Source: Agromyces protaetiae (lineage in GTDB: Bacteria; Actinomycetota; Actinomycetes; Actinomycetales; Microbacteriaceae). From it: 64,000 bases of DNA. Position 1 is the stretch's first letter; each line of letters opens with the position of its first letter. The notes under the pieces are model-generated. The model had not been told where the DNA came from. It worked only from the letters and a program-made list of their open reading frames with translations, and did not search any database. Positions 1-64,000 of this stretch are shown piece after piece. The stretch covers positions 620,001-684,000 of the forward strand of contig NZ_CP035491.1 of the NCBI RefSeq assembly GCF_004135405.1, given 5' to 3'. A program made the translations under genes and the position numbers.

Positions 1-730
1 ACCCGCTCAGGATCTCGCCGCTCACCTTCGAGTTGGCGAGGTAGCCGCCCGACGCCTGCTCGCCGTAGCGGCCCATCAACGTGAGGCTGCCCTCGATGTT
101 GATTCGGCGGAGCGGAGCGGCCTGGGAGACTGCGAACCGCATCTGGTGCGCGTTCGTGACGCCGCTCTGGTTGTTCGGGCGGTCGGCGTCGACGCCGACC
201 GGGCGCTGGATCGGGTTGAACGTGAGGTTCGACATCGATCGCCAGAACCGCGTGAGCGAGCCGGGGGCCTGGCAGTCCCACGGGGTCGCTTCGCACGCGC
301 GCACGGGCTCGACGTGGATCGAGCCGTTGATGCGCACGTCCTCGGGCGAGGCGCCGAGGCCGGCGACGGCCTGGTAGTACCCGAGTTCGGAGTTGACGAT
401 ATCGGTCGCCGTCGCCGGGTTGTTCTGTCCTGCCGCCGAGCCGTAGGTGCCCGGCTTGAAGAAGAACTGGTGGCGGTTGAGGCTGAACTCCGCCTCTTGC
501 GACGCCGCCTGGAGGGCCGCGCTGATCTCGTCGGCGGTCCAGGTGTCGTCGAAGATCGTGACGTTCGGACCGAAGAGGTCCGAGTCGTCTGCGGCGGCCG
601 GGAGTGCGGGAATGGCTGCGCCTCCGATCGCGAGGGCGGTGATCGCCGCTCCGGCGCCGAGGCGGCGCGCGAGGCGGTGGGGCGGATGGTTCGAAGCGAG
701 CGGATGCCTCGCCTCATTGCGGTGCGTCAC
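1..730 (-). CDS. Secreted beta-helix-type protein, N-terminal part (runs off the window)
   Basis: The reading frame starts at a GTG at 730, seven bases after a good Shine-Dalgarno (AAAGGAGA), and stays open to base 1, so the C-terminus is outside the window. Residues about 15-45 form a signal peptide: arginines, a hydrophobic core, then an Ala-rich cleavage site before DDSDLFG. The mature start (FGPNVTIFDD, later FFFKPGTYGS, YYQAVAGLGASPEDV and RFAVSQAAPLRRINI) matches, from memory, a family of actinobacterial and fungal secreted proteins often labelled 'adenylyl cyclase' or 'coagulation factor 5/8 type', which have a pectate-lyase-like parallel beta-helix and usually C-terminal carbohydrate-binding domains. 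An extracellular polysaccharide-related role is inferred; no catalytic residues are visible here. The upstream operator-like palindrome suggests regulated, sugar-responsive expression. Confidence 0.7.
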   Translation of the reverse strand, partial: MTHRNEARHPLASNHPPHRLARRLGAGAAITALAIGGAAIPALPAAADDSDLFGPNVTIFDDTWTADEISAALQAASQEAEFSLNRHQFFFKPGTYGSAAGQNNPATATDIVNSELGYYQAVAGLGASPEDVRINGSIHVEPVRACEATPWDCQAPGSLTRFWRSMSNLTFNPIQRPVGVDADRPNNQSGVTNAHQMRFAVSQAAPLRRINIEGSLTLMGRYGEQASGGYLANSKVSGEILSG

Positions 731-842
731 GGTGTTCTCCTTTGAACGTCGTCGCCGGGAGCGCTTCTCGCGTCGCCCGGCAACTGCTTCCGGATGGTGC
801 GTGGTGCACGCCCGACGCCTCCTTCGGCGCGGTCGCACGGGG

Positions 843-874
843 AGCGTAGCGTTAACTTACTAACTTGTCAGTAA
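843..874 (-). promoter_or_regulatory. Promoter and operator-like palindrome for the secreted beta-helix protein
   Basis: Read on the minus strand there is a -35-like CTGACA (866-871), a 17-base spacer and a -10-like TACGCT (843-848). An imperfect inverted repeat with TTACT/AGTAA arms (857-874) covers the -35 end, and AGTTA is repeated inside the spacer. This is an AT-rich island in GC-rich DNA, as expected for the site of a repressor of sugar-utilisation genes. The regulator is not encoded nearby. The rest of 731-1003 holds nothing else I recognise except the -10 box of the next gene. Confidence 0.45.
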
Positions 875-991
875 TTTGCCGCAAACGAGAAAACGGTCCG
901 TTTCACCCCCGCATGGGTGGCACCCGTTCGGGAGGATTCCTTCCATCCCGGAGGAGGCTCCGCCGCGTCATCCGGCGCCCTCGTCACCGTC

Positions 992-997
992 TACGCT
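992..997 (+). promoter_or_regulatory. -10 box for a leaderless transcript
   Basis: TACGCT ends six bases before the ATG at 1004 and there is no Shine-Dalgarno sequence. Transcription would begin at or next to the start codon. This supports the ATG at 1004 over an in-frame upstream ATG at 917. Confidence 0.5.
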
Positions 998-1003
998 CAT
1001 TGG

Positions 1004-2595
1004 ATGTCCCACCTGACCCCTGCCGATCACGACGTCGTGATCGTCGGCGGCGGCCACAACGGCCTCACCGCCGCCGCGTACCTCGCCCGCGCCGGACTCG
1101 ACGTCCTCCTCCTCGAACGCAGCGACCACCTGGGCGGCGCGGCCGTCTCGGCCGAGGCGTTCGACGGCGTCGAGGCCCGCCTGTCGCGCTACTCGTACCT
1201 CGTGAGCCTGCTCCCGAAGCGGATCATCGACGACCTCGGCCTCGACATCTCACTCGTGCGACGTCGGTACTCGTCGTTCACGCCCGACCCCGCCGACCCG
1301 TCGCGCGGCCTCCTCGTCGACAACGAGGCCGGCCCCGAGGCATCCGTCGCCGCCTTCGACCGCGTCGATGCGGCGATCGACGCCGACGCCTGGAACGCGT
1401 TCTACGGCGACACCGTGCGGATCGCCGAAGCGCTCTTCCCGACCCTCACCGAGCCGCTGCCGACACGCGACGAGGCGCGCGCCCTCGTCGGCGACGACCG
1501 CATCTGGCGCGAGTTCGTCGAGCAGCCCATCGGCGAGGCGATCGACGAGCGGTTCTCGACCGACCTCGTGCGCGGCGTCGTCGCGACCGACGCCCTCATC
1601 GGCACGTTCGCGGGCCTCGGCGACGCGTCGCTCGACCAGAACCGCTGCTTCCTGTACCACGTCATCGGGGCGGGACCGGCGACTGGGACGTCCCCGTCGG
1701 CGGCATGGGCGCCGTCAGCGGCGAACTCGCGCGCGCGGCCCGCGAGGCGGGCGCGACCCTCGTGACGGGCGCCACTGTCACCCTGGTCTCGCCCGACGGC
1801 GAGGTGCGGTGGCAGGGCGAAGACGGCGAGCGGATGTCGCGTGCCGACACGATCCTCGTCAACGCGGCGCCGACGGTGCTCGACGGGCTCCTCGCCGCTT
1901 CCGCCGACTCGTCGGCCACGACCGCTCGCCCCGAAGGCGCCCAGGTCAAGGTCAACCTGCTCCTGAACCGCCTGCCGAAGCTCCGCGACGAGACCGTCGC
2001 GCCCGAAGCCGCGTTCGCCGGCACGTTCCACATCAACGAGCTCGCAACGCAGCTCGAGCACGCGCACGACGCCGCCGCGGCGGGCGAGCTGCCCGACCCG
2101 CTGCCGTGCGAGATCTACTGCCATACGCTGAGCGACCGCACCATTCTCGGCCCGTCGCTCCGCGACACCGAGACCCAGACGCTCACGGTGTTCGGGCTGC
2201 ACGTGCCCGACCGGCTCGTCGACCGCTACGGCAACGACGAACTGCGCGAGCGGCTGCAGGCGGCGGTGCTGGCATCCCTGAACTCGGTGCTCGCCGAGCC
2301 CATCGAAGGCATCTTGGCAACGGATGCCTCGGGCAACCCGTGCATCGAGACGAAGACGACGCGCGACCTCGAGGAGGCGCTCGCCATGCCGGGCGGCAAC
2401 ATCTTCCACGGGTCGCTGTCGTGGCCGTGGGCGGAGCCGGGCCAGGCGCTCGCGACCCCCGCCGAACGGTGGGGCGTCGCGACGGCGCACACGCGGATCC
2501 TCCTGTGCGGATCGGGCGCCGTGCGCGGCGGGGCGGTCAGCGGCCTCGGCGGCCACAACGCGGCGATGGCCGTGCTCGAGGCCCGCGGGGCCTGA
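1004..2595 (+). CDS. PYROXD2-like NAD(P)/FAD-dependent oxidoreductase (frameshifted)
   Basis: The product is a flavoprotein of the phytoene-desaturase-like superfamily, nearest the PYROXD2 branch; the substrate is unknown. The N-terminus has a dinucleotide-binding Rossmann motif ([21 protein letters not shown]) followed by an acidic residue and LGGAA, and the C-terminus has the FAD-contacting [18 protein letters not shown] segment. The frame is intact from 1004 to about 1667, then continues one frame over to 2595. Adding one G in the run at 1667-1674 restores [21 protein letters not shown] and gives a normal 530-residue protein. The lesion is a missing base, probably a sequencing undercall. 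No carotenoid genes are nearby, so crtI is not a good name. The gene converges on doxX across a 56-bp palindrome. Confidence 0.8.
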
Positions 2596-2627
2596 CCGGG
2601 GTCCCCCTTCCCGAAGAATCCCTACCC

Positions 2628-2683
2628 GTGAGGACGTCAACCGGGGAAACTCGCGCTCGCGAATCCCAGGTTGGCGTCCTCAC
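2628..2683. repeat. 56-bp palindromic repeat, family B copy 1
   Basis: The unit opens with GTGAGGACGTCAACC and closes with GGTTGGCGTCCTCAC, so its 15-base arms pair with one mismatch around a 26-base centre. It lies between the convergent ends of the flavoprotein and doxX genes. Two more copies of exactly the same length are at 13161 and 14287. It could act as a bidirectional terminator. Confidence 0.8.
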
Positions 2684-2704
2684 GCGCGCCGGGGAGTCGC
2701 GCGG

Positions 2705-3064
2705 TCAGCCGAAGATGATCCAGCCCGAGCCGACGACGGCCGCGAACACGCCGAGGACGGCGGCGGGCACGAACGGCTCCTTGCGGCGCACGTGGATCGC
2801 GACGCCCACGATCATCGTGACGACGAGCGCGAACGCGGCGACGGGCGTGAGCCACGGCAGGACGCCCGTCGCGGCGGGCAGGACGAGCCCGAGCGCGCCG
2901 AGCACTTCGAGGACGCCGACGACGCGGGCCTGCCCGTCCGACAGGTCTTCCATGTACGCCATCTTGGGCAGGAGCTTCTCGCGCGGCGTGGACGCCTTCA
3001 TGAAGCCGGCGGCGAGGAAGGCGAGGGCGAGGAGCGCGGTGGCGATCCAGAGCACGATGATCAT
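2705..3064 (-). CDS. DoxX family membrane protein
   Basis: This 119-residue protein has four hydrophobic segments (about 1-20, 47-67, 70-90 and 98-118). The first ends AAGFMKASTPREKL, typical of the DoxX family of small integral membrane proteins, some linked to thiol or oxidative stress functions. The ATG at 3064 follows GGAG at a suitable distance. It is divergent from an HxlR-type regulator, a common pairing for DoxX and oxidoreductase genes, so redox- or electrophile-responsive control by that regulator is likely but inferred. Confidence 0.8.
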   Translation of the reverse strand: MIIVLWIATALLALAFLAAGFMKASTPREKLLPKMAYMEDLSDGQARVVGVLEVLGALGLVLPAATGVLPWLTPVAAFALVVTMIVGVAIHVRRKEPFVPAAVLGVFAAVVGSGWIIFG

Positions 3065-3098
3065 GGGGTACTCCAGGGATGTTTCGGGTCAGTCGGTT

Positions 3099-3126
3099 AC
3101 GATCAGTGCGTCAGGCACGATCAGTG
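3099..3126. promoter_or_regulatory. Direct-repeat operator candidate between doxX and hxlR
   Basis: ACGATCAGTG occurs twice (3099-3108 and 3117-3126), 18 bases apart start to start, in the 136-bp divergent intergenic region. Such spacing suits a dimeric winged-helix regulator, and the neighbouring HxlR protein is the obvious candidate. No other copy was noticed in the window. Confidence 0.5.
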
Positions 3127-3200
3127 ACTCTATGTCACGGATGCCTCGCACTTCACCGTGCGTCACGCACCTCCAGGTGCGTATCGCGAAAGGACGCCCC

Positions 3201-3614
3201 ATGACTCTGACGGATGCCTCGCGCCACCCCTTCTCCGACCACCCGCATGCCCCCGCCTCGACGTGCAGCGCGGAGCATCCCGAGAGCACCGTCATCCGCG
3301 ACGTCCTCTCGCGACTCGGCGACAAGTGGAGCCTCCTCGTCATCGGACTCCTGCACGACCGGTCACTGCGCTTCACCGAGCTGCAGCGCCGCATCGACGG
3401 CATCTCGCACCGCATGCTCACCCAGACGCTCCGCAGCCTCGAGCGCGACGGGCTCGTCTCGCGCACGAGCTATCCCGAGATCCCGCCGCGCGTCGAGTAC
3501 GCGGCGACCCCGCTCGGCCGCTCGCTCGCCGAGCCCGTGCTCGGCCTCGTCGGCTGGGCCGCCGAGCACCATGCCGAGATCGACGCGGCGCGCGAGGCCT
3601 ACGACGGCGCCTGA
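3201..3614 (+). CDS. HxlR family transcriptional regulator
   Basis: The 137-residue protein has the HxlR winged helix across about residues 30-125. Typical landmarks are LSRLGDKWSLLVIGLL, RFTELQRRIDGISHRMLTQTLR and LERDGLVSR. A Cys near residue 24 (STCSAEHP) precedes the fold, at the position that often senses redox state or electrophiles in this family. The ATG at 3201 lies eight bases after AAAGGACG. It is divergent from doxX, with paired direct repeats between them, suggesting control of doxX and itself. Confidence 0.88.
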   Translation: MTLTDASRHPFSDHPHAPASTCSAEHPESTVIRDVLSRLGDKWSLLVIGLLHDRSLRFTELQRRIDGISHRMLTQTLRSLERDGLVSRTSYPEIPPRVEYAATPLGRSLAEPVLGLVGWAAEHHAEIDAAREAYDGA

Positions 3615-3625
3615 GCGCGAGGAGC

Positions 3626-3988
3626 TCAGAAGACGAACACCTGCCCGAGCACGACGATCGCGACGACGAAGAGGGCGACGATCGCTCCCACGACGATGAT
3701 GCTCCGCGCCGAGAGTTTCGCGACCGCGAACCCGACGAGGAACGGCAGCGCTGCGAGCAGCAACGTCACGATCCACCAGAACGCGACGTAGCCTCCGGGG
3801 TCCATCTCCGAAAGCCGTTCGCCGAAGAGCTGTTGCGACCGCGGATGCGTCGCGAACGAGAACGACGCCGACAGCGGAACCGCGATGAGCGCCGCGACGA
3901 TCACCCCCGCGAGCGCGCCCCACAGCCCCGTCTTGCTCTCGACGACGCCACCCTGATCCGACCCGACTTGCTTGCCGCCCGAAGCCAT
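3626..3988 (-). CDS. Small integral membrane protein, function unknown
   Basis: The 120-residue protein has a short polar N-terminus and three or four transmembrane segments (about 20-44, 67-85 and 93-118) with a periplasmic-type loop (THPRSQQLFGERLSEMDPGG) between the first two. I do not recognise a named family. The start at 3988 is supported by a -10 box (TAGAGT) six bases upstream and no Shine-Dalgarno. It converges on hxlR with only 11 bases between stop codons. Confidence 0.65.
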   Translation of the reverse strand: MASGGKQVGSDQGGVVESKTGLWGALAGVIVAALIAVPLSASFSFATHPRSQQLFGERLSEMDPGGYVAFWWIVTLLLAALPFLVGFAVAKLSARSIIVVGAIVALFVVAIVVLGQVFVF

Positions 3989-3994
3989 GCCCCG

Positions 3995-4000
3995 ACTCTA
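3995..4000 (-). promoter_or_regulatory. -10 box for a leaderless transcript
   Basis: On the minus strand TAGAGT ends six bases before the ATG at 3988, with no Shine-Dalgarno. It fits the leaderless pattern seen at about a dozen genes in this window. Confidence 0.5.
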
Positions 4001-4056
4001 GCCCTGCCATGCACGACGGGATTAGCCTGAGAGCCACGGACGACTGGGGGGTCACG

Positions 4057-4566
4057 ATGGGTGCGAAACCGACCGGGCACTACCTGCTGAAGGCCGACGG
4101 CCTGTACCTCCAGTTCGACCGGCTGTTCCGTGCGCCGATCGAGGACGTCTGGTTCAGCCTGACGAACCCGGGCTTCCTCGAGCGCTGGATCGGCACCTAC
4201 ACGGGTCTGCCGTCGACGGGAGCGGTGCGGTTCAAGATGACGGCCGAAGACCCGGATGCCCCGTGGATGAACGTTTCCATTCTCGAGTGCGAAGCGCCGC
4301 ACCGTTTCAGCCTCGACATCGGCGAGATGCCCGATTCGATGCGCCTCTCGGCCCACCTCCTCGAGGCCGGCGGCATGACGACGCTTTCGTTCGCGCACCG
4401 GCTCCACGACGCCAAGCAGGCCGTCGAGTACGGGCCGGGGTGGGACTACTACCTCGACCGGCTCGACGCCGCGCGCGAAGACCGCCCCTTGCCCGACTGG
4501 GAGGCGTACGCCTCGGCGTTCGATCGCCACTACAAAGAACTCCACGTTCCCGATGCCGTCAGCTGA
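4057..4566 (+). CDS. SRPBCC (AHSA1-like) domain protein
   Basis: This is a 169-residue protein of the START/Bet v1-like SRPBCC superfamily. It opens its domain with FDRLFRAPIEDVWFSLTNPG and has the usual later FSLDIGEMPDSMRLSAHL strand region and a long C-terminal helix. These proteins bind hydrophobic ligands or act as Hsp90-cochaperone-like modules; the ligand is unknown. I prefer the ATG at 4057, preceded by a G-rich Shine-Dalgarno (GGGGGG), over one at 4009 that sits inside the divergent promoter region. Its last 14 bases overlap the next gene, so the two are probably translationally coupled. Confidence 0.75.
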   Translation: MGAKPTGHYLLKADGLYLQFDRLFRAPIEDVWFSLTNPGFLERWIGTYTGLPSTGAVRFKMTAEDPDAPWMNVSILECEAPHRFSLDIGEMPDSMRLSAHLLEAGGMTTLSFAHRLHDAKQAVEYGPGWDYYLDRLDAAREDRPLPDWEAYASAFDRHYKELHVPDAVS

Positions 4567-5722
4567 TCCCGTGGACTCCGCCCCCCAGCACGACGCCGAC
4601 CCCGCCGAGCACGACGCCCCCGCGCCCGCCTCAGCACCCGCGCCGGCGCCCGCACCCGCGCCCGATGAGCCGCACCGATCGCTCTTCGCCCACCGGCCGC
4701 TCCAGTGGGGGTTCGTGGTCACGCTCGGCGTGCTGCTCGCGCTCGCCGTCGGCATCGCGTTCGTCAATCTGCAGTCGGTCGTGCTGTCGGTGTTCATCGC
4801 GGCGTTCGTGGCGCTCGGGCTCGACCCGCTCATCCGGTGGTTCCAGCGGCGCGGACTCCGCCGGGGCACGGCGATCGTCGTCGTCATCCTGCTGTTCGTC
4901 GCCGTCGTCATCGGGATCATCTGGATCGTCATCCCGCCGGTCGTGAATCAGGCGTTCGGGCTCGTGCAGTCGATCCCCGAGCTCGTGAACCGCGTCGAGG
5001 CATCCGGATGGTTCGACAGCGCGAACGCCGCAACCAACGGGCTGCTCGGCAACCTCGTGACCGGCCTCGAGGGCATCATCACCGACCCGAACCTGTGGGC
5101 GACGATCGGCGGCAACGCGCTCGCCTTCGGCGCGTCGGTCATCAACGCGGTCTCGACGGGGTTCTTCGTCGTCGTGCTGTCGATCTACTTCATCGCGACG
5201 CTCGACTCCATCAAGCAGGCCTGCTACTCGCTCGTGAAGGCGTCGCACCGTGAGACGATCTCGGGCTACGCCGAGCGGATCATGCAATCGGTCGGCAAGT
5301 ACCTGAGCGGCATGGTCGTGCTCGCCTTCATGAACGCCGTGTTCTCGACGATCCTGCTCGCGATCGTAGGCGTGCCGTTCGCGCTCGTCATCGGCGTCGT
5401 CGCGCTCTTCGTGACCCTGATCCCGCTCATCGGAACCGTGCTCACGACCATCCTCATGACGATCGTGTCGCTCTTCGTCTCGCCCGTCGCGGCGCTCATC
5501 GTGCTCGCGATCATGCTCGTCTACATGCAGGTCGAGGCGTACGTGTTCACCCCGCGGATCATGGGCAAGGCCGTGCAGGTGCCGGGCACGATCGTCCTCA
5601 TCTCCGCCCTCGCGGGCGGCACCCTGCTCGGGCTCCTCGGCGCGCTCGTCGCGATCCCGATCTCGGCGGGCATCCTGCTCATCATCCGCGAGGTCGTGAT
5701 CCCGCGGCAGGCGCGGGCGTAA
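4553..5722 (+). CDS. AI-2E family transporter (PerM/YdiK-like)
   Basis: The 389-residue membrane protein starts with about 45 Pro/Ala/Asp-rich residues, then has paired N-terminal transmembrane segments, a periplasmic stretch (SIPELVNRVEASG) and a C-terminal bundle with the family's hallmark region (IPLIGTVLTTI, then VEAYVFTPRIMGKAVQVPG). Members export diverse small molecules or run as antiporters; the substrate here cannot be read. The ATG at 4553 overlaps the end of the SRPBCC gene; GTG at 4570 is an alternative. Downstream is a palindromic repeat shared with the convergent exporter gene. Confidence 0.88.
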   Translation: MPSADPVDSAPQHDADPAEHDAPAPASAPAPAPAPAPDEPHRSLFAHRPLQWGFVVTLGVLLALAVGIAFVNLQSVVLSVFIAAFVALGLDPLIRWFQRRGLRRGTAIVVVILLFVAVVIGIIWIVIPPVVNQAFGLVQSIPELVNRVEASGWFDSANAATNGLLGNLVTGLEGIITDPNLWATIGGNALAFGASVINAVSTGFFVVVLSIYFIATLDSIKQACYSLVKASHRETISGYAERIMQSVGKYLSGMVVLAFMNAVFSTILLAIVGVPFALVIGVVALFVTLIPLIGTVLTTILMTIVSLFVSPVAALIVLAIMLVYMQVEAYVFTPRIMGKAVQVPGTIVLISALAGGTLLGLLGALVAIPISAGILLIIREVVIPRQARA

Positions 5723-5744
5723 CCGCCCGCCCCTCCCCACCGCT

Positions 5745-5823
5745 GGTCGAGTAGCGACGAAGAAGCGTATCGAGACCCCTCGCGAGGCCTCGATTCGCTT
5801 CGCTACTCGACCCGCGGCACGCG
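5745..5823. repeat. Palindromic intergenic repeat, family A copy 1
   Basis: GGTCGAGTAGCG (5745-5756) is followed by CGTATCGAGACC, and the complementary CGCTACTCGACC lies at 5801-5812, so the region can fold into a long hairpin. It fills the junction between two convergent genes, and a further partial unit runs into the stop codon of the exporter. Related units are at 54190 and 56397. A bidirectional terminator or REP-like role is inferred. Confidence 0.75.
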
Positions 5824-7275
5824 CTACTCGACGAGCGCGAGCTCAGGCGCGGCGGGCGACCCCGTGACCTCCGAACCCCGCGCCCCGCGCACCGCCCGCT
5901 CCGACCTCCCGGCCGGGAGGAAGAACGCGGCCACGAGGGCGAGGACGATCGCGGCGGCGCCGACGAACACGGCCGGCACCGCGGCATCCACATAGCCGGT
6001 CGGCGTGAGCTCGCCGCCCGCGCCCGCGAAGACGGCCGTGAGCACGGCGACGCCGAGTGCGACGCCGACCTCGCGAAGCGTCGAGTTCGTGCCCGTCGCC
6101 TTCGCGTGGTCGTCTTCGGGCATCGACGCGAGCACGGCCGTCGCCATGGGGGCGAAGACGAGCCCCATGCCGACACCGGCGAGGATGAACGGCGGCACGA
6201 GCGTCGCGTACGCGACGTCGGCGGTCATGACCGAGCCGAGCCACACGAGCGACACGGCCTGCAGGGAGAGCCCGACGACGATGAGCGCCCGAGTGCCGAC
6301 GCGCGGAGCGATCAGGCCCGCGAGCGGTGCGATGAACATGGGCGCGATGGTCCAGGGCGTCGTCTGGACACCGGCCTCGAGCGGGCTCGCGCCCTGCACG
6401 ACCTGGAGGAACTGCACGAGGATGAACACGACCCCGAACATGCCGAAGCTGAATCCGAAGCCCGTGAGGTTCGCGACCGTGAACCCGCGATCGCGGAAAA
6501 GCCGGAGCGGCAGGAGTGGGGCCGCGGAGCGGCGCTCCCACAGGACGAACGCGACGAGGAGCGCGGCGCCCGCGATGAGCGAGGCGAGCACCTCGAACGA
6601 GTCCCAGCCGGCGTCGTTGCCGCGCACGATGCCGTAGACGACGCCGAGCACGCCGAGGCCCGCGAGCACGACGCCCGGCAGGTCGAGGCGCACGCGCGCG
6701 CCGAACGTGTTGGGCAGTGCGGCAAGGGCGAGCGGGATCGCGATGACGCCGAGCGGCACGTTGAGCCAGAAGATCGCCTGCCAGTTCCAGCCCTCGACGA
6801 TGGCGCCGCCGATGAGCGGGCCGAGCGCGACGCCGAGGCCCGAGACGCCGCCCCAGATGCCGATGGCGGCGGGGCGGAGGCGGGCGGGCACGGCTCCGGC
6901 GAGGAGCGCGAGCGAGAGCGGCATGACGGCCGCGGCGCCGACGCCCTGCACTGCGCGGCTCACGATGACCATCCACGACTCGGTGCTGACGGCCGCGCCG
7001 ATCGACGCGAGGGTGAAGACGGCGATGCCCGTGACGAACACCGTGCGGCGGCCGAGCCGGTCGCCGAGGGCCGCGGCCACGAGGATGAAGCCCGCAAAGG
7101 CGAGGGTGAAGGCGTTGACGAACCACTGGAGTTCTTCGATGGATGCCCCGAGGTCGGCGCTCATGGCCGGCAGGGCGTTCGTGATGACGAGGTTGTCGAG
7201 CGTCGCCATGAACATCGGCAGGGATGCCGCGACGACGGCGAGCCACACCGGAGTGCGGCGTGCGGTGGCTGACAT
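5824..7275 (-). CDS. DHA2-type MFS drug exporter (EmrB/QacA family)
   Basis: The 483-residue protein has about 14 hydrophobic segments and the DHA2 signatures: an N-terminal LDNLVITNALPAM segment in TM1, the loop motif LGDRLGRRTVFVTG between TM2 and TM3, and the antiporter motif C around GGVSGLGVALGPLIGG. It should export drugs or toxic metabolites by proton antiport. The ATG at 7275 follows AAGGGGAGA. A divergent TetR gene and two operator palindromes, one lying exactly between the -35 and -10 of this gene, indicate local repression. Confidence 0.9.
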   Translation of the reverse strand: MSATARRTPVWLAVVAASLPMFMATLDNLVITNALPAMSADLGASIEELQWFVNAFTLAFAGFILVAAALGDRLGRRTVFVTGIAVFTLASIGAAVSTESWMVIVSRAVQGVGAAAVMPLSLALLAGAVPARLRPAAIGIWGGVSGLGVALGPLIGGAIVEGWNWQAIFWLNVPLGVIAIPLALAALPNTFGARVRLDLPGVVLAGLGVLGVVYGIVRGNDAGWDSFEVLASLIAGAALLVAFVLWERRSAAPLLPLRLFRDRGFTVANLTGFGFSFGMFGVVFILVQFLQVVQGASPLEAGVQTTPWTIAPMFIAPLAGLIAPRVGTRALIVVGLSLQAVSLVWLGSVMTADVAYATLVPPFILAGVGMGLVFAPMATAVLASMPEDDHAKATGTNSTLREVGVALGVAVLTAVFAGAGGELTPTGYVDAAVPAVFVGAAAIVLALVAAFFLPAGRSERAVRGARGSEVTGSPAAPELALVE

Positions 7276-7319
7276 TGGTCTCCCCTTCGGGGCTTCGACG
7301 GACGATGCGAATGCATGTG

Positions 7320-7335
7320 GTAATCGACTGATTAC
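7320..7335. promoter_or_regulatory. TetR operator 1
   Basis: GTAATCGACTGATTAC is a perfect inverted repeat with 6-base arms (GTAATC/GATTAC) around 4 bases. A near-copy is at 7355-7370, centres 35 bp apart. It lies downstream of the exporter promoter and at the possible -35 of the TetR gene. Confidence 0.8.
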
Positions 7336-7348
7336 TAGAACACCGGCC

Positions 7349-7377
7349 AATGTAGTAATCGGCTGATAACATGTCAA
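7349..7377 (-). promoter_or_regulatory. Exporter promoter with TetR operator 2 in its spacer
   Basis: Read on the minus strand: TTGACA (7372-7377), a 17-base spacer, then TACATT (7349-7354), close to consensus for a vegetative promoter. The spacer holds operator 2, GTAATCGGCTGATAAC (7355-7370), which differs from operator 1 at two positions. The -35 hexamer also overlaps the first codons of the divergent TetR gene, so bound repressor would block both genes. Confidence 0.8.
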
Positions 7378-7997
7378 GCGTGCAGACGAAATCCGATCGG
7401 ATCCCCGCGGCCGAGCGGCGCGAGCTGATCCTCGACGCCGCCACCCAGGTCTTCGGCGAGCTCGGCTACGCGGGCGCCACGACCGACCGCGTCGCACGCG
7501 CCGCAGGCATCAGCCAGCCCTACGTCGTGCGCATGTTCGGCACGAAAGAGCAGCTCTTCATCGAGGTGCTCGAGCGTTCGACCGCGCAGATCCTCGCAAC
7601 CTTCGACGCCGAGATCGCCGCCTACGACGCGGCCTCACCCGACGACCGCACAGGCTACGGCCAGTCGCTCCAGGCCCGGCTCGGCGGCGCGTACACCCGG
7701 CTCGTGCAGACGCACCGAGGCATCCTTCTCGCCCTCATGCAGGGCTTCCTGCTCGGCCACGACTCGGGCATCGGCCCCGTCGCGCGCGAATGCTTCATGC
7801 GCGTCTACGACCGCCTGCGCGACGTCATGGACGCCCAGGGCACCATGGACTTCATGGCGCAGGGCATGCTCATCAACACCCTCATCGCCTCGGGGCTCAC
7901 CGCGCGGGTGCGGACCGACAGCAAAGTCGGCGAACTCTTCGAATGCGCCTTCGGCGACAAGGCGAAGCTCGTCGTCGCGAGCGTCGAAGGCGACTGA
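7371..7997 (+). CDS. TetR/AcrR family repressor of the adjacent exporter
   Basis: The 208-residue protein has an N-terminal TetR helix-turn-helix (about residues 15-60: RRELILDAATQVFGELG, then ATTDRVARAAGISQPYVVRMF) and a helical ligand-binding C-terminus. The ATG at 7371 directly abuts operator 2; a GTG at 7380 is an alternative. Neither has a Shine-Dalgarno, and TAGTAA at 7353-7358 would suit a leaderless transcript. The divergent exporter and two matching palindromes make it almost certainly the repressor of that transporter. The ligand is unknown. Confidence 0.9.
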   Translation: MSSVQTKSDRIPAAERRELILDAATQVFGELGYAGATTDRVARAAGISQPYVVRMFGTKEQLFIEVLERSTAQILATFDAEIAAYDAASPDDRTGYGQSLQARLGGAYTRLVQTHRGILLALMQGFLLGHDSGIGPVARECFMRVYDRLRDVMDAQGTMDFMAQGMLINTLIASGLTARVRTDSKVGELFECAFGDKAKLVVASVEGD

Positions 7998-8009
7998 GGG
8001 CCCGCGGCC

Positions 8010-8579
8010 TCAGTTCCAGACCGACGGCGCCTCGGCACGCTGCGGCGGCAGGGCGACGTCGACGCCCCAGCGCTCGATCCAGTCGGGCAGGCCCATGCCC
8101 GCGGGATCGGCCCCGAACGCCTCGTTGAGCTCGGCGGTCGACACCGTGCCGCCCGCCCGCCGCAGGAACCGGCCGCGGATGAACGCCTGCGCGTAGATCT
8201 CGGGCTCCTTGCCCCCTGAGCCCTTCGAAGGGCGCACGAGCCGGTGCTCGAGGTAGACCGACTTCTCGTCGAATCCGAGCGTGCGCGTCTCGATCTCGAA
8301 CCGCTGCCACAGCTTGAGCGACTTCCGGAACGTGATGGTCTCGCTCGCGACGACGGGGTACCAGCCCTTGTCCATCATGATCTTCCAGACCCCGTTGCGG
8401 ACGAGCATGTCGAACCGCGCGACATCCATGATCGACAGGTACACGCCGTTGTTCATGTGCATGTTGATGTCGAGGTCGGTCGGCAGCGTCACGAAGCGCG
8501 TGCGCGCGACATCCCAGTGGCCGAGGTCGGGCTTGCGCTTCGACAGGAAGAGGATGTGAAGCAGCGTACGGAAGAGCAT
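8010..8579 (-). CDS. Hotdog-fold acyl-CoA thioesterase-like protein
   Basis: The 189-residue protein has the 4HBT/FatA-like hotdog core with the catalytic-type segment DLDINMHMNNGVYLSIMDVARFD (a D-x-N-x-H-x-N-N pattern near residue 40). This family hydrolyses acyl-CoA thioesters; the human relative THEM6 is similar in layout. No transmembrane segment is evident, although the N-terminus is rather hydrophobic. The ATG at 8579 is the first sensible start; sequence upstream of it in the same frame does not look coding. It converges on tetR with a 12-base gap. Confidence 0.78.
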   Translation of the reverse strand: MLFRTLLHILFLSKRKPDLGHWDVARTRFVTLPTDLDINMHMNNGVYLSIMDVARFDMLVRNGVWKIMMDKGWYPVVASETITFRKSLKLWQRFEIETRTLGFDEKSVYLEHRLVRPSKGSGGKEPEIYAQAFIRGRFLRRAGGTVSTAELNEAFGADPAGMGLPDWIERWGVDVALPPQRAEAPSVWN

Positions 8580-8710
8580 GTGCACGCGTTGACTGTACGA
8601 GGCATCCGTGAATCCGGATCGATCGTTGGCGGAACACCACAAGAACGCGGGCGGATGTCTCGCGCGCACGTTGTGCGCATCGACGAATGCCCTCCGGGGT
8701 CTCCGGTTCG

Positions 8711-11700
8711 CTACTGCGCGACCTTCGCCGTCCCGACGCTCGGCTTCGTCACCGACGTGAAGCCCGGCAGGCTCGCCGTGACCCGCACCTTGACGACCTT
8801 GTTGCGATCGGCGGCCGTGAGCGTGTACTGCGCGGCGGTGGCGCCCGCGATCGGGTCGCCCGCCCGCAGCCACTCGTACGAGAGGTCGGGCACGAGCCCC
8901 GTGACCGTCGACCACTGGCCGCCGTCGGTCGTGAGGGTCTGTCCGACCTGTGCCGCGCCCGTGATCGTCGGCACCGCGTCGCTCGTGATCTTGCCCGGCA
9001 GGATCGCCGTGGACGGCTCGCTGTCGAGCGTGACCGACTCGTACCCCGGCCTGCTGCCCGTGACCCGCACGGTGAGGGTCGCGCCGACGTCGTCGGGAGA
9101 CAGCTCGTACTCGGCTCCGTTCTGCCCCGTCGCTTCGCCGTCGCGGAACCACTCGTAGGCGAAGTCGGTGGTTCCGGCCGGCTTCCAGGTGCCCGTCGTG
9201 ACCGTGAGCGGGTTGCCGTTCGCGTAGCGGAACGGCCCCTTGACCTTCGGCACGGGCGTCTGCGTGAACGCGCCGATCGCGACCTCGTCGGTCTCGTCGC
9301 TCACCTGGTAACCCGTCGAGTACCCCGGCTTCACGACCGTGACGGCGAACGACAGACGGCTGCCGGCATCCGCGCCCGTGAGCTTGTACGTGCGCTTCGT
9401 GGCGTCGGCGATCGGCACGCCGTCGCGCAGCCATTGGAAGCTCTTCGTGTTCGCACCGGGCCGCCAGGTCGGGATCGTCGCCGTGAGCGACGCCCCCGGC
9501 ACGAGGTCGCCCGCGATCGTCGGCACGCCCTGCTCGAGCCAGGGCGCGAACGGCGACGGCCCGACCTCGACCGGCGGAGTCTCGGCGTCCTCGCGGAAGA
9601 GCCCGAACAGGATGTAGCTCGTGAAGTGCGCCGTGAGCGCCTTGCCCTCCGCCGTCGGCGGGATCACGAGCGACTTCGACGCTGCCCCGGGGATCGGCAC
9701 CCCGTCGGCACGCCACGACACCTTCGTCATATGCAGGTCGTAGTCGCGGATGCGCTGGATGAGCACGGGGTCTTCGCCCTCGCCGCCGAGACTCGGCGTC
9801 GGCACGAGCTCGACCGGGAGGTCCACCGCCGCCTCGCCTTGGATCGTGCCACGGTCGCCCGGCTCGGTCGTGCCGAAGTCCTCGGTCGTGAAGTTCGCCG
9901 TGACGCCCACGTAGTGGAGGCCCGCCTCGGTCACCGTGATGGTCTTCGCCGCCGACCGCTCCGTCTCCATCGGCCACCACTGCGACACGGTCTCCTGGTA
10001 GGGGCTGCCGACCTCGGGCGAGACCGTGCGGTCGCCCGTGAGGCGCACCTGGTAATCGCCAGGCGCGAGCCCGTCGACCGAGATGACGCCCGACGGTCCC
10101 GCGACGCCCGAGGCCACCACGTCGTCGGAGCCGACCGGGAAGACCTCCATCGTCGCGCCCACGTCGAGCGGCGCGATGACCGCCGTGACCGCATCGTCGG
10201 AGTCGCTGAACACGCCGCCGAGCAGCGAACTCGTCTCGGGGAAGATCGGGACCACGCCGTGCCCCGGCTCGGCGACGCCCTCGTCCGACACATGCACGAT
10301 CGAGGCATCCTCGAACTCTCGGAACGCATGCGGTCCCGAGTGAGCGAACATCTCCAAGATCTCGTCGTTCGTCGTCGGGAGCAGGTCGACCCACCACCCG
10401 GCCGACCCGTCGCCGAGCACCGCCCGCAGGCGGTAGTCGCCGGGCGGCAGCTCGACGGTCGCGGCACCGCCGAAGATCGACCCCGTCTGGAGCTCGCCCT
10501 CGTCGAAGACCTCGACGGGCGCGCTCGCATCGTCGGCGGCGTACGCCTCGATCGTCACGTGCTCGACCGAGTTCTCGTCGAACAGTCGCTGGTCGCCGCG
10601 CACGACGAGGAGCGAGACGGATGCCTCGGGGGCTCGGGTTCTTCGGGGAGTTCGGCGACGATCTTCAGGGCTTGGGAGCGCAGCGGAGGCGCAGCGTACC
10701 CGTTCTTGAGCGGAGTGCAGATCGCGTAGATCTCGCCGGTCAAGCCGACCGGAATCGTGAACTGAGTTCCATACCCGTAGGGCCCGACCGCGCTCGCCCA
10801 CTCGCAGCGGATCTCATCCGGCGTCGGCTCCCAGAGACCGGGATCGACCTCGAAGCCTTGGCCGACTGTCGCATAGCCGCCGTTCGCGGGCACACCGACG
10901 AGGTTCGGCCGGGCCATCGCCTCCCATTGCGACGCGCGTACGGCGTCGGCGCGGTACTCGGCCCAGTTCTCGACATGCTCGTCGTCGACCCAGAACTCAT
11001 CAGCGCCGAGCGGCCCTTCGACCCCGAAGGTCGCATGGAGCGTCTCGCCTTCGTACCAGCTGTGGTAGGCGCCGGCCCAGGCATCCGGGTACGTGCCTGT
11101 CGGATCGGTGAAGTGCACCCGGTAGATTCCTGGGGCGACTCGCAAGCCCCACGTGCCGTCGGGCGTGGTGTGGGTCGTGTAGGCGGGCGCGGAGTCCGTA
11201 GGCGCCGTTGCGAGGTGGAGATCGACGCGAATGCCCGCGAGGACCTCGCGGGTTTCCCGCACCGAGGCATACCCTCGCAGCGGGATGTCCACGCCCCATA
11301 CCCACGTCGCTAGACCGGTCACAGCCGGCATGCCGCCGATCGTGAAGACCTCGGCCTCCCGGTCGTTTCTTCCCCCGACCCACGTCGTGCGGTACTCGGC
11401 TGCCGAGAACCGCACCCGGTAGTCTGCGGCGGGCAGCCCGGAGAACTCCCAGCCGCCGTCGGAGTCGGTCGTCGTCGTGACCATCGATGGGCAGAAGAAC
11501 CATCCGCATGTCGTCGGGATCGCGTCGACAGTCACCCCCTCGGCAGGCGGCCCGTCGGGACCTTCGATCGTCACGACCCCGCTGAGCGTGTCGTCGGCCG
11601 GCTCGTCTGCCCACGCGGGGCTTCCGCCCGCGACGGCGGTCGCGACGAGCGCGAACACCGCGACGATCGCGACCGTAGGCCTCGAGCGCTTCGGATGCCC

Positions 11701-11790
11701 CGGGCTCGCCGCCTGCGGCTCGCCGCCCTCGCCTCCCGGCGCGGCCGTCCGGGGCGTGAGCGGGCGCATGTGACGAGCGGATGCACGCAT
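8711..11790 (-). CDS. Large secreted protein with Cna-B/carboxypeptidase-like and Ig-like repeats (frameshifted)
   Basis: The ATG at 11790 follows GGAGG. A long charged N-terminus leads into a signal peptide (IVAVFALVATAVAGGS, cleavage after PAWA near residue 60). The N-terminal half has prealbumin-like/Cna-B folds (SGVVTIEGPDGPPAEGV, DGGWEFSGLPAADYRVRF). The C-terminal half has about four Ig-like repeats with the recurring pattern Y-E-W-x-R-x-G and V-R-V-T-x-x-x-P-G-Y/F. No sorting signal or membrane anchor follows, so it is probably released or loosely wall-bound. The frame switches at the G5 run 10628-10632; one added base restores EEPEPPEASVSLLVV and a 1026-residue protein. Function unknown; an adhesive or structural surface role is inferred. 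Confidence 0.75.
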
Positions 11791-11905
11791 GGGATCCTCC
11801 GAAGGAGGCCCCGGTCGGGCGTCGGGCCACGTCGACCGCTGAGCGGACAGTACTCCGAGGCATCCGACCGCCGTGGCCCCCGAAGAGGGGCGAAATGGGA
11901 GCGCT

Positions 11906-13051
11906 CTACTCGACGGGCTCGCGCGCCGGCACCTCGCGCCGCTCGACGCCGTCGTAGACCGAAAGCGGGCGGATGAGCGCGTTCGAGGCGCGCTGCTCCA
12001 TGATGTGCGCCGTCCAGCCGACGACGCGCGACGCGACGAAGATCGGCGTGAACTGGTCGGTGTCGAATCCGATGAGGTTGTACGCCGGACCCGACGGGTA
12101 GTCGAGGTTCGGGTAGATGCCCTTGCGTGCGATGAACTCGTTCGCGAGCGCGTCGTAGAGGTCGAGCACGTCGGGGCGGTCGTAGTGCGCGACGAGCTGG
12201 TCGAGCGCGAGCTTCATCGTCGGCACGCGCGAGTCGCCGTGCTTGTAGACCCGGTGCCCGAAGCCCATGATCTTGCGCTTCTCGGCGAGCGCCGCATCGA
12301 GCCACGGGCCGACCGCCTCGGCCGTGCCGATCTCGGCGAACGTGTGCATGACGGCCTCGTTCGCGCCGCCGTGCAGCGGTCCCTTGAGCGCGCCGATCGC
12401 GCCGACGACGGCCGAGCCGAGATCGGAGAGCGTCGAGGTGATGACGCGGGCCGTGAACGTCGACGCGTTGAACGAGTGTTCGGCGTAGAGGATCATCGAC
12501 ACGTCGAACGCGTCGACGACCTCGAGCTCGGGTGCTTCGTCGAAGGTCATGAAGAGGAAGTTCGCGGAGTAGCCGAGGTCGTCGCGCGGCTCGACGAGTT
12601 CGAGCCCGCGGCGGCGGCGCTGGTCGTAGGCGACGACGGCGGGGAACGCCGCGAAGAGACGCTTCGCCTTGCGGAGTTCGGCGTCGGCCGAGTCATCCGC
12701 CACTTCTGGATCGCGCGCCGCGATGACGGATGCCGCGGTGCGGATCACGTCCATCGGGTGCGCCGTGAGCGGCAGTTCGTCGATGACCTTCTTGACGACG
12801 TGGTCGAGGGCGCGGTGCGCGCGCTCGAACTGCTCGAACTCGGCGAGCTGCTCGTCGTCGGGAAGCTCGCCGTGCCACAGCAGGTAGGCGACCTCTTCGA
12901 ACGTGACCGCGCCGGCGAGGTCTTGCACGGGGTAGCCGCGGTAGAGCAACGAGTTCGACGCGGGATCGACCTTCGAGATCGCCGTGTAGTCGACGGGCAC
13001 ACCGGCCAGTCCCTTGTAGATCTCAGGCTGTGCCGCCTGCTGCTCGGCCAT
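11906..13051 (-). CDS. prpC: 2-methylcitrate synthase / citrate synthase
   Basis: This condenses propionyl-CoA (or acetyl-CoA) with oxaloacetate. The 381-residue length and short N-terminus (IYKGLAGVPVDYTAISKVDP) fit the PrpC/type II citrate synthase branch. Active-site regions are visible: LHGGANEAVM, MGFGHRVYKHGDSR with a catalytic His, and the Asp-containing LDYPSGPAYNLIGF. The ATG at 13051 follows GAGGAG. prpB and prpD lie upstream on the same strand but are separated from prpC by an oppositely oriented DUF559 gene, so prpC must have its own promoter in 13052-13327. Confidence 0.93.
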   Translation of the reverse strand: MAEQQAAQPEIYKGLAGVPVDYTAISKVDPASNSLLYRGYPVQDLAGAVTFEEVAYLLWHGELPDDEQLAEFEQFERAHRALDHVVKKVIDELPLTAHPMDVIRTAASVIAARDPEVADDSADAELRKAKRLFAAFPAVVAYDQRRRRGLELVEPRDDLGYSANFLFMTFDEAPELEVVDAFDVSMILYAEHSFNASTFTARVITSTLSDLGSAVVGAIGALKGPLHGGANEAVMHTFAEIGTAEAVGPWLDAALAEKRKIMGFGHRVYKHGDSRVPTMKLALDQLVAHYDRPDVLDLYDALANEFIARKGIYPNLDYPSGPAYNLIGFDTDQFTPIFVASRVVGWTAHIMEQRASNALIRPLSVYDGVERREVPAREPVE

Positions 13052-13160
13052 GCGCGCTCCTCGTGGGATGTCTCTCACGGCGCGTCGTCGCACCGGGACT
13101 TCCACCCTATGCCCCTGTGCCGGCCTTCCCCGCCCCGGCCCTGTCCCCGGCCCGATTCGC

Positions 13161-13216
13161 GCGAGGACGCCAACCTGGTGAACTCGCCACAGGATTCGCC
13201 AGGTTCGCGTCCTCAC
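13161..13216. repeat. 56-bp palindromic repeat, family B copy 2
   Basis: It begins GCGAGGACGCCAACC and ends AGGTTCGCGTCCTCAC, the same architecture and exact length as the copies at 2628 and 14287. It lies between the divergent prpC and DUF559 genes, not at a convergent junction, so a pure terminator role does not explain it. The rest of the 13052-13327 gap shows nothing I can name. Confidence 0.8.
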
Positions 13217-13327
13217 AGTCATAGTCGGCTTGGGGATGGCTCCTCCACACTGGGGCCGGGTCGGTGCGAGTCCACCGAGCGCCGGCGAACACGTGGCGTA
13301 TTCGGCCCCGCAGGGTTGGGTCGACGG

Positions 13328-14290
13328 ATGGCCCGGCCCGCGAATCCTCTCCCCCGCAACCTCCCCGACGTGTTCACTGTCCGATCGGCACTCAGCCTCG
13401 GAGCATCCGAAGATCGACTGCGTGCGCGCGACCTCGATCGCAGCATCCGCGGCGTCCGCATGCCGGTGGATGCCACGCTCACGATGCGACTCGACGCGGC
13501 ATTCCTCGCCGTGCCGAGCGCGTTCGCTTGCGGTCCCACCGCTGCGCACATTCATGGGCTACCTCTGCCGTTCCGGGTCGCGCCCGGCGCAGGAGCGATC
13601 GACATCGCCATCGCCGGACCGGGTCGCGCAGTGCGCCGACGCAGGTTCCGGGCGCGAAGCCTCCGGGTCCGTCCGGGCGATGTGGTCGTCGTGGGTCGGA
13701 TACCGACGTTGTCGGTCGAACGCGCGTGGTGCGACCTCACGAGGTGGTGCTCGGTTCCCGAACTCGTCGCGGGCGCCGACCACGCGATCCGGATGCGTCT
13801 GACTACGCTGCCTCGACTCGTCGAAGCGGTCGATCGGCTTCCCGACCAGCGAGGCACCGCGAAGCTCCGCGCAGCGCTGGAGCTCGTGGACCCTGCGTCC
13901 GAGTCGCCGAAGGAGTCTGAGACACGAGCGCTCGTCGTGCTCGCGGGTCTGCCGACACCGCGTGTCAACGTGACGATCCACGATGAGCGCGGCCTCTTCG
14001 TGGCACGGGTCGACCAGTTCTTCGAGGACTTCGGCGAAGTGCTCGAGTACCAGGGCGACCATCACCGCACCGATCAGCGTCAGTGGCGTCGGGATCGCAC
14101 CCGCGAGTCCGAGCTCGAATCGCTCGGCCTGCACGTCACCGAGGTGACCGAGGCCGACCTGCGCCGTCCGGTCGAGCTGGTCGAACGCGTCGCCCGCAAT
14201 CTCGCCCGTCGCGGGTGGCGCGGTGAGATCCGCCTCTCGAGGTGGTTCCCTCGTACTCCGCCGGTGGCCCTCCAGCGTCGGTCGCCGTGA
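13328..14290 (+). CDS. DUF559/endonuclease-like domain protein with AbiEi-type N-terminus
   Basis: The 320-residue protein has an N-terminal helix-turn-helix-like start (DVFTVRSALSLGASEDRLRARDLDRSIRGVRM) like that of AbiEi-type antitoxins, and a C-terminal Vsr/DUF559-like fold. The nuclease core is VARVDQFFEDFGEVLEYQGDHHR (D...E-Y-Q-G-D pattern) followed by RTRESELESLGLHVTEVTEADLRR. Such genes are numerous in Microbacteriaceae; function is unproven, with DNA repair or defence suggested. It is inserted between prpC and prpB on the opposite strand and flanked by two copies of the 56-bp palindrome; its stop codon lies inside the downstream copy. The ATG at 13328 matches the family's N-terminus. 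Confidence 0.78.
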   Translation: MARPANPLPRNLPDVFTVRSALSLGASEDRLRARDLDRSIRGVRMPVDATLTMRLDAAFLAVPSAFACGPTAAHIHGLPLPFRVAPGAGAIDIAIAGPGRAVRRRRFRARSLRVRPGDVVVVGRIPTLSVERAWCDLTRWCSVPELVAGADHAIRMRLTTLPRLVEAVDRLPDQRGTAKLRAALELVDPASESPKESETRALVVLAGLPTPRVNVTIHDERGLFVARVDQFFEDFGEVLEYQGDHHRTDQRQWRRDRTRESELESLGLHVTEVTEADLRRPVELVERVARNLARRGWRGEIRLSRWFPRTPPVALQRRSP

Positions 14291-14342
14291 GGACGCCAGT
14301 CGGGGGAACCGGCGGCCGGGTTTCCCGGGTTGGCGTCCTCAC
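14287..14342. repeat. 56-bp palindromic repeat, family B copy 3
   Basis: It begins GTGAGGACGCCAGTC and ends GGTTGGCGTCCTCAC. It contains the stop codon of the DUF559 gene (14288-14290) and lies at the convergent junction with prpB. With copy 2 it brackets the DUF559 gene. Confidence 0.8.
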
Positions 14343-14389
14343 TCAGTTGGAGGGTGGGGATGCGGCGCGGCGGGCGCCCCGCCTGCCGC

Positions 14390-15289
14390 CTACTTCTCGA
14401 CGGTGAAGTTGAAGATGCCCGAGTCGAACCGGTTGTAGCCCTCGTAGTCGATGAGCTCGTACAGGTCGGCGCGGTGCTGCATCTCGCCGAGCTTGGGCTC
14501 GAGAGAGCCGGAAGAGATGAGCTCATCGAGCCCGCGCCCCGCGGCGCCCATCGCGAGACGCAGGAGCGAGACGGGCCAGATGACGAGGTTCATGCCGATG
14601 TCGGCGAGCTGCTCGACCGTGAAGAGGTCGCTCTTGCCGAACTCGGTCATGTTGGCGAGGAGCGGCACGTCGACCGCGGCCCGCACCGCTTCGAACTCGG
14701 AGAGGTCGCGCATCGCCTCGGGGAAGATCGCGTCAGCGCCGGCATCCACGAGCTTCTTGATGCGATCGATCGCCGCATCCAAGCCCTCGACCGCGCGGAT
14801 GTCGGTGCGCGCCATGATGAGGAAGTTCTCATCGCGACGCGAGTCGACGGCGGCGCGGATGCGCTGGAGCGCCGTCTGCTCGTCGACGACCTGCTTGCCG
14901 TCGAGGTGCCCGCAGCGTTTCGGGTTCACCTGGTCCTCGATGTGGAGGCCTGCGAGGCCGGCGTCTTCCATCTCTTGCACGGTGCGGGCGACGTTCATGG
15001 GCTCGCCGAAGCCCGTGTCGGCATCGACGATCGCGGGCAGGTCGGTCATGCGCGCGATCTGCTTCGCCCGGCCCGCGACCTCGGTGAGGGTCGTGAGACC
15101 GATGTCGGGCAGCCCGAGGTCGGCCGAGAGCACGGCACCCGAGATGTAGACGCCCTCGAACCCCTTCTGCTCGATGAGCCGCGCCGACAGCGGGTTGAAC
15201 GCGCCGGGGAAGCGCTGCAGCTCGCCGGAGGCGAGGGCGGCGCGGAAGTCGGCGCGCTTCTGCGCCGGGGTCTTCTTGGAGTAGAGCAT
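14390..15289 (-). CDS. prpB: 2-methylisocitrate lyase
   Basis: It cleaves 2-methylisocitrate to pyruvate and succinate in the methylcitrate cycle for propionyl-CoA breakdown. The 299-residue protein has the isocitrate lyase/PEP mutase barrel: PGAFNPLSARLIEQKGFEG, the metal-binding DADTGFGEP near residue 90, and the catalytic NPKRCGHLDGK with its Cys near residue 124. Its ATG shares one base with the prpD stop codon, so prpD-prpB are translationally coupled. Confidence 0.95.
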   Translation of the reverse strand: MLYSKKTPAQKRADFRAALASGELQRFPGAFNPLSARLIEQKGFEGVYISGAVLSADLGLPDIGLTTLTEVAGRAKQIARMTDLPAIVDADTGFGEPMNVARTVQEMEDAGLAGLHIEDQVNPKRCGHLDGKQVVDEQTALQRIRAAVDSRRDENFLIMARTDIRAVEGLDAAIDRIKKLVDAGADAIFPEAMRDLSEFEAVRAAVDVPLLANMTEFGKSDLFTVEQLADIGMNLVIWPVSLLRLAMGAAGRGLDELISSGSLEPKLGEMQHRADLYELIDYEGYNRFDSGIFNFTVEK

Positions 15290-16827
15290 CAGAACAATCC
15301 GGTCGGAACGTCGACACCCACGAGCGCACCCGGGGCGGCGGTGAAGGTGAGGCCCACGAGCTCGTCGGGGCCGAGTTCGGGCAGGCGCTGCGCGACGTCG
15401 AGGAACCGCTCGATCTCATCGGGCTCGAGCGCCCACTCGGCGAGCGTGCGGAACTTCTGCACGTACTGCTTACGTCCGAAGGGCCGGGCACCGAGCGGGT
15501 GCGCGTCGGCGACGGCGATCTCGTCGACGATCTCGCCGCCGTCGGCGAGCGTGATGACGACCTTGCCGCCGAACGCCTTCTCGCTCATGTCGAGCGAGTG
15601 GTACCGGCGCGTCCACTCGGGGTCTTCGACGGTCGTGACCTTGTTCCACAGCGCGATCGTGTCGGGTCGGTGCGCACGCTCGGGCGAGTACGACGTCTCG
15701 TGGTCCCACGCGCCGTCTTGGAGGGCGACCGTGAAAATGTAGGGGATCGAGTGGTCGAGGGTCTCGCGCGAGGCATCCGCGTCGTACTTCTGCGGGTCGT
15801 TCGCGCCCGAGCCGATGACGTAGTGCGTGTGGTGCGACGTGTGCAGCACGATCGACTCGATGCGCGACGGGTCGTCGAGGATGAGCGGGTACTCGTCGTG
15901 GAGCTTGCGCGCGAGGTCGATCCAGGCCTGCGCCTGGTACTCGGCCGAGTGCTCTTTCGTGTACGAGTCGAGGATGGCGCGCTTGGCTTCGCCGAGGTCG
16001 GGCAGCGGCACTTCATAGGATGCCTCGGGCCCGCCGAGAAGCCAGGCGATCACGCCGTCCTCGCCCTCGTAGATCGGCACTGGGCTCGTCTCGCCGCGGA
16101 GTGCGCGGTCGACCGCCTCGACGGCCATCTTGCCGGCGAAGGCGGGAGCGTGCGCCTTCCACGTCGAGATCTCGCCCTTGCGCGACTGGCGCGTGGCGGT
16201 GGTCGTGTGGAGGGCCTGGCCGATAGCCTGGAAGATCGTCTCCTGGTCGAGCCCGAGGAGCGTGCCGATGCCGGCCGCCGCGCTCGGCCCGAGGTGGGCG
16301 ACGTGGTCGATTTTGTGCTCGTGCAGGCTGATGCCCTTGGCGAGGTCGATCTGGATCTCGTAGCCCGTCGCGATGCCGCGCACGAGGTCGCGGCCCGTGA
16401 GGCCGCGCGACGCGGCGAGGTGCTGGGCGACGGCGAGGATCGGCGGGATGTTGTCGCCGGGGTGCGAGTACTCCTTCGCGAGGAAGGTGTCGTGGAAGTC
16501 GAGTTCGCGCACGGCGACGCCGTTGGCCCACGCGGCCCACTCGGGCGAGGTGCGGCGGCCCTGGTCGGCGCCGAACACGGTGGCGCCGTCGCCGCCGATC
16601 GACACGGGGTGCGAGAGGGCCTGGCTGCGGGCCGAGACGACGGGCTTGCGCGCGATGGAGGCCGCGGCGACGGCGGCGTTGTCGATGACGCGGTTGACGA
16701 CCATGTCGACGACCTCGTCGTCGAGTTCGACCGGGTCGGTCGCGATACCCGCGAGCTGCCAGGCCAGCTGTCCTTCGCGGACCAGGTTCTCATCGCTTCG
16801 GTGCGTACGCAGGTGGTGGGTCTTCAC
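15289..16827 (-). CDS. prpD: 2-methylcitrate dehydratase
   Basis: It dehydrates 2-methylcitrate to 2-methyl-cis-aconitate. The 512-residue length and conserved blocks ([67 protein letters not shown]) are those of the MmgE/PrpD family. The GTG at 16827 is preceded by TAGCGT seven bases upstream and no Shine-Dalgarno, a leaderless arrangement. It heads the prpD-prpB unit. No prpR-type regulator is adjacent; upstream is the divergent sufS-like gene. Confidence 0.94.
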
Positions 16828-16834
16828 CCGCCCA

Positions 16835-16840
16835 ACGCTA
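16835..16840 (-). promoter_or_regulatory. -10 box for leaderless prpD
   Basis: On the minus strand TAGCGT ends seven bases before the GTG at 16827, with no Shine-Dalgarno. It would drive prpD-prpB. Confidence 0.5.
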
Positions 16841-16950
16841 CCGGTTGCGGCTTGCAACTGCCCGTGAAGGGCCGGGCGGATGCCTCCCGCCGGGCGTTCT
16901 CCGGGCGTTCTCCGGGCGGTAGCGGCGGGAACCGTGGGACGATGGAGGGG

Positions 16951-18258
16951 ATGACTTCCATCGGCTCCGACTCGGTGGGCGGCCGCTCGGTCGCCGACAT
17001 CCGAAACGACTTCCCGTACTTCTCCGCAGGCGCGAGCCCCGCGGCATCCGTCGCCTACCTCGACTCGGCCGCGACCTCGCAGCGCCCGCGGCAGGTGCTC
17101 GACGCCGAACGCGACTACCTCGAACACCATCTCGCGGCCGTGCACCGTGGCGCGAGCGCCGCGGTCGGCGAGTCGACGACCCGGTTCGAAGACGCGCGTG
17201 AGACCGTTGCGCGGTTCGTCGGCGCGGGCGACCGCGAGATCGTGTGGGCCGAGAACGCGACCGATGCGCTCAACATCGTCGCGCTCGGCATGGCCGACGC
17301 CGCTGCCGGATTGGGCGCCCCCGAGGCATCCCGGTTCGTGCTCGGCCCGGGCGACGAGATCGTCGTGACCGAGGCCGAGCATCACGCGAATCTCATCCCG
17401 TGGCAGCGACTCGCGAAGCGCACGGGCGCGACGCTCGTGCCCGTCAGGGTCGACGAACACGGCCTATGGTCGCTCGATGCGATGGCGGCGGCGATCACGT
17501 CGCGCACGAAGGTCGTCGCGTTCGCCGAGGTGTCGAACGTCACGGGGTATCTCGCCCCGGTTCAGGATGTCGCGGAGCTCGCCCACCGGGTCGGGGCCCT
17601 CGTCGTGCTCGACGCGTGCCAGTCGGTGCCGCACCGGCCCGTCGACTTCGGCGCCTCCGGCGTCGACTTCGCGGCGTTCTCGGGGCACAAGATGCTCGGC
17701 CCGAACGGCATCGGCGTGCTCTACGGCCGCGCCGAACTCCTCGACGCGCTGCCTCCGGCCCGCACGGGCGGGTCGACGATCACGACGGTGACGCTTGAGG
17801 AGGCGAACTTCCTTCCGGCGCCGCAGCGGTTCGAGGCGGGCACGCAGCCCGTGTCCCAGGTCATCGCCCTCGGCGAGGCCGTGCGCTACCTCGACGCGAT
17901 CGGCATGGACGCCCTCGCCGCCCACGAGCAGGCGTTCGCCGACCGCGTGACCGACGCCGTCGCCGCCCTGCCGGGGGTGCGCATCGTCGGACCTCGCCCC
18001 GGCGAGCCGCGCGCGGGTCTCGTGTCGGTCGCGGTCGACGGCGTGCACGCACACGACGTCGGGCAGGTGCTCGATGATGCGGGCGTCATCGTGCGCGTCG
18101 GCCACCACTGTGCGCAGCCGCTCCACCGGGCGCTCGGCCTCACCGCCACGACGCGCGCGTCGTCGCACGTCTACACGACGACCGACGAGGCCGACCGGTT
18201 CGTCGACGCGCTCTCGGGCGTGCGCAAGTTCTTCGGTCTCGAAGGGAAGGCCTCGTGA
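16951..18258 (+). CDS. sufS: Cysteine desulfurase, SufS type
   Basis: A PLP enzyme that mobilises sulfur from cysteine for Fe-S assembly. The 435-residue protein has the class V aminotransferase layout: [15 protein letters not shown], the [12 protein letters not shown] segment, the PLP lysine in [12 protein letters not shown] (near residue 246), and the catalytic cysteine in [12 protein letters not shown] (near residue 387). The group II Cys position and the SufU gene that overlaps its stop by four bases make SufS the likely identity. An in-frame ATG at 16942 is an alternative; the Shine-Dalgarno GGAGGGG is very close to the 16951 start, so the exact start is uncertain. Confidence 0.88.
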
Positions 18259-18704
18259 GCAACCTCGAGAACCTGTATCAAGAGATCATCGTCGACCACT
18301 CGCGGGCCCGGCACGGCGAGGGCACGCTCGAGGGCCCGCACTTCTCGCACCACGAGTTGAACCCGACGTGCGGCGACGAGATCACCGTGCGCGTGCGGCT
18401 CGACGCCTCCGGCGAGCGCGTCGAAGCCCTCGCGTGGGAAGGTCAGGGCTGCAGCATCTCGATGGCGTCGGCGTCGGTGCTCTCCGACCTCGTCGCCGGC
18501 GCGAGCGTCGACGACGCGCTCGCCCTCGCGGGCGCGTTCCGCGAGATGCTGCGGTCGAAGGGCGAGGGCGAGCCCGACGAAGACCTGCTGGGCGACGCGA
18601 TCGCGTTCCACGGGGTCTCGAAGTACGTCATGCGAGTCAAGTGCGCGATGCTCTCGTGGGTCGCGCTCGAAGCGGCCGTCGGCCAGGCGCGCGCAGCGCG
18701 CTGA
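18255..18704 (+). CDS. sufU: SufU Fe-S assembly sulfur acceptor
   Basis: This 149-residue SufU relays persulfide sulfur from SufS. It has the three zinc/sulfur cysteines (NPTCGDEI, GQGCSIS, VKCAMLSW), the Asp after the first Cys, and the insertion between the second and third Cys that distinguishes SufU from IscU. The GTG start overlaps the sufS stop by four bases, indicating a two-gene operon. The sufB/C/D genes are not in the window. Confidence 0.92.
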   Translation: MSNLENLYQEIIVDHSRARHGEGTLEGPHFSHHELNPTCGDEITVRVRLDASGERVEALAWEGQGCSISMASASVLSDLVAGASVDDALALAGAFREMLRSKGEGEPDEDLLGDAIAFHGVSKYVMRVKCAMLSWVALEAAVGQARAAR

Positions 18705-18714
18705 GCGGCGCCCG

Positions 18715-19827
18715 CTATCCGAACACGGGCGCGTAGCGCCGGTCGTCGAGCGCACGCGCGGCGAGTCCGGCAGGCACGTCTGCGATCTTCGGCGGCGTCC
18801 ACTTCGGGCTGCGGTCCTTGTCGATCACCTGGGCGCGGATGCCCTCACGGAGATCGGGCTGTTCGAGGAACCACGCGACCGCGCGGAACTCCTGCTCCAA
18901 CGCGTCTTCGAGGCGCGGCAGCGTGCGAGCACGGCGCACCGCCTCGAGGGCGATCGTGAGCGAGGTCGGCGAGAGCGTCTCGAGCTCGGCCGCGGCGGCG
19001 GCCGCGTGGGCGGATGCCTCGGGGTCGAGGTTCACGGACTCGGCGAGCCCCGCGTCATCCCACCGGCCGTCGGCGACGGCACGCAGGCGCGCGACGATCT
19101 CGGCGACCGTGGGGGCCGAGTAGCACGCGTCGATCCAGCCGCGCGCGAGCGCGAGCGGCGACGGGTCGGGCGTCTCGTCGAAGAGCATGACGATCTCGGC
19201 TGGGCTGCCCGGGTCGGCGCGTTCATGGAGCGCCTGCACAAGGTGCGGCAGCCGCTCGCTCGGCACGAACGCGTCGGCGAATCCGGCATAGAGCGCGTCC
19301 GAGGCATCCATGACCCTCGAATTGAGCGCGAGGTGCACGCCCAACTCACCCGGCGCCTTGCCGAGCAGCCACGTGCCGCCGACATCGGGTGTGAAGCCGA
19401 TGCGCGTCTCGGGCATCGCGAGCCGCGACCGCTCGGTCACGACGCGGATCGCGGCATGCCCCGAGAGGCCGATGCCGCCGCCCATCGTGATGCCGTCCAT
19501 GATCGCGACGACGGGCTTCGGGAAGCGTGCGATCGCGGCGTCGAGCCGATACTCCGTGCGGAAGAACTGATGCGCGGTCTCGTGCTCGTCGGCCGTCACG
19601 TAGCCGTAGAGCTCGCGGATGTCTCCGCCCGCGCAGAAGCCGCGGTCGCCCGCGCCGTCGAGGACGACGAGCCCCACCTCGGTGTCGGTGCGCCACGCGT
19701 CGAAGACGGCCGCGAGCTCGCGGATCATCTCGTAGCTCAGGGCGTTGATCGCCTGCGGACGGTCGAGCGTGACGTGGCCGACGCCGTCGGCGACCGTCGC
19801 GGAGATGAAGTCGCTCACGCGTGCCAC
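18715..19827 (-). CDS. 3-hydroxyisobutyryl-CoA hydrolase / enoyl-CoA hydratase family
   Basis: The 370-residue crotonase-fold protein is longer than simple enoyl-CoA hydratases and matches the HIBCH branch of valine catabolism. The oxyanion-hole segment GDRGFCAGGDIRELY and the catalytic region MPETRIGFTPDVGGTWLLGK are present. HIBCH hydrolyses 3-hydroxyisobutyryl-CoA; the product can lead to propionyl-CoA, which would link to the nearby prp genes, but that link is inference. The start is GTG at 19827; a second in-frame GTG at 19818 is possible. It converges on sufU with 10 bases between. Confidence 0.85.
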   Translation of the reverse strand: MARVSDFISATVADGVGHVTLDRPQAINALSYEMIRELAAVFDAWRTDTEVGLVVLDGAGDRGFCAGGDIRELYGYVTADEHETAHQFFRTEYRLDAAIARFPKPVVAIMDGITMGGGIGLSGHAAIRVVTERSRLAMPETRIGFTPDVGGTWLLGKAPGELGVHLALNSRVMDASDALYAGFADAFVPSERLPHLVQALHERADPGSPAEIVMLFDETPDPSPLALARGWIDACYSAPTVAEIVARLRAVADGRWDDAGLAESVNLDPEASAHAAAAAAELETLSPTSLTIALEAVRRARTLPRLEDALEQEFRAVAWFLEQPDLREGIRAQVIDKDRSPKWTPPKIADVPAGLAARALDDRRYAPVFG

Positions 19828-19838
19828 GGTACCGCGCG

Positions 19839-19844
19839 TATCCT
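19839..19844 (+). promoter_or_regulatory. -10 box for leaderless lysE-family gene
   Basis: TATCCT ends exactly six bases before the ATG at 19851, with no Shine-Dalgarno. Confidence 0.5.
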
Positions 19845-19850
19845 GCCGGG

Positions 19851-20492
19851 ATGGTGCCGCTCGCGAATCTCGGGGCTTTCATCGCCGCCTCGGTCGTGCT
19901 CATCGTCATCCCGGGGCCGAGCGTGCTGTTCGTCATCGGGCGCTCGCTCGCGCTCGGCCGTCTCGGCGGGCTGCTGTCGGTGCTCGGCAACGCGATCGGC
20001 ATGATCCCGCTCGTCGCAGCCGTCGCGCTCGGCGTCGGCGCGCTCGTGGCGCAGTCGGTCGTCGTCTTCACGATCGTGAAGTTCGCGGGCGCCGCCTATC
20101 TCGTGTACCTCGGCATCCAGGCGATCCGGCATCGGGCGGATGCCTCGGCCGCCGTCTCGGGCGCCCGCACTGTCACCCGCTCGCACTGGAAACAGCTCGC
20201 AGAAGGCTTCGTCGTGGGCGTCACGAACCCCAAGACGATCGCGTTCTTCGTCGCCGTGCTGCCGCAGTTCGTGTCGCTCCGAGCGGGCGCGGTGCCCGTG
20301 CAACTGTTCGAACTCGGGGTCGTGTTCATCGCGCTCGCGCTCGTGTGCGACTCGGTGTGGGCGCTCGCGGCGAGCGGCGCGCGCGACTGGTTCGCGCGCT
20401 CGCCCAAGCGGGCCGAAGGCCTCGCCGCGACGGGCGGGGTCATGATGATCGGGCTCGGCGGGGTGCTCGCGCTGACCGGGAACACGCACTGA
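19851..20492 (+). CDS. LysE/RhtB family amino-acid exporter
   Basis: The 213-residue membrane protein has the LysE/RhtB layout: five to six hydrophobic segments, the family motif VLIVIPGPSVLFVIGRSLALGR in the first segment, and GVTNPKTIAFFVAVLPQFV in the middle. Such proteins export amino acids or related small molecules. The ATG at 19851 fits both the family N-terminus and the leaderless -10 box. It stands alone between the divergent CoA hydrolase and the iron-regulated gene. Confidence 0.88.
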   Translation: MVPLANLGAFIAASVVLIVIPGPSVLFVIGRSLALGRLGGLLSVLGNAIGMIPLVAAVALGVGALVAQSVVVFTIVKFAGAAYLVYLGIQAIRHRADASAAVSGARTVTRSHWKQLAEGFVVGVTNPKTIAFFVAVLPQFVSLRAGAVPVQLFELGVVFIALALVCDSVWALAASGARDWFARSPKRAEGLAATGGVMMIGLGGVLALTGNTH

Positions 20493-20531
20493 CAGAGAAG
20501 CACCGACGGGCCGGCACCCAGGTTCGAGGAG

Positions 20532-20550
20532 TTAGGGTGGCCTAACCAAG
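20532..20550. promoter_or_regulatory. DtxR/IdeR-type iron box
   Basis: TTAGGGTGGCCTAACCAAG matches the 19-bp IdeR/DtxR consensus at 14 positions by my alignment, including both TTAGG and CTAACC half-sites. It lies 22 bases upstream of the siderophore-interacting protein start, the expected place for iron-dependent repression. Confidence 0.75.
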
Positions 20551-20572
20551 ATCATCTCGCACGGGAGCATCC

Positions 20573-21390
20573 ATGCCGTTCACGCTTGCGCGCCAGCCGC
20601 GCGACCTCGTCTTCCGTCCGGCACGCCTCGCCGACCGCACCACCCTCGCCCCGCACTACGTGCGCGTGCGGCTCGAGGGCGACGCCCTCCGCGGGTTCGG
20701 CTCGCTCGGAAGCGACGACCACATCCGGGTGTTCTTCCCCGACCCCGCGGCCGCCGCCCGCGACGGAGGGGCCCCACTCGACGCCGACGCGCTCCGCGCC
20801 TTCCCGAGCCGCGAGTACACGCCGCTCGCGTGGGACGCCGACGCGGGAGTGCTCGAACTCGAGTTCGTCGTGCACGGCGACGCCGGCGTCGCGGGCCGCT
20901 GGGCGGCCGACGCCCCGCTCGGCAGCACCGTCGGCGTCGGCGGGCCGCGCGGCTCGATGGTGCTCGACGGCGAGCCCGCCGGATGGTTCCTCGCGGGCGA
21001 CGAGACGGCGCTGCCCGCGATCCGCCGGTTCCTGGCGCAGTTCGCGCAGGGCGCCGACAGCGCGCCGCGCGGTCTCGTGCTCGTCGAGGTTCCGGATGCC
21101 TCGCACGAGCCGCCGCTCGAGGCGCCCGCCGGTACCGAGCTCAGGTGGGTGCACCGCGGCAGCGCCCCCGCGGGCGAAGCCCTCGCCGCCGCACTCGACG
21201 CACTCGGCCCCGCGGATCGTCCGGCCCCGAGGCATCCGCCGCCGACGTCTTCGCGTTCGTCGCCGCCGAGACCGCCGTCGTGAAGCCGGGACGCGCGCTC
21301 GTCCTCGACCGCTGGGGGCTCGACCCCGAGCATGTCGTCGTCAAGGGCTACTGGCGACGCGGCGAAGCCGAGTACCACGCGCCGCACTGA
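20573..21390 (+). CDS. Siderophore-interacting FAD protein (ferric-siderophore reductase, frameshifted)
   Basis: A 272-residue SIP-family flavoprotein that reduces ferric siderophores using NAD(P)H. The FAD-binding SREYTPL motif is near residue 80, GPRGSMVLDG follows, the SIP domain (GWFLAGDETALPAIRRFL) is near residue 140, and the C-terminal VVKGYWRRGEAEYH is diagnostic. The reading frame breaks at the C4 run 21225-21228; adding one C gives DRPAPEASAADVFAFV and a full-length protein. The iron box upstream implies induction under iron starvation. No siderophore synthesis or uptake genes are in the window. Confidence 0.87.
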
Positions 21391-21438
21391 GCCGTGCGCG
21401 CGGCCCGCGCCCCGAGGCATCCGCTCAGCCCGCCCTCG

Positions 21439-21444
21439 TAGACT
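21439..21444 (+). promoter_or_regulatory. -10 box for leaderless trhO
   Basis: TAGACT ends six bases before the GTG at 21451, with no Shine-Dalgarno. Confidence 0.5.
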
Positions 21445-21450
21445 CGGCCG

Positions 21451-22344
21451 GTGCCGCTCGCGAAGATCCTGCTCTACTACGTGTTCACGCCGCTCGCCGA
21501 CCCCGAGGCGATCCGGCTGTGGCAGCGCGACCTCGCGGAGTCGCTCGGGTTGCGCGGACGGCTGCTCATCTCGAAGGACGGCCTGAACGGCACGCTCGGC
21601 GGCGAGATGTCGGCGCTCAAACGGTACGTGCGGAAGACGCGTGAGTACGCCCCCTTCAAGCACACCGACTTCAAGTGGAGCGAGGGCACGGGCCTCGACG
21701 AGTCCGGCCGGAGCGTCGACTTCCCGAAGCTCAGCGTCAAGGTGCGCGACGAGATCGTGAGCTTCGGTGCGCCCGGCGAGCTCGTCGTCGACGCGGCGGG
21801 CGTCGTCGGGGGCGGCACGCGGCTCACCCCCGACGCGCTGCACGAACTCGTCGCCGCACGGGGCGACGAGGTGGTGTTCTTCGACGGACGGAATGCGCTC
21901 GAGGCATCCATCGGGCACTTCACGAACGCGATCGTGCCGCCCACGGACACGACGCGCGACTTCGTCGACCTGCTCGATTCAGGCGCGTACGACGACCTCA
22001 AGGGTCGCCCGGTCGTGACGTACTGCACGGGCGGCATCCGCTGCGAGGTGCTGTCGAGCCTCATGGCGAGCCGCGGCTTCGGCGAGGTCTACCAGCTCGA
22101 GGGCGGCATCGTCCGCTACGGCGAGCGCTACGGCGACGAGGGCCTGTGGGAGGGCTCGCTGTACGTGTTCGACGGGCGCGGCTCGGTCGACTTCGGCGAT
22201 CACACGGCGGTCATCGGGTCGTGCGTCGCGTGCGGCGCCGCGACGAAGCGCACCGCGAACTGCCCGGATGCCTCGTGCCGCATCCAGTCCGTCGTGTGCG
22301 AGTCGTGCGACGCGGTGCCGTGCGGGGCGCACTCGCTCACCTGA
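21451..22344 (+). CDS. trhO: tRNA uridine-34 hydroxylase, rhodanese family
   Basis: The 297-residue protein has the N-terminal acylphosphatase-like domain ([31 protein letters not shown]), a central rhodanese domain with the active-site loop [10 protein letters not shown] (Cys near residue 191), and a C-terminal cysteine-rich tail with zinc-like pairs. This layout is that of TrhO/YceA, which hydroxylates uridine 34 of certain tRNAs. The GTG start fits the leaderless box. It converges on the ybhB-like gene across a 78-bp palindrome. Confidence 0.88.
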
Positions 22345-22360
22345 TCTGACGACGCCAGCG

Positions 22361-22438
22361 GGTTTGTCGGACATCACTCGGTTTGTCGGACGAACTCGGG
22401 CGCAAGTGTCCGACAAACGGGCACATGTCCGACAAACC
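22361..22438. repeat. 78-bp nested palindrome, family C copy 1
   Basis: Outer arms GGTTTGTCGGACAT (22361-22374) and ATGTCCGACAAACC (22425-22438) pair perfectly; inner arms CGGTTTGTCGGAC (22379-22391) and GTCCGACAAACGG (22408-22420) pair with one mismatch. So the core TTTGTCGGAC occurs twice in each orientation. It fills a convergent junction; a copy of the same length is at 38607. Confidence 0.85.
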
Positions 22439-22463
22439 GGTTGGGTGGCGGGTGAACCGGGGA

Positions 22464-22997
22464 TCAGTCGCCCGACGCGAGCCCGACGATGATGCCGCGC
22501 GCGAGCGTGTGGAAGTGCAGGAGGAAGCCGAGGAGCGCAGGCGTGCCGTCTTCGGGCAGGTCGAGCGCTTCGACGTCGAGCGCGTGCACGACGAAGAAGT
22601 ACCGGTGCACGCCCGTGCCTGCGGGCGGCGTCGGCCCGTTGTACTGGCGGTTGCGGCCCTCGTTGAGGATCGTCACGGCGCGGTTCGGCAGCTCGTACCC
22701 CGACGCCCCGGCGCCCGTCTCGAGCGACGTCACGCGCGCGGGCAGGTTCGCGACCGCCCAGTGCCACCAGCCCGACGCGGTCGGCGCATCGGGGTCGTAA
22801 CAGGTCACCGCGAACGACTTCGTCTCGGGCGGGAACCCGCTCCATGAGAGCTCGGGCGAGACGTCCTCGCCGCCCGCTCCGGCGCCCCAGAAGCGCTTGG
22901 GCAGCGTCTCGCCGTCGGCGAAGTCGGTGCTCGTGACCGTGAACGTGCCGACGGGCTTCAACTCGTGCAATTGGGCATAGGGGTCGTGTGCGAACAT
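22464..22997 (-). CDS. YbhB/YbcL family (PEBP-like) protein
   Basis: The 177-residue protein belongs to the phosphatidylethanolamine-binding-like family. Landmarks are ELSWSGFPPETKSFAVTCYDPDAPTASGWWHWAVANLP (ligand-pocket DPDAP and the HW pair) and a C-terminal THRYFFVVHALD-like strand. Bacterial members have no firmly established role; kinase-inhibitor names come from eukaryotic relatives. There is no signal peptide. The ATG at 22997 has AGGAC upstream. Confidence 0.88.
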   Translation of the reverse strand: MFAHDPYAQLHELKPVGTFTVTSTDFADGETLPKRFWGAGAGGEDVSPELSWSGFPPETKSFAVTCYDPDAPTASGWWHWAVANLPARVTSLETGAGASGYELPNRAVTILNEGRNRQYNGPTPPAGTGVHRYFFVVHALDVEALDLPEDGTPALLGFLLHFHTLARGIIVGLASGD

Positions 22998-23054
22998 CCG
23001 GGACCTGTCCTCTCCGAAACGATGCGCGGCGAGCGCGCGGCTCCGCCGCCTCGG

Positions 23055-24573
23055 TCAGCCTACGACTCGCTCGCGCTCGGGAGTAGAGGCTCCGGATGTC
23101 TCGCGCGGCCGCCGCGCATAGGCCCGCGCCGCACGGCTCGAGAGGGCCAGGAGCACGAGGATGTCGAGGGCGAGCGTGAGGAGGGTCGTACGGATCGTGA
23201 TGTCCTCGTCGCCCGCGAAGTAGTCCGCCGCGGCGATCGAGATGCTCGCGATCGCGACGATCATGACAGTGATGCGCGCCCAGTTGCTGCCGCGGTACAC
23301 GAGCCACGCGAACACCAGCTCGGCGGCGAGCACGGCGATGCCGACGCCCACCACGACCGATCGGGCGACGTGCGAGACCTCGACGAGTTCGCCCGTGAGG
23401 GTGAGGCCCACCTCGCGGAGCACGTGGTCCCAGTCGAGGGTGAGGGCGAGGAGCCACACGACGCCGAGGAGCACCCGGATGACGATGAGCGCGGCGCCGA
23501 GCGCCGTGGGAGCCGGCCGCTTCATCCTGGCGGGCACCCGGTCGCGCTCGGCGAGCGCCGCGAGCGACTCGAACGCGGGGCGCTTGCCGCCCGTGTCGGC
23601 CCAGCCGTCGTCGGTGGACGTCTCGCTGAGGTACGCGTGCGCCGCGCCCGACGCGAACGTGTGGGCGCGGTCGTCGGTCGCGGTCGCGTCGAGCGCGGGC
23701 TCGTCGGGCAGGCCGCGCCCCGAGGCATCCGGCCGCCCCGAGGCGTCAACCGAATGCCTCGATGCATCCGACCACGACAGCGGCCGCACGTCGACGACCG
23801 GGAGGTCGCCGTCGGTGCGGATCGTGTCGCCGCCGCCGTTGCGCGAGTGATACCCCGATGAGAAGTCCTTCAGCAGCTCGACCGTGACGTCGGGCTCGGC
23901 CGCCGTGACCGACTGGACGATGTGGTCGCGCTCGACGTCGGTGTCGGCGTCGATCTTGTGCGTGATCTGCAGCGTGAACATCGAGAAGCCCACGGCGCGG
24001 TCGAACGTGCCCGCGGCGAGCCAGTCCACCCGGTGCCCGCCGGGCAGGAGCCACCCGTCGGGCGTCCGCCAGAACCGCACATGGTGGCGCTTGGCGGGGT
24101 TGCCCGCGACCTCCTGCTGATACGCGAAGTCCTGCTTGCGTCCGAACAGGAACAGCGGGCTGACGGGAGCCTCGTCGTAGCTCTTGCGCGTGATCGTCGA
24201 CATCACGATGCGCCAGCTCGTCGCGAGGTCGACGTCGTCGGCACGCGTCCACTTCGCGGCGGCCATCGCGCGGTGGATGCCCTGCTCGGCCCGAGGAACG
24301 CGAGGTTGACGGGGTCGCCGAGCAGGCCGTCGCTCGTGCGCGCGCGCCCGATGAAGTAGTCGGGGACGTAGATCGTCGTGAGGATGCGGTGGAAGCGCGG
24401 CAGCACGAGGTAGGCGAGGACGAGCCAGAACGCGATGAAGAAGAGAATCCCGAACCACCCGAAGCCGAACGACTCCGACAGGATGAGCCACGCGAGCCAG
24501 ACCGCCGCCACCCCGCGTACACGAAGACGGCGCCGTCGAGGATCGCGTTCACCGAGAACCGGCGGTCGGCCAT
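23055..24573 (-). CDS. LssY C-terminal domain membrane protein (two frameshifts)
   Basis: The ATG at 24573 opens MADRRFSVNAILDG, then a run of hydrophobic segments (VWLAWLILSE, FGILFFIAFWLVLAYLVL), an LssY-C-type soluble domain (MAAAKWTRADDVDLATSWR, GRKQDFAYQQEVAGNPAKRHHVRFWRT, HKIDADTDVERDHIV) and four C-terminal transmembrane segments. Two single-base losses break the frame, in the C4 run 24511-24514 and the C3 run 24290-24292; adding both bases gives 506 residues. LssY-C proteins are linked to lipid or phosphatase-type membrane systems, but the role is not established. The Ser/Asp/Gly-rich linker holds several copies of the GGATGCCTC-type word. Confidence 0.75.
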
Positions 24574-24611
24574 GTTCGCATGCTAGCCGCCGCGCGTCTG
24601 CCTGCCGGGTC

Positions 24612-24617
24612 TAGGCT
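24612..24617 (+). promoter_or_regulatory. -10 box for a leaderless transcript
   Basis: TAGGCT ends seven bases before the ATG at 24625, with no Shine-Dalgarno. It would drive the PLP enzyme and the overlapping PEP-mutase-family gene. Confidence 0.5.
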
Positions 24618-24624
24618 CATCGCC

Positions 24625-25824
24625 ATGTCGTACGACGTCGCGCGCATCCGGCTCGATTTCCCGTCGCTGCGCTCGGGGTGGGCGCACTTCGACGGACCGG
24701 GCGGCACGCAGACGCCTGGCTCGGTCGCGGCGGCGATCGGGGCGACGCTCATCGGGCCGCTCTCGAATCGCGGCACGTCGAGCGACTCCGAACGCAACGC
24801 CGAGACGGCCGTAGAGGGGTTCCGCCTCGCGATGGCCGACCTCGTCGCCGGCGACCCGCGCGGCATCGTGCACGGGCGGAGCGCGACCCAACTCATCTAC
24901 GACTTCTCCCGGCACCTGTCGAAGCAGTGGAAGCCCGGCGACGAGGTGCTCGTCACGCGGCTCGACCACGACTCGAACGTGCGGCCGTGGATCCAGGCGG
25001 CCGAGCACGTCGGCGCCGTCGCCCGGTTCGTCGACTTCGACCCCGCGACGGGCGAGCTCGACCCCGCTGCGTTCGCCGCGGCCCTCACCGACCGCACCAG
25101 GCTCGTCGCCGTCACGGCGGCGTCGAACCTCATCGGCACGATGCCCGACGTCCGCGCCATCGCCGATCTCGCGCACGCCGCCGGCGCCCTCGTGTTCGTC
25201 GACGGCGTGCACTTCACGGCGCACGAGCTGCCCGACGTGCAGGCGCTCGGCGCCGACTTCTTCGTGTGCTCGCCGTACAAGTTCCTGGGTCCGCACTGCG
25301 GAGTGCTCGCGGCATCCCCCGCGCTCCTCGAGACGGTCCGCCCCGACAAGCTGCTGCCCGCGACCGACGTCGTGCCCGAGCGGTTCGAGTTCGGCACGCT
25401 GCCGTACGAGACGCTCGCGGGGGTGACTGCGGCGGTCGACCACCTCGCCGGGCTGGCCGAAGCGACCGGCTCACGTCGTGAGCGATTGGATGCCTCGTAC
25501 CGCGCCCTGCACGACCACGAAGCGGCGCTCCGCGCCCGCATCGACGACGCGCTCGCGCGCCTGCCCGAGGTCACCGTGCACTCGCGCGCGGCCCGCCGCA
25601 CGCCGACGATCCTGATGACGTTCGCGGGGCGCGAGGCGGCGGATGTCTCCGCAGCCCTCGCCACGCAGAAGATCCTCGCGCCGTCGCACAACTTCTACGC
25701 GCTCGAGGCGTCCCGGCACCTCGGCCTCGGCGAGGCGGGCGGCCTGCGCGTCGGCCTCGCGCCCTACACCGACGATTCCGACGTCGAGCGACTGATCGAA
25801 GCCCTCGAAGGAGCACTGGCATGA
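24625..25824 (+). CDS. Cysteine desulfurase-like PLP enzyme (TIGR01976-type)
   Basis: The 399-residue class V aminotransferase-fold protein is the second NifS-like enzyme here but differs from the SufS at 16951. It opens DFPSLRSGWAHFDGPGGTQTP and has RLDHDSNVRPWIQAAE, VDGVHFTAHELPDVQALGADFFVCSPYKFLGPHCG (PLP lysine in SPYKFLG). This pattern fits the cysteine desulfurase-like family of unknown true substrate; a catalytic Cys in the usual C-terminal loop is not apparent (PSHNFYA there). It overlaps the next gene by four bases (ATGA), suggesting a shared pathway. Confidence 0.82.
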   Translation: MSYDVARIRLDFPSLRSGWAHFDGPGGTQTPGSVAAAIGATLIGPLSNRGTSSDSERNAETAVEGFRLAMADLVAGDPRGIVHGRSATQLIYDFSRHLSKQWKPGDEVLVTRLDHDSNVRPWIQAAEHVGAVARFVDFDPATGELDPAAFAAALTDRTRLVAVTAASNLIGTMPDVRAIADLAHAAGALVFVDGVHFTAHELPDVQALGADFFVCSPYKFLGPHCGVLAASPALLETVRPDKLLPATDVVPERFEFGTLPYETLAGVTAAVDHLAGLAEATGSRRERLDASYRALHDHEAALRARIDDALARLPEVTVHSRAARRTPTILMTFAGREAADVSAALATQKILAPSHNFYALEASRHLGLGEAGGLRVGLAPYTDDSDVERLIEALEGALA

Positions 25825-26620
25825 CCGACCCCGCCCCCACCGCGGACCCCGCGGCCACCGCCGCCCGCGGCGCCGAGCTCATCCGCCTGCACACAGCCCC
25901 GAACTCCTGCAGGTCGTGAACGTGTGGGACGTCGTGAGCGCGAAGGTCGTCGCGGCCGTGCCCGGGGCGCGGGCGCTCGCGACCGCGGGCCACTCGATCG
26001 CCGCGAGCTTCGGCTACGCCGACGGGCAGATCCCACGCGAGCTCATGATCGACATGGTGGGCCGCATCGCCGCGGCCGTCGAGGTTCCCGTGAGCGCCGA
26101 CCTCGACGACGGCTACGGCGACGCGGGCGAGACCGTGCGTCGCGCGATCGGCGTCGGCATCGTCGGCGCGAACGTCGAAGACCGCATGAAGCCGCTCGAC
26201 GAGTCGGTTGCGACCGTGCGGGCGATCGTCGCCGCGGCCGCCGCCGAGGGCGTGCCGTTCGCGCTCAACGCCCGCACCGACGCGTTCCTCGGACGCGACG
26301 AGCGCACCGAGGCCGACCGCACCGCGCAGGCGATCGAGCGCGGCCGCGCGTACCTCGCCGAGGGCGCGACGACCGTGTTCGTGCCGGGCAACTTCGGCGA
26401 GGAGGTCGTCGCCGCCCTCGTCGACGGGCTCGGTCCGCAGAAGCTCAGCGTCATCGGCTTCCCCGCTCTTCCAGTGCCCGCGCGCCTTCAGGAACTCGGC
26501 GTCGCGCGCGTCTCCTACGGGCCGCTCACCCAGCGCGTCGCCCTCGCGGCGTTGGAGGACCTCGCGACCGACCTGCTCGCGGGCGGCGTGCCGCCACGAG
26601 GCATCCGGCCCCTGAACTGA
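25821..26620 (+). CDS. Isocitrate lyase/PEP mutase family protein (frameshifted)
   Basis: The 266-residue enzyme has the PEP mutase/ICL barrel: VNVWDVVSAKVVAAVPGARALATAG, the metal site SADLDDGYGD, GANVEDRMKPL, and FALNARTDAFL. No catalytic Cys of the KxCGH type is present, so it is not a methylisocitrate lyase; oxaloacetase or carboxyphosphonoenolpyruvate-type activity is possible. The frame breaks at C4 25897-25900; adding one C restores HTAPELLQVVNVWD. Its ATG overlaps the stop of the PLP enzyme by four bases. Confidence 0.8.
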
Positions 26621-26772
26621 AGGATCCCCCGTCTCATCTGCCGAATCCCCCGCGCGACGGATGCCTCCCGCCGACCTCTCTCGCTAGTGTGACGAGTGGC
26701 GGCACGGCGCCGCCTGGGTCGTCGGGGCGCGACCCGATGCGGCAGCGAACCGCCCCCGATCGAGGAGCAGGC

Positions 26773-27714
26773 ATGGCGAGCGGCATCCCCATCGAAGTAT
26801 CCGGGCTCACGAAGCGCTTCGGCCAGGTCACGGCCGTCGACGATCTGAGCTTCCGCGTCGAACCCGGCCGGGTGACGGGGTTCCTCGGGCCGAACGGCGC
26901 AGGCAAGACCACGACGCTCCGCGTGCTCCTCGGGCTCGAACGCGCGAGCGCGGGCACGGCGACGTTCGGCGGCACGCCGTACACGCGGCTCGAGAAGCCC
27001 GTCGCGACGGTGGGGGCCGCGCTCGACGCGAGCTTCCACCCGGGCCGCACGGCGCGCAACCACCTCGCGGTGTACGCGACGGCGACCGGCATCCCGAAGC
27101 AGCGCGTCGGCGAAGTGCTCGACATCGTGGGCCTCGCCGACTACGCCGACCGGCGTGCGGGCGGCTACTCCCTCGGCATGCGACAGCGCCTCGCGCTCGC
27201 GTACACGCTCCTCGGCGACCCGGGCGTGCTCGTGCTCGACGAGCCCATCAACGGGCTCGACCCCGAGGGCATCAAGTGGATCCGCGTGTTCCTGCAGTCG
27301 CTCGCGAAAGAGGGCCGCACGGTGCTCGTGAGCTCGCACCTCCTGAGCGAGGTGCAGCAGTCGGTCGACGACGTCGTCATCATCTCGCGCGGCAAGCTCG
27401 TGAAGTCGGGGCCGCTGTCGAGCCTCGAGATCGAGGCGAGCCCGAGCACCGTCGTCGACTCGCCCGACCGCGATCGCCTGCGGGCGGCGCTCGACCAGGC
27501 GGGTCTCGCGTACTCCGAGGGGCGCAACGGGTTCATCGTCGACGAGCCCGACCCCGGTCGCGTCGGCCACGCGGCGTTCACGGGCGGCGTCGAGCTCAAC
27601 AGCCTGCACCGCCTGAAGTCGGGCCTCGAAGAGTCGTTCCTGACGCTTGTGGGCGATATCGGGCCCGACGGCCCCGACGGGCATCCCGTCTACCCGACCG
27701 GCGAGGAGGCCTGA
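26773..27714 (+). CDS. ABC transporter ATP-binding protein
   Basis: The 313-residue ATPase has Walker A (GPNGAGKTTT near residue 40), an LSGGQ-like YSLGMRQRLALA, Walker B (VLVLDEPINGLDPEG) and the switch His (VLVSSHLLSEV). The C-terminal regulatory extension and sequence are like drug/bacteriocin-resistance ABC-2 exporters (DrrA/BcrA type). The ATG at 26773 follows GAGGAG. It is followed two bases after its stop by the permease gene, and then by a winged-helix gene overlapping that, forming a three-gene operon. Confidence 0.93.
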   Translation: MASGIPIEVSGLTKRFGQVTAVDDLSFRVEPGRVTGFLGPNGAGKTTTLRVLLGLERASAGTATFGGTPYTRLEKPVATVGAALDASFHPGRTARNHLAVYATATGIPKQRVGEVLDIVGLADYADRRAGGYSLGMRQRLALAYTLLGDPGVLVLDEPINGLDPEGIKWIRVFLQSLAKEGRTVLVSSHLLSEVQQSVDDVVIISRGKLVKSGPLSSLEIEASPSTVVDSPDRDRLRAALDQAGLAYSEGRNGFIVDEPDPGRVGHAAFTGGVELNSLHRLKSGLEESFLTLVGDIGPDGPDGHPVYPTGEEA

Positions 27715-27715
27715 C

Positions 27716-28543
27716 ATGCGCGCACTCGCCTCGGAGTTCCAGAAGGTCTTCACCACCCGCATGTGGTGGGTGCTCCTCATCGTGCTCGCCGCGTACGTCG
27801 CGTTCATGTCGGGCGGCCTGGGCGCGTTCTTCGGCTGGGTGACGGCGAACCCCGAGCAGGCCGCCGCCGCAGGCGGGGGCGGCGGCACGGGCCTCCCGCC
27901 CGGACTCGACCTCGCGCCGCTCCTGTACAGCTTCGCGTCGTCGGTCGGGTATGTGTTCCCGGTGCTCCTCGGCGCACTCGCGGTCACGAGCGAGTTCCGG
28001 CACAAGACGCTCACGCCGACGTTCCTCGCGACGCCGAACCGCGGCGCCGTGCTGAGCGCGAAGCTCGTCTCGCAGCTCGTGTTCGGCGCGCTCTTCGGGG
28101 TCGTCGGCTTCGCCGTCTCGGTCGGCGCGGGCGCGGGCGTCCTCGCCGCGTGGGGCCTCGACACCGGGCTCGACTCGACCGACACGTGGGCGCTCATCGG
28201 GCGCGGCGTGCTCGCCCTCGCCCTGTGGGGCGCGATCGGCGTCGGCCTCGGCTCGGTCGTGCCGAACCAGGTCGCGGCGATCGTCATCGTCATCGCGTTC
28301 ACGCAGTTCCTCGAGCCGATCCTGCGGTTCGTGTCGTCGCTGTCGGACATCACGGCGCAGATCGGCAAGTTCCTGCCGGGCGCCGCGAGTGACGCACTCG
28401 TCGGTGCGTCGTTCTACAGCGTCGCCGGGATGGGCGCGACGACGTCGCTCGAGTGGTGGCAGGGCGGCCTCGTGCTGGCAGGCTATGCCGTCATCCTCAC
28501 GATCATCGGCGGCCTCACGACGTGGCGGGGAGACGTCTCGTAG
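27716..28543 (+). CDS. ABC-2 type transporter permease
   Basis: The 275-residue protein has about six transmembrane segments with an N-terminal EFQKVFTTRMWWVLLIVLAAYVAF and TSEFRHKTLTPTFLATPNR, the cytoplasmic coupling region typical of ABC-2 permeases. The first external loop is Gly-rich. It partners the upstream ATPase. The ATG at 27716 lies one base after the ATPase stop codon. The substrate is unknown; an antibiotic or lipid is the usual guess for this family. Confidence 0.88.
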   Translation: MRALASEFQKVFTTRMWWVLLIVLAAYVAFMSGGLGAFFGWVTANPEQAAAAGGGGGTGLPPGLDLAPLLYSFASSVGYVFPVLLGALAVTSEFRHKTLTPTFLATPNRGAVLSAKLVSQLVFGALFGVVGFAVSVGAGAGVLAAWGLDTGLDSTDTWALIGRGVLALALWGAIGVGLGSVVPNQVAAIVIVIAFTQFLEPILRFVSSLSDITAQIGKFLPGAASDALVGASFYSVAGMGATTSLEWWQGGLVLAGYAVILTIIGGLTTWRGDVS

Positions 28544-29820
28544 TGGAGTTCGACGAGCTCCGCTCCCGGCGGCTGTTCGCGCACGGGTTGCGCGGTCCGG
28601 TCACGGCGGGCGGTGCGGATGTCTCGAAGAAGGCGGATGTCGCGGTGTCGGATGTCGCGGTGTCGGATGTCTCGGGGCCGGATGCCCCGGGTCGGGTGCC
28701 CTCGGGTCCGGCCTCCTCGCCCGCCGAGCTCGTCCGCCGCGCCGTCGCGGTGCAATCGCAGGAGTACCTGCCCGCCCAGTGGGGCCTCGCGCAGCGCCTG
28801 CCGATCGAGCAGCGCCCAGATGCGACATCCGTCAACTCCGCACTCGACCGCGGCGAGATCCTGCGCACGCACGTGCTGCGACCGACCTGGCACTTCCTCC
28901 ACCCCGCCGATGCCCGATGGGTGATCGGCCTCTCGGCGGAGCGCGTGCACCGGCAGAACGGCGGGATGTACCGGCGCGGCGGCATCGAAGGCGATCTCGC
29001 CGTACGGGGCCTCGACGTGATCGCCACGACGGTCGCCGAACGCCACTCGACCCGCCCCGAGCTGCACGCAGCGCTCGAGGCATCCGGCATCGCCCTTTCG
29101 GGCCTCGAACTCGGACTCCTCGTCATGTACGCCGAGCTCGAACGGGTGATCGTCTCGGGCGCCTCGGCGGGCAAACAGCGCACCTACGCGCCGTTCGACG
29201 AGCGCGTGCCCGCCGCACCCGAGCGCGACCGTGGCGACGCTCTCGCCGAACTCGCCGAGCGGTTCCTGCTCACCCGTTCCCCCGCGACGCCGCGCGACTT
29301 CGCGACCTGGTCGGGCTTCACCGTCGGCGACGCGCGACAGGCTTTCGCCGATGCGCGCGACCGCTCGGGCGGGCGCATCGAACCGCTCCGGGCATCGCCC
29401 GGGAACGGCGCCGACGCCGACGCGTTGTGGCACGACGCATCCGTCTCCGCCGAGTGGACCACCCGGCGAACCGACGCCGACGCCGGAACGACAGGTGCCG
29501 GAGGAGGCCGCGTCGACCTCCTGCAGGCGTACGACGAATACATCATGGGCTACGGCGCTCCGCGCGCGTTCCTGCAATCGCCGCTGCACGCGAGGAACCC
29601 GATCGTCAGCGAGTTCCCGCTGCATGCGCTCATGATCGACGGCGCCATGGCCGGGCGCTGGGCGCACACCGTGCAGGCCAGACGCGCGAGCGTGCGCATC
29701 GTGCCGTGGCGCCGGTTCACCGCCGCCGAAGCGCGCTCGCGCGACGCCGCGATCGCCGAGGTCGCGCGGTTCCTCGGCGTGCCCGTGACGGTCGAAATCG
29801 AGCGGGTCTCACGAGCGTAG
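28543..29820 (+). CDS. Winged-helix DNA-binding domain protein (HTH_42 family)
   Basis: The 425-residue protein is of the HTH_42/YcaQ-related family: VVRR-type start (ELVRRAVAVQSQEYLPAQWGLAQRL), RGEILRTHVLRPTWHFLHPADARW with the QxR-like HxLRPTWHF motif, and C-terminal DEYIMGYG. Relatives include DNA glycosylases and proteins of unknown role. The GTG start shares one base with the permease stop. Unusually, residues about 25-50 are an Ala-Asp-Val-Ser-rich insertion encoded by a 15-bp tandem repeat at 28617-28686. Confidence 0.85.
   Translation: MEFDELRSRRLFAHGLRGPVTAGGADVSKKADVAVSDVAVSDVSGPDAPGRVPSGPASSPAELVRRAVAVQSQEYLPAQWGLAQRLPIEQRPDATSVNSALDRGEILRTHVLRPTWHFLHPADARWVIGLSAERVHRQNGGMYRRGGIEGDLAVRGLDVIATTVAERHSTRPELHAALEASGIALSGLELGLLVMYAELERVIVSGASAGKQRTYAPFDERVPAAPERDRGDALAELAERFLLTRSPATPRDFATWSGFTVGDARQAFADARDRSGGRIEPLRASPGNGADADALWHDASVSAEWTTRRTDADAGTTGAGGGRVDLLQAYDEYIMGYGAPRAFLQSPLHARNPIVSEFPLHALMIDGAMAGRWAHTVQARRASVRIVPWRRFTAAEARSRDAAIAEVARFLGVPVTVEIERVSRA
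28617..28686 (+). repeat. 15-bp minisatellite built on GGATGTC inside the winged-helix gene
   Basis: GGATG[TC]C starts at 28617, 28635, 28650, 28665 and 28680; the last four are exactly 15 bases apart. GGATGTCGCGGTGTC is repeated twice perfectly, then degenerates. It encodes DVAVS-type repeats. The unit core is the word over-represented across the whole window. Confidence 0.8.
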
Positions 29821-29833
29821 CCACCCGCGGGCA

Positions 29834-29839
29834 TAGCAT
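29834..29839 (+). promoter_or_regulatory. -10 box for a leaderless transcript
   Basis: TAGCAT ends seven bases before the ATG at 29847, with no Shine-Dalgarno. Confidence 0.5.
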
Positions 29840-29846
29840 CGGCCAC

Positions 29847-30230
29847 ATGCTGGCACTCATCGCGTCGATCTTCGTGGCCCTCGCCGCGCTCCTGCACGGC
29901 TACATCTTCGTCATGGAGAGCGTGTGGTGGACGCGCCCCTCGATCTGGAAGCGGTTCGGCGTCGCCGACCAGGCGGCGGCCGACACGACCAAGCCCATGG
30001 CCTACAACCAGGGCTTCTACAACCTGTTCCTCGGTATCGGTGCGATCGTCGGACTCGTGCTGTTCTGGGCCGGCGCGGTCGACGTCGGCAAGGCGCTCGT
30101 GCTCTTCACGACGGCGTGCATGGCCCTCGCCGCGGGCGTACTGACGACGACGGGCCCCGGCTACCTGAAGCCCGCGCTCGTCCAGGGCACGCTGCCGCTC
30201 ATCGGCTTCGTGCTGTTCCTGTTCGCGTAG
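29847..30230 (+). CDS. DUF1304 family membrane protein
   Basis: The 127-residue protein has four transmembrane segments and the DUF1304 landmarks: LLHGYIFVMESVWWTRPSIWKRFG at the first helix and MAYNQGFYNLFLGIGA at the second. Function is unknown. The start is supported by a leaderless -10 box. It converges on the next gene across 67 very GC-rich bases with only a weak inverted repeat. Confidence 0.88.
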   Translation: MLALIASIFVALAALLHGYIFVMESVWWTRPSIWKRFGVADQAAADTTKPMAYNQGFYNLFLGIGAIVGLVLFWAGAVDVGKALVLFTTACMALAAGVLTTTGPGYLKPALVQGTLPLIGFVLFLFA

Positions 30231-30297
30231 CGCGCTGCGATCCGCGCCGCGCGCCGACGCCGCGCGCCCGCGCCGCGACCGGTGTCGCTTCGCCCGC

Positions 30298-31800
30298 TCA
30301 GGCGCGCCTCGCTGCGGCGACGAGCGCGATCCGGTCGCCCGCGGCCGCCCACGCGCCGCGCGCCTCGACGACCGGCACCCCGGCCGCTCGCGCGGCGCGA
30401 CGAGCGGCGTCGAACACGGCCGCGGTGCGCTCGGGGCCGAGCCCGTCGAGCAGCGGCAGCGCGAACTCGCCGATCTGCGCGCCCTCGGGTCGAGTCCGGC
30501 CGCGCCACAGATTGCCGAGGTCGACCCCGTCGAGCACGCGGGCGTCGCGCACGGCGAAGCCGAGTTGCGCCCCGGCGCCGTTGGCCCGCCCGATCGCCCG
30601 GAACACCGCACGGGCGCCACCTCGTACGTCGCGCGAAGGGTCTTCGGTCGTGTCGACGTAGACGAACTCGCTCCACGGCACCTCTCGCGATGCGGAGACC
30701 GAGACGCCCGTGTCCGTCACGACGAGAGAGGGGGCGACCGCCGCGCCCTTCTCGATCGTTCGCAGACTGCGGATCCGCAACGTGATCGAGTTGCTCGCGA
30801 AGATCCCCGTGGCGCCGACCAGGATCGGCCAGATCCAGAGGCCAGGCACCGCGAGGGCGAGCCACACGAGCGCCCCGACGAGGACGAGCGCCGCCCCCAG
30901 CACGACGAGCCGCGTCATCGACAACCGCCGCTTCAGCCCGCGCACGTACTCGACCTGCACACTGCCGACGACCTGGAACCGCCCGAGCGGCGGCGCGGGA
31001 ACAGCCGCTCGCGCGAGCGCCGCCTTCGCGCCCTCGGTCATCTCGGGGGTGAGCGCCTCGGTCAGCGCCGCCTGCTCGGCGGGCTCGAGGATCGCAAGTC
31101 GCGCCTGCGTGAACCCCCAGATGCCGCCGGGCTCGAGCAGGCGCACCCCGTGGAGCTCCGCCGCGTCGCGCAGCGCGCCGACGAGTCGATCGGTCGCTTC
31201 GCGGTCGTCGCGGACGGCGTCGACGATGACGCTCAGATCGCCCGTGCGCACCGCGGCTCGACGCGATCCGTACCGGGAGACCTTGCGCGCGATCACCGCG
31301 GGCATCGGCGGTCGTCGCAGCGATTCCGCGTCGCGCACGCCGACCCAGACGACGACGCCGCCGGCGCCCGTCTGCTGCGCGAGCCCGCCCACGCTGCGCC
31401 ACCGCGCGGTGCGGAGGCGGCGGTCGTTGGCGGCGCGCACGTCTTGCACGGCGAGGTATTGGATGTCCCGCCACGCGACCTCGCCCGACCCTGCGGCCGA
31501 GAGGCCCGTGTCGGAGATCGCGAGCACGTACCCGGCATCGCCGAGCGCCCGCGCGTAGCGGCCGCGCTCGAACATGAGATGGACGCCATAGGCCCACACG
31601 ACCGTGAACCCGCCGACGAGCGCCGCGGTGAACCAGGTGCCGAACCCCGTGATGACGAGCGCCGCGAATCCGACCGCGCCGATCGCAGCGCCGACCGCGA
31701 ACGCCACACCGACGAGCGTCGCCACGAGCGAGCGCCGGTCGACCAACACCCGGTCGACGGGGAACTCGATGCGGCCGTGCAGCGGCGTCGCCGCCGCCAT
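30298..31800 (-). CDS. Large membrane protein with PH-like segments, function unknown
   Basis: The 500-residue protein is two similar halves, each a pair of transmembrane helices (about 25-70 and 275-315) followed by a soluble beta-rich region (LAISDTGLSAAGSGEVAWRDIQYL in the first; LVVTDTGVSVSASREVPWSEFVYV in the second). The matching V-T-D-T-G-x-S-x-S pattern suggests internal duplication of a membrane-plus-PH-like unit. I do not recognise a named family. Its ATG shares one base with the stop codon of the upstream PH-like gene, so they form an operon. Confidence 0.7.
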   Translation of the reverse strand: MAAATPLHGRIEFPVDRVLVDRRSLVATLVGVAFAVGAAIGAVGFAALVITGFGTWFTAALVGGFTVVWAYGVHLMFERGRYARALGDAGYVLAISDTGLSAAGSGEVAWRDIQYLAVQDVRAANDRRLRTARWRSVGGLAQQTGAGGVVVWVGVRDAESLRRPPMPAVIARKVSRYGSRRAAVRTGDLSVIVDAVRDDREATDRLVGALRDAAELHGVRLLEPGGIWGFTQARLAILEPAEQAALTEALTPEMTEGAKAALARAAVPAPPLGRFQVVGSVQVEYVRGLKRRLSMTRLVVLGAALVLVGALVWLALAVPGLWIWPILVGATGIFASNSITLRIRSLRTIEKGAAVAPSLVVTDTGVSVSASREVPWSEFVYVDTTEDPSRDVRGGARAVFRAIGRANGAGAQLGFAVRDARVLDGVDLGNLWRGRTRPEGAQIGEFALPLLDGLGPERTAAVFDAARRAARAAGVPVVEARGAWAAAGDRIALVAAARRA

Positions 31801-32237
31801 CAGTTCTCGTCGGCGGAGTCGGCTGCGTCGGCGGAGTCGGCTGCGTCGGCGCCCTCGGTCGAGATCGACTCGGTGACGGCATCGGGCGTCGGCGCGACCT
31901 TCAGACGATCGACGAGTTCGGCGGCGTGCGCCGTCGACAGGATGAGCCGGTTGAACTCGCCGCCCGCGAGCTCGAGCACGACGGCCTGCCGCTTGCCCTT
32001 GACGACGACGAAGTCGTGGCCGCCGTGCGTCTTCCACGTACCGACGGCGAGGACCAGGGGCACCTCGGTGCCGCGGCGGCGGATGCCGCGGATCCAGATC
32101 CACGGGTCGTCGGTGATCGTCGCCGAACGGATGTCATCGCGCTGGATGACGACATCGGCGCCGCGCAGCGCGAGCGACTTCTCGGTCGGGGTGAGTTGCA
32201 CCTCGATCCGATCCGCATGCACGCGAAGCTTCGCCAT
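31800..32237 (-). CDS. Small PH-like domain protein
   Basis: The 145-residue protein has a single beta-rich bacterial-PH-like domain (LRVHADRIEVQLTPTEKSL, RDDIRSATITDDPWIWIRGI, then a DFVVVKGKRQAVVLEL strand). The acidic tail is a repeated Ala-Asp-Ser pattern from a tandem DNA repeat. In-frame ATGs at 32258 and 32246 are alternatives; I chose 32237 because family resemblance begins there. It precedes the large membrane protein with a one-base overlap, suggesting a joint role at the membrane. Confidence 0.65.
   Translation of the reverse strand: MAKLRVHADRIEVQLTPTEKSLALRGADVVIQRDDIRSATITDDPWIWIRGIRRRGTEVPLVLAVGTWKTHGGHDFVVVKGKRQAVVLELAGGEFNRLILSTAHAAELVDRLKVAPTPDAVTESISTEGADAADSADAADSADEN
31808..31843 (+). 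repeat. Perfect 18-bp tandem duplication in the PH-like gene
   Basis: CGTCGGCGGAGTCGGCTG occurs twice without a gap (31808-31825, 31826-31843), and part of a third follows. It encodes the Ala-Asp-Ser-rich C-terminal tail and could vary in copy number. Confidence 0.8.
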
Positions 32238-32400
32238 GGCATCCATCTTGCCCGACACCGCCCGTGCGCGACGCCCCGTGACCGAACGGTGACCCGGGAG
32301 ACGTCGCCGGGTCCGTTGCCCGAGTCATCCGAGCCACCCGACTCCCCCGAGGCACCCGCCTCCCCCGCACCCGCCTCCCCCGAGGTACCCGCCCGCCCTC

Positions 32401-32479
32401 GCAATTCAGGAAGAACCAGGCGACACGCCGCCGCAGTCGCAGCAACACGCCGATGGGCGGTCGGTTCGTCCTGAATTGC
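32401..32479. repeat. Long inverted repeat, family D copy
   Basis: GCAATTCAGGAAGAACC (32401-32417) pairs with GGTTCGTCCTGAATTGC (32463-32479) with one mismatch around 45 bases. It lies in the 297-bp gap between hemL and the PH-like gene. The same gap holds degenerate tandem units with a CACCCGCCTCCCCC core (about 32331-32400); I see no gene there. Confidence 0.75.
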
Positions 32480-32534
32480 CGAGCGCGAGAGGACGCGGCG
32501 GGTGCCAAGGCACCTGCCGAGTCGGGCGGATGCC

Positions 32535-33853
32535 TCAGGCGGGCGCCGCCGCAGCCGCCGCCTTCGCGGCCGCCGGGAGCGCGTCGACGATGCGCGCGAT
32601 CGCCGCGTCGTCGTGGGCGGCGGTCACGAACCACGCCTCGAAGACGCTCGGCGGGAGCGACACCCCCGCGTCGAGCATGGCGTGGAAGAACGGCGCGTAC
32701 CGCCAGGACTCCTGCGCCTTCGCCCCGTCGTAGTCGACCACAGGGGCCTCGGTGAACATGAAGCTGAAGAGGTTGCCGGCGCGCTGGACGACGTGCGCGA
32801 CGCCCTCGGCGGCGAGCGCGTCGGTGACGGCGGATGCCACGAGCCCGGCGTTGCGGTCGAGCGCGGCGTACACCGAGGCATCCGCCGCGTTCAACGTTGC
32901 GATGCCCGCGGCGACCGCGACCGGATTGCCCGACAGCGTGCCGGCCTGGTAGACGGGGCCGAGCGGCGCGAGCCGCTGCATGATCTCGAGCCGACCGCCG
33001 ACGGCCGCGACGGGCATGCCGCCGCCGATGACCTTGCCGAACGTCTGCAGGTCAGGCGTGTAGGACGTGTCGGCGTCGGTGCCTGCCGAAGCCTGTTCGA
33101 GACCCCACCACCCGGCCTCGGAGACGCGGAAGCCCGTCAGCACCTCGTCGGAGATGACGAGTGCGCCGTGGTCGCGCGCGATCCGCACGAGCGCCTGGTT
33201 GAAGCCTGGCAGCGGCGGCACGACGCCCATGTTGGCCGCGGCGGCCTCGACGATGACGGCCGCGATGCGATCGCCGTGCTCGGCGAACACCACCTCGACC
33301 GCGTCGAGGTCGTTGTAGGGGATCACGAGCGTGAGCGCCGCGATCTCGGCCGGCACGCCCGCCGACCCCGGTAGAGCGAAGGTCGCAAGGCCCGAGCCCG
33401 CCTCGGCGAGCAGCCCGTCGGAGTGGCCGTGGTAGTGGCCGGCGAACTTCACCAGCAGGTCGCGGCCCGTGAATCCGCGGGCGAGACGGATGGCGGTCAT
33501 CGTCGCCTCGGTGCCCGTCGACACGAGCCGGAGCTGCTCGACCGGCCCGACGCGCTGCTCGACGAGTTCGGCGAGCTCGGTCTCGGCGGGAGTCGACGCG
33601 CCGAACGAGAGACCGCGGCTCGCGGCATCCTGCACCGCCTCGATGACGCGAGGGTCTGCATGACCGAGGATCGCCGGGCCCCACCCCGCGATGAGGTCGA
33701 CGTACTCGCGACCCTCGGCGTCGGTCACGTACGGGCCCTTCGCGCTCACGAGGAAGCGCGGCGTGCCGCCGACCGACCCGAACGCCCGCACAGGCGAGTT
33801 CACGCCGCCCGGGATCGCGTGCTGGGCGCGGAGGAAGAGTTCGTCGTTCGTGG

Positions 33854-33857
<4 letters not shown>
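32535..33857 (-). CDS. hemL: Glutamate-1-semialdehyde 2,1-aminomutase
   Basis: It makes 5-aminolevulinate from glutamate-1-semialdehyde. The 440-residue PLP enzyme has [18 protein letters not shown] at the N-terminus, [15 protein letters not shown], the [10 protein letters not shown] Asp, and the PLP lysine in [12 protein letters not shown] (near residue 272). The ATG overlaps the hemB stop by four bases, so it ends the hemQ-hemH-hemC-hemD-hemB-hemL series. Confidence 0.96.
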
Positions 33858-34852
<995 letters not shown>

Positions 34853-34858
34853 CCGGCA

Positions 34859-34864
34859 AGCCTA
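34859..34864 (-). promoter_or_regulatory. -10 box for leaderless hemB
   Basis: On the minus strand TAGGCT ends six bases before the GTG at 34852. No Shine-Dalgarno is present. Confidence 0.5.
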
Positions 34865-34933
34865 CGCGCCGGTCTCCGAACGGTTGCTGCGAGCGGATGT
34901 CTCGGGGCCGGTGCCGAGGCGGCCGCTGCGCGC

Positions 34934-35749
34934 CTACGCGCTCGCGAGCGCCGCGTTCACGACCGCGTCGATGAGCGACTCGGCGGTGCGCTCGTCGGCG
35001 ACGACATCGACCCGGAGGCCGACGGCCGCAGCATCCTTCTGCGTCTGCGGGCCGATCGCGGCGACGAGCGTCGACTCGGGGATCGGTCCGAGCTGCTGCT
35101 GCACCTGCTCGGCGACGCTGCCCGAGGTCACGAGCACGGCCTGCACGCGCCCGGCCCGCACATCGTCGACGACCTTCTGCGCGGCGGGGACGCCGACGGT
35201 GCGATAGGCGACGACGGCCTCGACGTGGTGGCCCGCCTCGGCGAGGCCGATCGAGAGCACCTGCTTGGCGATCGCCGATCGCAACGCGAGCACGCGAAGC
35301 CCCCGCGCACCCTCGGTCGCGGCCTCCCACTCCTCGAGGAGGCCTTTGGCCGAATTGTCTTCGCTCGGCACGATGTCGGCCTTGTAGCCTGCGGCGACGA
35401 GCGCCGCAGCCGTGGTCTCGCCGACGGCGGCGACCTTCGTGGTCGCGGGGATGACGGCGTTGTAGGTCGAGAGCACGTCGACCGTCGTCGCGCTCGTGAC
35501 GGTGACCCAGTCGAACTGGCCCTCGGCGAGCTTCGTGAGCGCGGCCTCGAGGGCGGGCTGGTCGTCGGTCGGTGCGAAGTTGATCATCGGCGCGATGACC
35601 GGCGATGCGCCGCGCGCGCGGAGCGAAGCCGCCACGCTGTCACCCCAGGGGCCGCCGCGCGGCACGAGGACGCGCCATCCGGTCAGGGGCTTGCCGTCGG
35701 CGAAATCTGGCAGGTTGATCGCGCCCGTCATGGGTTCGGATTCGGTCAC
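34934..35749 (-). CDS. hemD: Uroporphyrinogen-III synthase
   Basis: The 271-residue protein has the two-domain HemD fold with weak, family-typical conservation: WRVLVPRGGPWGDSVAASLRARGASPVIAPMINF, WVTVTSATTVDVL, VAAVGETTAAALVAAGY, VLVTSGSVAEQV and AAIGPQTQKDAAAVGL. It cyclises hydroxymethylbilane. The GTG at 35749 follows GAGGAGA and overlaps the stop of the frame-corrected hemC by four bases. An ATG at 35731 is a later alternative. Confidence 0.92.
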   Translation of the reverse strand: MTESEPMTGAINLPDFADGKPLTGWRVLVPRGGPWGDSVAASLRARGASPVIAPMINFAPTDDQPALEAALTKLAEGQFDWVTVTSATTVDVLSTYNAVIPATTKVAAVGETTAAALVAAGYKADIVPSEDNSAKGLLEEWEAATEGARGLRVLALRSAIAKQVLSIGLAEAGHHVEAVVAYRTVGVPAAQKVVDDVRAGRVQAVLVTSGSVAEQVQQQLGPIPESTLVAAIGPQTQKDAAAVGLRVDVVADERTAESLIDAVVNAALASA

Positions 35750-36697
35750 CGGGTCTCCTCGGGGGTGCAAGGTCAGCGGCGCCGTTGCCGAGGAGTTCTG
35801 CGACGACGCGGGCTGCGACGTCACGCGCCGCGTCGGCCAGGTCGTCGGCCGAGCGGCTCTCGGGGGTTGCGGCGTGCGAGCTCGACAGCCTCCGTGTTCC
35901 ATCGGCACTGTACACCGTCGCCGAGAGGAACAGGAGTTCGTCCTCGATGAACGCGGTCGCACCGACCGGTGCCGCGCACCCGGCTTCGAGTCCGGCGAGC
36001 ACGAGCCGTTCGGCGAGCACGGTGGCGCGCGTCGTGCGGTGGTCGACGGCGTCGAGCGCGCGCTGAAGCGGCCCGCGGCCGGCTTCGTCGCGCACCTCGA
36101 GCGCGAGCGCGCCCTGCCCGGGAGCGGTCGGCCAGTCGGCGAGGTCGAGGAGGTCGGTCACCGCGTCGGAGCGGCCGAGTCGGCCGAGACCGGATGCCGC
36201 GAGGAGCACGGCGTCGAGCTCGCCCGCCGCGACCTTGCCGAGCCGCGTGTCGACGTTGCCGCGCAGATCGACGGCGACGACGTCGGGGCGCGCAGCGCCG
36301 AGCTGGGCGATGCGGCGGGGCGACCCCGTGCCGACCTTCGCCCCTCGGGAAGCGTCTCGAGCGTGAGGCCGTCACGCGCGCAGAGCGCGTCGCGCGGGTC
36401 GGCGCGCTTGGGCACGGCGCCGAGGCGCAGGCCGGGAAGGTCTGCCGTCGGGAGGTCTTTGAGCGAGTGCACGATGACGTCGCAGTCGCCCGCGAGGAGC
36501 GACTCGCGGAGGGCCGCGGCGAACACGCCCGTGCCGCCGATCTCGGAGAGGGATGCCCGTGAGGTGTCACCCTGGGTCGTCACGGTGACGAACTCGATCT
36601 CGGCATCGGCCGCCTTGGCGAGCCGTTCGGCGATCTGACGCGTCTGCGCGAGCGCGAGGGCGCTTCCGCGCGTTCCGACCCGGATGACCGTGCTCAT
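35746..36697 (-). CDS. hemC: Hydroxymethylbilane synthase (two frameshifts)
   Basis: It polymerises four porphobilinogens. IRVGTRGSALALAQTRQIAE, VHSLKDLPT and the dipyrromethane-cofactor Cys in LEAGCAAPVGA are present. One base is missing in the C4 run 36341-36344 (restores LPEGAKVGTGSPRRIAQLG) and another in the G5 run 35761-35765; correcting the second places the stop at the hemD GTG (GTGA overlap). With both, the protein is 317 residues, normal for HemC. Its ATG overlaps the hemH stop by four bases. Probably intact in the cell. Confidence 0.9.
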
Positions 36698-37752
36698 CGC
36701 GCGTCGGCCTCCGCGGACGCCACGACCTCGCCCGCGCGCACGCGAGCGTGGTCGGGCCACGGGCCGAGCGCGGTGAGGTGCGGACGCTCGTCGGCGGGGA
36801 CGTCGTTCACGCGCTCGAGCACGAGGTCGACGAGCCCCGACACGTAGGCGGGGTGCACGCCCGGCGTCGGCACGCGGCGCACCTTGATGCCGTGCTCGCC
36901 CGCGGTCTCGACGGCCTCGTTGTCGAGGTCCCACATGACCTCCATGTGGTCGCTCACGAAGCCGAACGGCACGATGACGACGGCGTCGGTGAGTCCGCCC
37001 GCGGCGAGGTCGGCGATCACGTCGTTGATGTCGGGCTCGAGCCAGGGGGTGCGCGGATCGCCCGAGCGCGACTGGTAGACGAGCGACCACGGCGAAGCCG
37101 GGGCGGCGGTCTCGTTGATGACGGATGCCACGGCCAGGTGCTGCGCGACGTACGCGCCGCCCTCGCCGAACTCGGGGCCCGAGGCCTGCGCGGCCGTGTT
37201 CGGGATCGAGTGGGTGACGTAGAGGATGTGCGTGCGCTCGGGCGCGACGCCCTCGGCACGCAGCGACGCCGAGGCATCCGTCACGCCCTCGACGAAGGGC
37301 GTCACGAAGCCGGGGTGATCGAAGTACTCGCGCACGCGGTCGATCGCGACCGACGTGCCGGCGGTCGCCTTCTCGAAGTCCTCGCGGTACTGGCCGACAC
37401 CCGAGTACGACGTGTACGCGCTCGTCACGAGGCCGAGGAGCTCGGTGTGGCCGTTCTGCTCGGCCTCCCGCACGACGTCGCCGAAGTACGGCGCCCAGTT
37501 GCGGTTTCCCCAGTAGACGGGCAGGTCGATGCCGCGCTTCGCGAGCTCGGCCTCGAGTGCCGCCTTGAGCTGACGGTTCTGCTCGTTGATGGGGCTCACG
37601 CCGCCGAAGTGGCGGTAGTGGTGGGCGACCTCTTCAAGGCGCTCGTCGGGGATGCCCCGACCGGCGGTCACATTCCGCAGGAACGGGATGACATCGTCTT
37701 GCCCCTCGGGGCCGCCGAACGACGACAGCAGGATCGCGTCGTAGTGCGCCAT
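36694..37752 (-). CDS. hemH: Ferrochelatase (coproporphyrin III type)
   Basis: The 352-residue protein inserts iron into coproporphyrin III in the coproporphyrin-dependent route, inferred from the adjoining hemQ. The fold landmarks are ILLSSFGGPEG, HYRHFGGVSPINEQNRQL, the catalytic His in YVTHSIPNTAA and the Glu in PFGFVSDHMEVMWDLD. The translated sequence has no cysteine at all, so it cannot hold the [2Fe-2S] cluster typical of many actinobacterial ferrochelatases. Its ATG shares one base with the hemQ stop. Confidence 0.95.
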   Translation of the reverse strand: MAHYDAILLSSFGGPEGQDDVIPFLRNVTAGRGIPDERLEEVAHHYRHFGGVSPINEQNRQLKAALEAELAKRGIDLPVYWGNRNWAPYFGDVVREAEQNGHTELLGLVTSAYTSYSGVGQYREDFEKATAGTSVAIDRVREYFDHPGFVTPFVEGVTDASASLRAEGVAPERTHILYVTHSIPNTAAQASGPEFGEGGAYVAQHLAVASVINETAAPASPWSLVYQSRSGDPRTPWLEPDINDVIADLAAGGLTDAVVIVPFGFVSDHMEVMWDLDNEAVETAGEHGIKVRRVPTPGVHPAYVSGLVDLVLERVNDVPADERPHLTALGPWPDHARVRAGEVVASAEADAR

Positions 37753-38489
37753 TACTGCAGAACCTCCACGATTTCGGCGGTCGCGATGCGGCGACCGGTG
37801 AAGAACGGAACCTCTTCGCGCACGTGCAGGCGCGCGTCGGTCGCGCGAAGCTCGCGCATCATGTCGACGAGGTCGGTGAGCTCGTCGGCTTCGAGCGGCA
37901 GCAGCCACTCGTAGTCGCCCAGGGCGAAGGCCGAGACGGTGTTCGCGAGCACGCCGCGGAACGCGGCGCCCTTGCGGCCGTGCTCGGCGAGCATGCGGGC
38001 ACGCTCGGCCGGGTCGAGGATGTACCAGTCGTACGACCGGTTGAACGGGTAGACGGTGAGCCAGTCCTTCGGCTCGATGCCGCGCAGGAAGCCCGGGATG
38101 TGACGCTTGTTGAACTCGGCGTCGCGGTGCACGCCCATCGCGTTCCACGTCGGCAGGAGCGCGCGGAACAGGCGCGCCCGCCGCAGCTCGCGGAGCGCCC
38201 ACTGCAGCCCCTCGGCCGTCGGGCCGTGGAGCCAGATCATGACGTCGGCGTCGGCGCGCAGCCCCGACACGTCGTAGAAGCCGCGCACGACGACGCCTTC
38301 GTTCTCGACGACGTGCACGGTGTCGTCGAGTTCGGCGACGAACCGGGGCACGTCGTGACCGTCGAGGTCGTCGGGTCGGGCCGGGTCGCGGCGGAGCACG
38401 GCGAAGAGGGTGAAACCCTCGGGCGTGCGCTCGTCGTCGGATTCGTTCGCAGGCGCAGCGGCTGCCGCTTCGGCAGCGGGGGAAGACAT
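37752..38489 (-). CDS. hemQ: Coproheme decarboxylase HemQ (chlorite dismutase family)
   Basis: The 245-residue protein decarboxylates coproheme to haem b with peroxide. Conserved parts include FTLFAVLRRD, VVRGFYDVSGLRADADVMIWLHG, NKRHIPGFLRGIEPKDWLTVYPFNRSYDWYIL (with the catalytic-type Tyr and nearby His) and GDYEWLLPLEADEL. The ATG at 38489 follows AAGGGGAGA. It starts a tightly overlapping hemQ-hemH-hemC-hemD set. The upstream region carries a CCCCTG microsatellite and a 78-bp palindrome. Confidence 0.95.
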   Translation of the reverse strand: MSSPAAEAAAAAPANESDDERTPEGFTLFAVLRRDPARPDDLDGHDVPRFVAELDDTVHVVENEGVVVRGFYDVSGLRADADVMIWLHGPTAEGLQWALRELRRARLFRALLPTWNAMGVHRDAEFNKRHIPGFLRGIEPKDWLTVYPFNRSYDWYILDPAERARMLAEHGRKGAAFRGVLANTVSAFALGDYEWLLPLEADELTDLVDMMRELRATDARLHVREEVPFFTGRRIATAEIVEVLQ

Positions 38490-38574
38490 GCCCCCAGTCT
38501 CCCCTTCCCCCTGTGAACTGGCAAAACGGCGTGAGGATGCCTCGAAGTCGAGGTTTCTCACCCGGACGCCCCCG

Positions 38575-38604
38575 CCCCTGCCCCTGCCCCTGCCCCTGCC
38601 CCTG
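38575..38604 (+). repeat. CCCCTG hexanucleotide microsatellite upstream of hemQ
   Basis: Five perfect tandem CCCCTG units, preceded by a further CCCCCG-like unit, lie in the 217-bp region between the GntR gene and hemQ. Copy number could vary and affect the hemQ leader. Confidence 0.85.
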
Positions 38605-38606
38605 CG

Positions 38607-38684
38607 GGATTGTCGGACATTCGCCTGATTGTCGGACGAGTTCAGCCGTTCGCGTCCGACAAACACCCCGATGTCCGACAAACT
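38607..38684. repeat. 78-bp nested palindrome, family C copy 2
   Basis: GGATTGTCGGACAT (38607-38620) and ATGTCCGACAAACT (38671-38684) form the outer arms; GATTGTCGGAC and GTCCGACAAAC form the inner arms. Length and layout equal copy 1 at 22361, though the genes here are in tandem. Confidence 0.85.
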
Positions 38685-38706
38685 GCTGGCGCCCTGAGGG
38701 AGCGCG

Positions 38707-39366
38707 TCACTCGCCGACGAGGAGCGCGAGCGAGTGCAGCAGGTGCTCGCGCACGGCGTCAGGCCCGCGCCGCTGCACGTCGTCGAGCAGCTCCCGGTGC
38801 TCGTCGGCGAGCTCGCCGAGGCTGTAGTGCGGCCGCACGTGCAGCAGGAAGAGCAGCAGTTCGCTGCCGAGCGCGGCGTGCGCTTCGACGATTCGAGGGC
38901 TCGCGGATGCCTCGACGAGCGCCCGGTGGAACTCGGCGTGCGCGAGCTCCGCGGCGAGCCACGAGTCATCCGCCTCGGTGTCTGCCGACGAAGGCGCCGC
39001 GAGCGCGTCGAGCCGCGAGAGCGCGGCGCGGGCCGGCGCGAGGACCGGGGCGGGCCACACCGGGCCATACCGCTCGCGCGCGATGCGCACGGCCTCGACC
39101 TCGAGCGCCGCCCGCAACTGCTGCAGCGCGATCACGCGGTCGCGGTCGAACGCCGCGACCCGGACGCCCCGGTACGGCTCCTCCTCGGCGAGCCGTTCTG
39201 CCACGAGCCGGCGGAACGCCGCCCGCACCGTGTGCCGCGACACGCCGAACCGCGCGGCGGTCTGCTCCTCGCGGAGCGGCGTGCCTGCGGCGAGCACGCC
39301 GCCGAGGATCTCGGCCCGCACCGCGTCGGCGACACGACCGACCGCCGTAGGGTCAGCGGGAGACAT
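38707..39366 (-). CDS. GntR family regulator, FadR/FCD type
   Basis: The 219-residue protein has an N-terminal GntR winged helix (RVADAVRAEILGGVLAAGTPLREEQTAARFGVSRHTVRAAFRRLVAERL) and a helical FCD ligand domain with metal-binding-type histidines (AHAEFHRALVEASASPRIVEAH, later EHRELLDDVQRRG). It lies between the envelope trio and hemQ. Whether it controls hemQ is unknown. Confidence 0.9.
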   Translation of the reverse strand: MSPADPTAVGRVADAVRAEILGGVLAAGTPLREEQTAARFGVSRHTVRAAFRRLVAERLAEEEPYRGVRVAAFDRDRVIALQQLRAALEVEAVRIARERYGPVWPAPVLAPARAALSRLDALAAPSSADTEADDSWLAAELAHAEFHRALVEASASPRIVEAHAALGSELLLFLLHVRPHYSLGELADEHRELLDDVQRRGPDAVREHLLHSLALLVGE

Positions 39367-39374
39367 CCGGAGCG

Positions 39375-39680
39375 TTACGGCTTCGTCGCGTTGCGCACGA
39401 CGAGCCAGACGATCCCGCCGATCGCGAGCGCGACGGCGACGCCCGCGGCGATCGCCGTGCCGGGCTGCTCGTCGTAGAACGAGCGCGCCGTCGCCTTGGC
39501 GCGGTCGACGCGCTTGCCGACCTGCTTGGGCACATTGAGCTTGTCTTCGAGGGCGTTGAGGGTCGCCGCGAACTCGGCGCGGGCCTGCTGCGACGCCGCA
39601 CGGGCCTGCACGCGGGTGAGGTTGCGCTCGCGCGTCTTGCGGTCGCGGTTCGACTCGGGTCGGTCAGTACCGGCGGTCAT
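39375..39680 (-). CDS. DUF3618 domain protein
   Basis: The 101-residue protein has a charged N-terminus, a helix that matches DUF3618 (RAEFAATLNALEDKLNVPKQVGKRVDRAK) and one C-terminal transmembrane segment (AIAAGVAVALAIGGIVWLVV). Function unknown. The ATG at 39680 overlaps the upstream gene's end; a GTG at 39686 is an alternative. It forms an operon with the holin-X and YtxH genes. Confidence 0.83.
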   Translation of the reverse strand: MTAGTDRPESNRDRKTRERNLTRVQARAASQQARAEFAATLNALEDKLNVPKQVGKRVDRAKATARSFYDEQPGTAIAAGVAVALAIGGIVWLVVRNATKP

Positions 39681-40071
39681 AGTCACCCGTTCCCTTGAGC
39701 GCGTCGAGGTCGGACTTGAGGCTCTCGATCGATTCGAGCGGCTCGGCGCCGCGCTTGAAGTTGAGCAGGCCGATGCCGACGAGGCCCGCCATGACGAGGA
39801 GGATCGCTCCCGCGACGACGAGTGCCGCCGCCCACGCGGGCATGACGAGCGCGAGTGCGAAGATCGCGGCCGCCAGCAGGCAGAAGAACAGGAACGGCAG
39901 CAGCACGAGCACGGCGACGAAGAACCCCGAGCCGATGCCGAAGTGCTTCGCCTTGTAGCCGAGTTCGGCTTTCGCCTGGTCGACCTCGGCTCGCACGAGA
40001 TTCGACACCGTGTCGGGCAGTTGGCCGATCAGGGTGAACAGCGAGCGTTCGTCTTCGCGTTCTGCGGACAT
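39664..40071 (-). CDS. Phage holin family protein (actinobacterial Holin-X type)
   Basis: The 135-residue protein has an amphipathic N-terminal helix (LFTLIGQLPDTVSNLVRAEVDQAKAEL), two adjacent transmembrane segments (about 50-75 and 80-100) and a charged tail. The pattern fits the widespread actinobacterial PF07332 group, which is chromosomal and not tied to a prophage here. It overlaps the DUF3618 gene and follows the YtxH gene, a common trio in this phylum. A role in membrane or stress adaptation is inferred. Confidence 0.83.
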   Translation of the reverse strand: MSAEREDERSLFTLIGQLPDTVSNLVRAEVDQAKAELGYKAKHFGIGSGFFVAVLVLLPFLFFCLLAAAIFALALVMPAWAAALVVAGAILLVMAGLVGIGLLNFKRGAEPLESIESLKSDLDALKGTGDYDRRY

Positions 40072-40094
40072 CGCTTCGCCTCCGTTCGGAATGC

Positions 40095-40502
40095 TCAGGA
40101 GTCGGACGACTTCGCGGCGTCGGATGCCGCGTCGGCGGTCTTGTCGATGACCTCGTCGAGTTTCTCGGCGGCGGCGTCGACGGCGCTCTTCGCGGCGTTC
40201 GCGCCCTTCGCGACGGTGTCGCGGGCGGACTTCGCGACGTTCGAGACATCCTTGCCGGACGCCCCCGACGCCTTCGTCGCGTTGCCGATGAACGACTTGG
40301 CGGCGTCGAGCGCCTTGTCGCCCAGGTCGCCGACGCGTGCCTTCGCGAAGTCTTTGACCTGATCGACCCCCTGCTGCACGACCGGCTGGTTCCAGACGCT
40401 CTTGGCGGCGCGCTCGATCTGGTTGTACCGCTCGCGGCCCGCGCGCGTGCCGAGCACGTACCCGACCCCGAGCCCGACGACGAAGAGGATCTTGCCCTTC
40501 AT
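40095..40502 (-). CDS. YtxH-like protein
   Basis: The 135-residue protein has one N-terminal transmembrane segment ending in the YtxH motif (GLGVGYVLGTRAGRERYNQI) and a long Ala/Lys/Asp-rich amphipathic helix like those of LEA/apolipoprotein-type proteins. YtxH proteins are associated with general stress; the exact role is unknown. The ATG at 40502 gives the family N-terminus; GTG at 40508 is possible. It starts the trio with the holin-X and DUF3618 genes. Confidence 0.83.
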   Translation of the reverse strand: MKGKILFVVGLGVGYVLGTRAGRERYNQIERAAKSVWNQPVVQQGVDQVKDFAKARVGDLGDKALDAAKSFIGNATKASGASGKDVSNVAKSARDTVAKGANAAKSAVDAAAEKLDEVIDKTADAASDAAKSSDS

Positions 40503-40642
40503 GTGCACCCCAATCCCGGCCGCGGACGCCCCCTGCCGGTCGCGGGCGACGGGCGCGACGACTTCCAGCGTAGACCCCGCACGGTGTCGCGCAAGGGTCG
40601 GGCGGAAGAATATGCCGTTTCGGTTATGCGCTCACGGCGGCG

Positions 40643-42258
40643 TCAGCCCTCGGTGCGCTCCGCGACCGCGAGATGGCGGATGCGCGCAGCCGCGGCGCGG
40701 GCGTGCGGCACGACCGACGCGAGGCCTGTGCCGGACAGCCACGACCCCGTCGCCTCGAGGCCCGGCACGGCGGCGAGCGTCTCCTCGAGCTGCTCGACGC
40801 GCTCGCGCTGACCGAGGGCCGCGTGCGAGAGGGCGTCGCGCCAGGCGGTGCGGCCGAGCTCGATGAGGTTGCTCCGGTCGAGGCGGAGGCCCGTGAGCTT
40901 CGACAGATCGGCGAGGGCGAGGTCGGCGACGGCGTCGTCGTCGAGGCCGTCGAGCGGGTTCGGGGCGCCCGCGCGCCCGTAGGAGAGGCGCACGACGTGC
41001 CGCGGAGCGGCGGTCTCGGCGAGCCACGCCCACTTCGCCGAGGAATGGGTGAACGCTTTCGCGCCCACGCCGGTCGTGTCGGCCGCGACGAGGAGGCCCG
41101 TACCGCGCGGCGCGCCGTCGAGGTCGGGCGCTTCGAGCACGAGGGTCACGATCTCGACCGAGGCGGGCTCGGGCCAGTCGCCCGCGTCGACCCAGCCGTC
41201 GACGGCTTCGCGCAGGAGCGGGCGCGACGAGCGAGCCGGGGTCGCGACGATCGCGAAGCGCGCGTCGACCACGAGGTCGGTCGGCTCGGCCGCAGCGGGC
41301 TCGGTCGCGGCATCCGGAACGCTGTGATCTTCGGATGTCTCGGGCGCCGCGATCCGCGCGACCGCACGCCAGCGCGGCGCGCCGGGATCACCCGCTGCCG
41401 CGAGCGAGGTCACCTCGGCAGCGGTGACGACGGACACCTCGAAGCGCGCGAGTTCCGTGAGCAGCGCATCGACGACGCGGTGCATGCCGCCGCGGACGCC
41501 GAGCACGGCGCTGCCGGCCTTGCGCGCCTCGACGAGTTCGCCGACGCCGCCCGAGAGCGACCCTTGGCGGGTCATCGCCTCGTTGAGGCCGGGGGCGACG
41601 ACGTCGACGTCGAGATCCATGGGGTCGGCCGAGTATACGCCCGACGAGATGGGGGTGACGAGCCGGTCGAGCACCTGCTTGCCCATGCGCGAACGCACGA
41701 GCTTGCCGAGGCTGTGCGCGCGGCCGATGCGCAGGATGGGCTTCAGCCGGTCGGTGTACGCGCGGAGCGCGCCGCGCCAGCCGATGATCGCCCGCACGTC
41801 CTCGCCGAGCGGGTTCGCGGGGATGCCGAGCACGCCCGTCTTCGGCAGCGGCGCCGACTTCACGCCGCCCTTGCCGTCGGGCATCGCGAGCCAAGCGCCC
41901 GCCGGGTTCGGCGTGACGATGTCGTCGCCTGAGACTCCGATGGACTCGAGGAGTTCGGCGACGGTGCCGCCGCGCGTCGCGAACGACTCGGCGCCCGTGT
42001 CGAGCGAGAGGCCTGCGAGTTCGATGCGGCCGACGCATCCCCCGGCTGCTCGGCCCGTTCGAGGACCGTGACCGACAGGCCGATCTTCGCGCACTCGAGC
42101 GCCGCGACGAGACCGGCGACGCCGCCGCCGATGACGACGACATCGGCAGATCCGTTGGGGTCGGGGCGCTTGCGAATTGCTGCGCTTTCAGCAGCAATTC
42201 GCAAGCGCGCCGGGTCGGATGACTCGGGGTCGACGCTCGGGGTCGATGCTTCGCTCAC
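40643..42258 (-). CDS. hemY: Coproporphyrinogen/protoporphyrinogen oxidase (HemY/CgoX type, frameshifted)
   Basis: An FAD enzyme that, next to hemQ, should oxidise coproporphyrinogen III to coproporphyrin III. The FAD motif is [25 protein letters not shown]; later come [17 protein letters not shown] and a C-terminal [20 protein letters not shown]. One base is missing in the C5 run 42039-42043; adding it restores [15 protein letters not shown] and gives 538 residues. The GTG start overlaps the hemE stop by four bases. About 30 extra residues before the Rossmann motif include the product of an 18-bp perfect palindrome. Confidence 0.9.
42166..42208. repeat. Perfect 18-bp inverted repeat within the hemY start region
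   Basis: GCGCTTGCGAATTGCTGC (42166-42183) pairs with GCAGCAATTCGCAAGCGC (42191-42208) perfectly around a 7-base loop. It is translated within the N-terminal extension of HemY (about [14 protein letters not shown]). In the hemE-hemY message it would form a very stable hairpin about 50 bases after the hemY start. Confidence 0.9.
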
Positions 42259-43438
42259 GCGCCCGCCTCGTGCACGAGCTCGACGACGCGCGTGAGCACG
42301 GTCGGGTCGGTCTCGGGGGGCACGCCGTGGCCGAGGTTGAAGACGTGGGCGGGCGCGGCCTTCCCGCGTGCGAGCACGTCGCGGACGGCCGCTTCGAGCA
42401 CGGGCCATGGCGCCGCGAGGAGGGCCGGGTCGAGGTTGCCCTGGAGCGGCACCCCCGCGCCGACGCGCTCGGCGGCGACGTCGAGCGGCACGCGGTAGTC
42501 GACGCCCACGGTGTCGGCGCCGACACCGCGCATGGCGCCGAGGAGCTCGCCCGTGCCGACGCCGAAGTGCACGACGGGGACACCGCGCGAGACGGTTCCC
42601 CCGAGGCGTCCGTCGTCTCAAAGGTCAGATCGTGCACGAACGAGAGGGCGCGCGCCGACGCGGGCGCGACATGCTGTTCGTAGTCGGCGAGCGACAGGGC
42701 GCCCGCCCACGAGTCGAAGAGCTGCGCGGCGGATGCTCCCGCGAGCACCTGTGTGCGGAGGAAGCGGCCCGTGAGCTCGGCCGTCCAGTGCATGAGGTCG
42801 CGCCACGCCCCGGGGTCGGCGTGCATGAGCGTGCGGGCAGCCAGGTGGTCTTTCGATGGACCGCCCTCGGCGAGGTACGCCGCGAGCGTGAAGGGCGCGC
42901 CCGCGAAACCGATCAAGGGGGTTGCGGTGCCTTCGGGGTTCGAACCGCCGGTCGGCGCGATCGTCGCGAGTTCGGCGATCGTGCGCTCGACGGCCTCGGT
43001 GATCGGCGCGGCAGCGCCGTCGAGGGCCGCGGGATCGGTCTTCGTCAGCTCGGCGACTGCCGAGGCATCCGCGTACGCCCGCCCGAACACCGGCCCCCGA
43101 CCCGGCTGGATCTCGACATCGACGCCCACGAGCTTCAACGGCACCACGATGTCGCTGAAGAAGATGCCCGCGTCGACCCTGTGCCGACGCACGGGCTGCA
43201 GCGTGATCTCGGCCGCCATCGCGGGGTCGAGGCACGCGTCGAGCATGCGCGTGCCGACCCGCAGGTCGCGGTACTCGGGCAGCGACCGCCCCGCCTGCCG
43301 CATGAACCACACGGGCGTCGTGTCGGCGCGTTCGCCGCGGTACGCGCGGACGAGGCGGGAGTCGGACGTCAGGCCGGCGGTGAGCGGATGGCTCGGGGGA
43401 GGTTCACCCGTCCATTCTTCCGTACTCGCCTGCGGCAT
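42255..43438 (-). CDS. hemE: Uroporphyrinogen decarboxylase (frameshifted)
   Basis: It decarboxylates uroporphyrinogen III to coproporphyrinogen III. The N-terminal signature [15 protein letters not shown], the Asp in [28 protein letters not shown] and the C-terminal [15 protein letters not shown] are present. A missing base in the C5 run 42598-42602 breaks the frame; adding it restores [22 protein letters not shown] and a 394-residue protein. It is first in the hemE-hemY unit and divergent from the LAxTG surface protein. Confidence 0.93.
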
Positions 43439-43659
43439 GCTCCAGCTCCCTCGACGCCGAGCTTCCGCCGGACACAGCCCGCTCCGAGGCATCGCGAAAC
43501 ATTTCGATGCGTTTGCATGTCACTCGAAGTGGGGCATTGCCACCGTTTCACCCGTGACGGAGAGTTGACTCCGCGCCGTGGATTGCGTGCTCAACGCACC
43601 CCTGCGCCGACCCGAACCGTCGCACCCGAGCGACCGCCCTGAAAGGCCCGAACCCACCC

Positions 43660-46062
43660 ATGCCCAAGATCACCCGTCCGGCGTGCCTCGCGGCCGCGGC
43701 GTTCACCGTCCCGATCCTCTTCCTCGGCACCGCGTCCCCCGCCTTCGCGAGCACCGGTAACGCCCCGACCGTGTCGTCCCCCATCGTCGCGGGCTCGGTG
43801 CTGCGCGGGGCCAAGGTCTTCCAGGTCCCCGTCACGGACGTCGATCACGACGTCTCGTACACCTACATCGAGCTCAACCGCGGCACCGGCAAGGTCTGGG
43901 TCACCGACAACACCAAGTCCCCGAACTCGTGGAACTCGGGCTACGCCCCGCAACTCGCCGTCGACCTCTCGCAGTACCCCGACGGCGTCTACGGCCTCAA
44001 GTTCGGCGCGACCGACAAGACCGGCCTGTCGAGCGGCTCGCAGTACATCCCGTTCACGATCGACAACACCGCACCGAGCGTCGTCATCACGGCACCGGCG
44101 ACGGGAGCGGTCGTCCGCGGCATCCTCGACGTCCACGTCGCCCTGAGCGACGCGAACCTCAGGAGCTACAACCTGCGCATCGACGGCTCGGGAGTCTTCT
44201 ACGCCTACCAGGCGCAGAACGGCGACCAGGCCGTGCAGACCATCAACACGGCGAAGCTCGCCGACGGCGAGCACACGCTCCTCGCCACCGCGACCGACGC
44301 CGCCGGCAACAAGACCGAGACGAAGCTCAAGTTCGTCGTCGACAACACCGCTCCCGGCGTCACGATCGTCACTCCGACCAACGGCACGCCGCTCGCGCGC
44401 AAGGTCGACATCAACGTCGACCTCCAGGACGCGAACCTCAAGAGCTACAACCTGCGCCTCGACAGCGACGGACTCGCCTACGCCTTCCAGGCGCAGAACG
44501 GCGCACAGCCCGTCTTCACGTGGGACACCACGACCGTCGCCGACGGCCCCCACACGATCCTCGCGACCGCGACCGACGCCGCCGGCAACAAGACCGAGAC
44601 GAAACTCAAGGTCATCGTCGACAACACCCGCCCCGAGCTCACGGCCGGCTCGCCCGCGCCGTTCAAGAGCAGCAGCGAGGCGCAGGTCGTCCTCCACGCC
44701 GAAGACGCCAACGGCCTCACGGGCGCGACCGTCAACGTGTACCGCGACGGCGTGCTCGTGAAGCCCCTCGGCTCGAAGCAGGCGGGCGGCGCGACCGTCT
44801 TCGACGGCACCTGGACGATCCCCGCGAACTCGCTCACCGAAGGCGAGTACACCTTCAAGGCCGGCATCACCGACACGGCCGGCAACAACCGCACCGTCCA
44901 GGGCGCGTTCGTCGTCGACGACACCCGCCCCGAGCTCACGGCGATCTCGCCCGCGCCGTTCAAGAGCAGCGTCGGCGCAAGCGTCTCGGTCACGGCCCAC
45001 GACGACCACGGCCTCACGGGCGCCGTCGTGAACGTCTACCGCGACGGCGTGCTCGTGACCTCGCTCGGCCAGCAGTCGGCCGGCGGCGCGAACGACTTCG
45101 CCTCCGCCTGGACGATCCCCGCGAACTCGCTCACCGAGGGCTCCTACACGTACAAGGCCGGCATCACGGATGTCGCGGGCAACAACCGCACCGTCCAAGG
45201 CGCCTTCGACGTCGACAACACGCGCCCCGTGATCACCGTCTCCTCGCCCGAGGACGGCGCGCAGTTCACGGCCGACGCGCTCCCCGTGGTGCACGTCACC
45301 GCGACCGACGCGCACGCGCTCGGCTCGGTCGTCGTGAACCTCTACCGCGACGGCGTCCTGCTGAAGTCCCTCGGCTCGAAGCCCTCGACGGACAACGCGT
45401 TCGACGGCGAATGGACGCTTCCGACCGACCTCGCGCCCGGGAGCTACTCGATCCGCACGGGCGTCAACGACGTCGCGGGCAACAACCAGACCGTGACGCG
45501 CAGCTTCACGGTCGTCGCGCCCCCCGTCGAAGAGGCGCTTCCGCCGGTCGACGAGAGCGACGCGACCGACGGCGACGAGACGGGAACGGGCGATAAGGGC
45601 TCGAAGGGCTCCGTCGGCGAGGGCGAGTCGAACACGCCCGACGACCAGGGCACGCCTGCCGGCGAAAGCGACTCCGAGGAGCCGGTCGAGAACGGCGACG
45701 GCCAGCAGGGCGACCAGCAGGTCGGCTCGGGCGACCAGGGCGACGACGAAGGCGCCGGCCAGCAGGGCGGCCGGCCGGATGGCTCGGGGCAGGGCGAAGG
45801 CGACAAGAACGCGCTCAAGGGCGACGACGGCTCGGATGACTCGATCACCCCGCTCGCAGTGATTTCGGACGGCGCCGGCGAGCCGACCGTCTCGTCGGCG
45901 TCGGCGTCGGCGACCGAGGTCGAAGCCCTCGCCGCACCCGCTGCCCTCGCCTCGACGGGTGTCGACGCAGCGCCCCTCGCCTGGTCGGCCGGTGCGGTCG
46001 CGCTCCTCGGCGGCGCGTTCGCGGTGTTCTTCGGACGCCGTCGCGAGCGTCGCGAGCACTGA
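43660..46062 (+). CDS. LAxTG-anchored surface protein with six Ig-like repeats
   Basis: The 800-residue protein has a signal peptide (cleavage after PAFA near residue 30), then six Ig-like repeats of about 90-100 residues, each opening with T-[AR]-P and closing V-[VD]-D-[ND], with D-A-A-G-N-K-T or D-x-A-G-N-N motifs. An acidic Gly/Glu/Asp/Gln-rich stalk (about 640-745) follows, then LASTG (763-767), a hydrophobic segment and RRRERREH. LASTG fits the LAxTG signal of class E sortases, so it should be wall-anchored. No sortase gene is nearby. Adjacent repeats are close to identical at DNA level, inviting recombination. A ligand cannot be read. Confidence 0.88.
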   Translation: MPKITRPACLAAAAFTVPILFLGTASPAFASTGNAPTVSSPIVAGSVLRGAKVFQVPVTDVDHDVSYTYIELNRGTGKVWVTDNTKSPNSWNSGYAPQLAVDLSQYPDGVYGLKFGATDKTGLSSGSQYIPFTIDNTAPSVVITAPATGAVVRGILDVHVALSDANLRSYNLRIDGSGVFYAYQAQNGDQAVQTINTAKLADGEHTLLATATDAAGNKTETKLKFVVDNTAPGVTIVTPTNGTPLARKVDINVDLQDANLKSYNLRLDSDGLAYAFQAQNGAQPVFTWDTTTVADGPHTILATATDAAGNKTETKLKVIVDNTRPELTAGSPAPFKSSSEAQVVLHAEDANGLTGATVNVYRDGVLVKPLGSKQAGGATVFDGTWTIPANSLTEGEYTFKAGITDTAGNNRTVQGAFVVDDTRPELTAISPAPFKSSVGASVSVTAHDDHGLTGAVVNVYRDGVLVTSLGQQSAGGANDFASAWTIPANSLTEGSYTYKAGITDVAGNNRTVQGAFDVDNTRPVITVSSPEDGAQFTADALPVVHVTATDAHALGSVVVNLYRDGVLLKSLGSKPSTDNAFDGEWTLPTDLAPGSYSIRTGVNDVAGNNQTVTRSFTVVAPPVEEALPPVDESDATDGDETGTGDKGSKGSVGEGESNTPDDQGTPAGESDSEEPVENGDGQQGDQQVGSGDQGDDEGAGQQGGRPDGSGQGEGDKNALKGDDGSDDSITPLAVISDGAGEPTVSSASASATEVEALAAPAALASTGVDAAPLAWSAGAVALLGGAFAVFFGRRRERREH

Positions 46063-46091
46063 GTCCGGCCTGCTTCCGAGCAGGAGCGACA

Positions 46092-46125
46092 CGAAGGGGT
46101 TCGGCCGATCGGCCGGGCCCCTTCG
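46092..46125 (+). terminator. Hairpin terminator after the LAxTG gene
   Basis: CGAAGGGG (46092-46099) pairs with CCCCTTCG (46118-46125), with an inner GGCCGATCGGCC palindrome. It is 30 bases after the stop codon. No U-run follows, usual in high-GC actinobacteria. Confidence 0.7.
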
Positions 46126-46150
46126 GCGTTCCTCGGAGCAAAGCCGAGAC

Positions 46151-46170
46151 AGTTCTCCACAGTTCTCCAC
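46151..46170 (+). repeat. 10-bp tandem repeat AGTTCTCCAC
   Basis: AGTTCTCCAC occurs twice in a row (46151-46160, 46161-46170) and a partial third (AGTCCCC) follows. The embedded TTCTCCACA is one base from a DnaA box, but no other origin features are present. Confidence 0.6.
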
Positions 46171-46292
46171 AGTCCCCGGTGTCCCCCCTTACGAGGACAC
46201 GCCCTTCCCCGATAGCATCGGCTTCGGTCGTGTCCCCCGCACGACGACGCGCCGCCGTCGGCGCGCCTCCGACCCCCACGGAGAGAGACGAC

Positions 46293-47006
46293 GTGCCCAT
46301 TCCGTCCCGCACGCGACAGGTCGTGCTCATCAGTGCCGTCGCGGCCCTCGCGACGCTCGTCATCGGGGTGCTCCTCGCCGCCTCCTCGCAGGTCGAGCAC
46401 GTGGTCGAGCGGCTCCCCCGGGTCTCGACGCCAGCCGCCGCGCTCGGCTTCCTCGCGGCCTGCGCCATCGGCGCGGTCGTGGTCGGTGCACGCCGTGCCG
46501 CCGCCCTCGCGAGCGGCCGATCGCGCCGTGCGGCCCTCGAGCGCGCGTTCTCGGGCGACGTCGTGTGCGGCGTCCGCCACCCGGCGCTCACGTCGGCGCT
46601 CGGCGACCTCGGCGAGTCGGGCAGGCTCGCCTCGCGCTTCTCGGCGGTCGCCGACCAGTCCGGGGTGACCTTCTGGCGAGGCGGCAGCCGCCCTCAACGG
46701 GCCGCGTCGTTCGCGTGGCGCGAGGTGCGCACCATCCGCAGCGACTCGATGATCGCGGGCACCCGCGAGGTGCCCGTGCTCGTCCTGCGCGTGCGCCGCG
46801 ACGGCTCGAGCATCGAACTCCCGATCATCATCGGCGCCGAGCGCGCGGGCGCGTTCGCGGTCGTCGACGCGCCGTTCTTCGCGACGCTGCGCTCGTGGAA
46901 GGCGCTGCACCGCGCGGCGCTCGCGGCCGAGGGGCTCGAACTGCCGCCGCTGACGGCGCCGATCCAGATCATCACGCCCGAGCAGGCACTCGCCGCCCGC
47001 GGCTGA
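46293..47006 (+). CDS. Membrane protein with PH-like cytoplasmic domain, function unknown
   Basis: The 237-residue protein has two transmembrane segments at the N-terminus (about 8-30 and 45-66) and a soluble domain with strands VTFWRGGSRPQRAASFAWREVRTIRSD and VLVLRVRRDGSSIELPIII, reminiscent of PH-like membrane-associated domains. I do not recognise a named family. I chose GTG 46293 because GAGAGAG lies just upstream; an ATG at 46179 would add 38 poorly conserved-looking residues. Confidence 0.62.
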   Translation: MPIPSRTRQVVLISAVAALATLVIGVLLAASSQVEHVVERLPRVSTPAAALGFLAACAIGAVVVGARRAAALASGRSRRAALERAFSGDVVCGVRHPALTSALGDLGESGRLASRFSAVADQSGVTFWRGGSRPQRAASFAWREVRTIRSDSMIAGTREVPVLVLRVRRDGSSIELPIIIGAERAGAFAVVDAPFFATLRSWKALHRAALAAEGLELPPLTAPIQIITPEQALAARG

Positions 47007-47049
47007 GCGCGCCCTCCGGGTGGTGGACGGATCACCGTTCGACCGGCGG

Positions 47050-47055
47050 TAGAAT
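47050..47055 (+). promoter_or_regulatory. -10 box for leaderless hemA
   Basis: TAGAAT, close to the -10 consensus, ends exactly six bases before the GTG at 47062. No Shine-Dalgarno is present. Confidence 0.6.
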
Positions 47056-47061
47056 CCTCAG

Positions 47062-48446
47062 GTGCTCATCTGCCTTACTGCGAGCCACAAGAACGCCGCC
47101 TTCGATATGCTCGAGCGGCTTTCGGCGACCGCAGACGGCGCGGGGCGTCGCATCCTCACGGGCCATGAGGCGGTGAACGGCGCGGTCGTCGTCGCCACCT
47201 GCAACCGTTTCGAGGCGTACGTCGACCTGGGCGTGCCCGAGGGCGAATCACCGGTCGACGCCGTGCACGGCGCCATCCGCTCGGTCGGCGAGGTCGCGGG
47301 CCTCGACGCCGACGAACTGCGCACGACCTTCGGCTTCCGCCACGGCAACGCCGTGGCCGCCCACCTCTTCTCGGTGTCGTCGGGCCTCGAGTCCGTCGTC
47401 GTCGGCGAGGGCGAGATCGCGGGCCAGGTGCGCCGGTCGCTCGAGCGCGCCCGCACCGAGGGCACGACGACGGGCGACCTCGAACGCCTCTTCCAGCGGG
47501 CCTCGCAGGTGTCGCGCTCGGTCAAGAACCGCACGGGCATCGGCAACGAGGGCCGCTCCCTCGTGCGCCTCGCCCTCGATCTCGCCGAGAGCCGCATCAC
47601 CGACTGGGCGAAGACGCGCGTCCTGCTCGTCGGCACCGGTCGCTACGCGGGCGCGTCGCTCGCCGCGCTCCGCGATCGAGGCGTGACGGATGTCTCGGTG
47701 CACTCGCCGTCGGGCCGCGCCGCCAAGTTCGCCGACAACCACGGCATCCCGGCCGTCGCCCGCGGCGACTTCGCACGAGTCGCGGCCGAGGTCGACGTCA
47801 TCGTCACGTGCACGACGGCCGAGCACCACGTCGTCGACCGCGCGGTGCTCGAGACCGGCCGTGCGCGTCTCGCCGAGCAGACCGCGCCGGTCCGCACGAT
47901 CGGCGGCGACGTCGTCGCCGATCCCGAGCGACGGCAGCTCGTGATCGACCTGGGCCTTCCCCGCAACGTCGACCCCGACGTCGCCGAACTCGACGGCGTC
48001 GAGCTCCTCGACCTCGAGACGATCATGATCCACGCCCCGCTCGAGGAGTTCGGCTCGACCGACGCCGCGCGCGACATCGTGCTCGACGCAGCCCGCGACT
48101 TCAGCCAGACCGTCGAGGCCGTCGACCTGGCGCCGACGGTCGTCGCCCTGCGCTCGCACGTGTTCGACGTGCTCGACGCCGAGATCGAGCGGGCGCGCTC
48201 GAACGGCGATGCCGACGGCTCGGTCGAGGGGCGCTCCGGCACATGGCGGGCGTGCTCCTGCACACGCCGATGGTCCGCTCGCGCGAGTTCGCACGCGAAG
48301 GGCGGCAGCGCGAATTCGTCGACGCCGTCGAGGCGCTGTTCGGGGTGAGGGCCGCCGAGGCCGACGCGGCGACGGGCGCTGCAGGCGACGCACCTGCCGC
48401 ACACGCCGAACCGTCGCTCCGCGACGACGCGCACCGCGCGGGCTGA
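47062..48446 (+). CDS. hemA: Glutamyl-tRNA reductase (frameshifted)
   Basis: It reduces glutamyl-tRNA to glutamate-1-semialdehyde, the first step of haem synthesis. The catalytic Cys is in [13 protein letters not shown]; other landmarks are [27 protein letters not shown], and the NADPH fold [10 protein letters not shown]. The frame breaks at the G4 run 48228-48231; one added G restores [27 protein letters not shown] and a 461-residue protein. It is on the opposite strand from the other hem genes and 6 bases before a GNAT gene. Confidence 0.93.
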
Positions 48447-48452
48447 ACCGCG

Positions 48453-49100
48453 ATGCCCGGCTCCGACGAGGCCCCCGCGCTGCGGGTTCCGTTCGAACCA
48501 GAGGCATTCGGCGCGGCACGCTTCGAGACCGACCGTCTCGTGCTGCGTGCACTCGAGGCATCCGACGCTCCCGACGTATGGGAGTACCAGCGTCTGCCCG
48601 AGGTGTTGCGCTACATCCCGTGGCCCGAGCGCGACCGCGAGGAGGGCTTCGAGCACACGCGCACACGCGCGGCCATGCGGCGGCTCGCCGCCGACGGCGA
48701 CGCGGTGATCTTCGCGGTCGAGTTGCCGGGCGAGGCATCCGTCGTCGTCGAGCCCGCGGCGCGCACCCGCGTCATCGGCGATGTCATGCTGCGCGTCTCG
48801 AGCGTCGCGAACGCGCAGCTCGAGATCGGGTGGGTCGTGCACCCCGACTTCCAGGGCCACGGGTACGCGCGCGAGGCCGCGCAGGCGGTGCTCGACTTCG
48901 CCTTCAAGACCCTCCGTCCCCACCGAGTGCAGGCGCTCCTCGACGCCCGCAACGAGGCATCCGCCCGGCTCTGCGAACGACTCGGGATGCGCCGCGAGGC
49001 GACCCTCCTCGGGGAGCAGTACGACGACGACGAGTGGACCGACACCGCGATCTACGCGATCCTGCGTCGGGAGTGGGCTTCCGGGCGGCTCGACGCCTGA
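48453..49100 (+). CDS. GNAT family N-acetyltransferase
   Basis: The 215-residue protein is a RimJ/RimL-type GNAT: FETDRLVLRALEASDAPDVWEYQRLPEVLRYI at the start, LEIGWVVHPDFQGHGYAREAAQAVLDFAF with the acetyl-CoA-binding Q-G-x-G-Y-A pattern, and ARLCERLGMRREATL. It likely acetylates a protein N-terminus or small amine; the target is unknown. It starts six bases after the frame-corrected hemA stop and may be cotranscribed. Confidence 0.9.
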   Translation: MPGSDEAPALRVPFEPEAFGAARFETDRLVLRALEASDAPDVWEYQRLPEVLRYIPWPERDREEGFEHTRTRAAMRRLAADGDAVIFAVELPGEASVVVEPAARTRVIGDVMLRVSSVANAQLEIGWVVHPDFQGHGYAREAAQAVLDFAFKTLRPHRVQALLDARNEASARLCERLGMRREATLLGEQYDDDEWTDTAIYAILRREWASGRLDA

Positions 49101-49121
49101 CGCCGCGCACGCCCCCGCCGC

Positions 49122-49127
49122 TATCGT
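49122..49127 (+). promoter_or_regulatory. -10 box for the leaderless antiporter transcript
   Basis: TATCGT ends seven bases before the ATG at 49135, with no Shine-Dalgarno. Confidence 0.5.
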
Positions 49128-49134
49128 GTGAGCC

Positions 49135-50724
49135 ATGGACGCGCTCGTCCTCGTCGTCTCGATCGGGCTCGTGCTCCTGGGCGGCGGGGTGCTGAGCCAG
49201 CGGGCGAGATGGCCGCTGCCGCTCGTGCTCATCGGGTTCGGCATCCTCGCGGGGTTCCTGCCGTTCCTTCGCGGCATCGCGCTGCCGCCCGAGCTCGTGC
49301 TGCTGCTCTTCCTGCCGGCACTGCTCTACTGGGAGTCGCTCAACACGTCGCTCCGCGAGATCCGGGCGAACCTGCGGACCATCCTGCTGCTCTCGATCGT
49401 GCTCGTCATCGCGACCGCGACCGTCGTCGCGATCGTCGGGCACGCGTTCGGGCTGTCGTGGCCGATGGCGATCGCGCTCGGCGCGATCCTGTCGCCGACG
49501 GATGCCACGGCGGTGAGCTCGTTCATCGGCAAGCTGCCGCGGCGCTCCGACACGATCGCCCGTGCCGAGAGCCTGCTCAACGACGGCACGGCGCTCGTGA
49601 TCTACGCCCTCGCGGTGGGGGCGGCGGTCTCGGGCACCCCCATCGAGCCGGGGCCGGCCGTGCTGCGGTTCTTCGAGTCGTACGTATTCGGCGCGCTCAT
49701 CGGCCTCGCGGTCGGCTTCGCGGTCGCGGGCATCCGTCGGGTGCTCGGCCCGAGCCGGGTGCTGCACACGACGATGAGCCTCTTGACTCCGTTCCTCGCG
49801 TATCTGCCGGCCGAGGCGCTCGGCGTCTCGGGGGTCGTCTCGGTCGTCGTGTGCGGGCTGCTGCTCAGCTACTTCGGGCCGCGGATCGTCTCGGCGGCGA
49901 TGCGCGAGCAGTCGTATCAGTTCTGGCAGTTCGCGACGTACGTCCTGAACGGCGCCCTCTTCGTGCTCATCGGGCTCGAACTGCACCCGCTCATGGGCGA
50001 GCTCGGGTCGGACTGGGTCGAAGCCCTCGTGCTCGGCCTCCTCAGTGCCGTCGTGATCCTCGCCGTGCGACTCGCCTGGAGCAACACGGTGCCGTACCTC
50101 ATCCGGATCGTCGACCGACGCCCGGTGCAGCGGACGCTCCGGATCGGCTTCCGGCAGCGGTTCCCGCTCGCATGGGCGGGGTTCCGCGGCGCCGTGTCGC
50201 TCGCGGCCGCGCTCGCACTGCCGACCGAGACCGCCGCGGGCGACCCGCTCCCCGGCCGCGACGTCGTCATCGGGGTGACGTTCGTCGTCATCCTGTTCAC
50301 GCTCGTCGTGCAGGGGCTGCCGATGAAGGCGATCGTGCGGTGGGCCCGCTTCCCCGAGGACCCTCGCGAGTTCGACGAGGAACTCCTCGCCGAGCAGACC
50401 CTCCTCGAGCGCAGCCTCGCGAAGCTGCCCGAACTCACCGAGCAGACGTCCACCTCCGAGGAGGCCGCCGCCGCCGTGCGCGCCGACCTCGAGCACCGGC
50501 TGAGCCTCATCCACCGCGAAGAAGGCCACCCCGAGGTCGCCCAGCACGACGACGACGAGTCGGCCGCCGAGCAGTCGCTGCGGCTCGCGATCATGGAGGT
50601 CAAGCGGAACGCACTCGTCGACCTCCGCAATCGCGGCCGCATCGACGACGTCATCCTCCGCCGCGTGCAAGCACGCCTCGACCTCGAAGAACTGCGGCTG
50701 ACAGGGCCGCCCGAGGAGGAGTGA
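49135..50724 (+). CDS. CPA1 family Na+/H+ antiporter
   Basis: The 529-residue protein has about 12 transmembrane segments and CPA1 motifs: LPALLYWESLNTSLREIR, GAILSPTDATAVSSF (the ion-binding T-D-A segment), ARAESLLNDGTALVIYA and the arginine-containing GFRGAVSLAAALALP. The C-terminal 130 residues are a charged cytoplasmic tail predicted to be helical. It should exchange Na+ (or K+) for protons in pH and salt homeostasis. Confidence 0.92.
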   Translation: MDALVLVVSIGLVLLGGGVLSQRARWPLPLVLIGFGILAGFLPFLRGIALPPELVLLLFLPALLYWESLNTSLREIRANLRTILLLSIVLVIATATVVAIVGHAFGLSWPMAIALGAILSPTDATAVSSFIGKLPRRSDTIARAESLLNDGTALVIYALAVGAAVSGTPIEPGPAVLRFFESYVFGALIGLAVGFAVAGIRRVLGPSRVLHTTMSLLTPFLAYLPAEALGVSGVVSVVVCGLLLSYFGPRIVSAAMREQSYQFWQFATYVLNGALFVLIGLELHPLMGELGSDWVEALVLGLLSAVVILAVRLAWSNTVPYLIRIVDRRPVQRTLRIGFRQRFPLAWAGFRGAVSLAAALALPTETAAGDPLPGRDVVIGVTFVVILFTLVVQGLPMKAIVRWARFPEDPREFDEELLAEQTLLERSLAKLPELTEQTSTSEEAAAAVRADLEHRLSLIHREEGHPEVAQHDDDESAAEQSLRLAIMEVKRNALVDLRNRGRIDDVILRRVQARLDLEELRLTGPPEEE

Positions 50725-50761
50725 CGGGCGCCCGTCCGGCTCGCCCGTATAGGGTGTCCTG

Positions 50762-50830
50762 GTGCATTCACTCGTCGTTCCGCCCGCTGGGCGTCAGGAG
50801 GTCGTCGGCGCCTGCGCCGACCGCAGATGA
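50762..50830 (+). CDS. Possible 22-residue leaderless small ORF
   Basis: GTG at 50762 follows TATAGG by eight bases and opens a 22-codon frame ending TGA at 50828-50830, in an otherwise gene-free 232-bp gap. The peptide (VHSLVVPPAGRQEVVGACADRR) resembles nothing I know. It may be a leader peptide or chance; the rest of the gap shows nothing else. Confidence 0.2.
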   Translation: MHSLVVPPAGRQEVVGACADRR

Positions 50831-50956
50831 CCCCGCCCCGAGGCTGCGCTTCCGCGCGGCCCGCAGCGGCATGCCCGGTCCGGGCTTCCTGAACGCCCCG
50901 AGGGGCGTCTGAACGAACACGAGACACATGCGGGCGCAGCCCGCGGAGAGACATCC

Positions 50957-51448
50957 ATGCACCCCATCACCGACGCCGCGATCCGCGCGTCCCTCGTCAA
51001 CGCGACCAAGCGCGAACGCACCGACCTCACGCTGCCCAAGGGCTTCGCCGACCTCGACTTCGACCGACTCGACTTCCTCGGCTGGCGCGATCCGAAACTG
51101 CCCCGGCAGGCGTACGTCGTCGCCGAGATCGACGGCGAGTTCGTCGGAGCCGTGCTGCGCCTGGCCGAAGGAAAGACGCGCACCCGGCCCCAATGCTCAT
51201 GGTGCGAAGACGTGCACCTGCCGAACGACGTCGTCTTCTACACGGCCAAGCGCGCGGGCGACGCGGGCCGCAAGGGCGACACGATCGGCACGCTCGTGTG
51301 CGCCGACTTCGAGTGTTCGCGCAACGTGCGCAAGCTCCCCGCGATGGCGTATACGGGCTTCGATCGCGAAGCCGCGCGCGACCGGCGCGTCGAGGCGCTC
51401 CGCGAGCACGTCACGTCGTTCGTGCGGGACATCCGCGACGGCGGCTGA
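50957..51448 (+). CDS. FBP-domain (EF-G-binding, FusB-type) zinc protein
   Basis: The 163-residue protein matches the FBP/treble-clef domain of FusB-like proteins: an N-terminal helical part (DAAIRASLVNATKRERTDLTLP), then LDFLGWRDPKLPRQAYVV, and a four-cysteine zinc site made by CSWCEDVH and LVCADFECSRNVRK. FusB family proteins bind EF-G on the ribosome and can rescue it from fusidic acid; whether this one does is unknown. The ATG at 50957 follows GGAGAG. Confidence 0.82.
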   Translation: MHPITDAAIRASLVNATKRERTDLTLPKGFADLDFDRLDFLGWRDPKLPRQAYVVAEIDGEFVGAVLRLAEGKTRTRPQCSWCEDVHLPNDVVFYTAKRAGDAGRKGDTIGTLVCADFECSRNVRKLPAMAYTGFDREAARDRRVEALREHVTSFVRDIRDGG

Positions 51449-51459
51449 GGCTTGACGGA

Positions 51460-51485
51460 GCGCACGGCCGGGGCCGTCCGTGCGC
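51460..51485. terminator. Bidirectional hairpin terminator
   Basis: GCGCACGG (51460-51467) pairs with CCGTGCGC (51478-51485), with a further ACGGCC/GGCCGT-type inner stem. It lies between the convergent FBP gene and the hypothetical gene. Confidence 0.7.
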
Positions 51486-51503
51486 AGGATGACGCCGCCC
51501 GGA

Positions 51504-52145
51504 TCACTCCCAGAGCGGTCGCACAGCGGCCCGCGCAGCGACGATCGCGTCGCCGTCGAGGGGCACGGCGGATGCCTCGAACTCCTCATCGCGCCACTCG
51601 GACACGAGTCGGCACTCGCCGCCGGGGAATTCGGGCCACCACACCCAGAGCCCGCCGGTCAGGCGGTAGAGGCGGTCGCTCCCGCCGCCGCCGCCATGGC
51701 GCGGCATCGCGGTCGGCGGGGTCGGGGCGTCGTTCGGGTCCGAGTCGGGGCCGTAGGCAGCGCGCATCGTCCCGAACCCCACAGCGGGCACTTTCTCGCC
51801 GCCAGGGCCGACGATGCCGAAGCGCGGGCCGCCGCCCTCCTCACCCCCGAAGAACGCGGCCCGTCCGTGAGCACGTCGCTGCCACTCGGACACGCTCTCG
51901 TCGCGGCGGCGCAGCACCCAGTCCACGACGACCTCGAACCCCGTCGAATAGACGCCGATCTCGCGCAGCACGAGCGTCGCCCGCTCGCTGCGCGCGATCG
52001 TGCGGTCGAGCAGCACTCGCCCCGGCACCTCGTCTTCGGGCGCCTGGCCCCACTGCGGCACGCGGTACGGCTCGGCCTCTTCGATCGCTCGGCGTCTCCG
52101 TTCGGCGTCTTCCTCGTCGAAGAACCCCGGTTCGCTGGTCTGCAT
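51504..52145 (-). CDS. Hypothetical protein
   Basis: The 213-residue soluble protein has no signal peptide or transmembrane segment. It has an acidic N-terminus, a beta-rich core (TLVLREIGVYSTGFEVVVDWVLRR), a Gly-rich loop (HGGGGGSDRLYRLTGGLWVWWPEFPGG) and a C-terminal helix. I do not recognise the family; similar unnamed proteins occur in actinobacteria in my recollection. The ATG at 52145 has TATCCT seven bases upstream, a leaderless arrangement. Confidence 0.7.
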   Translation of the reverse strand: MQTSEPGFFDEEDAERRRRAIEEAEPYRVPQWGQAPEDEVPGRVLLDRTIARSERATLVLREIGVYSTGFEVVVDWVLRRRDESVSEWQRRAHGRAAFFGGEEGGGPRFGIVGPGGEKVPAVGFGTMRAAYGPDSDPNDAPTPPTAMPRHGGGGGSDRLYRLTGGLWVWWPEFPGGECRLVSEWRDEEFEASAVPLDGDAIVAARAAVRPLWE

Positions 52146-52152
52146 GGGGTCG

Positions 52153-52158
52153 AGGATA
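52153..52158 (-). promoter_or_regulatory. -10 box for a leaderless transcript
   Basis: On the minus strand TATCCT ends seven bases before the ATG at 52145, with no Shine-Dalgarno. Confidence 0.45.
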
Positions 52159-52192
52159 GCGGCGGCCGGCGATCACCCGGCCGAGACGGCGA

Positions 52193-52226
52193 GAGACGGA
52201 TGCCGCGTGGTCGCGGCATCCGTCTC
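52193..52226 (-). terminator. Perfect 14-bp-stem hairpin downstream of glyS
   Basis: GAGACGGATGCCGC (52193-52206) pairs perfectly with GCGGCATCCGTCTC (52213-52226) around six bases. It is 31 bases after the glyS stop. The stem contains the GGATGCC word and its complement. Confidence 0.75.
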
Positions 52227-52256
52227 TGCTTCTGTCCTCGAGCTGTGCCCGGCGCC

Positions 52257-53642
52257 TTACGCGCCGATCAGCCGCGCGCCGAGGTACGCCTCGAGCTCGG
52301 CGAGCGGCACGCGCTCCTGCTGCATGGTGTCGCGGTCGCGCACCGTCACCGCGTCGTCTTCGAGCGAGTCGAAGTCGACTGTGATGCAGAACGGCGTGCC
52401 GATCTCGTCTTGGCGGCGGTAGCGGCGGCCGATCGCGCCGGCGTCGTCGAAGTCGACGTTCCAGTACTTGCGGAGCGTCGCGGCGAGCTCGCGCGCGAGC
52501 GGCGAGAGCTTCTCGTTGCGGCTGAGGGGCAGCACGGCGGCCTTGACGGGCGCGAGGCGCGGGTCGAGCTTCAGCACCGTGCGGGTGTCGACGCCGCCCT
52601 TCGCGTTCGGCACCTCCTCGACGTGGTACGCGTCGACGAGGAACGCCATGAGCGAGCGCGTGAGGCCCGCCGCGGGCTCGATGACGTAGGGGATCCAGCG
52701 CTCGTTCTTCGACTGGTCGAAGTACGAGAGGTCTTTGCCCGAGTGCTCGGAGTGGGTCTTGAGGTCGAAGTCGGTGCGGTTCGCGACGCCCTCGAGCTCG
52801 CCCCAGTCGCCGCCGGCGAAGCCGAACTTGTACTCGATGTCGACGGTGCGCTTCGAGTAGTGGCTGAGCTTCTCTTTCGGGTGCTCGAAGAGGCGAAGGT
52901 TCTCGGGGTCGATGCCGAGGTCGACATACCAGGCGAGGCGGGTGTCGATCCAGTACTGGTGCCACTCTTCGTCGGTGCCGGGCTCGACGAAGAACTCCAT
53001 CTCCATCTGCTCGAACTCGCGCGTGCGGAAGATGAAGTTGCCGGGCGTGATCTCGTTGCGGAACGACTTGCCGATCTGGCCGATGCCGAACGGAGGCTTC
53101 ATGCGCGCCGTCTGCAGCACGTTCGCGAAGTTCACGAAGATGCCCTGCGCGGTCTCGGGTCGGAGGTAGTGCAGGCCCGACTCGTCGTCGACGACGCCGA
53201 GGTAGGTCTTCAAGAGGCCTGAGAACGCGCGCGGTTCGGTCCACTGGCCGCGCGTGCCGCAGTTCGCGCACACGATCTCGGCGAGGCCGCCCTTGGGCTC
53301 GCGGCCCTTCTTCTCCTCGAACTCCTCGATGAGGTGGTCTTCGCGGTAGCGCTTGTGGCAGTGCAGGCACTCGACGAGCGGGTCGCTGAAGACCTCGACG
53401 TGGCCCGAGGCCTCCCACACCTGCTTGGGCAAGATGACGCTCGAGTCGAGGCCCACGACGTCGTCGCGGCCCTGCACCATCGTGCGCCACCACTGGCGCT
53501 TGATGTTCTCCTTCAGGGCGACGCCGAGGGGGCCGTAGTCCCACGCCGACCGGGATCCGCCGTAGATCTCACCCGCCTGGAAGACGAACCCGCGGTGCTG
53601 GGCGAGGGTGATGACTGAGTCGAGACGGCTGGGCGCGGCCAC
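52257..53642 (-). CDS. glyS: Glycyl-tRNA synthetase
   Basis: The 461-residue single-chain alpha2-type class II enzyme charges tRNA-Gly. It opens [26 protein letters not shown] and has motif 2 ([25 protein letters not shown]), motif 3 ([12 protein letters not shown]) and the C-terminal anticodon domain ([13 protein letters not shown]). A four-cysteine zinc-type insertion ([10 protein letters not shown]...VCANCGTRG) is present. GTG 53642 follows TTGGAG and gives the usual N-terminus; an ATG at 53694 is less likely. Confidence 0.95.
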
Positions 53643-53786
53643 GGTGGCTCCAATGGTCGAGAGAGGGGATGCGGGCAGACGCGCCCGCAGGATCATCTCA
53701 ATCCTACGAAATCCCACGCGTCGCTTCGGCCATGAATCGGGCGCCGGCTCTACGCTGAGCCGAAGACGACCGCCTGGGGAGGGGCC

Positions 53787-54170
53787 ATGGCCGATCTGTT
53801 CGAGGATCTCGGCATCGTGGACGGCCCCGTGCCGGTCGCCGTGCTCGTCATCGCCGGGCTCGTCTTCGTCTACCTGCTCGGTCGCGAACGCACGTGGCAT
53901 TGGGTGTTCACGGCGATCGTCGTCCTCGTCGTCGGCGCCCTCGTCGGTGTCGGCGGGCTGTGGCTCGCGATCCGGTTCTTCGGTGCGATCGAGGAACCGG
54001 TGCCCGACGCGGCGTGGGGGTGGGCCGGGGCCTCGGCAGCGGGCATCCTGCTCGCGCTCTTCAACCTGTGGCGCTCGCGCTGGTGGCGGAAGCTCATCGC
54101 GGTCGCGGCGCTGCCGCTCTTCGCGATCGTGGGCTGGCTCGAGATCGCAGCCGACACGGCCCAGCGCTGA
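53787..54170 (+). CDS. Short membrane protein, possible truncated esterase N-terminus
   Basis: The 127-residue protein has four transmembrane segments and little else. Its pattern ([20 protein letters not shown], then [27 protein letters not shown], ending IAADTAQR) recalls the membrane N-terminus of actinobacterial antigen-85-like alpha/beta esterases, which continue with an extracellular catalytic domain that is absent here. The stop codon is followed directly by a family A palindrome. Either a true small protein or a remnant; low certainty. The ATG at 53787 follows GGGGAGGGG. Confidence 0.6.
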
Positions 54171-54189
54171 GGCGCCGGATCTCGCTGCG

Positions 54190-54237
54190 CTCGCTACTCG
54201 ACCACCGGTGGTCGAGCAGCGAGCGTATCGAGACCCA
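54190..54237. repeat. Palindromic intergenic repeat, family A copy 2
   Basis: CTCGCTACTCGACCACC and GGTGGTCGAGCAGCGAG (54190-54223) form a near-perfect 34-bp palindrome with one mismatch pair, followed by CGTATCGAGACC as in copies 1 and 3. It lies at a convergent junction. Confidence 0.82.
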
Positions 54238-54246
54238 GCGGACGGC

Positions 54247-55716
54247 TCAGGATGCCGCGGCCACGAGCTCCTCGTCCTCGGCGGGCGCCGGGGCGTGGTG
54301 GCCGTGGCCCACGGCCATGCCCGGCGTGAACTTCGCGGGGATCGTCACGGCGATGAGCGCGGCGGCGACCGCGACGCCGCACCCGATGAGCAGGCCCGTG
54401 CGGAAGCCGTCCTCCGTGGCGATCGTGTAGCCGCCGAGGTCGACGCTCATCGCTGCGAGCACGGCGCCGACGACGGCCGAGGAGATCGAGGACCCGATCG
54501 AACGCATGAGCGAGTTGACGCCGTTCGCCGAACCCGTCTCGCTGCGCGGCACGGCGCCCATGATGAGCGACGGCATGGCGCCGTAGGCGAACGCGACGCC
54601 CGCGCTCGCGACGACCGACGTCACGAGCAGACCCCACAGCGACCCCATGAAGAGGGCGGACGACCCGTACCCGATCGCCATGACGATGCCGCCGACGATG
54701 AGGGTCGTCTTGGGGCCGCGCGCGGCCGAGATCTTCGCACCGACGGGCGAGACGAGCATCATCGCGATGCCCGCGGGCGCCATCCAGAAGCCCATCTGCA
54801 GCATCGTCTGTCCGAGGCCGTAGCCCGTCTCGACCGGGAGCTGCATGAGCTGCGGGATGATGAGCGACTGCGCGAACATCGCGAAGCCGACGACGATCGA
54901 GGCGAGGTTCGTGAGCAGCACCTGGGGGCGGGCGGTCACGCGCAGGTCGACGAGGGGTGCAGGCGTGCGGAGTTCCCACCAGCCCCACGCGAGGGCGACG
55001 ACGACCGCGACGACGAACATCGTGATGGTGGTCGCACTGCCCCAGCCCCAGCTCGCGCCCTTCGAGATGGCGAGCAGCAGGGCGACGAGCACGACGCTCA
55101 ACCCGACGGTGCCCACGGGGTCGAACTTGCCCTTCGCGAGCGGCTTCGTCGCGGGGATGATCCAGAGGATCGCGGCACCGCACAGGGCGGAGATGACGGC
55201 GACCGCCCAGAACAGGATGCGCCAGTCGGTGTACTGGGCGACGGCCGCCGCGACGGGGAGGCCGATCGCACCGCCGATTCCCATCGACGAGCTCATGAGG
55301 GCGATGCCCGAGCCGACCCGGTCGGCGGGCAGAAGGTCGCGCAGCACGCTGATGCCGAGCGGCACGATGCCCGTCGCAAGGCCTTGGAGGGCGCGGCCGA
55401 CGATCATCCACTCGATCGAGCCCGAGAGGGCGGCGATGACCGAGCCGGCGATGAGCGGGATGAGCGCGACGAGCATGATCTTGCGCTTGCCGTAGAGGTC
55501 GCCGAGGCGGCCGGTGAGCGGGGTCGCGACGGCGCCCGCGAGCAGGGTCGCGGTGACGGCCCAGGCGGTGGTCGAGGCATCCGTGTGGAAGATCTGCGGG
55601 AGCTGGCCGAGGATCGGCACGACGATGGTCGCCGTCAGCGAGACGACGATGCCGGCGAGGGCCAGCACGGTGATGAGCACGCCGGGGCGTGGCTGGGTGG
55701 ATGCAGACGTGCGCAT
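54247..55716 (-). CDS. DHA2-type MFS drug exporter
   Basis: The 489-residue protein has about 14 hydrophobic segments, with [19 protein letters not shown] in TM1, the loop motif [19 protein letters not shown] and a motif-C-like [15 protein letters not shown]. The His-rich tail ([14 protein letters not shown]) is unusual. It should export drugs or metabolites with protons. The ATG at 55716 follows AAGGAGG. It is divergent from a MarR regulator across 195 bp with two repeat elements, so local control is likely. Confidence 0.9.
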
Positions 55717-55769
55717 GCGTCCTCCTTGTGGGCGGGGATCGGGGGATGGCTCGGCGACCCTGTCGAGAC

Positions 55770-55804
55770 ATATGCATCATACACACGATATGTAGAATGC
55801 ATAT
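55770..55804. promoter_or_regulatory. AT-rich inverted repeat between exporter and marR
   Basis: ATATGCAT (55770-55777) and ATGCATAT (55797-55804) form 8-base arms around an AT-rich centre with TATGAT-like (minus) and TAGAAT-like (plus) -10 candidates. It is the only AT-rich part of the 195-bp divergent region and is the best operator candidate for the MarR protein. Confidence 0.55.
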
Positions 55805-55842
55805 TCAGGATGCCTCGAGCCGACGCCGCACGCAGCCGTCGG

Positions 55843-55878
55843 CCGCCCGATGGGAGAGAACCGCCCGATGGGATAGAA
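55843..55878 (+). repeat. 18-bp tandem repeat upstream of marR
   Basis: CCGCCCGATGGGAGAGAA (55843-55860) is followed directly by CCGCCCGATGGGATAGAA (55861-55878), one mismatch. It ends 33 bases before the marR start and could be a second regulator site or a local duplication. Confidence 0.8.
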
Positions 55879-55911
55879 CAGAGACCGCAGGCATGCCGCG
55901 AAGGAGGCGAT

Positions 55912-56385
55912 ATGGACGACGCGATCCCGCAGGTCGAGTACGAGACGATGCTGCTGAGCCGCCACCTCATCGCGATCCGCCCCCGGCGCAACGCCGAGGA
56001 ACGCCTCGACCGCAGCGCCTACCTGCTGCTCAGCCGCATCGGCATCGACGGCGCGCTCTCGATCGGCGAACTCTCCGACGCGTTCGGCCTCGACGCCTCG
56101 ACCCTCAACAGGCAGACCGCCGCGCTCGTGCGGGCCGGGTTCGCCGAACGCATCCCCGACCCCGACGGGGGCATCGCACGGAAGTTCCGCATCACCGACA
56201 AAGGCGCGCTCGCGCTCGACGAGGAGCGCACGGCCAACGTCGCCGCAGTCGGCCGCATCCTCGACGGGTGGGAACCCGACGAGGTCGCCGAGTTCGCCGC
56301 CTACCTGCACCGCTTCAACACGGGCATCGAACGGATCGACCGGCGCCCGTGGCCGCGGCCCGGCACGCCTCCGGCGGGCGAGTAG
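55912..56385 (+). CDS. MarR family transcriptional regulator
   Basis: The 157-residue protein has the MarR winged helix: RSAYLLLSRIGIDGALSIGELSDAFGLDASTLNRQTAALVRAGFAERI, followed by the wing (ARKFRITDKGALALDEE) and C-terminal dimer helix. The ATG at 55912 follows AAGGAGG. It is divergent from the DHA2 exporter and is its probable repressor. It converges on the flavoprotein gene across a family A repeat. Confidence 0.92.
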   Translation: MDDAIPQVEYETMLLSRHLIAIRPRRNAEERLDRSAYLLLSRIGIDGALSIGELSDAFGLDASTLNRQTAALVRAGFAERIPDPDGGIARKFRITDKGALALDEERTANVAAVGRILDGWEPDEVAEFAAYLHRFNTGIERIDRRPWPRPGTPPAGE

Positions 56386-56396
56386 CGACCCCGCTC

Positions 56397-56427
56397 GGTG
56401 GTCGAGGAGCGCAGCGTATCGAGACCC
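56397..56427. repeat. Palindromic intergenic repeat, family A copy 3
   Basis: GGTGGTCGAGGAGCGCAGCGTATCGAGACCC variant of the family A unit (quoted here in parts: GGTCGAGGAGCG, then CGTATCGAGACC). It occupies the whole 43-bp convergent gap between marR and the flavoprotein gene. Confidence 0.75.
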
Positions 56428-56428
56428 G

Positions 56429-57817
56429 CTACTCCGCCGGCAGCAGCGACTCGGGCCCGAGTTCGTGGACCGACGTGTGCCCCGCGAGCCCGAGCGTGAG
56501 GTCGAACTCGGCGATCGTGTTGCGCACGACCTCGCTCACCCCGGTCGCTCCGGCGATCGCGAGTCCGTAGGCGTAGGGCCGTCCGAGGCCGACGGCGGTC
56601 GCCCCGAGCGCGAGGGCGATCGCGACATCGGCACCGCCCCGCACGCCCGAGTCGAGGATGATCGGCGCGCGCCCCGCAACCCGTTCGACGACGGCGGGCA
56701 GTGCTTCGAGCGTCGGCACCGAGCGATCGATCTGCCGCCCGCCGTGGTTCGAGACCACGACACCGTCCATGCCGGTGTCGATCGCGCGCGACGCGTCGTC
56801 GGGATGCACGACGCCCTTCAGCAGCACGGGCAGGTCGGTCCACTCGCGCACGCGCGCGATGCCCTCCCAGCTCAAGGATGCGTCGGAGAACACGTCGAGG
56901 AACGTCTCGACCGCGGCCCGCGGAAGCGGCGAGCGCATCGCCCGCCCCACACCTCCGCCGTCGACGAGCGCCGACCCCGCCGCCTGGCGCGCGATGCCGA
57001 CGGCGGTGCGTACGGCCTTCGGCGTCACGCGCACGGGCGCGGCCGGCGCGGCGGGTCGAGCCGCCTCCGCAGACAGCGGCCTCGTGACATCCGACCCGTC
57101 TGTGACATCGCCACCCGAGGTGACCTTCGCGTGCCGCACGCGCTCGCGCACGAGCTGCGCGAACACGGGGTCGCTCGTGTACTGGGCGATGCCCTGCCCG
57201 CGCGTGAACGGCAGGAAGGCGAGATCGAGGTCGCGCGTGCGCCAGCCGAGCAGATGGGTGTCGAGGGTGATGACGATGGCTTCGCAGCCGGATGCCTCGG
57301 CGCGCGCGATGAGCGAACGGTTGAGGTCGTCCGACGACGACCAGTACAGCTGGAACCACCGCGACGCCGAGCCCATCGCCGACGCGACCTCCTCCATGGG
57401 CCGCGAAGCCTGATTCGAGAGGATGTACGGCACGTCGAGGGCCGCCGCTGCACGCCCGACCGCGATGTCGGCGTCGGGGTGCGCGAGACTCATGACGCCG
57501 AGCGGCGAGAGGAGGAGCGGCGTCGCCCGGCGCTTGCCGAGGAGCTCGATCGACAGGTCGCGCTCGGCGACATCCCGAAGCACCCGAGGGTAGATGCGCC
57601 ACTTCGCGAACGCCCCCGTATTGGCCGCCATCGTGTGCTCGCTGCCCGCACCTCCCGCGAGGTACGCGAACGCGTCGGCCGGGAGCGCGCGCTTCGCGCC
57701 CTGCTCGAGCCCCGCGAACGTCGTCGGCACGGCGGGCTTCTCGCCGCTCACCCCCGCCCGGTAGACGGCGGACTGCACCCCGCGCGCGAATCCTCGCGAC
57801 GTGTCGATGCGGCTCAT
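56429..57817 (-). CDS. FMN-dependent alpha-hydroxy-acid oxidising enzyme (lactate 2-monooxygenase-like)
   Basis: The 462-residue protein has the TIM-barrel FMN fold of the lactate oxidase family: LLLSPLGVMSLAHPDADIAVGRAAA, the active-site Tyr/Asp in WFQLYWSS and TLDTHLLGWRTRDLDL, the catalytic His in VVSNHGGRQID and FMN-phosphate loop DSGVRGGADVAIALALGATAVGLGRPY. Length and N-terminus fit lactate 2-monooxygenase. Residues about 225-285 hold an Ala/Pro-rich, poorly conserved insertion at the loop 4 region, which governs access to the site. The ATG at 57817 follows GAGGAGG. Confidence 0.88.
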   Translation of the reverse strand: MSRIDTSRGFARGVQSAVYRAGVSGEKPAVPTTFAGLEQGAKRALPADAFAYLAGGAGSEHTMAANTGAFAKWRIYPRVLRDVAERDLSIELLGKRRATPLLLSPLGVMSLAHPDADIAVGRAAAALDVPYILSNQASRPMEEVASAMGSASRWFQLYWSSSDDLNRSLIARAEASGCEAIVITLDTHLLGWRTRDLDLAFLPFTRGQGIAQYTSDPVFAQLVRERVRHAKVTSGGDVTDGSDVTRPLSAEAARPAAPAAPVRVTPKAVRTAVGIARQAAGSALVDGGGVGRAMRSPLPRAAVETFLDVFSDASLSWEGIARVREWTDLPVLLKGVVHPDDASRAIDTGMDGVVVSNHGGRQIDRSVPTLEALPAVVERVAGRAPIILDSGVRGGADVAIALALGATAVGLGRPYAYGLAIAGATGVSEVVRNTIAEFDLTLGLAGHTSVHELGPESLLPAE

Positions 57818-57873
57818 GGGACCTCCTCGTCCTGCACGAATGTCGCCCTACTCTATGCCGCGCCCGGCACTTC

Positions 57874-57879
57874 TAGACT
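57874..57879 (+). promoter_or_regulatory. -10 box for a leaderless transcript
   Basis: TAGACT ends six bases before the ATG at 57886, with no Shine-Dalgarno. Confidence 0.5.
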
Positions 57880-57885
57880 TCGGGC

Positions 57886-58629
57886 ATGGGACGGCGGGGG
57901 CTCGCGCGCAAGCTGCGGTGGCTCGTCGTCGACTACGCGTACGCGTCGTGGCGGCAGCTCGCCGTGTTCGGCGCAGCGCTCACGGGCGCGAGGACGCCGC
58001 GTGCGTGGGGGTCGGGCGACGACTCCCGCCCGTCGCTCCCCGAGGTCGTGCTCGTGCCGGGCGTGTACGAGCACTGGGCGTTCCTCCGCCCGCTCGGCGA
58101 CCGCCTGAACCGCGCGGGCCACCGCGTACGCGTCGTGCACGGGCTCGGCGTGAACCGTCGGCCCGTCGACGAGACGGCGGCGAAGCTCGCGCGGGCCCTC
58201 GCGCGCACTCGCGCTCCCGCCGCCGGTCGCGTCATCGTCGCGCACTCGAAGGGCGGGCTGATCGGCAAGCGGGCGCTCATCGATGCTTCGGATGCCTCGG
58301 GGCTCGCCCTGCTCGGCGTCGTCGCGATCTGCACCCCGTTCGGCGGCTCGCCGCGCGCACGGCTCCTCGCCGACCCGAGCATCCGCGCGTTCCTCCCCGA
58401 CGACCCGACGATCGCGGCGCTCCGCGCCGCCACGGGCGTCGACCGCCGGATCGTGTCGGTGTTCGGCACGTTCGACCCGCACATCCCGGGCGGGAGCGCA
58501 CTCGAAGGCGCCGCCGCGAATCTCGAGGTTCCCGTCGCGGGGCATTTCAGGCCGCTCGGCTCACCGGCCACGGCAGACGCCGTGCTCGCGGGAATCGCGC
58601 GGCTCGAGGCATCCGCCCCTGTCGGCTGA
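57886..58629 (+). CDS. Alpha/beta hydrolase, lipase-like
   Basis: The 247-residue protein has the alpha/beta hydrolase core: VVLVPGVYEHWAFLRPLGDRL with the oxyanion-hole region, the nucleophile elbow HSKGG (Ser near residue 121), an Asp in FGTFDPHIPGGSAL and a late His (VAGHFRPLG). The elbow H-S-K-G-G and following ICTPFGGS resemble bacterial lipase/PGAP1-like esterases. There is no signal peptide. The substrate is unknown. It converges on the serine hydrolase gene across a family D palindrome. Confidence 0.85.
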   Translation: MGRRGLARKLRWLVVDYAYASWRQLAVFGAALTGARTPRAWGSGDDSRPSLPEVVLVPGVYEHWAFLRPLGDRLNRAGHRVRVVHGLGVNRRPVDETAAKLARALARTRAPAAGRVIVAHSKGGLIGKRALIDASDASGLALLGVVAICTPFGGSPRARLLADPSIRAFLPDDPTIAALRAATGVDRRIVSVFGTFDPHIPGGSALEGAAANLEVPVAGHFRPLGSPATADAVLAGIARLEASAPVG

Positions 58630-58670
58630 GCCACCCCAGCCCGACGCCTCCTGAGCGCCGCTCCCTCATC

Positions 58671-58743
58671 GTTTCAGGAGATCGCACGCTACTCAGGACC
58701 ACACCCCGCCGATCGTCCTGAACAGCCTCTGATCTCCTGAAAC
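58671..58743. repeat. 73-bp nested palindrome, family D copy
   Basis: Outer arms GTTTCAGGAGATC (58671-58683) and GATCTCCTGAAAC (58731-58743) are perfect; inner arms TCAGGAC (58693-58699) and GTCCTGA (58715-58721) are also perfect. The core TCAGGA thus appears twice in each orientation, the same plan as family C. It is at a convergent junction. Confidence 0.85.
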
Positions 58744-58779
58744 CGGACAGCGACGAGCAGGCGGATGCCACGCGGCAGC

Positions 58780-59688
58780 TCAGTGCACGTACTCGAGCAG
58801 ATCCATCCCGACCTGGCGCATGCCGTCGAGCACGGCGAGCCGGCTCGAGAGCTGCGTGTCGGCGAAGTACATCGACACGGCGTAGGACACGCTCGCGCGC
58901 GGGCCGCGCAGCACGCCGACCTCGCTGCGGACGCCGCCGTCGGTGCCGGTCTTGTTCATGAGCAGCACGTTGTGGTCGGGCATGCGGTGCGCGAGCGGGT
59001 CGAGGCCGAACGCCGACGCGACCATCGACAGGTCGCTGTTGAGCGAGAGCCATCCGACGACCCGCTGCGAGACGTCGGGGCTCACGATCTCACCGCGCGC
59101 GAGCGCGGCGAACAGCCACGTGAGCTCTTTCGCCGATCCGATCGAGAGCTGCGGAGCGTCGTCGGGGCCGCGGTGGTCGCGCACGAGGTCGAGGAGCGCC
59201 GTGCGCGTGAGCCCGAGCGCTTCGGTGCGCGCCCGCACGGCCTCGAGGCCGATGTAGCGGATGAGCACGTTCGTCGCGAGGTTGTCGCTCGTCGCGCCGA
59301 CGAGGGCGGCGAGGTCGGCGACCGGAAGCGACGGCGATTGCAGGTGCTGCCAGATGCCCGAGTCGCCCACGGCGTCTTTCGGGGCACGGTCGAGCACCGT
59401 GAACGCCTCGTGGCTCGCCCCGTTCAAACGGGACGCGACCTCGACGAGGAGCAGCACCTTGCCGATCGACGCCGTCGGCATGACGACGTGGTCGTCGACG
59501 GAGAACAGCACCCGGCCCGTCGCGAGGTCGGTCGCGCGCGCCGACACCTGCACCCCGGCGAGCGCGAGCTCGCCGAGCGCGTCGAAGCCGCGGCTGAAGT
59601 CTTCGGCGGGACCCTCGGTCGTGTGCTTGCCGCGATGGATCAGGGCATGGCGAGAACGTCGCTCGGAGTTCTGCGACGAGGTCACCAC
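58780..59688 (-). CDS. Class A beta-lactamase-like serine hydrolase
   Basis: The 302-residue protein has the class A landmarks at nearly standard positions: ASIGK (Ser-x-x-Lys near residue 72), SDN (near 132) and KTGT (near 245). The E166 region is not obvious (LDLVRDHRGPDD), so efficient beta-lactam hydrolysis is doubtful. No signal peptide or lipobox is visible, unusual for a true beta-lactamase. The first of two consecutive GTGs (59688) is eight bases after AAGGA. The role may be peptidase or esterase. Confidence 0.82.
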   Translation of the reverse strand: MVTSSQNSERRSRHALIHRGKHTTEGPAEDFSRGFDALGELALAGVQVSARATDLATGRVLFSVDDHVVMPTASIGKVLLLVEVASRLNGASHEAFTVLDRAPKDAVGDSGIWQHLQSPSLPVADLAALVGATSDNLATNVLIRYIGLEAVRARTEALGLTRTALLDLVRDHRGPDDAPQLSIGSAKELTWLFAALARGEIVSPDVSQRVVGWLSLNSDLSMVASAFGLDPLAHRMPDHNVLLMNKTGTDGGVRSEVGVLRGPRASVSYAVSMYFADTQLSSRLAVLDGMRQVGMDLLEYVH

Positions 59689-59782
59689 TGACGAGGTCCT
59701 TCTCTGTTCTCGGTCTCGGTCGGCGCTCCCCGCCGCATCGCTGCGGCGCGCGCGAATTCGTTCGAATCGGCTCGGTCGGGGT

Positions 59783-61783
59783 TTACCAGATGGTCACGCG
59801 CTCGGCCGGATCGAGCCAGAGCGCGTCACCTTCGGCGACCCCGAACCCAGCATAGAACTCGTCGATGTTGCGAACGATCTGGTTGCATCGGAACTCGCTG
59901 GGAGAGTGCGGGTCGATCGCGAGCAGACGGATCGCCTCCTCGTCGCGGAGCTTCAACTGCCAGGCCTGCGCCCACGAGAGGAAGAACCGCTCGACGGCCG
60001 TGAGGCCGTCGATGACGGGCGCGTTCGACACGTCGCCGCCCTGCGAGATGACGTACGCCTTCCACGCGATCGCGAGGCCGCCGAGGTCGCCGATGTTCTC
60101 GCCGATCGTGAGGGCGCCGTTGACGTGGGGCGGTTCGGATGTCTCGTCCGCGAGTTGCAGCGGCACGAGCGCGTCGTACTGCGCGATGAGCGCCTTCGTG
60201 CGGTCCTCGAACGCCGCCCGGTCGGCCTCGGTCCACCAGTCGGTGAGGCGGCCGTCGCCGTCGTACTTCGATCCCTGGTCGTCGAAGCCGTGGCCGATCT
60301 CGTGCCCGATGACGGCGCCGATCGCGCCGTAGTTCGCGGCGGCGTCGCGGTCGGCGTCGAAGAACGGGAACTGGAGGATGGCGGCCGGGAACACGATCTC
60401 GTTGAAGCCCGGGTTGTAGTACGCGTTGATCGTCTGCGGCGTCATGAACCACTCGTCGCGGTCGATGGGCTTGCCGATCTTGCCGAGCTCGCGGTTGAAC
60501 TCGAACTCGGCGGTGGCGCGCACGTTGGCGATGAGGTCGCCCGGCGTGATCTCGAGCTTCGAGTAGTCGCGCCACTTGACCGGGTAGCCGATCTTCGGCG
60601 TGAACTTCGCGAGCTTGTCGAGCGCCTTCGCCCGCGTCTCTTCGCCCATCCAGTCGAGCTGCGAGATCGACTGCCGGTACGCCTCGACGAGGTTCGCGAC
60701 GAGGTCGTCCATCTCCTCCTTCGCGGCGGGCGGGAAGTGCCGCTCGACGTAGATCCGGCCGACGGCCTCGCCCATCGCGCCCTCGACGAGCGAGACGCCC
60801 CGCTTCCACCGCTCGCGCATCTGCGGGGTGCCCGTGAGGGTGCGACCGTAGAAGTCGAAGTTCGCCTCGACGAGATCGGTCGAGAGGTACGCGGCCGACG
60901 AGCGGATGATCTGCCACGCAAGCCAGTCGCGCCAGGCCGGCAGGCGGTCTTCGGTGAGGAGCGCGCCGAGGCCCGCGAGGAACGACGGCTGCCGCACGAC
61001 GAGCTCGGCGAACGCGCCCTCGGGCACGCCCATGGCGTCGCGCCAGCCGTCGAGGTCGAGCGGCGTCTCGCGCGACCTCGAGAGCCCGGCCGAGACATCC
61101 GCCCAGCTCTTCAGGTTGTAGGTCTTCTCGCTGTCACGCGACTCGACGTTCGTCCAGTGCGTCGCCGCGATCTCCTTCTCGAGACCGAACACGCGTTCGG
61201 CGCGCGCCGCCGCTTCGTCGAGCTTCGCGAGGCCGAACATGCGCTCGAGGTGCGCGCGGTAGGCCTCGCGCACCGACTCGAAGCGCTCTTCGCGGAAGTA
61301 GCTCTCGTCGGGCAGGCCGATGCCGCCCTGCTCGACGAACACGAGGTAGCGCTCGGGGTCGCCCGGGTCGTTGTCGACGAACAGCTGCGCGAAGCCCGCG
61401 ATGCCGAGTCGCTCGAGGCGCCCGGTCGTCTCGAGCAGCCTCGCGACGGAGTCGACGGCGGATGCCTCGGCGAGCTGCGGCTCGATGGGGGTCACGCCGA
61501 GCGCGTCGGCCCGCTGCTCGTCCATGAAGCTCGCGTAGAGGTCGCCGACCTTGCGCGCCTCGGTGCCCTCCTCGGCCTGCTGCGACTCGACGATGATCTC
61601 GCGCACGGCCTTCTCGGCCTCTTCGTGCAACTCGATGAACGAGCCGTAGCGCGCCTTGTCGGCCGGGATCTCGGTGCGAGCGATCCACTTGCCGTTGACG
61701 TGCCGGAAGAGGTCGTCCTGGGCGCGCACAGTGGGGTCGAGCTCGTCGAGGCGGATGCCCGAGGGGAGGGTGGCGTCGGTCAT
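59783..61783 (-). CDS. M13 family zinc endopeptidase (neprilysin-like)
   Basis: The 666-residue protein has the gluzincin motif HEIGHGFDDQG near residue 492, the third zinc ligand and neighbours in GENIGDLGG (near 558), the substrate-binding NAYYNP and the C-terminal SEFRCNQIVRNIDEFYAGFGV. This is PepO/neprilysin-type. There is no signal peptide, so it is probably cytoplasmic, like actinobacterial homologues. The ATG at 61783 has TAGTCT five bases upstream. Confidence 0.94.
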   Translation of the reverse strand: MTDATLPSGIRLDELDPTVRAQDDLFRHVNGKWIARTEIPADKARYGSFIELHEEAEKAVREIIVESQQAEEGTEARKVGDLYASFMDEQRADALGVTPIEPQLAEASAVDSVARLLETTGRLERLGIAGFAQLFVDNDPGDPERYLVFVEQGGIGLPDESYFREERFESVREAYRAHLERMFGLAKLDEAAARAERVFGLEKEIAATHWTNVESRDSEKTYNLKSWADVSAGLSRSRETPLDLDGWRDAMGVPEGAFAELVVRQPSFLAGLGALLTEDRLPAWRDWLAWQIIRSSAAYLSTDLVEANFDFYGRTLTGTPQMRERWKRGVSLVEGAMGEAVGRIYVERHFPPAAKEEMDDLVANLVEAYRQSISQLDWMGEETRAKALDKLAKFTPKIGYPVKWRDYSKLEITPGDLIANVRATAEFEFNRELGKIGKPIDRDEWFMTPQTINAYYNPGFNEIVFPAAILQFPFFDADRDAAANYGAIGAVIGHEIGHGFDDQGSKYDGDGRLTDWWTEADRAAFEDRTKALIAQYDALVPLQLADETSEPPHVNGALTIGENIGDLGGLAIAWKAYVISQGGDVSNAPVIDGLTAVERFFLSWAQAWQLKLRDEEAIRLLAIDPHSPSEFRCNQIVRNIDEFYAGFGVAEGDALWLDPAERVTIW

Positions 61784-61788
61784 CCCCC

Positions 61789-61794
61789 AGACTA
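61789..61794 (-). promoter_or_regulatory. -10 box for leaderless M13 peptidase gene
   Basis: On the minus strand TAGTCT ends five bases before the ATG at 61783, with no Shine-Dalgarno. Confidence 0.45.
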
Positions 61795-61837
61795 CGCATG
61801 GCGCGCACCCATCGGGTGCGGTTGGATGGAACCCGAT

Positions 61838-62212
61838 ATGAAGACGCTGCTCAACATCATCTGGCTCGTGCTCGCCGGCCTCTGGCTGTGGATCGGGTAC
61901 GCGATCGCGGGTGTCGTCATGTGCATCCTCATCGTGACCATCCCGTGGGGCATCGCTGCGTTCCGCATCGCCGGCTACGCGATCTGGCCGTTCGGCCGCC
62001 AGGTCGTGTCGAAGCCGACGTCGGGCGCGTGGTCGTTCCTCGGCAACGTCGTGTGGGTGCTCCTCGCGGGCTGGTGGCTCGCGCTCGAGCATCTGCTCAC
62101 GGGGCTCGTGCTCTGCCTCACGATCATCGGCATCCCGCTCGGCATCGCGAACTTCAAGCTCATCCCGGTCTCGCTCGCCCCGCTCGGCAAAGAGATCGTC
62201 GACAAGCCTTGA
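61838..62212 (+). CDS. YccF domain membrane protein
   Basis: The 124-residue protein is two tandem YccF (DUF307) units, each a pair of transmembrane segments ending in the family motif: IPWGIAAFRIAGYAIWPFGR in the first and IGIPLGIANFKLIPVSLAPLGK in the second. Function unknown. The ATG at 61838 gives the family N-terminus MKTLLNIIWLVL; another in-frame ATG is at 61826. Its stop shares one base with the next gene's ATG. Confidence 0.92.
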   Translation: MKTLLNIIWLVLAGLWLWIGYAIAGVVMCILIVTIPWGIAAFRIAGYAIWPFGRQVVSKPTSGAWSFLGNVVWVLLAGWWLALEHLLTGLVLCLTIIGIPLGIANFKLIPVSLAPLGKEIVDKP

Positions 62213-62868
62213 TGCAGACGATCCAGCTCGGCGGCTTCGCCCAGTCCCCCGGCATGACCGCGCTGTTCGGCGTTGGGCTCGGCGGCCTCCTGCTCATCCC
62301 TGCGGTGCTGCTCACCGACATCCGCTGGCTCATCGCGGGGCTCATCGCGATCCCGACGCTGATCGTGGCGATCGCCGTCCTGCTCGCCGCGGTCTACCCC
62401 AGGGTGGACGCCGACTTCGCGACCGGCACGGTGCGCATCCGCTCCAAGACGGTGCCGATCGCCTCGATCACGCGCGTGACCCGCAGCCTCTCGACCGCCC
62501 GCACTCGCGGGGCTCAACTGCATCGCGCGACCACGGGCACGACGGAGGAGCACGGGTACGTCCGCGGCCGCTACCTCGAGTACCGTCTGCAGTCGACGAC
62601 CGGCGCGACGGCTCGCGTCCTCGTCACCGGCACGCCCTTCAGCGGCATCACGGCCCAAGGTGCGGCGGTGCTGCACCATCTGATCGGCTCGGCGCCGATC
62701 GCCGAGCCGATCGACCCCGACGGGCGGCCGATCCCTCCCGAAGCTCAGGCCGTCCCCGACGGGCGCTTCACGACCGGTCGGCCTCACTTCGTCGGCCGCG
62801 CATTCCTGCTCCACGAGCTCGCGACGGCGCATGGGCTCGTCCCGACGGGAGTCACCGGCCCCGCCTAG
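62212..62868 (+). CDS. Membrane protein of unknown function with PH-like domain
   Basis: The 218-residue protein has two transmembrane segments (about 16-35 and 39-62) followed by a soluble beta-rich domain (VDADFATGTVRIRSKTVPIASITRVTRSL, YLEYRLQSTTGATARVLV). The layout resembles the membrane-plus-PH-like proteins at 46293 and 30298. I do not recognise a named family. It is translationally coupled to the YccF gene by a one-base overlap. Confidence 0.68.
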   Translation: MQTIQLGGFAQSPGMTALFGVGLGGLLLIPAVLLTDIRWLIAGLIAIPTLIVAIAVLLAAVYPRVDADFATGTVRIRSKTVPIASITRVTRSLSTARTRGAQLHRATTGTTEEHGYVRGRYLEYRLQSTTGATARVLVTGTPFSGITAQGAAVLHHLIGSAPIAEPIDPDGRPIPPEAQAVPDGRFTTGRPHFVGRAFLLHELATAHGLVPTGVTGPA

Positions 62869-62875
62869 GCTCGGA

Positions 62876-64000
62876 GTCATCGACATCAGAGCCACGCCCT
62901 CCGACTCCGCCGCCGACCGGCGCGCGGTCGATCGCGACATCCTGCGGCTCGCCGTGCCCGCGCTCGGCGCGCTCATCGCCGAGCCGCTCTTCCTGCTCGC
63001 CGACACGGCGATGGTGGGGCACCTGGGCGCGGTGCCGCTCGCGGGGCTCGGGCTCGCGGCGGCGATCCTGCAGACGATCATCGGGCTCATGGTGTTCCTC
63101 GCCTACGCGACGACCCCGGCCGTCGCGCGTCGGCTCGGCGCGGGCGACGAGCGGGGCGCGGTCGCGGCGGGCATCGACGGACTCTGGCTCGCACTCGGCA
63201 TCGGCATCGTGCTCGCGGTCGCGGGGTGGTTCGCGAGCCCCTGGCTCGTCGGGGCGTTCGGAGCGACCGAGGATGTCTCGGCCGAGGCATCCACCTATCT
63301 GTCGATCTCGATGGCGGGGCTGCCCGCGATGCTGCTCGTGTTCGCGGCCACCGGGCTCCTCCGCGGCCTGCAAGACACGCGCACGCCGCTGTGGGTCGCC
63401 GGCATCGGGTTCGGCGTCAACATCGTGCTCAATTGCGTGTTCATCTACGTCGCGGGCTGGGGCCTCGCGGGGTCGGCGACGGGCACCGTCATCGCACAGT
63501 GGGGCATGGTCGCCGTGTACCTCGCAGTCGTCTGGCGGCACGCCGCGCGCGCAGGCGCGAGCCCGTGGCCGCACCACGCCGGCGTGCTGCGCGGGGCTGC
63601 ATCGGGCGGGTGGCTGTTCCTCCGCACGGCGAGCCTGCGGGTCGCGCTCCTCGTCGCGACGTGGTCGGCGACGGCGCTCGGGCCCGACGAGCTCGCGGCC
63701 TACCAGATCGTCATCTCGCTCTACTTCACGCTCGGCTTCGCACTCGACGCGCTCGCGATCGCGGCGCAGGCGCTCGTCGGTCGCGGGCTCGGAGCGGAGG
63801 ATGTCTCGCACGTGCGCGCCGTGCTCAAGCGGTGCCTGCAGTGGGGGCTCATCGCGGGTGCGGTCGCGGGCGTCGTCGTCATCGCGCTCGCGTGGGTGCT
63901 CCCCGCGCTCTTCACGTCGTCTGAAACCGTGCGGGCGATGCTGCCGCCCTCGCTCGTCGTGCTCGGGCTCTCCGCCCCGCTCGGCGGCGTCGTGTTCGTG
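62876..64000 (+). CDS. MATE family efflux transporter (DinF-like), 3' end outside window
   Basis: The open frame runs to the window end with MATE features: RDILRLAVPALGALIAEPLFLLADTAMVGHLG in TM1, LIQ-type loops (FAATGLLRGLQDTRTPLW) and about nine transmembrane segments in view. It should export cationic drugs with Na+ or H+. The start is unresolved: no ATG, GTG or TTG exists in frame between the previous gene and the conserved region; the first in-frame GTG falls inside LAVPALG and would lose the start of TM1. A base error near 62870-62900 is possible. The start given is only the left limit of the frame. Confidence 0.85.

What the first reader, a model, noticed from the sequence alone, without database searches (positions are those of the whole stretch)
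1..64000. A 9-base word, GGATGCCTC, is extremely over-represented
Counting by eye I find about 45 exact copies (about 21 as GGATGCCTC and 24 as GAGGCATCC), inside genes of either orientation and between genes, nearly always with C or A on the 5' side and G on the 3' side. With bases drawn at this composition I estimate about one copy expected in 64 kb. A GGATGTCTC variant adds more than a dozen. The C-version, GGACGCCTC, which should be commoner in such GC-rich DNA, I found only twice (25705, 42603 on the complement). In genes the word forces GAT or GCA codons that are otherwise rare here, so selection or mutation acts on DNA rather than protein. Options: a chromosome-organising or recombination signal (Chi/KOPS-like), a protein-binding word, or the deamination footprint of a cytosine methyltransferase converting GGACGCC to GGATGCC.
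Basis: partly seen in the sequence, partly recalled or inferred. Interest (0 to 1): 0.8.

Follow-up and report, generated by a model that had tools for sequence, protein, structure and literature searches.

The report
DNA-uptake-like word in Agromyces
The genome of this soil bacterium is peppered with about 1,700 copies of one short DNA word that looks like the 'self' tag some bacteria use to recognise their own DNA when they take it up, a kind of tag known so far from other bacterial groups; whether it works that way here still has to be tested.

Summary
In a 464-kb sample it is 23 times a 3rd-order Markov expectation and, in genes, 189 copies against 5.6 under codon shuffling. The full motif is C-GGATG-[C/T]CTC-G. 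It shows no replication polarity, is denser between genes, is absent from 48 kb around a low-GC island, turns over fast between species and has dialects within the genus, which is Agromyces. The core CGGATGCC reaches five times its control in 46 of 85 Microbacteriaceae genera and in none of 148 genomes of other families of the order. Chi/KOPS and cytosine deamination are not supported. Best model: a DNA uptake sequence maintained by natural transformation. ComEC is in 293 of 299 family genomes, but type IVa pili are not required, no receptor was found, and uptake itself is untested.

The parts
702..710 (+). GGATGCCTC copy
1337..1345 (-). GGATGCCTC copy; same 9-mer at the aligned place in G079 and G240
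2322..2330 (+). GGATGCCTC copy; G142 carries CGGATGCCGCG here (dialect)
3139..3147 (+). GGATGCCTC copy
3212..3220 (+). GGATGCCTC copy
4997..5005 (-). GGATGCCTC copy
7717..7725 (-). GGATGCCTC copy
8599..8607 (-). GGATGCCTC copy, same in G079
10302..10310 (-). GGATGCCTC copy
10619..10627 (+). GGATGCCTC copy
11857..11865 (-). GGATGCCTC copy
15770..15778 (-). GGATGCCTC copy
16018..16026 (+). GGATGCCTC copy
16878..16886 (+). GGATGCCTC copy
17323..17331 (-). GGATGCCTC copy
19012..19020 (+). GGATGCCTC copy; CGGATGCCGCG in G142
19301..19309 (-). GGATGCCTC copy
20138..20146 (+). GGATGCCTC copy; CGGATGCCGCG in G142 and G280, several changes in G079 and G240
21094..21102 (+). GGATGCCTC copy
21229..21237 (-). 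GGATGCCTC copy
21414..21422 (-). GGATGCCTC copy
21901..21909 (-). GGATGCCTC copy
22266..22274 (+). GGATGCCTC copy, same 9-mer in all 4 genomes aligned there
23722..23730 (-). GGATGCCTC copy
25488..25496 (+). GGATGCCTC copy
26598..26606 (-). GGATGCCTC copy
26659..26667 (+). GGATGCCTC copy
29077..29085 (-). GGATGCCTC copy
32528..32536 (+). GGATGCCTC copy
32875..32883 (-). GGATGCCTC copy
37271..37279 (-). GGATGCCTC copy
38535..38543 (+). GGATGCCTC copy
38905..38913 (+). GGATGCCTC copy
43062..43070 (-). GGATGCCTC copy
48555..48563 (-). GGATGCCTC copy
48732..48740 (-). GGATGCCTC copy
48954..48962 (-). GGATGCCTC copy
51570..51578 (+). GGATGCCTC copy
55574..55582 (-). GGATGCCTC copy
55808..55816 (+). 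GGATGCCTC copy
57290..57298 (+). GGATGCCTC copy
58290..58298 (+). GGATGCCTC copy
58606..58614 (-). GGATGCCTC copy
61460..61468 (+). GGATGCCTC copy
63284..63292 (-). GGATGCCTC copy, inverted partner of the T-variant at 63271 (4-base loop)
8653..8661 (+). GGATGTCTC variant
13066..13074 (+). GGATGTCTC variant
19617..19625 (+). GGATGTCTC variant
23094..23102 (+). GGATGTCTC variant
25641..25649 (+). GGATGTCTC variant
28617..28625 (+). GGATGTCTC variant
28665..28673 (+). GGATGTCTC variant
34059..34067 (-). GGATGTCTC variant
34895..34903 (+). GGATGTCTC variant
39360..39368 (-). GGATGTCTC variant
40243..40251 (-). GGATGTCTC variant
41333..41341 (+). GGATGTCTC variant
47688..47696 (+). GGATGTCTC variant
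50948..50956 (-). GGATGTCTC variant
60137..60145 (+). GGATGTCTC variant (GGATGCCTC in G079 and G240)
61092..61100 (-). GGATGTCTC variant
63271..63279 (+). GGATGTCTC variant, inverted partner of 63284
63799..63807 (+). GGATGTCTC variant

Best explanation
CGGATG[C/T]CTCG is a DNA uptake sequence: a short self tag preferred when cells take up free DNA. Fragments carrying the word enter more often and recombine into the chromosome, so the word spreads and is maintained genome-wide by that drive, while each single copy is dispensable and turns over. Related species use slightly different dialects (CCT, TCT, CCG) around a strict CGGATG...C core. Shown here: the word, its abundance, its lack of polarity, its intergenic excess, the dialects, its absence from an island, its turnover between species, and an intact-looking uptake apparatus (ComEA, ComEC, two Tad pilus loci and, in this genome, a type IVa pilus). 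Inferred: that uptake discriminates by this word, and that a surface or Tad-pilus protein reads it. The receptor is unknown.
For: 888+846 copies in 3.68 Mb against 4+4 for the reversed word. 245 seen against 10.65 expected, the highest-scoring 9-mer of the 464-kb sample. Codon-shuffle null 5.6 against 189 in genes. Strict GGATG and terminal C(G), tolerant positions between, no information outside 11 bp, reminiscent of the strict CTG core of Neisseria DUS (PMC3630211, passages). No replication polarity, near-Poisson spacing (CV 1.06), 1.67/kb between genes (85 sites in 50.98 kb) against 0.68/kb in genes, and 15 convergent against 5 divergent pairs within 60 bp; of 7 of those 15 looked at, 3 are stems just after stop codons; inverted pairs acting as terminators are described for DUS (PMC2397512, passages). 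0 copies in 48 kb spanning a low-GC island, 39 expected, normal density on both sides. Sites sit in faster-changing sequence (flanking 9-mers kept in 12.7%, background 22.1%, for G079; the same direction in the other four genomes); PMC2397512 reports permissive regions and absence from recently acquired genes. Dialects: this genome CCT 204 and TCT 101; G142 CCG 63 and CCT 19; G280 CCG 32 and CCT 10, and at aligned places G142 or G280 carries CGGATGCCGCG where this genome has CGGATGCCTCG. ComEC in 293 of 299 family genomes. ComEA and ComEC here pass Pfam cut-offs, though not the stricter NCBIfam ones (77.6 of 152.35 and 154.1 of 190.05 bits). Natural transformation is documented for two other Microbacteriaceae (PMC11577799, passages), and Tad pili serve transformation in the actinobacterium Micrococcus luteus (PMC4322843, passages).
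Against: I found no uptake experiment for Agromyces (paper searches). Type IVa pili are not required, unless the word long outlives their loss: G079, G142, G240, G280 and the five g58 genomes lack PilT (only weak, Tad-like hits) yet include the two highest core counts of the 299. ComEC is near-universal, so it does not separate motif-rich from motif-poor genomes; ComEA was found in all 10 motif-poor genomes examined and was not found beside comEC in the motif-rich G106. The two species with proven transformation belong to small-genome lineages; an Aurantimicrobium MAG locus (3 seen, 1.0 expected) and an Aquiluna MAG locus (1 seen, 0.6 expected) show little or no enrichment (that these stand for those species is inference). 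Single copies are only moderately conserved: identical in 12 of 42, 8 of 37, 2 of 28, 4 of 31 and 2 of 21 aligned sites, above the flanks in three genomes and below them in two (G142, G194), whereas Neisseria DUS are described as highly conserved. No receptor was identified.
Confidence: 0.6

Rival explanations
1. A repair or mutation drive tied to an orphan DNA methyltransferase, like the model proposed for HIP1 in cyanobacteria: mismatch repair or methylation keeps pushing near-matches into the word, and the word need have no function.
For: Strict core with tolerant outer bases and depletion of near-misses of the core is also what a HIP-like ratchet could give (PMC4390886, passages). A conserved orphan beta-class adenine methyltransferase (C1:559026-559925, 299 aa) has strong PF01555 counterparts (E 1e-40 or better) in 43 of 45 genomes searched; the two without one are the two g52 genomes, whose core word is depleted (43 against control 115, 44 against 114).
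Against: The same methyltransferase (64-79% identical) is present in 8 of the 9 motif-poor genomes aligned, with observed/control ratios of 0.6-2.4, so it is not sufficient. D12 methyltransferases are absent from 5 of 5 Agromyces searched. The word is not palindromic, unlike HIP1.
Confidence: 0.17
2. A binding word for a chromosome-organising protein, tolerated anywhere as long as density is kept.
For: Genome-wide, near-Poisson spread at about one C- or T-copy per 1.1-1.2 kb, both orientations; turnover of single sites.
Against: About 2.5 times denser between genes, with 47 intergenic sites within 50 bp after a stop and 25 within 50 bp before a start; a 48-kb stretch has none; many genera of the same family do without it (12 of 85 have a ratio under 2). 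I know of no bacterial organiser with so long and so abundant an asymmetric site (recalled).
Confidence: 0.13
3. Polar recombination or segregation signal (Chi or KOPS).
For: Over-represented short asymmetric word.
Against: No orientation bias under a grid of origin/terminus splits of the sample: maximum 31, shuffled mean 43.4; 888 against 846 overall.
Confidence: 0.03
4. Deamination footprint of a cytosine methyltransferase turning GGACGCC into GGATGCC.
For: The C-versions are fewer than expected in genes (3+8 against 19.4+10.7, and 6+2 against 17.8+5.4).
Against: The deficit (about 34) cannot feed the excess (about 271); the G-for-T word (2 seen, 8.75 expected) and, with smaller counts, the G2-to-C (1 seen, 3.5 expected) and A4-to-C (1 seen, 3.0 expected) words are also depleted; no PF00145 match in this genome, G079 or G280, though G240 and weakly G142 have one.
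Confidence: 0.02
5. Codon or peptide artefact: common peptides with ordinary codon choice.
For: In genes the word sits mainly in two frames (Asp-Ala-Ser sense, Glu-Ala-Ser antisense).
Against: Codon shuffling with proteins fixed gives 5.6 against 189; GCA is used in 86 of 131 EAS but 30 of 969 other EA; intergenic density is higher than genic.
Confidence: 0.01

Closest known systems
DNA uptake sequences (DUS) of Neisseriaceae, read by the minor pilin ComP
   Same: Thousands of copies of a 10-12 bp asymmetric word; dialects in related genera around a strict short core; some genomes of the family without it; inverted pairs as terminator-like stems; permissive places; absence from recently acquired DNA (PMC3630211 and PMC2397512, passages; here).
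   Different: Different sequence with a GGATG core; a monoderm, GC-rich actinobacterium (no outer membrane: recalled); type IVa pili not required; no ComP counterpart found; copies less conserved between species; uptake untested.
Uptake signal sequences (USS) of Pasteurellaceae
   Same: A 9-bp core word in very high copy number, accumulated genome-wide (PMC1626085, abstract start in the listing; PMC1939737, passages).
   Different: Sequence and lineage; the flexible AT-rich flanks of USS (recalled) are not seen: no information outside 11 bp.
HIP1 (GCGATCGC) of cyanobacteria
   Same: Extreme over-representation of a short word with a strict core and variable outer bases (PMC4390886, passages).
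   Different: HIP1 is palindromic and linked to core-specific methyltransferases; here the conserved methyltransferase does not track the word.
Chi and KOPS
   Same: Short asymmetric over-represented words.
   Different: Those are oriented along the replichores (recalled); this word is not.

Membership tests
DNA uptake sequence (DUS/USS) | Extreme genome-wide over-representation of a 9-12 bp word in both orientations | tested here: met
   888+846 copies; 23-fold over Markov in the sample
DNA uptake sequence (DUS/USS) | Preferential binding or uptake of DNA carrying the word | not testable with these tools
   Needs transformation or uptake assays
DNA uptake sequence (DUS/USS) | Natural transformation genes in the carrier | tested here: met
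   ComEA and ComEC here over Pfam cut-offs, under NCBIfam ones; ComEC in 293 of 299 family genomes; activity not shown
DNA uptake sequence (DUS/USS) | Specific receptor (ComP-like minor pilin) in the carriers | tested here: inconclusive
   Type IVa pilin-like genes exist in this genome, but motif-rich relatives lack PilT, so they are unlikely to be the general reader
DNA uptake sequence (DUS/USS) | Dialects in related lineages | tested here: met
   CCT/TCT against CCG suffixes within the genus, also at aligned positions
DNA uptake sequence (DUS/USS) | Depletion in recently acquired DNA | tested here: met
   0 in 48 kb at C1:2944001-2992000, 39 expected; one region only, and its recent arrival is inferred from GC and gene content
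DNA uptake sequence (DUS/USS) | High conservation of individual copies relative to flanks | tested here: inconclusive
   Identical sites against flanking 9-mers: G079 12 of 42 against 12.7%, G240 8 of 37 against 11.6%, G280 4 of 31 against 8.2%, G142 2 of 28 against 9.8%, G194 2 of 21 against 14.5%
Chi/KOPS | Orientation bias along replichores | tested here: not met
   377 sites, maximum bias 31, null mean 43.4
HIP-type word | Palindrome containing the site of a co-occurring methyltransferase | tested here: not met
   The word is not a palindrome; the conserved methyltransferase also occurs in motif-poor genomes; its target is unknown
Cytosine-methylation deamination footprint | C5 methyltransferase present and excess no larger than the loss of the C-version | tested here: not met
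   No PF00145 in G000; excess about 271, loss about 34 in genes

The most novel reading that the evidence does not exclude
A sequence-specific self-recognition system for DNA uptake in monoderm Actinomycetota: a family-wide DNA uptake sequence with lineage dialects, read by a receptor that is not a type IVa pilin (perhaps a Tad/Flp pilus or cell-surface protein), which has spread through Microbacteriaceae and reshaped both codon choice and tripeptide use of the proteome.
Probability: 0.5. Interest if true: 0.87.

Novelty: new variant of a known kind. Interest (0 to 1): 0.78.

Why it matters
Uptake words with proven function are known from Neisseriaceae and Pasteurellaceae (PMC1939737, abstract start in the listing; otherwise recalled). 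One in Gram-positive Actinomycetota would suggest that self-tagging of DNA arose independently, with a different receptor. It would give a simple handle for genetics in a large family of soil and plant bacteria: add the 11-mer to the DNA. It would also offer a natural experiment with motif-rich and motif-poor genera and dialects for finding the receptor. Even if uptake proves wrong, a word strong enough to make EAS, DVS and DAS the three most over-represented tripeptides of the sampled proteome needs an explanation.

Tried and rejected
Text search for the word itself: 316 papers hold the string; of the 20 listed none has a title on a bacterial genome word, and primers are the likely source (inferred). 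Type IVa pilus as the general reader: rejected, because the word is strongest where PilT is missing. With one genome per genus, 32 of 46 PilT-positive and 14 of 39 PilT-negative genera reach a 5-fold ratio (Fisher P 0.002, not corrected for phylogeny), so there is some association that I cannot explain away. ComEC as a discriminating gene: near-universal. ComEA differences: 10 motif-rich and 10 motif-poor genomes were fetched, ComEA was found in 9 and 10, and by eye I saw no residue that separates them. Methyltransferase families in 45 genomes that I chose by eye (29 motif-rich, 16 motif-poor): PF02086 in 7 (3 rich, 4 poor), PF01555 in 45, PF00145 in 21 (15 rich, 6 poor); none tracks the word. 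Of 19 close same-strand pairs, 9 have exactly 9 bases between them; the examples printed with that spacing lie inside called genes, and I read them as repeats in protein linkers, untested. Core versus accessory density inside the window was not pursued. Phage and plasmid counts, Vsr endonuclease and DprA were not tested. The reversed word is an imperfect control: in other families of the order the ratio for CGGATGCC is mostly 1 to 2.5 and reaches 3.8, which is why I count 5-fold and more. The gene calls are from a home-made codon-usage caller that leaves long gaps (for example 10604-11905), so some 'intergenic' copies may be genic.

Full report
What is there. The window contains 21 GGATGCCTC and 24 GAGGCATCC, with 18 copies of GGATGTCTC (13+5) and 2 of the C-version (C-version places). 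The window is bases 620001-684000 of a single 3,683,091-bp contig, which holds 888+846 exact copies against 4+4 for the word read backwards. I sampled the chromosome with the window and 20 evenly spaced 20-kb stretches, 464 kb in all. In that sample the word occurs 245 times against 10.65 from a 3rd-order Markov model and has the highest score of all 9-mers; GGATGTCTC occurs 132 times against 4.2. Scaled to the chromosome, about 85 would be expected and 1734 are seen. Among 1818 9-mers with at least 40 copies, the best one that does not overlap this motif reaches 4.6-fold, against 23- and 31-fold for the C and T forms.

It is DNA-level. With a simple codon-usage gene caller (423 genes), shuffling synonymous codons leaves 2.6+3.0 copies where 88+101 are seen. 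The word is used in both gene orientations and chiefly in two frames, Asp-Ala-Ser and, on the other strand, Glu-Ala-Ser. Inside EAS, GCA is the Ala codon in 86 of 131 cases, in other EA pairs in 30 of 969; inside DAS, GAT is used in 90 of 154, in other DA pairs in 221 of 1278. EAS, DVS, DAS and ETS rank 1, 2, 3 and 8 of 7258 tripeptides. The DNA word therefore appears to pull the protein sequences along (inference).

Its shape. Relative to the codon null the information lies in 11 positions, C-GGATG-[C/T]-C-T-C-G, and nothing clear beyond. GGATG and the C (and G) at the end are strict; the variants at position 1 and at the three bases between are 4- to 31-fold enriched; of the 15 single changes in GGATG, 12 are at or below expectation (for example T5 to C 5 seen, 12.5 expected; T5 to G 2 seen, 8.75 expected), most with small numbers.

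Its arrangement. 377 C- and T-form sites in the sample show no strand bias under a grid of splits into two replichores (maximum 31; 60 shuffles, mean 43.4) and nearly random spacing (CV 1.06). They number 85 in 50.98 kb between genes (1.67/kb) and 0.68/kb in genes; 15 convergent against 5 divergent pairs lie within 60 bp. Of seven of the 15 inverted pairs looked at, three (L028:2111, L013:10427, L019:13934) are stems just behind stop codons and four lie inside genes. Between genes, 47 sites lie within 50 bp after a stop and 25 within 50 bp before a start. From C1:2944001 to 2992000 there is none (39 expected, P about 1e-17); this stretch spans a region of lower GC (0.62-0.70) with type I restriction genes, and the word returns on both sides.

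Its evolution. The nearest named relatives by glutamine synthetase are three Agromyces (91, 90 and 89% identity), so the genus is most likely Agromyces, family Microbacteriaceae. Aligning the window with five same-genus genomes (78-81% identity) shows fast turnover: of the aligned sites, 12 of 42 (G079), 8 of 37 (G240), 2 of 28 (G142), 4 of 31 (G280) and 2 of 21 (G194) are identical, in sequence that changes faster than average. The GGATG core is kept in 0.32-0.48 of sites in four of the genomes against 0.22-0.25 for matched flanks, but in 0.19 against 0.26 in G194. The suffix differs by species: this genome uses CCT (204) and TCT (101), G079 CCT (94) and CCG (43), G142 CCG (63) and CCT (19), G280 CCG (32) and CCT (10), and at several aligned places the T of this genome faces the G of G142 or G280 inside an otherwise intact word. 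I call these dialects.

Its range. In 299 family genomes, drawn evenly from a larger group, the exact 9-mer runs from 0 to 1734 copies and the core CGGATGCC from 8 to 4093. With one genome per genus, 46 of 85 genera have at least five times the reversed control and 12 of 85 less than twice; g52 is depleted, 43 against 115. In 148 genomes of 18 other families of the order I saw no ratio of 4 or more; the highest was 3.8 (read by eye). Among 80 named loci, 9 have six or more cores and at least three times expectation; all nine are named as Microbacteriaceae genera (Agromyces three times, Cryobacterium, Mycetocola, Microcella, Herbiconiux, Salinibacterium and one MAG named Frigoribacterium), while two Leucobacter loci, Frigoribacterium faeni and Frigoribacterium sp. 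MEB024 are not enriched.

What reads it. The genome has ComEA (SLBB and HhH domains), ComEC, two Tad loci and a complete-looking type IVa pilus locus with further pilin-like genes. ComEC is in 293 of 299 genomes. PilT passes its cut-off in 146 of 299, but G079, G142, G240, G280 and the five g58 genomes lack it, and G142 and G057 have the two largest core counts. The type IVa pilus is therefore not the general reader, unless the word long outlives its loss; a Tad pilus, as used for transformation in Micrococcus luteus (PMC4322843, passages), or a surface protein is more likely (inference). ComEA does not separate motif-rich from motif-poor genomes. Methyltransferase families do not track the word either: D12 in 7 of 45 genomes and in none of the five Agromyces searched; C5 in 21 of 45 and not in this genome; a conserved orphan adenine methyltransferase in motif-rich and motif-poor genomes alike.

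Judgement. On sequence evidence the word behaves like DUS and USS in abundance, lack of polarity, intergenic excess, stems behind genes, permissive places, absence from an island and dialects. Papers, of which I saw passages only: PMC2397512 and PMC3630211, PMC1939737 and PMC4390886, PMC6370729, PMC11577799, PMC4322843. It is not shown to be one: uptake preference, the defining feature, cannot be tested here, no receptor is known, and single copies are less conserved than described for Neisseria. My searches of the open library (most returned capped lists) listed no paper, judged by titles and abstract starts, that describes an uptake word in Actinomycetota; preprints and most subscription journals are not in that library.

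Noticed in passing
G000 C1:559026-559925 (L012:7026-7925, -): A 299-aa orphan beta-class adenine methyltransferase (PF01555; nearest solved structures RsrI and CcrM) has counterparts 64-85% identical in 19 of the 20 other Microbacteriaceae genomes aligned, missing only in the g52 genome; its target is unknown.
   Followed up: partly
G000 C1:2948000-2991000 (L025, L161, L162): An island of about 43 kb with lower GC, carrying type I restriction genes HsdR and HsdM, a helicase and a weak Schlafen/AlbA match below its cut-off, and none of the motif.
   Followed up: partly
G000 C1:1487860-1500591 (L056, L057): A complete-looking type IVa pilus locus (PilB, PilT, PilC, major pilin, three further pilin-like genes, PilD, PilM, PilN, PilO) that four of the five same-genus genomes searched lack, judged by PilT (the PilC, PilD, PilM, PilN and PilO names are my reading).
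   Followed up: partly
own-genome sample, window and L009-L028: TGTCCGACAAA, a second and much rarer over-represented word (14 seen, 0.01 expected).
   Followed up: no
G240 stretches L042-L044: TTCACGTGAAA, 8 copies in 60 kb against 0.01 expected, probably parS sites (recalled motif).
   Followed up: no
g52 genomes (G051, G121): The core word CGGATGCC is under-represented (43 against 115 and 44 against 114), and these are the two of 45 genomes without a strong match to the conserved adenine methyltransferase.
   Followed up: partly
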